A stretch of 33,263 nt of DNA, taken from NCBI GenBank assembly GCA_014729775.1, contig WJJJ01000021.1, forward strand, positions 88,788-122,050, given 5' to 3'. The notes beneath the pieces were generated by a model. It saw nothing but the letters and a program-made list of their open reading frames with translations, was not told the origin of the DNA and did not search any database. The translations under genes and the position numbers were made by a program. Source of the DNA: Candidatus Omnitrophota bacterium. Lineage in GTDB: Bacteria; Omnitrophota; Gorgyraeia; Duberdicusellales; 4484-171. Position 1 is the stretch's first letter. Each line of letters begins with the position of its first letter. Shown here in pieces: positions 1 to 33,263 of this stretch.

Positions 1-1
1 T

Positions 2-3000
2 CTTTCGCTCGCGGTATCTATTCAACCTATGACAGGCGCATATTATTTCCTCGTCACTGGCAAGACGGATCTGACTGCTTCCTCCTACCCGGATGTTCCT
101 TACAAACCGCTCCCCGCCGGGAAACCGGATGAGCTCCAGCGAACACCCCGGCTCCTCTTCTCTCACGATCTCGCCTGATTTCTCGGGGGGAAATGACCGG
201 AGCCCGTCTGAAGGAGCCTGGCCGGGAGAAGAGCTGTATTTCCCGAAAGCATGCGCTCCCCGGGATTCCTCCGGCGCATCATCGACACCGATAACCGGAA
301 AAGCGATTTTCCGCTGGCGAGGATCCAATGGAAACTGGAGAACATCTCCGCCGGAATCAGCGGCGATAGACGGCCCCTTAAAGACCACCTCACATCCAAA
401 ATCACGGTAGAATTTCGTATTCTCTTCACTGACGTCATCGATAAGCGCCCGGTATGCCTTCCTCAGCTGAGCAGACCGGAATAAAAAACTTACCGCGGTC
501 CGGCCGATGCCCCTTTTGCGGTATTTTTGGGATACATACAGCGCCGGCGCGACAGAAACCGTAATCCCCTCCTCGTCCAGCAGCGGATTCGCGTAAAGCG
601 CCTTCCTCATGATCAAGACCTTCTCCCAGTCGGGTCCGGCGGTGACCGTGCCATGAACGTACCCGATCAATTCCTGACGGGCGCGGCCAAGAGAAAAAAC
701 CTCCACCAGCAAATCCACGTCTACAAAGCTTATATTTGGATCGATCAGCGACAAGACAAACTTGAATTCGGTTCCTCTTAATGTTTCGATTGAAACGAAT
801 CCCCGATGCCGCAGGGCGTCTACCACCGCTTGTTCTCCGATGGCAGTGGAGGGTACCGGCGAGGATACTCCGCCGGGCCCGATGATTCTTAATTCTCTGA
901 AGATCTTTTCTGCCAGCTGGCGGTGCGATGCCGTAAGCTGGGCATTGTCAAGAATACGCAGGATCTCCTCCTCGCCCAAAGGAAGATCTTCTTCCGTAAG
1001 CGCTTGATTAATGAGGAGGCCCCGGATAAAAGCCCTAAGCGGGTCGTATTCTTCCTCCTGCAGTGTATTTGTTCCGGAAAGAAGCAGTAACCCGAGATAC
1101 GGAATACCGAAACGATCCAGCTCCATCTCGTTGTTCTCGGCAACGATCAACAGCTTATCGTCGAAACTCAACCTCCGGCCGGATTTTCGTTCAAGCCGGT
1201 CAATCTGCCTGTTCACCGCGGCCGAAACTTCATCGAGCGTGTCGGCCGCGAGAATATTCATTTCGATTTCATAAGGATAATAAATATTCAGCATCCCTTC
1301 CAATGCCAGTCTTCGGGGCAGGTTCCACCGTTCCGAAAGATCAGCGACACCTTCCAGATCCTCCGGTTCCAGTTCCGAACCGAAAAATATTTCCGCGTAT
1401 ATCCACGGATTGATCAGCGTAAAGTACTGCCTGAGCGCACCCCTGAAATCCTGCTGTTGATGGAGGGAACGGGCAATGGCGACCTGACACAATAAAGCGC
1501 CGGGGCCTAACTGAGCGCGAGCCAGCCGGAACTGTTCCTGTGCGAGTTTACGCGCAGAGACTCCCTGTTCATGATGACCAAGATACTCATGGATCGCCGC
1601 GGTATTGCTGTACAGGTACGCCAGACGTTCGCGGACCCGCATTACCCGCGGGTCATCCGGTGAAAAAGTCGCTAATTTTTCAAGTACCGGCCAGATTCCG
1701 TTACGGGCAACTGCTTCATAAACCGCCTCCAGGGGGATTTCATTGATGGAAATCGCCCATCTGACCCATTCGACCACGCTTTCGTTAAAATCGTTTAATC
1801 CCGCGAGAAAACCCTGGAGTTTTCCCTCTTTTGGATCGACAAAAAACTCTCCGGCGACAATCTGGCCCTGCAGGTTAGGATCATCGATCACCGAATACAA
1901 CCCGCCAAGGGCGCGAAAACTCTGCTCTCTCAAACGAAAGGAAGTTTTATCCATCGCGTCCCTCAACAGCAGCTTAACGGCTTGGTGTTTTTGATCATCG
2001 GTCAGCCTGGGAACAAGACGTGCCAGATGAGAAGCTGCGATGCGTTTCTCGAAAGTATCGTTTTCCTGCAATACTTCGAAACAGCGTCTGACCGAATCTT
2101 CATCATATATCACCGATTGACGGGCTATCTCCTGCACGGCAGCACTGAACGCAAAATGCGGGGGACGCCCCTGATAACAGTACTGTAATGCTAAAGAAAT
2201 AACCGGAATCGTTTCCGAAGGAGGATCGCAAAGCCGCACCTTCATTGCCATTTCATAGGTGTTATCCATCACCAGCAGCTCTTTGAAATCGACAGATATT
2301 TCATGAAGGGCGCGCCACAAACGCAATTCTTCCGCGCGTATCCTCGCCGCCATGAGACGCCCGATATTCCACGCGGTCGGATTCCGGCCGCCGGAGGAAT
2401 CGGCGGCACGGGCAATCCGGTCTAATTCTTCAAACATAATGGTCGCGGCGAACGCGACGATCCCGCTTTGCACATGACAGTGCATATCCTGGATATGAGA
2501 CCGTTCCCGTTCAACCAGCCGGTGCAGCACTTCTTCTCTCAGCCCGAAAAGTATAGCTCCATTCAGCCACAGAGAAGAAATATACATTTTCCCCCGGTGT
2601 TCTAAATCCCGGATCTGCGCGAGCGTCAATATTCCCGGAACCGCCTCCATGACAATATCCGCCTGGACGTCTTCTATTCGTAAATCCCCGGGAATCCTGC
2701 GGCGATCAGCGAGGATCAGGATATCGGCTTCCTGGTATAACAACTCCTCCTGCCCGCCGCACTCCTCATCCCGATAATACTCAAACAACGACACATACGC
2801 TTCCCGTTCTTTACGGGCGCGTTCCGCATGCTGAATCCCGCGCAGAAGCTCGACGGCGTCCAGTCCGTTTCCGGAATAAAATCCCTGCTCCTTTTCATTC
2901 ACCCCGGCAATGCATATATCGTCGATAAAACGCACAATCAGTTCCCGAATGATCGAACACCCTGTGACGCCGACTCCATCTACCAGTACCCGGGGCCGTT

Positions 3001-6000
3001 CGGGAATGGACAGCACCCGCGGCATTTTTCCTCTGCGGTTGAAATGACGTATCACTTCCAGCGCCGTCACCAAGCCTTGTGCGTTCAACTGCCAGCCGAA
3101 GGGCGGATAGCCTCCGTCCTCTTCCGGGCACCCGGCCGCGGGCAGCAAAGCGCCTTTCTCGGCGAGTATTGAAACAGGGATATCTTTCCACTGTTTATTC
3201 TCGACTGCATCCCGTATCGCTTGTATCCGTTTCATCATCGGCACGTATCCCGGCTGTCCATACCGCTCGCCCATTCCGCTTCGGAGCATATCGTGGAATT
3301 CCTGCCGGGAAATACTCTTCAGAAATGTGCTGTAGAACGCATCGGCGATAACCTTCATATCTTCTTCGGTGGTACCTAGATCGGAGGTAACGATATAGTT
3401 CCATCCCAATACCGGAATTCCTTCGGCGACTGAATGAAGCGCCAAGACCTTCGCCCATTCCGCTAATATTTCCGGCTTGGTCCGTTCGCCGTCGGATACG
3501 ATCACCGTAGCCGCTCCGCGCATATAAATATCCCATAACGCACAGGTCCTGTCGGTTTCAACGGCCCGATCTTCCGCTTCGAACCGGGCTCTGGCCCGCA
3601 TCTCGCCGTATGCGTCCTTTGTTGCGGTTTTAAAGATCACCCCTCCGCAGCCGGGCTGTAATTTGAGCTCATCCAAAAGAGGCTTCCCTATCCCGCATTT
3701 TACCGTCACCGCGTAATAGTGATCCCCTTCCAGCAGTACGACCTGATACGCATGGTGCGGATTGCGGTACCCGCCGCGTATATATTCGATATGCGGCTGA
3801 GGAAACGCCGCCCGCTGCGGAACCGGAGAGGAGCTCTTGCACTGAATCTGATCGTCTCTCTCGACATCGCCGAGTCGGACGTATTCCAAAGCTTTATTAT
3901 AAAGAGACATGCTGCGGTACATGAGTATAAGCCACTTAGACCGCATTTCATTTACGGCAAAATACACTTCCCCAGTCGCGTCATTGCGCACCTCGCGCGA
4001 AAAAGGCCATTCCTGATCAAGAAAATACCTGCGCCCTTCTTGGAAATACCGGGGGAAAGAATGACGGGCTTCCCGCACGAGAAGCCTCCGCTCATCGATC
4101 CATCCCGCGTAGATATCTATCTCGCTCTTCGGCACGGTGTGGAAGTGCTCAAGCACCGTCCGCAGATACATGAGCGTCTTACCGGTCGCCCGGGTATCGA
4201 CGAATAAGACCCTGGCCCCGCGGGTGACCCCGTTAGCCTCCATCTGTTTCGCGAGCACATGCGCTTCATGGTACAAGTCACGGTCAGTTTTCCAGAGTTC
4301 CCGCATCCGCTCGCGGAAATATCCGTATACCTGTTCAAAATGCCCGGGACGATACTCGCGATAATACGGATCCGCTTTCTTCTTCGGGAAGGCGACCGCC
4401 GTATGCGCTCTTTGTATCGCATAGGCTTTGGAATTGTCTGCTATCCTGATCAGGTTTTCCATGACGGTATCTTTCCTGTAATCACTGACCACCGCGCGAC
4501 GCGGCATCCCCGGTTGATAGACACTCGTGAAGGGAGCCGATTTTCCTGAAAGAACCAAATAATAGTGGTAAAATTCCGCGATGCTTAACGCGTCCCGCGC
4601 GACGAACACGGGAAGAAATTCATTCTCTTTTCCTACAACTCCGGAACCATCCAGCAGGAGCGGTAGATTTTTCACGAACTTATCGACTTCATGAAATCGG
4701 AAGAAAAGATTCCCTTCCCTCTTTGCCTGAACATATATTTTCTTCAGCTGATCGCGTAATCCTACGCGGCTCACGGTAATCGCGAATTCATTCTGGGAAC
4801 CGAAATCTTCGGCGTCGAACACGTCACACAGTGCATGTAAATTCTCGAAAATAGTTTCGGGAGCGAAATGAACTGCGGCTCCCTGGTCATCCCGCGGGAA
4901 ATCCTCTTCGGTCATTGCCCAGGGCAAGTAGGTAAAATCTAAAGAAGTAAGTGTCTTCTCGAGCATAAGGCCTCTGTACCGCTCGATAGCAGCGCTAAAA
5001 ACCGGGGCTGCCGCTCTCCCTTCACCGTAACGCGAGAATAGAATTTCTCCCGGAATGGAGATATCCGCCGAACGCACAGGTGAAGACCCTGTACCCGCGA
5101 CAAGAACATCAAGAAATAATCTGGATAATTTTTCGCTCCAGTCCCATCCGGACACTTGTTTTTCCGGGAACCAGGTTATGCGGTTATCCGGAAATTTTCG
5201 CGCTAACTGTCCCAGCTGATCTATCCCTTGCGTCCGCACATTACCGGAAGTATACGGAGAACGAATATGATTCCAGTCAATCAAGTAAACCCGCTTTCCT
5301 TGAAGATAGGCGCGAAGCACCGCGTCTACCGTACCGCTGTGTGTCTTTGCCTCTACGACGACCACGATATCCGATAGAGCGGTGGTGATCCTGTTGCGGG
5401 CCATCACGCGCCGCGCTCTGGCCCGGGAACTCCTTTCCTGAACAGTATTGTATTCCGACACAAAACAACCGTCATACTGCAGAATTTGTTCAGCTTCCAT
5501 CGCGTGTTCGCCAAAATAATCGTAATAGGGATATTTCAGCACATCTGAAACCGCGGCAATAGTCATCTTTTTATTGCTTAACGCGCCTCTATGCGCGGCC
5601 ATATCTACGCCGGGGACGAACCCGGAAACAACCGTCCAGCCTTGCTCCGATGCCTGCCGGGCTAATGCGCGGGTCGCGACAACCGCATTCACGTGAGTAG
5701 AAGTAGTCTCTATGAAAGACACCGTGCGCAACGAGAACACGCCCGCCGGCTCGCCAAGCAGATAAAGCTCTTCCGGAGGAAGCAATTTAGACGCGGCATA
5801 TTTTAAATTTTTCCCTGTATATTTATTTCGTACCAGATTCTTCTCCAGTATCCGGTTGATTTCTTTTCTTTGCTTCTGCCGCTCTCCGACAAACATACGC
5901 ACTGCGACAAAACGCGGGATTTCTTTTTCAAAAAGCGACCGCACTTTTCCGTCCGGCCCCGTTGCGGCGGGAGACGACGAAGAATTTACTCCGCCTCCGC

Positions 6001-9000
6001 TTCCGTCAACACGTGTCTTCTTTCTCTTGAAATTGGAAAACAACCGGGATAACCAGCCGGAATTATTCCGCAGCGCGGCAATCCGGTCAATGATGACCGT
6101 CTCAAGCGCGTCTATATCTTCCAGCGCGGTCATCACCACGCCCTCTTCATGCAGGATGCTGTATTTCACAAACGGATCAATATTGAGCCGCGAGATCCGC
6201 GCCCAGATCCCTGACGCCCCCCGCAAAATACCACGGACACGCTGCACCGCGCTGAGCAGGCTCTTCCAAGTGACAAGGTCATTATCTTTCGATAAATCCA
6301 TAGAAAACTGCTGTGCCATCCTTTCAATATCTTCCCGAATTATCTCATTCATATCCCTCACACGTCTGACCTCGCGCATTGATGAGTCTAACCTGTCCCT
6401 TTGTTGGCCGGTTTCGAACAGGTGTGAGGAAAAGATATCATCACCCATATCCTCCCATACATCCTGGAAATCGTACGTGATGTCTTCCTCTACAGACCCA
6501 AGCAAGGCATCAAGAATACTCAGCTTATGAGCTAACAGTGAAACATACACTTTAGCGTGAAGGGCCTGTGGGAGGTTGGCTGTCCAGCGGGACATCGAAT
6601 CTTTAAACGGCATCAGTATCCGGAGGATGAAATTTCTTTCCAGCGCGATCAGATGCCTGTTCTCCGGAGAATTATGCAGTTCCGTGCCGGGCAGACTGAC
6701 TACCGTATCGCTCCAGAACTCATACATAATCCCGCCGAGCGCGGCTACCCGTTTACAGCAGTACTCATCCGAGCCGGCAGCGACGATCTCTCTTCCTGCA
6801 CCGCGCAGTTCCTGCTCGATACGCTTTAATCCCGCGCGCGGTTCATCAAAGCCGTGCGGCAATTCGTCGTGTATTCTTGAAGCGATTTTCGCAATACGCC
6901 TGAATTTCCAGAACGCGAACCGGTGCCTGCTGGGCAGCGCGGCAAGGTCATCACCGAAATACCAGAGCATAACGCTTCCTCCCAGCCATAGAGAGAATTT
7001 GGCCGGCAGAGACAGAGACCCCATCCACATGAATCCGAAAGCAACAAACAATCCCAGACAAGTGATGCATACCCGGCGGTTATGGAAATTGTCTTCACCG
7101 CTGGAGAGGGACGAAGAAGACGCCCTGTCGCCCGAAGGCTCGCGGGCCTGATGCCCCGGAGAGAAAGGATCGCGTTCATCCTGCGCCCGGTCTTTGCTTG
7201 GCCCCTTCCAGATATCCCGTGACGAGGACTGATTCGCCAGGGACTCCAGAAAGTTCACCACTATTTCCGGACGCGAAGGAGTAACAAGCCATTTCACCGC
7301 ACGCCATATTCCCTGGAGCGGAAGCGTCATCCCGTAAAAGAATTCCATGATGATCTTAAGCGGGCCTCTCTCTCCGTCATCCGGTTGTCGACCAAGAGGA
7401 GAAGATCCGGCCGTACCGGCATTCCCTCCCCTGACCCCGGCACCGATTCCTTCTTTGGATTTACGCCTGCTCTGACGGGAGAATTTTTGCTCTCTTGAGC
7501 TCTCATCCCGCCCCGAACCAGGCGCCTGGGGCGCAGGCGGAAGCAACGGAGCTCCTTCACCGCCGTAATACCCTTCGCCGCCCTCATCGTACGGGTGATA
7601 CCAGCGTATCGGATCCACCTCGGCAACCCCGACACGCATACCTTCATCGGCACTCCGGTAAAGCGCCAGATCCCAGCACCAGAACCGCCGGGTAGTAAGA
7701 TCAAAATCATACAGCCGTACCATCAAAGTCACATCGTTTACGTACGCGGCAATCCCATAAGTCACCCACTGCATTCGAGAGATCCCCACATGTGTATGGG
7801 AGATCCGGGCGGCACTGATCTGATCCTGAGAGCTTAACCGCAGCCGGGAAGAATACGATTCGCCATCGAAGCTGGGCGGATGACCGTGCAGAAACACCGC
7901 CTGCGTATAGGCGTGGTATACCCGGGGAGAATGCGCCAACCAGCCGGAAAAAACAGTTCCTTCATGAATACCGAACAGCACATGCGACCCCTGTTGTCCG
8001 AAAACCTCTGGATCCCCTCTATCGGTATTCCGCACGAGGACAAGCGCGGGCTCGGCGTACCGCGCCGCCCGGTCTATCGCTGTCTGCAGATCAAGCAAGT
8101 CATCCGGAGATAACTGCCATTCCGCGCCGAGCAAAAGGTGTGTCTTTCGGTATTGCACAGAATCAATCAACGCAGACTGATATTGCCCGAGACTCATCGG
8201 CATATCGTCAAACATAATACGGATATTGGGGAAAGACTGATCTTCACCGTCGGGGATATAGGCATAAAAGTCATCCGAGAAATAATATAAAGATCTGAAC
8301 AACCGGGCCTGCGGCGGAGAAATGTCGGTATAAAAAAGTGTGTCCCCGCGCTGACTTACCGCGCGCAGGCTCCCCTGAGGTACGCTTCCCTTTCCCGACA
8401 GAGGTTCCACGCTGCGAGTGAATACCTGCGCGGCTTCCATTTCAAGAAGCCGGCGCGCACCGGCCAGACGTTCGCGTACATCTCCGGGCACATCTGCAGG
8501 AGTTCCCGCGGGAGAAGAAGCAACTTTGATCCGGGCTTCGCCTTCGATCTCCACCAAAAGATTCCGCCGGCATACCGCGGCATTGACGTTGACCCCTTCG
8601 ACTCCCCACTGCGCCAACACCCGCTGCACCGCAATATTATCGGTCCGATTCAGCACGTATCCCCGACACCGGATCATATCTTCGATCTCCGCGCCGATGG
8701 CGGGAACGCCGGATAATCCGCCGAGGTTTCGTCTATCCATAAGGTTCTCCTCACTGATAAGATGTCTGATATTCTCAAGAGTAATCCGCGTCTGGCCGCG
8801 CACGTCCCCTAAGGCCAGCGTATTCTCACCCCGGATAGCGGCCGTGCCCGAAAAGTAGAGAGTCGAATACCATACCCCATGCTTGCGTATCATTACTACT
8901 TTCGCCCGGGCAAATTGGGGAGCGGCCTTTTTCTTTTTCCCCTTTTGACAGGTACCGAGAAGCTGTCCTTCCGTATAGGAAAATGAATCAATCTGCAGGG

Positions 9001-12000
9001 TATTGGTCACGCTTTTTATCACCGATTCCCGATCTTGTCCGGGCTTATAGGCAATCCCGGCAAGTGTTACCAATCCATGATCAATGCCGATTCCGGTCTG
9101 CGCCGCGTATTCGGTTATTTTCCCGGCGCGGGCGTAACACCACCCTCTTGCCTCGTTAAAATCCTGATACCGCTGTCTGAACCTCCGGAACAGGGAAGGG
9201 ATGCGCCTGCGGCCGGAAAAGCCGGACATCACCTTCTGATCGCCTCGGGTCAACAAAGAGATCAACCGGGTTACGGGGCCGGTGGGATAAAATTCCGTAA
9301 TATGCGGGATATAATTCCAGTGACGCACGACATGATGCTGAGACATTCCTTCATGTCCTAAGATATCATCCTCCGCGGAAAAGCCCGCCCGGGCCTGAGT
9401 GTAGGTGTCTTCGCCCGATTCCGCATCAATTCCTCCCAGATAAAGCCAGATATCGCCCTCATCGAACATCCGGACATAGCGGTGACCTCGATAATCGCGG
9501 TAATCGACGCGGGTATCACTGCGATAAGGAATCGCGGACACCGTCTCTATCACCACATCAAAATAATCGAGCGGACATTCAGCGATCACACTCAACGCGG
9601 GCATTCTCTCTCCAAAGTAATTGCTGATAATTTTCTCAATAATATTTTTTCGAGCCAGAAATTCCGCTTCATTCACCGCGGCCACGAATATCGTCGCTGA
9701 AAGCGGGAACACCTGCGCCTCCGTGCTGCGGGCGAACTGCCGCACCGCATCCTCAACCTCCGCACGAAAATCAGCGTAGCGGCCGGGAACAAATATCCCG
9801 TGAAGTTCGCCGTATGATCCGGCATCATACACTTTCTGGCTGGTAGAAATGGCCGGAACCCCCAGCATACGCCTCGCCTGGCGCAACTGCTCCGCGAAAA
9901 ACTCCTTCTCCGGAAGCGTACTCGCGTTCAGATATCCTCGTTCCATATAAACTAATACCGGATCAAGATGTCCGGTGGTAAGCGGATTTCCCCGTTCTCC
10001 CGCAGAATCCGGAATCAGAGGAGAAGATGCGGCACGACGTCCTTCGCACTCCGAAAATGGAAGGCGAATACCGGAAGCGCTTTCAGAACGGGCAAAAATA
10101 ATAATCACCGGTAAATATTTTGACAGGGAATAAAAGAAATGCGCGACCGACAATGCCGCTCTCCGGAGAAAAGAAAAACGCCGTTTACCCCGCCGCGGCA
10201 GGAGTCTGAGAGCGCCGTTGGCGTTGTTCGGCGGATCTTCGAACTCACTGCTCCTGCCGACGATCGCTTCACTGAGCGGATAATCATTATTCACTATTAT
10301 ATCCGCGTATTTGGCGCTTTGCTTGAAATGAGGATCATCTTCTCTTTCTAAAAACCTATTGAGTTTATCGGTCCGCACGTGGCCTTCGGTCAAATGCGCG
10401 TATCGTCTTCCTTCCTTCCTTCGCTGCCAGAAGTACGCCTCCCTATTGCCCGCTTCGGCCTCCACCCAGAAAAGGAGATCTGCCTGGGCGCAGACATCGG
10501 GAAAGCTGAGCGCATGTTCAAATTCGAACAGGACATTCGCATTCCCGGCAACGCGCAGGCGCTCGCGCAGTTCGCCTGTTTCTGTCACGTAAAGATCGCT
10601 TCCCGCGTCGATCAACGCTTCGGAAAGCTTCTTCCGCGAAGATTTATCCAGATATCCAAGCGCTTTCCTTGCATCCACGCCCGATTCTGCCCCGGCGTTC
10701 GCGCCGATCTTCTGCGTCAGCGAATCAAGATACCCCTCGGGAAGGAACTCAGCGACGCTTTTGTGCTTCAGCCGGTTTGCCCTGGCCAGCGCGCAGCGCG
10801 CGCCCGGATGATACTCAAAATTCAACCACTCCATGTCGATCAGACCGGCGCTCAAGCGGCGGTCAAACGGATGTACGTAAAGCGGTATATAAATATCCTC
10901 GCCTTTTCTCGCCCGTTTAACCATTTCCTTCCACTGTTCAATCTCATAGCGGTTATAGGGATACTGCCTTCCCGGTGATGTGGTATTCAGAAGCCACCGG
11001 TCCACGTCGATGGCGTAAGTCGGTCGATGAAGACCCTCCCGTAACGTTTTCGCGACATTGTGCACCACCGCGCCTTTACCGGCGGCGAATTTCCCTCCGC
11101 CCAAAATAATATACGGGCGTGTATTGCGCAGCCGGAAAATCCCCCTCCCGCTCTTCCCGTTTCCTCTTCTCTGCTTGACATGAGCGAGGACTTTCTGCGG
11201 GGCTTCCTGAAAAGTAACCCGTTTGCGCAATTCACGGTGATCACGGAAAGACGCCGCGAGTATTGAGTTTATTCCTCCCAGAAAAAACACAAGATGATGC
11301 TGTATGAGAAATCCGGCCGCGAAACAGATTCCCGCGGCCACGGTGCTGGCGGTAATCCCGCTCCAGATAATACTGCGGAAAGCCGACTGCCTGTTGGAAG
11401 AACACATAAAGTACAGCCCGCGCCGCCCCCAGTAGAATTTCGCGTCCACTTCATATCCTTCCCTGCCGCGAAAGCGGCGGATCGCCTGCCAATGGGCCCA
11501 TTCATGAGTGAACACCGAAAGAGCCAGCAGCGGGATACCGATAAAAAGAAAAGCGAGGGGAGCAAACGGCAGGGGATAAAACGAAAGCGCGTACACTGCC
11601 GTGCTCACCAACGCCAGTGATAAGGTAAACGTATCAAGTGAAGCCTCTACGGAGGATCTTCGGACAGGCGGCCCGTTGAGTTTGCCGGAGAGGGCAAGAA
11701 ACGCGGGACTGCTCGCACCCTCGCCTTCTTTACTTTGACGAACCACTTCGCTGAGCCAGTCCGCATCGAGGGTAAAGCCCTCTTGAGTCCGGACGACAAT
11801 CCCTTTCTCCCGCAGACTGTCCAGCGCGCCCTTCTGGCTTTCGGCAATATGCAGCGGACCGTTCCCGGAACTCAGAACGGCCGCGCCTAAATCTTCTTCA
11901 TATTCGGCACCGTACGGATCAACGGTGAAAGCGCGCGGATGATAGGTAAACAAGTCCATGAGAATACCGCGTTCCTCGGGAGCCACCATGGCGGGCAGTA

Positions 12001-15000
12001 CGACCCCGTAGTGGAGGTAATCTCCGGTAAGCCGGGAGGCGCCTTCCCAGTCAAGATCGTTGAGACGCGCCAGCAATTCCTCCCGGTTCCCGTACCGGGC
12101 CACCTGCTCCTGATAATATCTTCCGACCCGTTGTATCGCGGTCATTCTCAGCCGGCCGTGCTTCAATGCGGCCCGATAAATTTCAGCGGCCAGCCCCTCC
12201 AGACCAAAGTAACGGGCGCGGGCAAGCCATTTGAGCGTGCGGGCGCGGAGACCGTTCGAAATCAGCGTGGACACGCCCTCATCCACGCTCATCGCGTGAT
12301 GCGCGGCAAAATCTCTGGTATAGTAATCCCTGCGCCCGGCAAGATAATTCTCGAAGGTCTCGTTCGGCCCCGCTTCGCCCAGGGTCAATATCGCGAGATG
12401 CTCGGCGACCAGACGGCTGAAGTGGTACCCTCCGTAAATATCCTGCGCGATAGACGCGTTCTCCCAAGAAAGCGACCGGAACAGGGCGGATTCGGCGAAG
12501 CCGAACACGATATCGCTCAATTCGATCATTCTCCGTTCGGTATCAGAGAGGAGGCTCTCGACACTAATCTTTAACTGGTCTTTTTCCCCGCGTACCCGGT
12601 AAAACCGCGCCTGCCGCACGTAACGAACGGGGAGATCTTCCAGACCGAACGCCGCGCCGGCCCGACCCTGCAGCTTCACGGAACGCAAATCCCATAAGGA
12701 ATCCCGTAATCCCTGGATTTCTTCCGGGGACACAAACGGCACCGGCGAACCGGCGTCCTGCGCATCCCTGAGAAAGACCGGCTCAAGCATCGCCGTGTTC
12801 AGGTCCAAATCCCTAAACGCCGTCCGCAGGTTCTTCTGCAGAACCGCTCTGACCAGTGTCCAGTCCCAGGCGACCTCTCTTCTCTGCCACTTGTGATGCA
12901 GCTCCCTGTGCGCGGGACGAGACGAAGAGGGATCATAAAACCGCGTGGCGCGGTCAAAATAAAACAGTTCAATCCAATCAGCCGTGACGTCATCTATAAA
13001 CCGCGCGAGTCCTCTGGCCCACCACGCGCCCGTATCGATCTCCTCATGCAGTTCACGCAGCGATTCCTGATCAGGCGATTCTTCAAAGTCCAGGAATTGG
13101 AACAGTTTTCTCGCTTGGTCCAGGCCGTGTTCCACCCGCGCGGAGGACATCATGTCCGCCTCACGGTAATCGGTCTCGCTCATCTTGAAATAGGCAAAGG
13201 CCCACCGGGGATGCAGCTCAAGCGTTTTGCCGACGAAATGAGCCATCAAGAACGCCCGGGCGGTGAATTCCCGGTCAAGGTACTCGTACGAATTACGCTT
13301 CAAATCATGCAGCACATCGAGTATTACCGCACGCGAGGTAATGCTCACGCTCACCTCTCCTATATCCTGCTCCCCGTACGAGAAACGTCCTGACAAGCGC
13401 ACAATCCCCTCGCGGCTTTCCATTGATGGAATATCCATCCGCCAATCATCGAAAATCAAATGGCTCAACACAAGACCGGACGGATCGATGTCAAAACGGT
13501 TATAGTAATTGGGGAATTCTGATTCACCGGCGGAAGAACTTGCCTCGCCGGAACCGTTTGTCGCGCGGCTCAGAAAGCCCCGGGCGATCTCATGCTCTTG
13601 AGATATCGTCCGCAGCCGTTCTGCTATGTGTCGTGAGGCTTCCGGATTGCGTTTACTCTGGAAATAAAGCCGTTCTAAAAACAGAGCTGCGCCGCGATGT
13701 CCGAATATCTGCGGAAGAATATCCAGGGCCACTTCTCCGAATATTCCTCCTAACCGGGAATGCATGTCGATCAGCATTTCGTTTTCCCTTTCTTTTCGCA
13801 CGATACCGCCGAGCGAGACGATCTTTATTTCCAGCTGGCCTTCTCTTTCGTGCACGGAGAAATCACCGAGATTAATATCAGTGGGATAGGACCGCCGTTC
13901 CCGCAGGCGGTCAAAGCCCACCATTACCGCCGCCGGAGAAACAATGCGCTGATCGATACCAAACAGCCCGGCGAGAAAATCGTGAAGACCGGCATCCAGG
14001 TGAGCATAATCTATTTTTTGCAGTTCCCGTTCCAGCCGCAGACGGTAGCTCACTTCTAAATCGGCGTCCAGACCGAATACTCTTGCGATCAAGTCATACA
14101 CATCCTGCTGAATATCATAAAACCGCAGAAGGGCCCCGGCGATCTGCCGACGCAAATGATCCAATTCCCATTCAGCCAGAAGGCGACCTTTATACCGGTT
14201 ACTGGTCAGCACATCCTGTGCCCGGGGCGCGTCGCTCTTTTCTCTTATTTGCACCCCCACAAATCGGCTGGAGGAATAATCAACGTATGTAATTGATTCG
14301 TCGAGCACCGGATGCGAGAAGCTTTGCAGCAGTTTTAGTTCTCGCTGCCGATCGACAAATCCCATGCGGGCGAACGCTCTCACCACAGAAGCAGTATTGA
14401 GCCGGGAAGGCGCGAGCTGTTCGGCGATAAGAGCCGTCGCTCTCCGCCGTACCCGCGCGGACCCGGCGTAAAACACCGGAAGGCCTTCCATATGTCTTTC
14501 GGACAAATCGCGGATATCTTCTTCCAATTCGCCATAATCAGTTTCCCTGACCAGATCGTCCACGGTTTTGGTAATATCGAACGAGAAATCTTCGCGGATC
14601 CTGAAAATCTCTTTGACTGAATCTTCAAAGTAACCGACCAATTCCTTGCGCTGAGCGGACGACAGGAAATGTCTCGACCAATCGGCGATATCATTGCGCG
14701 CACATTGCAAATTAAGAACAAATATTTTGGCCATTCCGAAATCAATAAAATGCCAGGGCATTACTTTGCCGAGATCCAAAGACCCGATGTGGCCGACCGA
14801 AGGATCATATCCATAATTCTCGGTTTTCACGTCCCAATCTACGATACCCCGCTTGATCATGGCGCGGATGCTCAACAAAAACTGACCGATAAGCAGTTTG
14901 GCGGTGTCGATATCCCCATCGGAAATCACATCCGCAAGTATTCCCTCATATCTTCTGCCCGGCAGTGCGGTGTCTACCCGCCCCTCCTTGAAGAATACAT

Positions 15001-18000
15001 GCACAAACTTCATCACCACGGCCCGGGGAATCCGTTTCGTGGTACGCGTTCCTTCTTCAGATTCTACGGTTACCTCCAAATTCGGCAGCACCAGGTACCT
15101 GGTCGCTAAGTGCCCTGCGTATTGGCTGGCCAGACGGTAGCTGTCCATTGGCCCCCGGAACTCGGAAGAAGGATCCCGGGCAAACCGGCTCAAATGCGGC
15201 TCACGGTAATATTGCGTTAAATCCTTCACCACGAGAGTCCTGCTCTTATTGAGGTATACTACCGCGTCGCCGCCGGCAGCAAACGGATACAGGGTATCCC
15301 GTATGAGTTCCTGCCTGAAGGCCTCTCCTACACACTCGGCCACATCTTGCGTATTTACTCCTGCCGCGGACAACTGCGCTGAGTGTTCAGCGAGACGGAA
15401 ATTACGGTACATTTCCACGAGCCTCCTGGCCAACGCGATGGGAGCGTGTTCCGCCGGGATGAGATTGTATCCGTCTTTGTAGAAATTGAGCCGGAACGAA
15501 CGCACACGGTCAGCAGTGCGTACTTCAAGATCCACAAGATCCCGTCCGTGAACCCGGTACACCCCGGTAATTGCGATTTGCTGAACCGCCTCCCGCTCGA
15601 AATGGTACTTCGCGGCTATATCACGACGCAAGAACAGCATGGAAATAAAATGAAGATGTGCGAACGGCAGCGTCTCGTCAACCTCCACCTCAACGGGAAT
15701 CGAAGGAACGCTTCCGCTCGGGGAACTGGTCCGGTGTGGGGAAGAGTCTCCTATCGCTTCAAGCACCGCGGAAAGGAAATCCTGATAGACCGCGCTGAAT
15801 TCCCTCCGTTCGTCGCTCACGACCACCCCGTCAAAGGCGCCGTTACGCAGTTCCCGTTCGAACAGGATCAGATTTTCGACCGCCTCCCGGATACGAGTAT
15901 CGATTTCGGTCTTATTCATCCTCCGGTGACTCATCCGGCTCTGAAGAAACTGCGCGAGTTCTCTCACCCCGGCCGCATCCGTGAGATCGCCCAGCTCCTC
16001 GAACGACCGGCCCAACACAAGTATGCTCTTCGCCCGCGGAAACGTCTCCCGGATCATCCGCAATGTCGCCACGGAAGTCGTATCGAACAGTACTGTTTTT
16101 CCGTCGCGGGTAAACCGCTCTAACTCTTCTCGTGCCACTCCATATCTATACCCATGCCGTTCTCGAACCAGCACCAACGCGTTCTCTGCCTGCAGTTTCA
16201 TGAATTCAATTTCGCTGACAAACCGGCGGTACCGGTCCGCGGTCTCCCCGTGCCGCCGCTCCCGTGTCGTGGTCAATCGGGGATAGTCGAATTCCCCGCC
16301 GTGATCTTTGAGGAATCGTTCCAGCAATGTCGTCTTCCCCGATCCTGAAACACCGGCAATGGTCAATACGCCCGGACTGGAAGCATCCCCAACCTGCTCC
16401 GCCGCGTGGGGGCTGAATTCAGGCGCGATAAACACGACGTGTGCGCCCGCCGGCAGGGAATCACCCAAAGTTTCCGCAAAAACCCCGGCGTATTGAACGG
16501 CCGCGTCAGTCCACGAATATTCAGCATGCATCAACGAATCCATCAATGAACGCCAATGCTCCCGCCGATTTATACAGGTATCCACGGCAACATCTACCGC
16601 GGAAAGGAACGCTTTGGGAGTATACTCATCAAACATGAACCCGTGTAATTCTTCGGTTCCTATCCGGTATTGATCCGGACGATACCCGCGAAACACCGCC
16701 AATCCTCCGGTACGCCGCGCGACAGAAACCGCGCCAAGAAGCCCTGCTTCCCGGACGACCAAGTCAAACGGCGCGTACGCGTTCGGCGCGAGATTGATAT
16801 CTGCGGCGGCAAAAATATCATACGCCGGCGCGTATTCACCGCTCAGATACATCCGCCCCTTCACTTTCTCCCGGGCGGCCACCGCGGAAAGGGCCGAGTA
16901 CGCGTCCGCGTCACAGGCCTGACCGGCAACCACAAGCTGTATCCGCGGATGCGTATACAGCATCTCGCCGGCGCTTTGTGCCATAACTGAAACGCCTTTC
17001 TGCTCGTCAAGTCGGGCGACCAGCACGGCAAGAATCGCGGCCGGATCCTGCCTTAATCCGTATGCCGCCTGCAGCCTGAGCTTCTTTTCCCCTTTGGCCT
17101 TGACCACCGAATCCATGCCCTGTTCGGGCAAAAGCCCCTGGCCGGACGCGATCCTTCCATAGCCTACGACTCCATTATAAATCCCGCTTACTCCTTTCGC
17201 CTGAAGCAGATTCGTCAATCCGGTCAGCGGCCAGGCAAAACCGGGATCCTGAATTTCCCGGGCCCACTGCGGGCTCACGGCGGTAATCCTATCCGTATGC
17301 ATCAAACCCGCTCCCAGCACGCTTATTTGTCCCCAGGGCATAAAAAACAGCGCTTCTTTCGGCAGGCCGGTGACCGCAGAACGGCCGGCATCAAAAAATC
17401 CCTGGTGACGGTTGTGCAGGGTAACCACGCTCTTCGTCTTGGCGAAACGGCGTTTGTATTCCGGATCCATCTTAAGGTACCCCGGAACCAACTGCGGCTG
17501 CCAGTCGTGGGTATTCACGATATCCGGAACAAGTTCAAAACTCCGCAGAAGCTCTAACGCGCCCCGGGAAAGAGGGACTGCCTGCTCCAACCCTACCGCG
17601 TCAGAGTACACCCGCGAGAATTCGGGATGATCAACAGCGGAAAGCGCGTACACGGTTAAATTCTCCCTCTGCGCCGCGTACACTGAAATCCGCTCCGCTT
17701 TGTGCCCGGAGAAACCGGCAAGATCAAAACGCGCGGGAGTTGGGACAAATTCCCATCCGCCCTCATACCCCGGGACTCCGTGGGTGATCACTTTGACTGA
17801 GACGCGCGGAAATTCAGCCGCGAACGCGGCGGGAAGCCCTACCATAATCTCTGCGAGACCGCCTATTTTGCGCGGACCGACGGGACTCGATATCCCGTTC
17901 AAGAATTGCTCCCGGGAATTATTCAATACTGATCCGGAGGGCACATATATTCCTATCCCGGAATCATGGAATCGATTGTTATAACGAACAGCCCCGCGCG

Positions 18001-21000
18001 TCCGCGAAAGAACCGACGCAGCAAGCGACGCCAGCTGACCGGCAGTAAACGTCTGTACATGCGCGCTGATCCCGGGAGAAAGCGGAGGCTGCTCGGGAAT
18101 GGAAAACACCAACGCCTGCTCCACCGCCCGAAGCCAATTCAGTAACACTAAAAACGGCGGCTGGGCGAGATGTTCAAATAGATGGTTCACGGTCATCATG
18201 GAAACTTTCCCCTCCAGGCCTAACACGATATTTTTCCACTGTTCTTCAAGCAAATCGGCCTGAGTGAACACGGCCGGACACCCTCTCTGCGAAAGAGCGT
18301 AATTGCGCGCCTGTTCCAGTGCTTCTCCGTCAATGTCAATCCCCAAATAGGAAATCCTCTCCCGCATCGATTGCTGCACCCGGTCGCAGACAAAAATGAA
18401 TTCTCCTCTCGCGCATCCGGCATCAAGAATTACGACCGCGGACCGGGTACGCGCCGCGATATATTCGAAAATCCGTATTTCCACGTGATAAATCCATGCA
18501 AACAGTGCGACGTGACTGTACGCAGGAGAAAGACGGCTTGGAGATTCATACAATGGATTATCCTCAGGCACGTACCGCGCACCCTGCCGGTAACGCAGCA
18601 CCTGTTCGGTAAGCCTGTCCACGCTCTGTTCGAGAAAAATACCCAGCACATCATCTTTTGTCGCGTCGGGAACGGCCTTGCGCAGTACGTACAGTTCCGC
18701 GGCCGTGAGAAGACGTATCACATCGGCAGATGAAATATCGGGAATATGTTCATACAATTCCCGCCGCATATGCCAGCAAGGATCTCTCCAGATATCCTGC
18801 CGCAAAAACTTAGGAATCACATTAATCCCAAGCCCGTCATCTCCCAGACAAAACTGGAAATTAAAATACTTTTCGCCCTCTACCGGAACACTGCTGACCG
18901 GGATCGCCTCACCTACCCGCACCTGACTGCGGCCGGTCTGCACGTGAATCGGCATTCCCGCCGGAGAAGAGACTAATCCGCCTGGTTTGGAAGGATAGGC
19001 CCAGCGAATGCGCGCGATCGGAGCCGAAAACACATCTGCATTCTTATGAACGGGGAGAAACACGGCATTCTTTATTTCTCCGCGTACTGCCTCATAATAC
19101 CCCCGCTCGCCAAAAATCCCCTGAGCGATCTTTCGGGGTTCGTACCGATGCTGTATCCCTCCTGAATTAGGCTGTTCTTGTTTGAACTCAAATCCATACA
19201 CACTCACCCGCTTCAGAGATTCGGGAGCAGTATCGTGATAAGGAACGAGCCGATGAAGATCTAAATTCTCCGCCATCCATGTCGACGGCGCGGTGGTACG
19301 GAAGTTTCCTCTTAAAAAGTTCGCTTCGTCATGGATATCGATAAGATCTGAAGGAGCCATGCACACCACCTCGGTAATGCGGATCCTTCCCTGGGGTACG
19401 GTACTGACAATGTGTTCGCCCCAATAAGGATTATGGGCGAAATAGAACCGCGCCTTCACGTCCGGAAACTCGAGCTGAAAGAGCGCCAGCTCGTCGAATA
19501 ACTCGGTAAGATATACCGCGGCCTCCGCAAACCGCCGTAACCGCAGTTGAGGGGGGATCACCGGCAACGAACCGGTTTGCTCATACACGTAGCGGCCGAT
19601 CCAATGGCTGGATACGTGCTGATATTCAAACAGATGCAGCAGTTTCCTTTTCCGGCCGCGTTTGCCTTCACCGAAACCGGTGTACATCGAGGCCTGGAGC
19701 TGGTCTGAAATCAGATCCAAAATATTCGCAGTCTTATCGCCCTCAGCGAAAACCTGTTCCATACTGACAATCGTATGACCGAATAAGAATCTATCCTGGC
19801 TGCCTTCCTCTGCGTAACCGGCAGGCTGATGCACTTCCTTGAGCCTCCCCTCACTGGTAAGAGTGTACACCCCGACCTGGGGCTCTTTGTTCCTCCAGTA
19901 TCTGGATAACTCCTCTACCCCGGAGCCCTTTCCAATGAGCTGGTGAAAAAGCACTCTGCCTTCTAAATCGAGAGGAACCGTTTCCGCGGCCGGATTATGA
20001 TAGAGAAGATTATGGTGGCTGAATTCCCATATGACGGGAAATCCTCCGTGCTCATCAACGAGGTTGATGAGCTCTTGAGCTCCCGCGCGCTGGATTCTTT
20101 TTTTCAAACTCACGCATACCGCCGTAACCGTCTCCGGAGCGGAATACGTTCCGGTGAGTAATTCAAAATACGGTGCCGGATCGTACACCGCGCAGCAAAC
20201 GGGGACACGGGCACTCACCTCAGCGGCAAGCCGGTAAGCCGCAATCACCTCAACGCTCCGGCGCACCACATACTCTTGATAGATTTCAGCCGACTGCTCC
20301 CCGACCGCGGATTCCTCGGAAATATCGTATTTATCCGCGTTCTCTTTTGCTGATTTCTTCTTTGCCTGTCTGATCAATCTCCTTTTTCTCGACCGTACCG
20401 CGCTCAATATTTCAATGGGTACCGGCCCTTCTATAAACTGGGCGGCAAACCGCACAACACGATCGATCTCATCGAAAGTTTCCGCGTTTACGATCCAGTT
20501 GATAATTAAATCCAGAGAAAGCTCATCCGAAGAGCTCAATACCATGGTAATAAAGATATTACTGCACGACGGGCAGAACAATTTTACGGTCGCGTGGACC
20601 AACCCGTCGAGCGTCTCTTTCAGTTGCGGGTTACCGGGAGTAAACCCTTTCCAAAGAGCCGTGAAATCGGAGGCGCGCACGGGTGAACTCACTTCATCCT
20701 GAGACGGAATCGCGGCGGTCTGATGCCCGTTCGTCATCTTCCTCGCGGCGGGATCACGCTCCTCCATAAACCGCGCGTAACAGGATACCTGCTTCCCGGA
20801 TTCTATTCTTTCTATGTGTCCGGCCCACAGCGCGATCAAACCGGCCGCCTGGTTATCAATATCCCCCTGGGTCATGCTCATACGCAGGGCGTGAAATGCG
20901 ATCTGCCCGTACACCTGGCTGTCATGATAATCTCCTGCCGCCCGGACGATTTGCTCTACCAATGAACCCTTATCAGGCACCCGCGCGCCGCCTCTTCGCT

Positions 21001-24000
21001 CTTCGCTGTACGCCACTATGTATCCCGTCCCGCTTTGCACGTAGTCTCCCACTCTCGACACCGGCTTCAACCGTTCGGGGATCACGCCGTCAAGCGTTCC
21101 TATTGTCGGTGCCCCGTTTTGCTGCGCATTCCCGAAACTGGTCGGGCCTGCTTCCTTCCCTTCCCAGGACAGCATCCCGCCAAAATCGGTCCCCTGCTGG
21201 ATCATCCAGGAAGTAAAGACGTTGTGCTCCTCAACAAAAATAAGATGAAACTTCATGCGCGGATCTACACGGATAAGCTCACGCACGCGGTCTCGCTGAG
21301 TTTCAAAGAACCAGTCGAACCTCCGGCCGCCGATGAAAATCACGGCATCGGCAGCGACGATCTGCTCTCTCCATTCCGGATTGAATAACATGTCAATAAT
21401 GAGATCCGGGCACTTGTAGGTCACGAACCGGCGGACGAAGGTAAAGAAAGGCATATCAAGAGGATCTTTGCCCGCCTTTCGGAATTCCTCTTCGGTGATC
21501 CCGATATCCCCAAAAGTACCGTGGAACAGTTCGCGGATAAATTGTTTCTTTTGGCGCCGCTGAATATGCAGAAGCCGGCCGATAAAACGCTCTTTGAAGC
21601 GCCTGTCGCCGTTGATGCGTTCAAAGAACCGCCGGTGTCCGCCCTGCAGGCCGAGCTGTTCTCTGAACTCGGCGATTAACCGCTGGATCCCGACGCCCTG
21701 CCACCTCTGGATACAGGACCCTTCGCTGTTGCCGAACAGTGTTTCCTCCACGACTTTATCCGCGAAATCGACAAATATTTCCTCGCGTAAAATACGCGTA
21801 TGCATACTCGAACAGCCGCTGATGAAATCACTCACCGCCCCGGTAATGCGTACCAAATCCACTCTCCCGTCATGGACGGTATCCCGGAATGCTTCCGCCA
21901 CGCTCAGTTCTTCAAAAAAGCTCTCCGGATAATAGGGCATACCCGCCGGAACAATGGTATGGTTATAGTGATGTACTATCAGATCTTTAAATCCCCGGTG
22001 TTTATAATAATTGTCTCCGCGGATAATCGGCCGGTACTCGCGCCGGCCCCGGCCTATTCGTGAATTCGGCCCGTACTGCGGCTGGATAACCTGCGGGATC
22101 ACCAGCGTCGTATTGACTTCGCTGGTCGAGAACAACAGCTTTTCTCCGACAAAGTAATTATCATACGGAGAGGTTCTGCCCCGCGTACGAGCGGTGCGGT
22201 TACGCTGACCCCGACGGATAAACTCCAGACACACGCGCCGGTACACGAGACTCTGCACCGCGCGCCAGTAATCTGCCGTCTCGCCGGGATAGGCTTCGTT
22301 AAAGATCCGCGGGCAGTACAGCCAGTATTCCTGCAGTTCTGAAAACGGGTTACGATACAACTCCACTTTCACCCCGCCTATCCCGAATTCATTTACCGTA
22401 AACTCGAATGTATCCACGAGTTCAAGGAGACTTTCCTCCGGGTGCTCCCGGTTTATCGCGATAGTCTCGATAATATCCGCCCGGGAGACAGCCGGCGGGC
22501 CCCGCAGCTGCATAAGACCGCGGTTTGCCTGCTGGCCTTTCACCGCGCTGGAGTACAATACTCCCATTACATGCAGGTGTTTGCGCGCTTTGAGCGGACC
22601 CCATTGTTTTTCAAGAATCCGGTACCATCCCCTCACCAGGTCGGGTTTAAAACTTCCCAATCCTCCCGCCATCAGCAGTTTCGCGAACTGCCCGGTGTTA
22701 TGCATCGCGTCCTGCGGACTGCATCCTAACACGTTGATAAGATGCGCATAAAAGGCGTCCAGGAAACGGAAGGAAAGTTCGTATTCCATCTGAAAAATGA
22801 ACACGTCCCGGTCCTTCAGTACAGCCGCCGACCGTTTCTCAACTTCCGCTTTGAGCATATCCGCCCACTGACCGTCAACCGCGAATCCCCCCGTTTCTTC
22901 TTCCCGGTCCTGCGCGCGGATAAGTCCGTACAGCTTCTCTCCGATCTCCGGTTCCGCCAGTACCGCATCCACTATCCTCCGGCCCCCTTCGTCTCTGCCG
23001 TATTGCCGGTACATCTCGTTCCATTGCGCGAGCCGTCCGGTAAATTCATCTTTTGCCTCCGGCAGTGTAAAGATGTCCGGGGTGTGCTCCTGGGCGGGAG
23101 AGGAGCTCTTGTTTACGAATACCCCGTACAGATAATCGACATTATTCACCGCGAACCCGCCGAGTTTCACGCATGCCGGCTCCCGCCGCTTCTCCACTGA
23201 TTCGGCTTTTAATGAGGTGTGAGATTCGATCAGTGCGGCAAACTGCGTCTCGGTAATGAGATAAATCCACCGCTTGGTTTCCGTCCAGAATCCCCGGGAG
23301 TCCTGCACCCACTGCGCCTGCTTTTGATTGACTGCTCCCGGAACAAGCCCGGCGCCGGTCATCGGCCAGCGGACCATGAGTCTGCCTCCGTTTTCAATCC
23401 GGGAAACAATCTTATCCATCACCCGCGTAAACACCCCCATGGTGTCAGGAGAATAAAAACAAAGCAGCAGATCGCTAACCCAAATCACGTCAAACAGATA
23501 ATCTTCGGGAAAAGGGAACCGGTCTCGGGTCACGTCCATTACCGCTAATTCTACCCTCTCCCCTTCGTGGACAGTCCATCTGCCTTCGCGGATATCTCTC
23601 TGCGCGTAATCGATTGCTCCCCGGGAAATATCCACGCCGTATATATCCACGGCAAGCCCCTGCAGACGCTCTTTAGCGATTGATGCTACCGACCGAAGAT
23701 CCCAGCCCAGTCCGCATCCCACATCCAGCCAGCGCACGTTCCGCGTTGATTTGCTGCCGATAGCCGCTTTGTCCCGGGTACCCAGCGCCTGCACCAGGAG
23801 ATCTTCCTGTAATTTTTTGGTTTCTGCGGTAATATCATCCTGCGTCGCTTCACCGTAATAAACAGCGACTGGTGTGAGGATCGCGCGTCCCGCCGCTATT
23901 CTCTCCTGGATGGATCCTGACCAATACTTATTATTATCCTGTTCAGAGGGGCCCGGCACACTCGACGAACCTGTTCCGCGAGCTCCTCTTTGCCCCACAA

Positions 24001-27000
24001 GCCCGTCGTAAACGCCGATCCTCCCGCCCCATCCGGGATGGTACCTTTGAATCAATGTATCCACCCCTTTTCCGCATAGCCCTGAGGCTTCATACCTGCG
24101 GAAATCCTCCGCCGTTTCGGCCACTCGCAATCCCCATATCCCTCCATTATATCCGTCATCGTTAAACCTGTTCCGGTATCTGGCTGCCCAATCAACTTCC
24201 AGGACGCTGTGCAAGTAATGAATACGCTCCAATACATCTGGGCTTACGTAATTATCAACCAGGGAATGATACGTGAGATAGGCAATATCTCCTCCTCCGT
24301 CTTCCACCCCCCACCGGCAACTATGAATATCAGCCAGGGAGCGATATCCGTTGCGGTACATCTCAAGCATTATCCCTATCAACATATACGGCAGATCAAC
24401 CTTATCACTTCGCTGCTCCCCGTAAAAACTCATCTGCTTACGGCTGACTGAAAATCCCGCGCCCGTCGAATCGTAACTGTCGTTGTACACATCCACTTCC
24501 CTGAGGCTGACCCCGCGTGTCCGGGACATCTCCACCTGAGCAAATTCGGGCTCGAAAAGATCGCGGGGCCTGAACGCCAGCGTGGAACCGTATTCAACGA
24601 GCGTCTCTACGTCTTCCGATCCGCCATCCTGAATGAGCTCAATAATATCATGCGGTTGTATTGACGGATACACGAATATCCCTTTTAATTTTTGCGGAGG
24701 AATTTGTCTTTCCAGAAATTCGGAAAACGCACTGCCCGTGTACGCACGCACCTGCTCTATGGTCTTTTCTGTATGAGGAACCGTGTGATACTTCCAGAAC
24801 TCGTAATCGTAATAGGCAACCCCGCTTACCGGACTGGAAACGCCCTCCTGCTCCCGAACCCAGATCAGCTCCTCTCGATGCAATCTGTCAGAAGATTCAT
24901 CCGGACGGCCGTCCTTGAGGATGTCAAATACCTCCCCGTCTTCTCCTGCCAGCAGTTCGAGCATCACCTGACGCGGAGTATCGCTGATAGGGGCGGGGTG
25001 ATTTTCGAGTATCGTAAACGTGGTCTCCAGCGGCTGGTATTCGATGTCCCTCAAGTACCGCAACCGCTGTGCGTTATTGCCGTTTTCGAAAATATCGCTG
25101 AATATTAATACGTCCAGCAGCAGCTTCAACCCGCCCGCGGAAAGCCCGGAAACCGCGGCAATCTCGTCCAATCCTTCAAACCCCTCGGGATAAAAGAAAT
25201 GATGCGCGATAAGGAATTCCTGCGCCGCGCTTAAGTTCAGGCCCAGCTCACGACTGCGGTAGACACCGTTGACTTCATGGCTTGTTTCGGAATAAAGTTG
25301 CCGCGCGAATTCTGCCCGGCTGACATCCTCGGGCAGCCGCTGCCGCAGAGGCAGATGCGCGCCGTTGTCAAACACCTCTCTTGCGACCTTCTGCGCGACG
25401 TGCCGATAATACGTGCCGTCTTCGGGAAACCGCCGTGCCGATTCTTCCCTTATCACCCCTATCTTTGTGCCGGTTACTTCCTCTACAATGGCGATATTCC
25501 GCTTTACCGTGGCCGATACGTTTTGAAAGGCAACATCCTGAAGACCGCCGAAATCATGAAGGTATGCCGCGGGGAGAAACGTATCGATAAGCTGCTGCGG
25601 GACATCCAGCGCGTACAGAAGCGCGGCGCCGTAGCGGGCAACGCGTTCCACATGGGCCTTGTTGATATTGCCCCCCTCCGGCTCAGGGTAAAGATCAAGC
25701 AATTCAGCGGCGACAGGGACAGGAAAACCGCCGCGCGGCAAGGCAGGTCTCCTTTCCGCAGGGCTGGAAGCTTCCGGCGGCCTCAAATCGCTGATTGCTC
25801 CTAATGTGAGATCCATGAGACCAAAGAGGTGCGGGAGGTGAGCAGAAAAGATCCCGATCAACCGGTCATGCTGATCGGCAATCCCTTCGGGAAGATACCG
25901 GTCCTCTAACAAAGAATAGCACATCCGGTTGAACTGGTGGTCCGGGAAAAATTCCCGCATTCTCCGAAGGATAGCATCGATATCAACTTTTGTAATTGCT
26001 TCTGCAAGCGCAGCATAGCCCCCCACCCGTTCCGCTGTCTGGAAAAATACAGGAAGGCTTGCCGGGCCCACGCTTACCGCAATATTCTGCGCTCCGCGAT
26101 ACCCCTCGCCGGGGACAAAAACATAATGAGCGATATCAAGCGTAAACGGCCACATCCCGATATCGGCAACGAGCAGGCTGCGCTCATCAACGATATGCGC
26201 ACTCAACGGCACCATCCTTGTATTTCCGTGCTGGCTGGTGAGAGGAAAATCGACCGCAATGTCTTCACCGTTAAATTCCCCCAGAATACTTGTATCCTCT
26301 ACCCACTGGTCTAACGGATACTGTTCACGCACAATAGACGGAAGATCATCTAAAGAACCGGGAGCAAATACGTGGCGGAACGGCGTTACGTCCAGGACAT
26401 AATCATCAAGAACCACCACGTTATGGGTATATGAAGTTTGCCTGGGTATATATTCATTCCCGGACACGGGAAGATAATACGTATAAGGGATTTGAAGTGT
26501 TGCCATAGCAGCTCTCTGTGTGGAATTGCGCGAAACCACGTCCCCGATAAGAGCGCAGCTCATCAGACATTCTGACCACTGTATGCCTATGCCTTCCGCA
26601 GACAGATCGTATCCCGGCCGGACGGTATTTACCCTCATCTTCCCCTGCTCGATCAGGCCTGCCACGCCGAACACCCTGACCGCGTCTCGTATTTTTTGCG
26701 CAAAAGGATCAAAGGGCGCGGGAGAAGAGACAGGATCACTGATACTCCCTCCGGGGAGAGAAGACACACGTTGCCCGTTCTCCACCGCACTTGAAGCTCC
26801 GTTCTCCTGTGCATAGAACATTCTCTCCAACGGATCGGGCCGGTCCCAATTCCTTCCGACAAACCCGCGGGAAACGACCTTGCGGCCGCCGGGACAGTCA
26901 TGGAATTCGATAAAGTATTCGGTGATACGCGGATTATCGATGTAATCCGGAGAAAGAATCCCGCGCTTGAGCGCAGAATCAATAGCAACGATGCGACTGT

Positions 27001-30000
27001 GTTCGTAGCGATCGATGACCCGCCCGAGATACAGATTTGATGCTTCAAAGAAGACCGGATCACCGGTAGACTGCCAGGTAATCCCTTCCACGAGAGAAAA
27101 ATAGTTATCGAACACCTGCACCTGGGTGATCCGCTCTGCCCGTTCAATCGGCCGGTACAAAGAATACGTGACGCCTTCGTCCTCTTTTTCCCCGGCGCGG
27201 ATATGATACACATGCCGCCGGCCGTTCCAGAAACTTAAAAATTCGGGCGCACTCCCTGCAAAGACTGTGTCGGACACCGCGTGAGGAGCTCCCTCCGCGT
27301 TGCCCCGCAAAATATTCTCCAGTACCGCCGGATCGCACACGCACAGCGGATAGGCATATCCGTGCCGGGTCGCTTTCGTATCGCTGTGGCGCCGGATCAC
27401 CAGATGCCGGCTGGCCACGTTGAAATTGACGCGTACCCCGCTGTAACTGACAAACCGCAGGTTCGGCGCATCAGGCCATTCCGCGCCACCGATGGCGACG
27501 GGAAACAACTGTTTGGTAAGACGAAGCTCGAACCCATGATATGCTTGGTACTCGCGCAAATTAAGCGCCATCAGACCGGTTCTTTTCTCCGGTTCTCGTG
27601 AGGAGATCAATTCATCCCCGGTCCGTAAAAACACGTTTCGGCCGCTATGATGATCACGCGCGATCACAAGAAACACCTCGGGGTTGGCTTCATCCTGCAG
27701 CACCACGTACCGCGGCTTCTTAGACCGGTCAAGATAGGCGGACAAGAATGTATCGGCCGTGACCCGGCCGCTGCCCAGCGCCTCGATCTTGAGCCGGTGC
27801 TGGTGGAAACGAATGACATTGCTCCGGCTGACGCAAGGATTACGGTGGGCCCGTATCCATTCCGCGACCCGGCGTTCTTTTTCCGCACCGGTCATGCCCG
27901 GCTCAATCCCCATCACCATATCTTCAAAGGGGTAAAATAACGGTTCGTTCATCAACGAAACATTTTTGGATACCGGCTTGCCCACCGTATGCGCTGCCCG
28001 CTGATCATGCGGCAGATACGTCGGTATTAACCGGAATTCATCATCCCTTGTTTCAATCGTGAATGTTTGAGAGGGATTCTTCCGGTTCACAAACACAATT
28101 TTATTCTTTTCCCGCGTGACTCTGATGCCCGTTTTGATATATCTCGGATAGGTGCAGTCACGGCGGGATGACGCCAATTTTGTTTCCGACCATCCGGCTT
28201 CTCCCGCGGGTGAAGATGTCCGGCCCGCAGTTCCGCCGGCACGGTCCGCTTCCGCGGAATGATTCTGCTGAATGAATCCCGCTTTATCTTGCGAAATACG
28301 AACCAGGGTTCCGGCGACGCGATTGAACAATTCCGTCTGCCCTTCATAGGAACCGATCGCCCCGCGAGTGAACTCTTCCTGGGGCAGGTAAATCTTGCCG
28401 GCGCTTGAATCGTACCCCTGCCGGTACGCCTGCGGGTCACTGGTCACGCGCCAGCCCAGCCCTTCACGGCTCACCAGGTAAATATTGGAAAGGTTCAGCG
28501 CGGTTTCCAGCGCTCCGGCAGAATCAAACCCTAACTCTCTAAAACGTTCCCGGAAATAATGTCTCATTTGAGAAAACACTTCCGGGAACCGCACCGCGTT
28601 GCCCCGTTCAAATACCACCGTGCGCAGCGGCTCCTGCTTAGTCCGTGCCAGCACCTCCGCGGTAAACTGACCGGCGGTACCCGTGCCCACCGGAGCCAGA
28701 GAAGCCTCGTCAGCAACCGCCAGCGCCAGCCTGTGCACCACCAGACTGGGAAGCAGAAACCGTTCCTGGGTCAAGATCCGCTCCCGGTTACGCAGCCCCC
28801 GCAGTTCATCTTCATTGCTTTCCAGGATTCGCTGCATGGACTCGGCGATCTGCGTTACATCCAGCGGATTCACCACAAACCCGTTAAAGCCATCGATGAT
28901 CTGCTCCTGCAGACCGCCCACTCCCGAGGCCAGTACCGGTGTCCCCTTGATAAGCGCCTCGGTCATCGTCAGCCCGAAACCTTCCCGCAGAGAAATCTGC
29001 GCCGCGAACCGGGAATACCGCTGCAGCAGGTTTACCACCAGATTATTGGTTTTGTTATAAATATGGATGTTCCTGTGAGATTCGACACGCGATCTGATCT
29101 TTTCAAAATACTCAAAGCCTTCCGGGTCATCCGCGGCGAAATTCCCTACCAGCCAGAGATCAAAATCATCCCGGGCCAGTTCATCATAGGCGTCCACCAG
29201 GGTCTGCTGTCCCTTCCACGGGTCGAACCGTGACACGCACAGCCCGAACGGCCGTGCCGGATCAAACCGGTCACCACGAATATCGGCAATCTCCGCGGCG
29301 ATCTGCTGTTGCTCCCCGGCAGACAGAAGCCGGTTCTTGTCGCTGAAGAAATCGGTAGCCGGTGGCATGGTAAAATGCCGCCCGCCCAGATAGCGCGGCG
29401 AGAAATCACCGATATGACTGATAATCCCGTCCGCCTGCGGCCAGTATCGCGTAATGAACGAAAGCTCCTCCTGTGTCTGCCGCGAATGCGTTAAGCCGTG
29501 TGTGTCCACGTGCACCCTCAAATAAATACGCGCGTGCCTGTTCTGCCGGCGAATATGGTGGATCAGCCCCGGCTGGGGATCTTCCACGAAAAAGATATTC
29601 CGCTCATCCCGGAATAATTCCTCCAGGTTCTTCGCGTTATATTCGTTGGTACGGAGATACACCTGCCGCTCCGCCCCGCTGAATCGAACCTGTTTACCCT
29701 GGATCCCGTTATGCACTTTTTTGGTCACATCATGGAATTTATTTTTCTTAATACCCTGGTTATCGGTGTAATCATAGGCGTCAAGCGTATCCAGCACGAT
29801 CCAGGTGACTTCAACTCCCAGTGCCAGAAAGAACGGGATCAACCGGTGCATGATCTCAGCTACCCCTCCCCCGGCGGAAGTGCTGTTGATAATCACCAGC
29901 CGTCTTCCCTGATCGCGCAGTTGACCGGCCAGCAAACGGATATCACCCATCACCTGCGGCTCGTAGGAGAACAGCTGAGCGTACCTTTCCACCATCTGAG

Positions 30001-33000
30001 GATCAGGCTCCAATCCCGGCACAGGGGAAGACCCGGGGCGGTCGGCACGGGTATCTCTGGCTTCATCCACGCTCTCCCGCCAAAACGAATAAATCTGCTC
30101 CATTCTCCGCCGGTTGGCGGTATACTCATCCTGCTTAATCCGCGCAAACACCAGATACTGCGCAAAGATATTTAACGCGGAGATCACGTGCCGCTCCCAG
30201 CTGAAATTCTTCTTTACGTTCTCTTTCGCCTTTCGTGAGATGCCCTCCCAGAGATCCTCCTGGATAAAAAGCGATCTCATTTTCGCCGCGATATCCTGCG
30301 TGCTTTGGGGATCAATAAGTAATCCGTTTTCGCCGTGATCAATAATAATCGAAGGTCCTCCCTCTTTCGTTGCCACGACCGGAATGCCGGTAGCAGAAGC
30401 TTCGATGACGGTAAGACCGAATCCTTCCCAAAAAGCGGCGTTGACGAATATCCCGCGGCGTAATTTCACTTCACGATACAGGGCGGCCGTCAATTCTCGG
30501 GAAGGAAGCGGAGGAACCCACGCGACTTTTCCTTCCAACCGGTGCTCGCGGATGATCCTGTTTATTTCATCCCAGTATATGCGTTCTTCATCCCGGGCTC
30601 TGCTCCGGTCGGGATGACCGGCCGCGAGTATCAAGTTCGCTTCTTCCTGTAATTTCGTATCCTCGGCATACGCGCGGAGCGCACCTACCACGTTCTTTTT
30701 CTCCTCCAGCCGGCTTAACAGCAGGATCGGCGGCCGGCCCGGTTTCACCAGCCGGCTGAACACATTCTCCTTTATCCATGGTCTAAAGTTTCCGTCTTCC
30801 GGATGGAAGCGGTCGTTAAAAAAGCGCAGATCCGTGCCCGGGTAATTTACGTTGAATGCCGCCGAACGCGGATCAATTCCCTGCTGTACCGCGTAGCTTC
30901 CCGGGCAAACGAACCGGGTATACACCGGGTATTCATCCTTAAGTTCGGACATGATATTGGCGAACACCACATGCGCCGAGCCGGTACTGATCACGTCGGC
31001 AAGCGCCATGATATCAAGCCATCGTTCCTGCTTTTGCTGCTCCCACTTTTCGTTCGTTTCCGGAAAGAATACGGAAAGCTCTAAGGCGTGTGCCATCGCG
31101 TGCTGGAGCGCCCCGGGAAAATGCCGGGCAGCCAGACGCGCGGCCACGAGATTCCCGTCGGAATAATTCCCCATCACCACGTCTGGATCCCGATCCTTGA
31201 GCTCCGCCTTTATTTCAGCCGCGGCGTCATCGATGAACGAATCAATATACGGCCAAAGCTGATAACGGCTTATCCACTCGTCTGTTCCCCGGAACGGCAC
31301 ACGTACGATCGCGGCGTACTCACTGACCTTCTCCCGCGGCTGATCGCAGGATGTCCCGTTCGCTTCGGGGATAAGCCGGGTAAGAATACGCACCTGCGGA
31401 TCTTCATCAATGCCGGCGTCATACAGTTTTTTCTTCAGGATCTCGCCCATATACTTTGCCTGATCGATCACATACACGATCTGCCCCCCTGAATCCGGTC
31501 TGCCCAGCACTCCGCTCTGCGCGAACCATCCGTGGGTACTCACGCTGACCACCGTGCGGACAAGGGGCAGTTCCTCCAGTATATCGAGGCGGCCGTCGTG
31601 AAGAAACATCACGAGCTGGCGCATCCTCGCTCTTACTTTTCGGGAGAACCGTCCCCAACCACGGTAAAAACCTTTCGCACGCAGATAGCTAAACAGATCC
31701 TCTTCATGAGTAAACACACGTGTTTTTAATTCATCGCGCACCGCGATCGCCGCTTCACTCAACCGGCGGCCGTCTTTCAGCCTTTCGTCAATGAGCCCTT
31801 TCTCCACCAAGAGCGAAAGCACCGCACTCACCGTTTCGGTTTTATGTTCCCGTAAATAGCCCGTGATACGGCCAATCCCCTCACCGAGGCTCTCCTGCGG
31901 CACCCGGCCGGCAACGGGATCCCCGATATCAATTACCGTTTCTTGCGTCGGCGAAGACGAATTCGATCCGCGCTTGGCGTAACGCTGTTGTTGCGCTGCG
32001 GTGAACCGGTGAATCGCCTCTTTGACCTTCACACTCCGGCTGATATCAAGCAGCTCGCCGCTCTCGGGTAAAAAGGCCTCATGGAGCGCGATGATCAACC
32101 CGTGATATTCGTCTCTTTCCCGGCGGAGTGCTTCGAGCAACACTTCGGGCTCAGGAGTTTCGGTCTGTTCCTCAAAAAACTGCGCTGCCCCGCTTTGCGC
32201 CTGCGAAACCCGCTGCTCCCGGACGAACGCGCTGTATCCCCGCGGAATCTGCCGCAGCAACCCTTCCGTACTCCAAGACATATTCGAAGAAATCCGCGTA
32301 TCCCGGTCTTTCCGCGCGTACAAATACGGATTGAGCCGTTCATATATCGTCGCGTCCATCGCGACGCTGTATCCGGTTTCGGTGACCGGCCACATATTGG
32401 TCACCGGGCTGATCACTTCGACTAACTGCCGTACGAACCGTTCGAATTCCGGGGAGAGTTTATCACGCTGATGCGTCGTGTATTTCGCGCCAAGCTCCTC
32501 GCCTTCCTTTTCCCGGTACACCAGCGCAGACAACGGTACCGTATCCGGGATAATCCAGTCTCCGCGGTCCCTTCCCGTAAAGCCCCGGGCGAACGCGCGC
32601 AGGAACCGCTTCCGGGTATCGGCCCCGGAAGGAATAATTTTTGCTGCCTGCATGTCCAGGATAAGCTGGCTGGCCAGCACGACCGCGATCGCGACCGATT
32701 CAGAGATGTCCTCATCATTTAAGCTTCCTTCAAAGGATATAAAATCACCTAAATCGGCCTGTCTTCCTTCCTGAATTTCAGTATTATTGAGGAAGAACCT
32801 GTATGTCGCATCCATGGTTTGCACCTTGCTGTGCGCAACGTTATGCAGCAGTTTCGCCCCCAGCCGGATCCACGTTTTACCGATCGCCATCAACGCGTAC
32901 TGGTTGTTGCCGATACCCTGCAGGAGCGCCTCAATTTTCCTCTCCGCCACACCCAGATACTGCCACCGGCCCAACAGTGACTGATCGGGGTCCATCGCGT

Positions 33001-33262
33001 ACTCAGCAAACGCCTGATTCAGCCGCATACTCGGTTCCTTCCCGGACGGGGTAAAACGCACACTCCCGGCAAATGAATACTTGTAGGTATACCGCGCCGC
33101 TTCATTGAGAGGGACGCGGGCGACGGTATGGTAGGCACTTTCTCCGCCAGCCTCCCGGAACCGCGCTTCCTCGGTCATCGCCGAACGGGAAAATTGTCTA
33201 TCCTCCACTCCGGAATGAGAGGGGAATCCTTCCTGGTACTTGATGCCCAGCATTATCCCGGG
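2..33262 (-). CDS. Internal fragment of a giant multidomain, polyprotein-like protein (>=11,087 codons; start and stop both outside the window)
   Basis: Minus-strand frame with codon low coordinate = 2 mod 3. No ORF in the supplied track lies in this frame. Hand-reading at 2-1170, 12002-12590, 32813-33262 and around every motif below found no in-frame TTA/CTA/TCA on the plus strand. Conserved domains read through in the same frame from about 31.5 kb to 0.2 kb. Confidence 0.93.
224..232 (-). repeat. SSP linker (KYSSSPGQAP)
   Basis: In-frame tct tct ccc. Confidence 0.85.
233..856 (-). other. Domain: GNAT N-acetyltransferase
   Basis: APALYVSQKYRKRGIGRTAVSFLFRSAQ (motif A Q/RxxGxG/A) and DDVSEENTKFYRDFGCEVVFKGP; the 208-aa unit is bounded by SSP at 857 and 224. 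Confidence 0.8.
857..865 (-). repeat. SSP linker (GGVSSPVPST)
   Basis: In-frame tcc tcg ccg. Confidence 0.85.
1000..2350 (-). other. HEAT/TPR-like alpha-helical repeat region
   Basis: Helical-repeat-like FEKRIAASHLARLVPRLTDDQKHQAVKLLLRDAMDKTSFRLREQSFRALGGL and HEQGVSARKLAQEQFRLARAQLGPGALLCQVAIARSLHQQQDFRGALRQY. Confidence 0.45.
2400..3823 (-). other. Domain: Glu/Leu/Phe/Val dehydrogenase-like, divergent
   Basis: WNYIVTSDLGTTEEDMKVIADAFY (GDH D-x-GT..DM), PRVLVDGVGVTGCSIIREL, EADILILADRRRIPGDLRIEDVQADIVMEAVPGILTLAQIRDLEHRGKMYISSLWLNGAILFGLREE. Confidence 0.6.
3824..3832 (-). repeat. SSP linker (CKSSSPVPQ)
   Basis: In-frame tcc tct ccg. Confidence 0.85.
3833..5077 (-). other. Uncharacterised module with a phosphoribosyltransferase-like motif
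   Basis: TRGARVLFVDTRATGKTLMYLRTVLEHF resembles a type I PRTase PRPP loop (hydrophobic-D-x(3)-TGKT); bounded by SSP. Confidence 0.35.
5078..5086 (-). repeat. SSP linker (GTGSSPVRS)
   Basis: In-frame tct tca cct. Confidence 0.85.
5087..5968 (-). other. Domain: DprA/Smf-like (LOG-type Rossmann)
   Basis: RQASEQGWTVVSGFVPGVDMAAHRGAL (DprA SGxAxGID..AH..AL), FVSEYN, ARRVMARNRITTALSDIVVVVEAKTHSGT. The 294-aa unit is bounded by SSP. Confidence 0.8.
5969..5977 (-). repeat. SSP linker (VNSSSSPAATG)
   Basis: In-frame tcg tct ccc. Confidence 0.85.
5978..7396 (-). other. Module with transmembrane segments and a helical/coiled-coil-like region
   Basis: Hydrophobic RRVCITCLGLFVAFGFMWMGSLSLPAKFSLWLGGSVMLWYFGDDLAAL (about 6950-7090), preceded by DRASSSSLSSGEDN and followed by charged helical sequence. 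Confidence 0.5.
7397..7405 (-). repeat. SSP linker (TAGSSPLGR)
   Basis: In-frame tct tct cct. Confidence 0.85.
7406..8509 (-). other. Uncharacterised module (about 368 aa), possible JAMM/MPN-like metal motif
   Basis: QAVFLHGHPPSFDGESYSSRLRLSSQDQ contains HxHP...SxxD, with a longer spacer than typical JAMM; bounded by SSP at 8510 and 7397. Confidence 0.3.
8510..8518 (-). repeat. SSP linker (KVASSPAGTP)
   Basis: In-frame tct tct ccc. Confidence 0.85.
8519..10018 (-). other. Domain: chorismatase (FkbO/Hyg5)-like with RidA-type fold features
   Basis: VVRHWNYIPHI, RYQDFNEARGWCY, TGIGIDHG, APQFARAKVVMI and LYFSGTAAIRGENTLALGDVRGQTRITLENIRHLI, in the order I recall for chorismatases. Confidence 0.6.
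10019..10027 (-). repeat. SSP linker (RAASSPLIPDS)
   Basis: In-frame tct tct cct. Confidence 0.85.
10300..11180 (-). other. Domain: P-loop nucleoside-kinase-like, atypical Walker A
   Basis: PYIILGGGKFAAGKGAVVHNVAKTL...TYAIDVDRWL; Walker-like GGGKFAAGKGA at 11069..11104. Confidence 0.45.
11240..11700 (-). other. Domain: membrane-embedded HExxH protein (M50/site-2-protease-like)
   Basis: Hydrophobic LDTFTLSLALVSTAVYALSFYPLPFAPLAFLFIGIPLLALSVFTHEWAHWQA (HEWAH at 11492..11506), then hydrophobic SIIWSGITASTVAAGICFAAGFLIQHHLVFFLGGINSILAASF. Confidence 0.6.
11705..11713 (-). repeat. SSP linker (EGASSPAFLA)
   Basis: In-frame agc agt ccc. Confidence 0.8.
11714..14490 (-). other. Large uncharacterised region with Ser-rich linker-like variants
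   Basis: Open frame with no family recognised. Variants GEASSSAGESEF (about 13526-13550) and DPSSSRPAH (about 12910-12940) could be additional linkers. Confidence 0.45.
14500..15400 (-). other. Domain: protein-kinase-like fold
   Basis: FAAGGDAVVYLNKSRTLVVKDL (G-rich + VxK-like), RGIVDWDVKTENYGYD (catalytic-loop-like D-x-K-x-x-N) and MPWHFIDFGMAKIF (DFG), in canonical order. Confidence 0.7.
15719..15745 (-). repeat. Double SSP linker (GDSSPHRTSSPSGSVPS)
   Basis: SSP at 15737..15745 (tct tcc cca) and 15719..15727 (agt tcc ccg). Confidence 0.85.
15746..16381 (-). other. Domain: guanylate kinase-like P-loop kinase (about 212 aa)
   Basis: [60 protein letters not shown]...YRYGVAREELERFTRDGKTVLFD. 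Ends SSPHR; unit length matches a free-standing guanylate kinase. Confidence 0.85.
16373..16381 (-). repeat. SSP linker ([13 protein letters not shown])
   Basis: In-frame tcc agt ccg; junction of GT5 and guanylate kinase units. Confidence 0.9.
16382..17890 (-). other. Domain: glycogen/starch synthase-like GT5 (full-length size, about 500 aa)
   Basis: Begins directly after SSP with VGPRKIGGLAEIMVGLPAAFA (KxGGL ADP-Glc motif). Also DIVNTHDWQPQLVPGYLK, SVVTLHNRHQGFFDAG, ITAVSPQWAREI, YNGVVGY, VARLDEQKGVSVMAQSA. Confidence 0.88.
17882..17890 (-). repeat. SSP linker (NGISSPVGPRKIGG)
   Basis: In-frame tcg agt ccc; immediately precedes the GT5 N-terminus. Confidence 0.9.
17891..18961 (-). other. 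Domain: SAM-dependent methyltransferase (second copy-type)
   Basis: RSAVVILDAGCARGEFIFVCDRVQQSM, YLGIDIDGEALEQARNYA, MTVNHLFEHL. Confidence 0.8.
18962..18970 (-). repeat. SSP linker (GLVSSPAGMP)
   Basis: In-frame tct tct ccg. Confidence 0.85.
18971..20680 (-). other. Uncharacterised module (about 570 aa) between two SSP linkers
   Basis: Starts SSPVRASDFTALWKGFTPG with a nearby CPSC; bounded by SSP at 20681 and 18962. Confidence 0.45.
20681..20689 (-). repeat. SSP linker (DEVSSPVRAS)
   Basis: In-frame agt tca ccc. Confidence 0.85.
20690..23095 (-). other. Domain: divergent alpha-glucan (glycogen) phosphorylase-like GT35, probably catalytically degenerate
   Basis: LMAGGLGSFKPDLVRGWYRILE..HVMGVLYSSAVKGQQ resembles the phosphorylase GGLG...G(V)LY segment. 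RRFVTYKCPDLII, VIFIGGRRF and FVEEHNVFTSWMIQQGTDF..KEAGPTSFGNAQQNGAPTIGTLDGVIPE align with [27 protein letters not shown]. Confidence 0.7.
23096..23104 (-). repeat. SSP linker (NKSSSPAQEH)
   Basis: In-frame tcc tct ccc. Confidence 0.85.
23105..23956 (-). other. Domain: SAM-dependent methyltransferase
   Basis: RNVRWLDVGCGLGWDLRSVASIA, IYGVDISRGAIDYAQRD, FDVIWVSDLLLCF, NGGRLMVRWP. Confidence 0.85.
23972..24829 (-). other. Uncharacterised module between SSP and an SSSVPG linker variant
   Basis: Starts SSPVSGVAYYDYEFWKYHTVPHTEK and ends GTGSSSVPG; no family recognised. Confidence 0.4.
24830..24838 (-). repeat. SSP linker (EGVSSPVSGV)
   Basis: In-frame tcc agt ccg. Confidence 0.85.
25080..25690 (-). 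other. Domain: HD / HD-GYP-like phosphohydrolase
   Basis: NKAHVERVARYGAALLYAL, LPAAYLHDFGGL, LIAHHFFYPEGFEGLDEI and LIFSDIFENGNN give the H...HD...HH...D order. Confidence 0.7.
25760..25768 (-). repeat. SSP linker (PEASSPAERRP)
   Basis: In-frame tcc agc cct. Confidence 0.85.
25769..26719 (-). other. Uncharacterised module (about 317 aa) with Cys/His/Asp-containing motifs
   Basis: Contains GIQWSECLMSCALIGDVV and SYTHNVVVLDDYVLDVTPFRH; bounded by SSP linkers. Confidence 0.4.
26720..26728 (-). repeat. SSP linker (DPVSSPAPFD)
   Basis: In-frame tct tct ccc. Confidence 0.85.
26729..28207 (-). other. Uncharacterised module (about 490 aa) between two SSP linkers
   Basis: Open in the giant frame; bounded by SSP at 28208 and 26720; no family recognised. 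Confidence 0.5.
28208..28216 (-). repeat. SSP linker (GRTSSPAGEAG)
   Basis: In-frame tct tca ccc. Confidence 0.85.
28700..30000 (-). other. Domain: TreT / trehalose phosphorylase-synthase-like GT4 glycosyltransferase
   Basis: RRLVIINSTSAGGGVAEMIHRLIPFFLALGVEVTW, KKVHNGIQG, FFVEDPQPGLI, RVHVDTHG, VSRFDPWKGQQTLVDAYDEL, ISLREGFGLTMTEALIKGTPVLAS. Confidence 0.85.
30023..30031 (-). repeat. SSP linker (RPGSSPVPGLE)
   Basis: In-frame tct tcc cct; junction of the two GT4 domains. Confidence 0.9.
30100..31570 (-). other. Domain: sucrose synthase / sucrose-phosphate synthase-type GT4 glycosyltransferase
   Basis: Translation has [88 protein letters not shown] and, C-terminally, [49 protein letters not shown] (EX7E intact). 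Confidence 0.9.
31949..31957 (-). repeat. SSP linker (SNSSSPTQET)
   Basis: In-frame tct tcg ccg. Confidence 0.85.
31958..33262 (-). other. N-terminal-most module in the window, unassigned
   Basis: Open in the giant frame; no family recognised; ends at the SSP linker 31949..31957. Confidence 0.5.
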
Positions 33263-33263
33263 C

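Follow-up and report, generated by a model that had tools for sequence, protein, structure and literature searches.

A Ser-Ser-Pro junction motif at the module boundaries of a giant Omnitrophota protein

The giant open reading frame and its modules

The window (the whole stretch of 33,263 nucleotides from a Candidatus Omnitrophota bacterium analysed here) is open from position 2 to 33262 in a single minus-strand frame, with 11,087 codons and no stop. This frame belongs to a giant open reading frame (ORF) of at least 20,944 codons on the minus strand of its contig (C16:59218-122049; 62.8 kb open), the 5' end of which, with the N-terminus, is missing at the contig edge and was not found at the termini of the other contigs inspected. 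The giant protein has roughly 45-50 enzyme-sized modules, and the window encodes what, in this assembly, is its N-terminal half. Like other giant ORFs of the Omnitrophota, the ORF exceeds 20 kb. Pfam modules and homology blocks divide it into many separable protein units, one of which has free-standing homologues. Most of the recognisable modules (Table 1) are not adhesins but enzyme folds, those of carbohydrate metabolism among them; no adhesion domain is present among the Pfam matches of the ORF, and Pfam scans revealed no KS/AT/ACP or C/A/PCP domains. A simple hydropathy scan identified only five TM-like segments in 20,944 aa, and other giants have more. Two other long ORFs of this genome, one for a coiled-coil protein and the other for a protein of surface type, contain no SSP.

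Table 1. Features of the giant ORF within the window (positions in the window; residues of the giant protein as assembled)
Feature	Position	Strand	Residue(s)	Remarks
Giant ORF portion	2..33262	-	1-11,087 of at least 20,944	runs on to C16:59218 outside the window
SSPT junction	31949..31957	-	436	
Sucrose-synthase-like GT-B glycosyltransferase module	30188..31582	-	561-1025	Pfam PF00862, E 2e-58
SSPV junction	30023..30031	-	1078	
Trehalose-synthase (TreT)-like GT-B module	28808..29890	-	1125-1485	Pfam PF21269/PF00534
SSPA junction	28208..28216	-	1683	start of homology with G025 and G007 giants
SSPA junction	26720..26728	-	2179	
SSPA junction	25760..25768	-	2499	
SSPV junction	24830..24838	-	2809	
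Candidate degenerate junction, SSSV	23960..23968	-	3099	shortly before methyltransferase module
SAM methyltransferase module	23225..23749	-	3172-3346	Pfam PF13649
SSPA junction	23096..23104	-	3387	orthologous join: FDNGG in G032, LDNGG in G006, DNGN in L118
Glycogen-phosphorylase-fold module	20774..23080	-	~3395-4163	Pfam PF00343, AF2 model and Foldseek, alignment
SSPV junction	20681..20689	-	4192	within low-pLDDT linker
SSPA junction	18962..18970	-	4765	same offset kept in G025_C33
SAM methyltransferase module	18137..18469	-	4932-5042	Pfam
SSPV junction	17882..17890	-	5125	adjoins starch-synthase domain directly
Circularly permuted glycogen/starch-synthase-like module	16382..17887	-	5126-5627	Pfam PF08323, phmmer, G025 homologue
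SSPG junction	16373..16381	-	5628	
Guanylate-kinase-like module, P-loop intact	15923..16363	-	5634-5780	Pfam PF00625
SSPH, first of close pair	15737..15745	-	5840	
SSPS, second of close pair	15719..15727	-	5846	
Candidate degenerate junction, SSSA	13532..13540	-	6575	from sequence
SSPA junction	11705..11713	-	7184	
DUF3267 putative zincin module	11252..11524	-	7247-7337	below curated cut-off
SSPL junction	10019..10027	-	7746	
SSPA junction	8510..8518	-	8249	
SSPL junction	7397..7405	-	8620	
SSPA junction	5969..5977	-	9096	
DprA/SLOG-like module	5243..5779	-	9162-9340	Pfam PF02481, E 1e-26
SSPV junction	5078..5086	-	9393	
SSPV junction	3824..3832	-	9811	
SSPV junction	857..865	-	10800	
GNAT-like module	395..544	-	10907-10956	below curated cut-off
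SSPG junction	224..232	-	11011	

Frequency and placement of the motif

All 22 in-frame SSP motifs counted in the preliminary description are present (Table 1), in one frame of the minus strand, the strand having been left unspecified there, and its estimate that composition alone would give only a few is correct (2.0 expected in the window; Poisson P ~8e-16). The whole giant ORF contains 45 SSPs, against 4.25 expected from composition. The shuffling check proposed at the outset gave the same answer: shuffles in local windows of 15-100 aa yielded means of only 5-7 SSPs and a maximum of 18. Other orderings of these residues are rare in the ORF (SPS 5, PSS 4, PSP 0), with no enrichment of SPS or PSS. 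In sampled stretches of the host genome, 43 SSPs were found in 187,416 aa, against 34 expected, indicating no excess in ordinary proteins, and a genome-wide SSP habit is, thus, ruled out. For the full motif, [SATGV]SSP[LAVIM], the giant ORF has 33 copies against 0.47 expected, whereas ordinary ORFs from such stretches have 5 against 4.0 (207,688 aa). The residue following SSP had been described as usually V or A; this is true of 15 of the 22 motifs, but the position is better defined as small/aliphatic (A, V, L, I, M), the predominance of A and V being a local preference of this genome. The flanks, said to be rich in G, S, P and A, are enriched in the first three and only slightly in A.

SSP lies between modules. 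The expected number within Pfam envelopes is 6.6, but no motif is truly inside one; a single motif touches an edge. Only one of the 45 falls inside a homology block, against 12.3 under a shift null, that one being a shared junction; these placements agree with the initial remark that no motif had been noticed in a recognised catalytic core. Of 32 ends of homology blocks, 22 are within 60 aa of an SSP (7.9 under the shift null). Spacing is more even than random, with a median of about 365 aa and only two of 44 gaps shorter than 180 aa, against 14 expected. In AlphaFold2 models, both SSPs flanking the phosphorylase-like module are at or in low-confidence linkers; the part before the SSP at residue 3387 has low confidence for lack of aligned homologues, which leaves the module side as the only informative one there. 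SSP is best explained as a junction signal at the protein level, with a single copy at most of the module boundaries, located in flexible segments.

Motif anatomy and selection at the protein level

About 330 sites in 12 SSP-type giant ORFs define the motif as [S/A/T/G/V]-S-S-P-[L/A/V/I/M], and constraint at these sites spans five residues only. The edges are nearly devoid of charge: K, R and Q together occur once at -1, and K occurs once at +1. Lysine is enriched at -3 and +4, and aspartate is depleted at -1 (5/331). At the nucleotide level, the 45 sites of the giant ORF comprise 33 distinct nonamers, with TCN and AGY serine codons mixed, and beyond the codons themselves they show no sequence information. 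Enrichment of the corresponding degenerate DNA pattern is confined to a single frame (45 occurrences); the remaining frames of this strand have 6 and 5. Both serine codon classes are found at the same positions in three giants, suggesting independent origins rather than copying. Selection of SSP at the protein level is strongly supported by these codon patterns.

Related giants and their junction codes

Relatives, in records titled Omnitrophota, carry homologous giant ORFs with shuffled modules, reaching at least 57,756 codons. The search of related genomes that the initial proposal had called for found SSP recurring in independent giants (the 12 SSP-type ORFs). The giants of G032 and G006 instead carry [LFI]DNGG (21 and 7 copies), a hydrophobic residue standing before DNGG in 28 of 28 cases, with SSP at chance level; DNGG is clustered on few contigs in both. 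The giant of Ca. Gygaella obscura has DNG[NDG]. These peptides, as strict as SSP, take its place at the same orthologous join. SSP genomes include G000, G025, G038 and G007, and DNGG genomes G006, G032 and G177. No obvious junction code was found in the homologous giants L111, L112, L113, G213 and G265. In G130, G145 and L122, the peptides SSP, SSS, ASP, SGSP, DNGG and DNGN intergrade. A module tree places G000 (SSP) and G006 (DNG) as sisters, forcing at least three changes of code. The code follows the host giant rather than module ancestry, favouring a signal that acts at the protein level and has its reader in the same cell.

Processing and alternative explanations

Some form of specific recognition of SSP as a junction signal is very probable. 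Each lineage may have its own factor reading this signal in trans, most likely a site-specific protease that would cut in or next to the motif; the modules would then be released as separate proteins and the gene would work like a viral polyprotein. Cleavage of a bacterial polyprotein at SSP is the leading explanation, held with slightly less than even confidence. The preliminary description had proposed a conserved inter-enzyme linker or a protease recognition site: a conserved junction is strongly supported by boundary placement, protein-level selection and the retention or exchange of the motif in relatives, and the data favour protease recognition as its putative function. The giant ORF itself contains a trypsin-like domain with an intact H/D/S triad. 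No good homologue of this domain was found in 40 genomes of the order, two thirds of which have no known SSP giant. Nor did Pfam reveal a protease in the portions scanned of two related giants, namely most of the G025 ORF (20,296 aa) and the opening part of the G032 ORF. A self-encoded general protease was set aside as a candidate reader, the trypsin-like module not being conserved in the relatives searched. Against cleavage, SSP and DNGG would be suited to proteases of different classes, a switch of dozens of sites would require coordinated change, and the homologous giants named above have no obvious code.

The giant protein may, alternatively, remain in one piece, with each lineage favouring its own turn-forming hinge (SSP+aliphatic or hydrophobic+DNGG) between modules that fold independently; such a hinge might serve as a helix cap or be a binding site for a scaffold or chaperone. 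The location of the motifs in G/S/P-rich, low-confidence segments would be consistent with such a stereotyped linker, as would the turn-forming nature of all the intergrading peptides listed above, the lack of a conserved protease in the genomes and ORFs searched and the custom of discussing known giant proteins as intact. A passive hinge would not, however, be expected to switch wholesale between lineages at orthologous joins, to favour a single ordering of S, S and P or to require a hydrophobic residue before every DNGG. Nor is the sharp exclusion of K, R, E and Q, at -1 and +1 only, expected of a generic flexible linker. An uncleaved linker is, on balance, a serious but somewhat doubtful alternative. 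Some bacterial O-glycosylation sequons have a small aliphatic residue after the serine, as SSP does, and the linker serines of SSP lineages might be glycosylated or phosphorylated; several other giants begin with a signal-like N-terminus, making export plausible. Modification is nevertheless improbable, given that a boundary has about one site, where several in each linker would be expected, that Asp, which the sequon D-S/T-A/I/L/V/M/T requires, is depleted at -1 and that DNGG would require other chemistry.

Proline and glycine are slow in peptide-bond formation, and Pro or Gly-Gly at boundaries might delay the ribosome, giving each finished module time to fold ahead of the synthesis of its successor. 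Some giants are enriched in RAPP, a strong arrest motif (PMC10951233), but it sits in module starts rather than at SSP joins. Pro or Gly alone would suffice for such a function, which would account neither for the precise S-S nor for the avoidance of charge at the motif's edges, and this reading is decidedly improbable. Modules have clearly been shuffled between giants, as would be expected if SSP were a DNA-level scar of insertion or recombination; given the codon diversity and single-frame enrichment described above, a scar is scarcely credible, and a DNA element, repeat or recombination site is ruled out as the conserved unit. Chance or low-complexity composition might be suspected from the G-, S- and P-rich flanks, but local shuffles and the order control rule it out as the source of the excess, and the recurrence of the motif in independent giants leaves this explanation a practically nil probability.

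Significance and comparison with known systems

The integrity of such large proteins has been called unclear in the part of the literature considered here (PMC12057145). A strict, lineage-specific junction motif makes the question of one protein or many directly testable, and provides a simple way to split giant ORFs into modules for annotation. Processing, if real, would mean that bacteria possess a cellular polyprotein system of large scale, the code of which changes between related lineages. It can tentatively be suggested, with rather less than even confidence, that giant genes throughout the Omnitrophota encode polyproteins, the modules of which, once shuffled between genomes, receive the junction code of the recipient lineage (SSP+aliphatic, hydrophobic+DNGG, DNG[N/D/G], ASPL and others), each code being read by a co-evolving processing enzyme. 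This would parallel, in bacteria, the processing of viral polyproteins, and its scale would be without a described precedent. No published description of such a junction code was found in the open-access literature searched.

Giant ORFs have been reported in the Omnitrophota, including one of 39,678 aa in Ca. Velamenicoccus archaeovorus (Seymour et al., 2023; PMC10066038). The ORF described here resembles them in phylum, in its length of more than 20 kb and in its poor overall conservation, for which class a link to symbiosis or predation has been proposed; it differs in that its modules are mostly enzyme folds rather than adhesins, and a junction peptide, a lineage code and module boundaries do not feature in the sections of that account considered here. 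Viral polyproteins (picorna-, flavi- and retroviruses) also combine one ORF and many enzyme-sized units with a short, strict, lineage-varying motif at flexible boundaries, whereas the present gene is cellular, extends to 57,756 codons in relatives and has no conserved cognate protease among the sequences searched, its cleavage being putative. RAPP arrest peptides (PMC10951233, PMC12992588) are, like SSP, short Pro-containing motifs and recur in some of these giants, but RAPP differs from SSP and does not mark its joins. PKS/NRPS megasynthases are likewise very large multi-module proteins with inter-module linkers or docking regions; the giant protein described here, in which Pfam identifies no PKS/NRPS domain, is instead composed of unrelated stand-alone enzyme folds, with linkers that share one strict peptide.

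A giant ORF punctuated by Ser-Ser-Pro

The window forms part of one long ORF of shuffled modules, in which a strict junction peptide, Ser-Ser-Pro (SSP), is maintained at the protein level and has been replaced in a lineage-specific manner in related giants. On the minus strand, one frame without stop crosses the whole window and remains open at the end of the contig, so that its 5' end is missing; the contig (C16, 122,050 bp) ends with the window (C16:88788-122050) and otherwise carries ordinary genes, in a genome (G000) of 1.65 Mb. All 22 SSPs claimed for the window in the preliminary description were recovered in this single frame at the positions it gives, and the full ORF contains 45. As that description had supposed, composition yields few, its expectation being 2.0 for the window and 4.25 for the ORF. 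Local shuffles, confined to stretches of 15 to 100 residues so as to preserve the nearby richness in serine and proline, gave means of 5 to 7 and a maximum of 18. The tripeptides SPS (5) and PSS (4) occur at expectation, and PSP is absent. The giant contains 33 matches to the pattern [SATGV]SSP[LAVIM] (0.47 expected), whereas the background, drawn from stretches of the genome, gave 5 in ordinary ORFs totalling 207,688 aa (4.0 expected) and, in 187,416 aa of other contigs, 43 SSPs (34 expected). The sites are evenly distributed: their gaps average 443 aa, with a median of about 365, and only 2 of 44 are below 180 aa against 14 expected.

Coordinates of the features discussed (C16, contig of the source genome; residues counted along its giant ORF)
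Feature	Coordinates	Strand	Description
Giant ORF	C16:59218 to contig end	minus	20,944 codons
Glycogen-synthase-like module	window 16382-17887	minus	circularly permuted
Phosphorylase-like module	window 20774-23080	minus
Trypsin-like domain (L061)	C16 ~63104-63540		outside window; shortly before SSP 19705
AlphaFold2 model	residues 3150-4230		24 sequences
Other Omnitrophota open frame	G265:C2:22777-196044		57,756 codons; runs off contig; includes a withheld stretch of bases; neither SSP nor DNGG code

Pfam modules of the giant, some of them weak matches, include sucrose-synthase-like, trehalose-synthase-like, starch-synthase-like, phosphorylase-like, methyltransferase, guanylate kinase, DprA, sigma-70, histidine-kinase ATPase, trypsin-like and TPR modules. 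No SSP lies truly within a Pfam envelope (6.6 expected), and one meets the starch-synthase envelope at its first residue. SSPV immediately adjoins the starch-synthase domain, and the guanylate-kinase P-loop region begins a few residues after SSPG. The AlphaFold2 model predicts a confident fold from SSP 3387, which closes a low-confidence stretch, to SSP 4192, which lies within one; its top Foldseek matches are glycogen phosphorylases.

The 45 sites are encoded by 33 distinct nonamers. TCN and AGY codons both serve for their serines, and are likewise mixed in the giants of two related genomes (G025 and G038). A degenerate nucleotide pattern for SSP occurs 45 times in frame versus 6 and 5 in the other frames, with little information beyond the motif codons and their neighbouring codons. 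Because TCN and AGY cannot be interconverted by one silent step, we infer that many sites probably arose separately under protein-level selection.

The glycogen-synthase-like module lacks, at its start, roughly the initial 14 residues of GlgA, and the matching strand, HVVFIAPEFSP, stands at its end right before SSPG. Its G025 homologue has the identical arrangement, and both have Ala at the position of the Glu mutated (E377A) in E. coli GlgA structures. In the phosphorylase-like module, as in its homologues, no lysine is present in the segment that corresponds to the PLP-binding stretch of glycogen phosphorylases (EAGPTSFGNAQQNG); this module is therefore probably not a classical phosphorylase. 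Free-standing homologues in records labelled as archaeal Ca. Altarchaeum/Altiarchaeales (L119, L121, L123 and L129; ~665 aa in three of them) may reflect archaea-Omnitrophota transfer or mis-binning.

SSP junctions in related giants

A search of the order with part of the ORF returned homologous giant frames with reordered modules in several genomes, all genomes compared being metagenome-assembled. SSP is enriched in the giants of G025 (62 against 4.8 expected and 27 against 1.8), G038 (68 against 4.9), G007 (21 against 2.9) and G036 (11 against 1.4) and in the homologous record L109 (23 against 1.1), as well as in L110, L114, L115, L116 and G145. In BLASTP comparisons among giants, homologous blocks start and stop at the motif in both partners, and a two-module block common to G000 and G025 has its inner SSP at offset +553 in both. 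In G000, an SSP is found no more than 60 aa from 22 of 32 block ends (7.9 by a shift null), and 1 of 45 SSPs falls inside a block (12.3 expected), this being the shared inner junction; blocks in some of these tests have modules in common and are not fully independent. Proximity to the motif also exceeds the null in G025, G007, G038 and G032, and falls short of significance in G177 and G006.

Some SSP sites carry longer conserved peptides (for example, GDASIYFVDGKPISSPL in the G038_C37 giant, SSPx..GSLKTA in the G025_C3 giant). Bipartite junctions, GA[VL][VM] followed within ~10 residues by [AS]SS[AP][AVI], are seen in L122 (Omnitrophota NC_groundwater_1513). The G025_C3 and G032_C3 giants include additional glycogen/central-metabolism enzymes (4-alpha-glucanotransferase, branching-enzyme parts, 3-dehydroquinate synthase, HAD hydrolases).

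Replacement of the junction peptide

In the giants of G032 and G006, SSP is no commoner than chance predicts, and DNGG occurs 21 and 7 times, preceded by L, F or I in 28/28 cases, frequently as S-L; DNGG-coding sites in these genomes far exceed the control and are concentrated on few contigs. In Ca. Gygaella obscura (L118), SSP is absent and the peptide is DNG with N, D or G as the next residue. On the N-terminal side of the phosphorylase-like module, the orthologous junction reads KSSSPAQ in G000, SSSSPVE in L109 and SSSPVE in L110, and FDNGGTV in G032, LDNGGEK in G006 and KDNGNKE in L118. In a phylogenetic tree of this module, the G000 copy (SSP) and the G006 copy (DNG) are sisters with strong support, and the tree forces at least three code changes; the code therefore belongs to the host giant of a module. 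At this position, the free-standing Omnitrophota homologues L130 and L131 have no motif; they have a signal-like N-terminus.

In several giants no junction code was recognised. RAPP, an arrest motif (PMC10951233), is enriched in the giants G265_C2 (12 against 0.31 expected), G221_C14 (7 against 0.06) and G007_C5 (5 against 0.11), in the first two partly within a repeated module.

Possible reading of the junctions

Twelve giant ORFs together supply ~330 SSP sites. Their residue -1 comes from the set S, A, T, G and V (K once, R and Q never); at +1 the set L, A, V, I and M accounts for 248 of 330 (with K once, D three times, E and R four times each); positions -3 and +4 lack such constraint, K even being enriched there. 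Five residues long and sharply bounded, this pattern is suggestive of molecular recognition. Each lineage would have a factor reading its own peptide, the most economical being a protease that processes the giant into its separate modules. We tentatively favour such a protease, with SSP as a candidate cleavage site, and give somewhat less credence to the main rival, a stereotyped linker that stays uncleaved. Of the preliminary proposal, the conserved inter-enzyme junction is borne out by boundary placement and homologous blocks, and the protease site is a conjecture of slightly less than even probability.

The giant itself contains a trypsin-like domain with catalytic H, D and S intact, whose closest solved relatives are the Staphylococcus Spl proteases. 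It was rejected as the general reader because elsewhere in the order it has just one match, a weak one (E 0.006) within a G013 frame of 9,269 codons.

No description of the junction motifs was found in the open-access literature searched, and their novelty is provisional on that scope. The function of giant Omnitrophota ORFs has been described as unclear (PMC10066038), and related work has called the integrity of such giant proteins unclear (PMC12057145).
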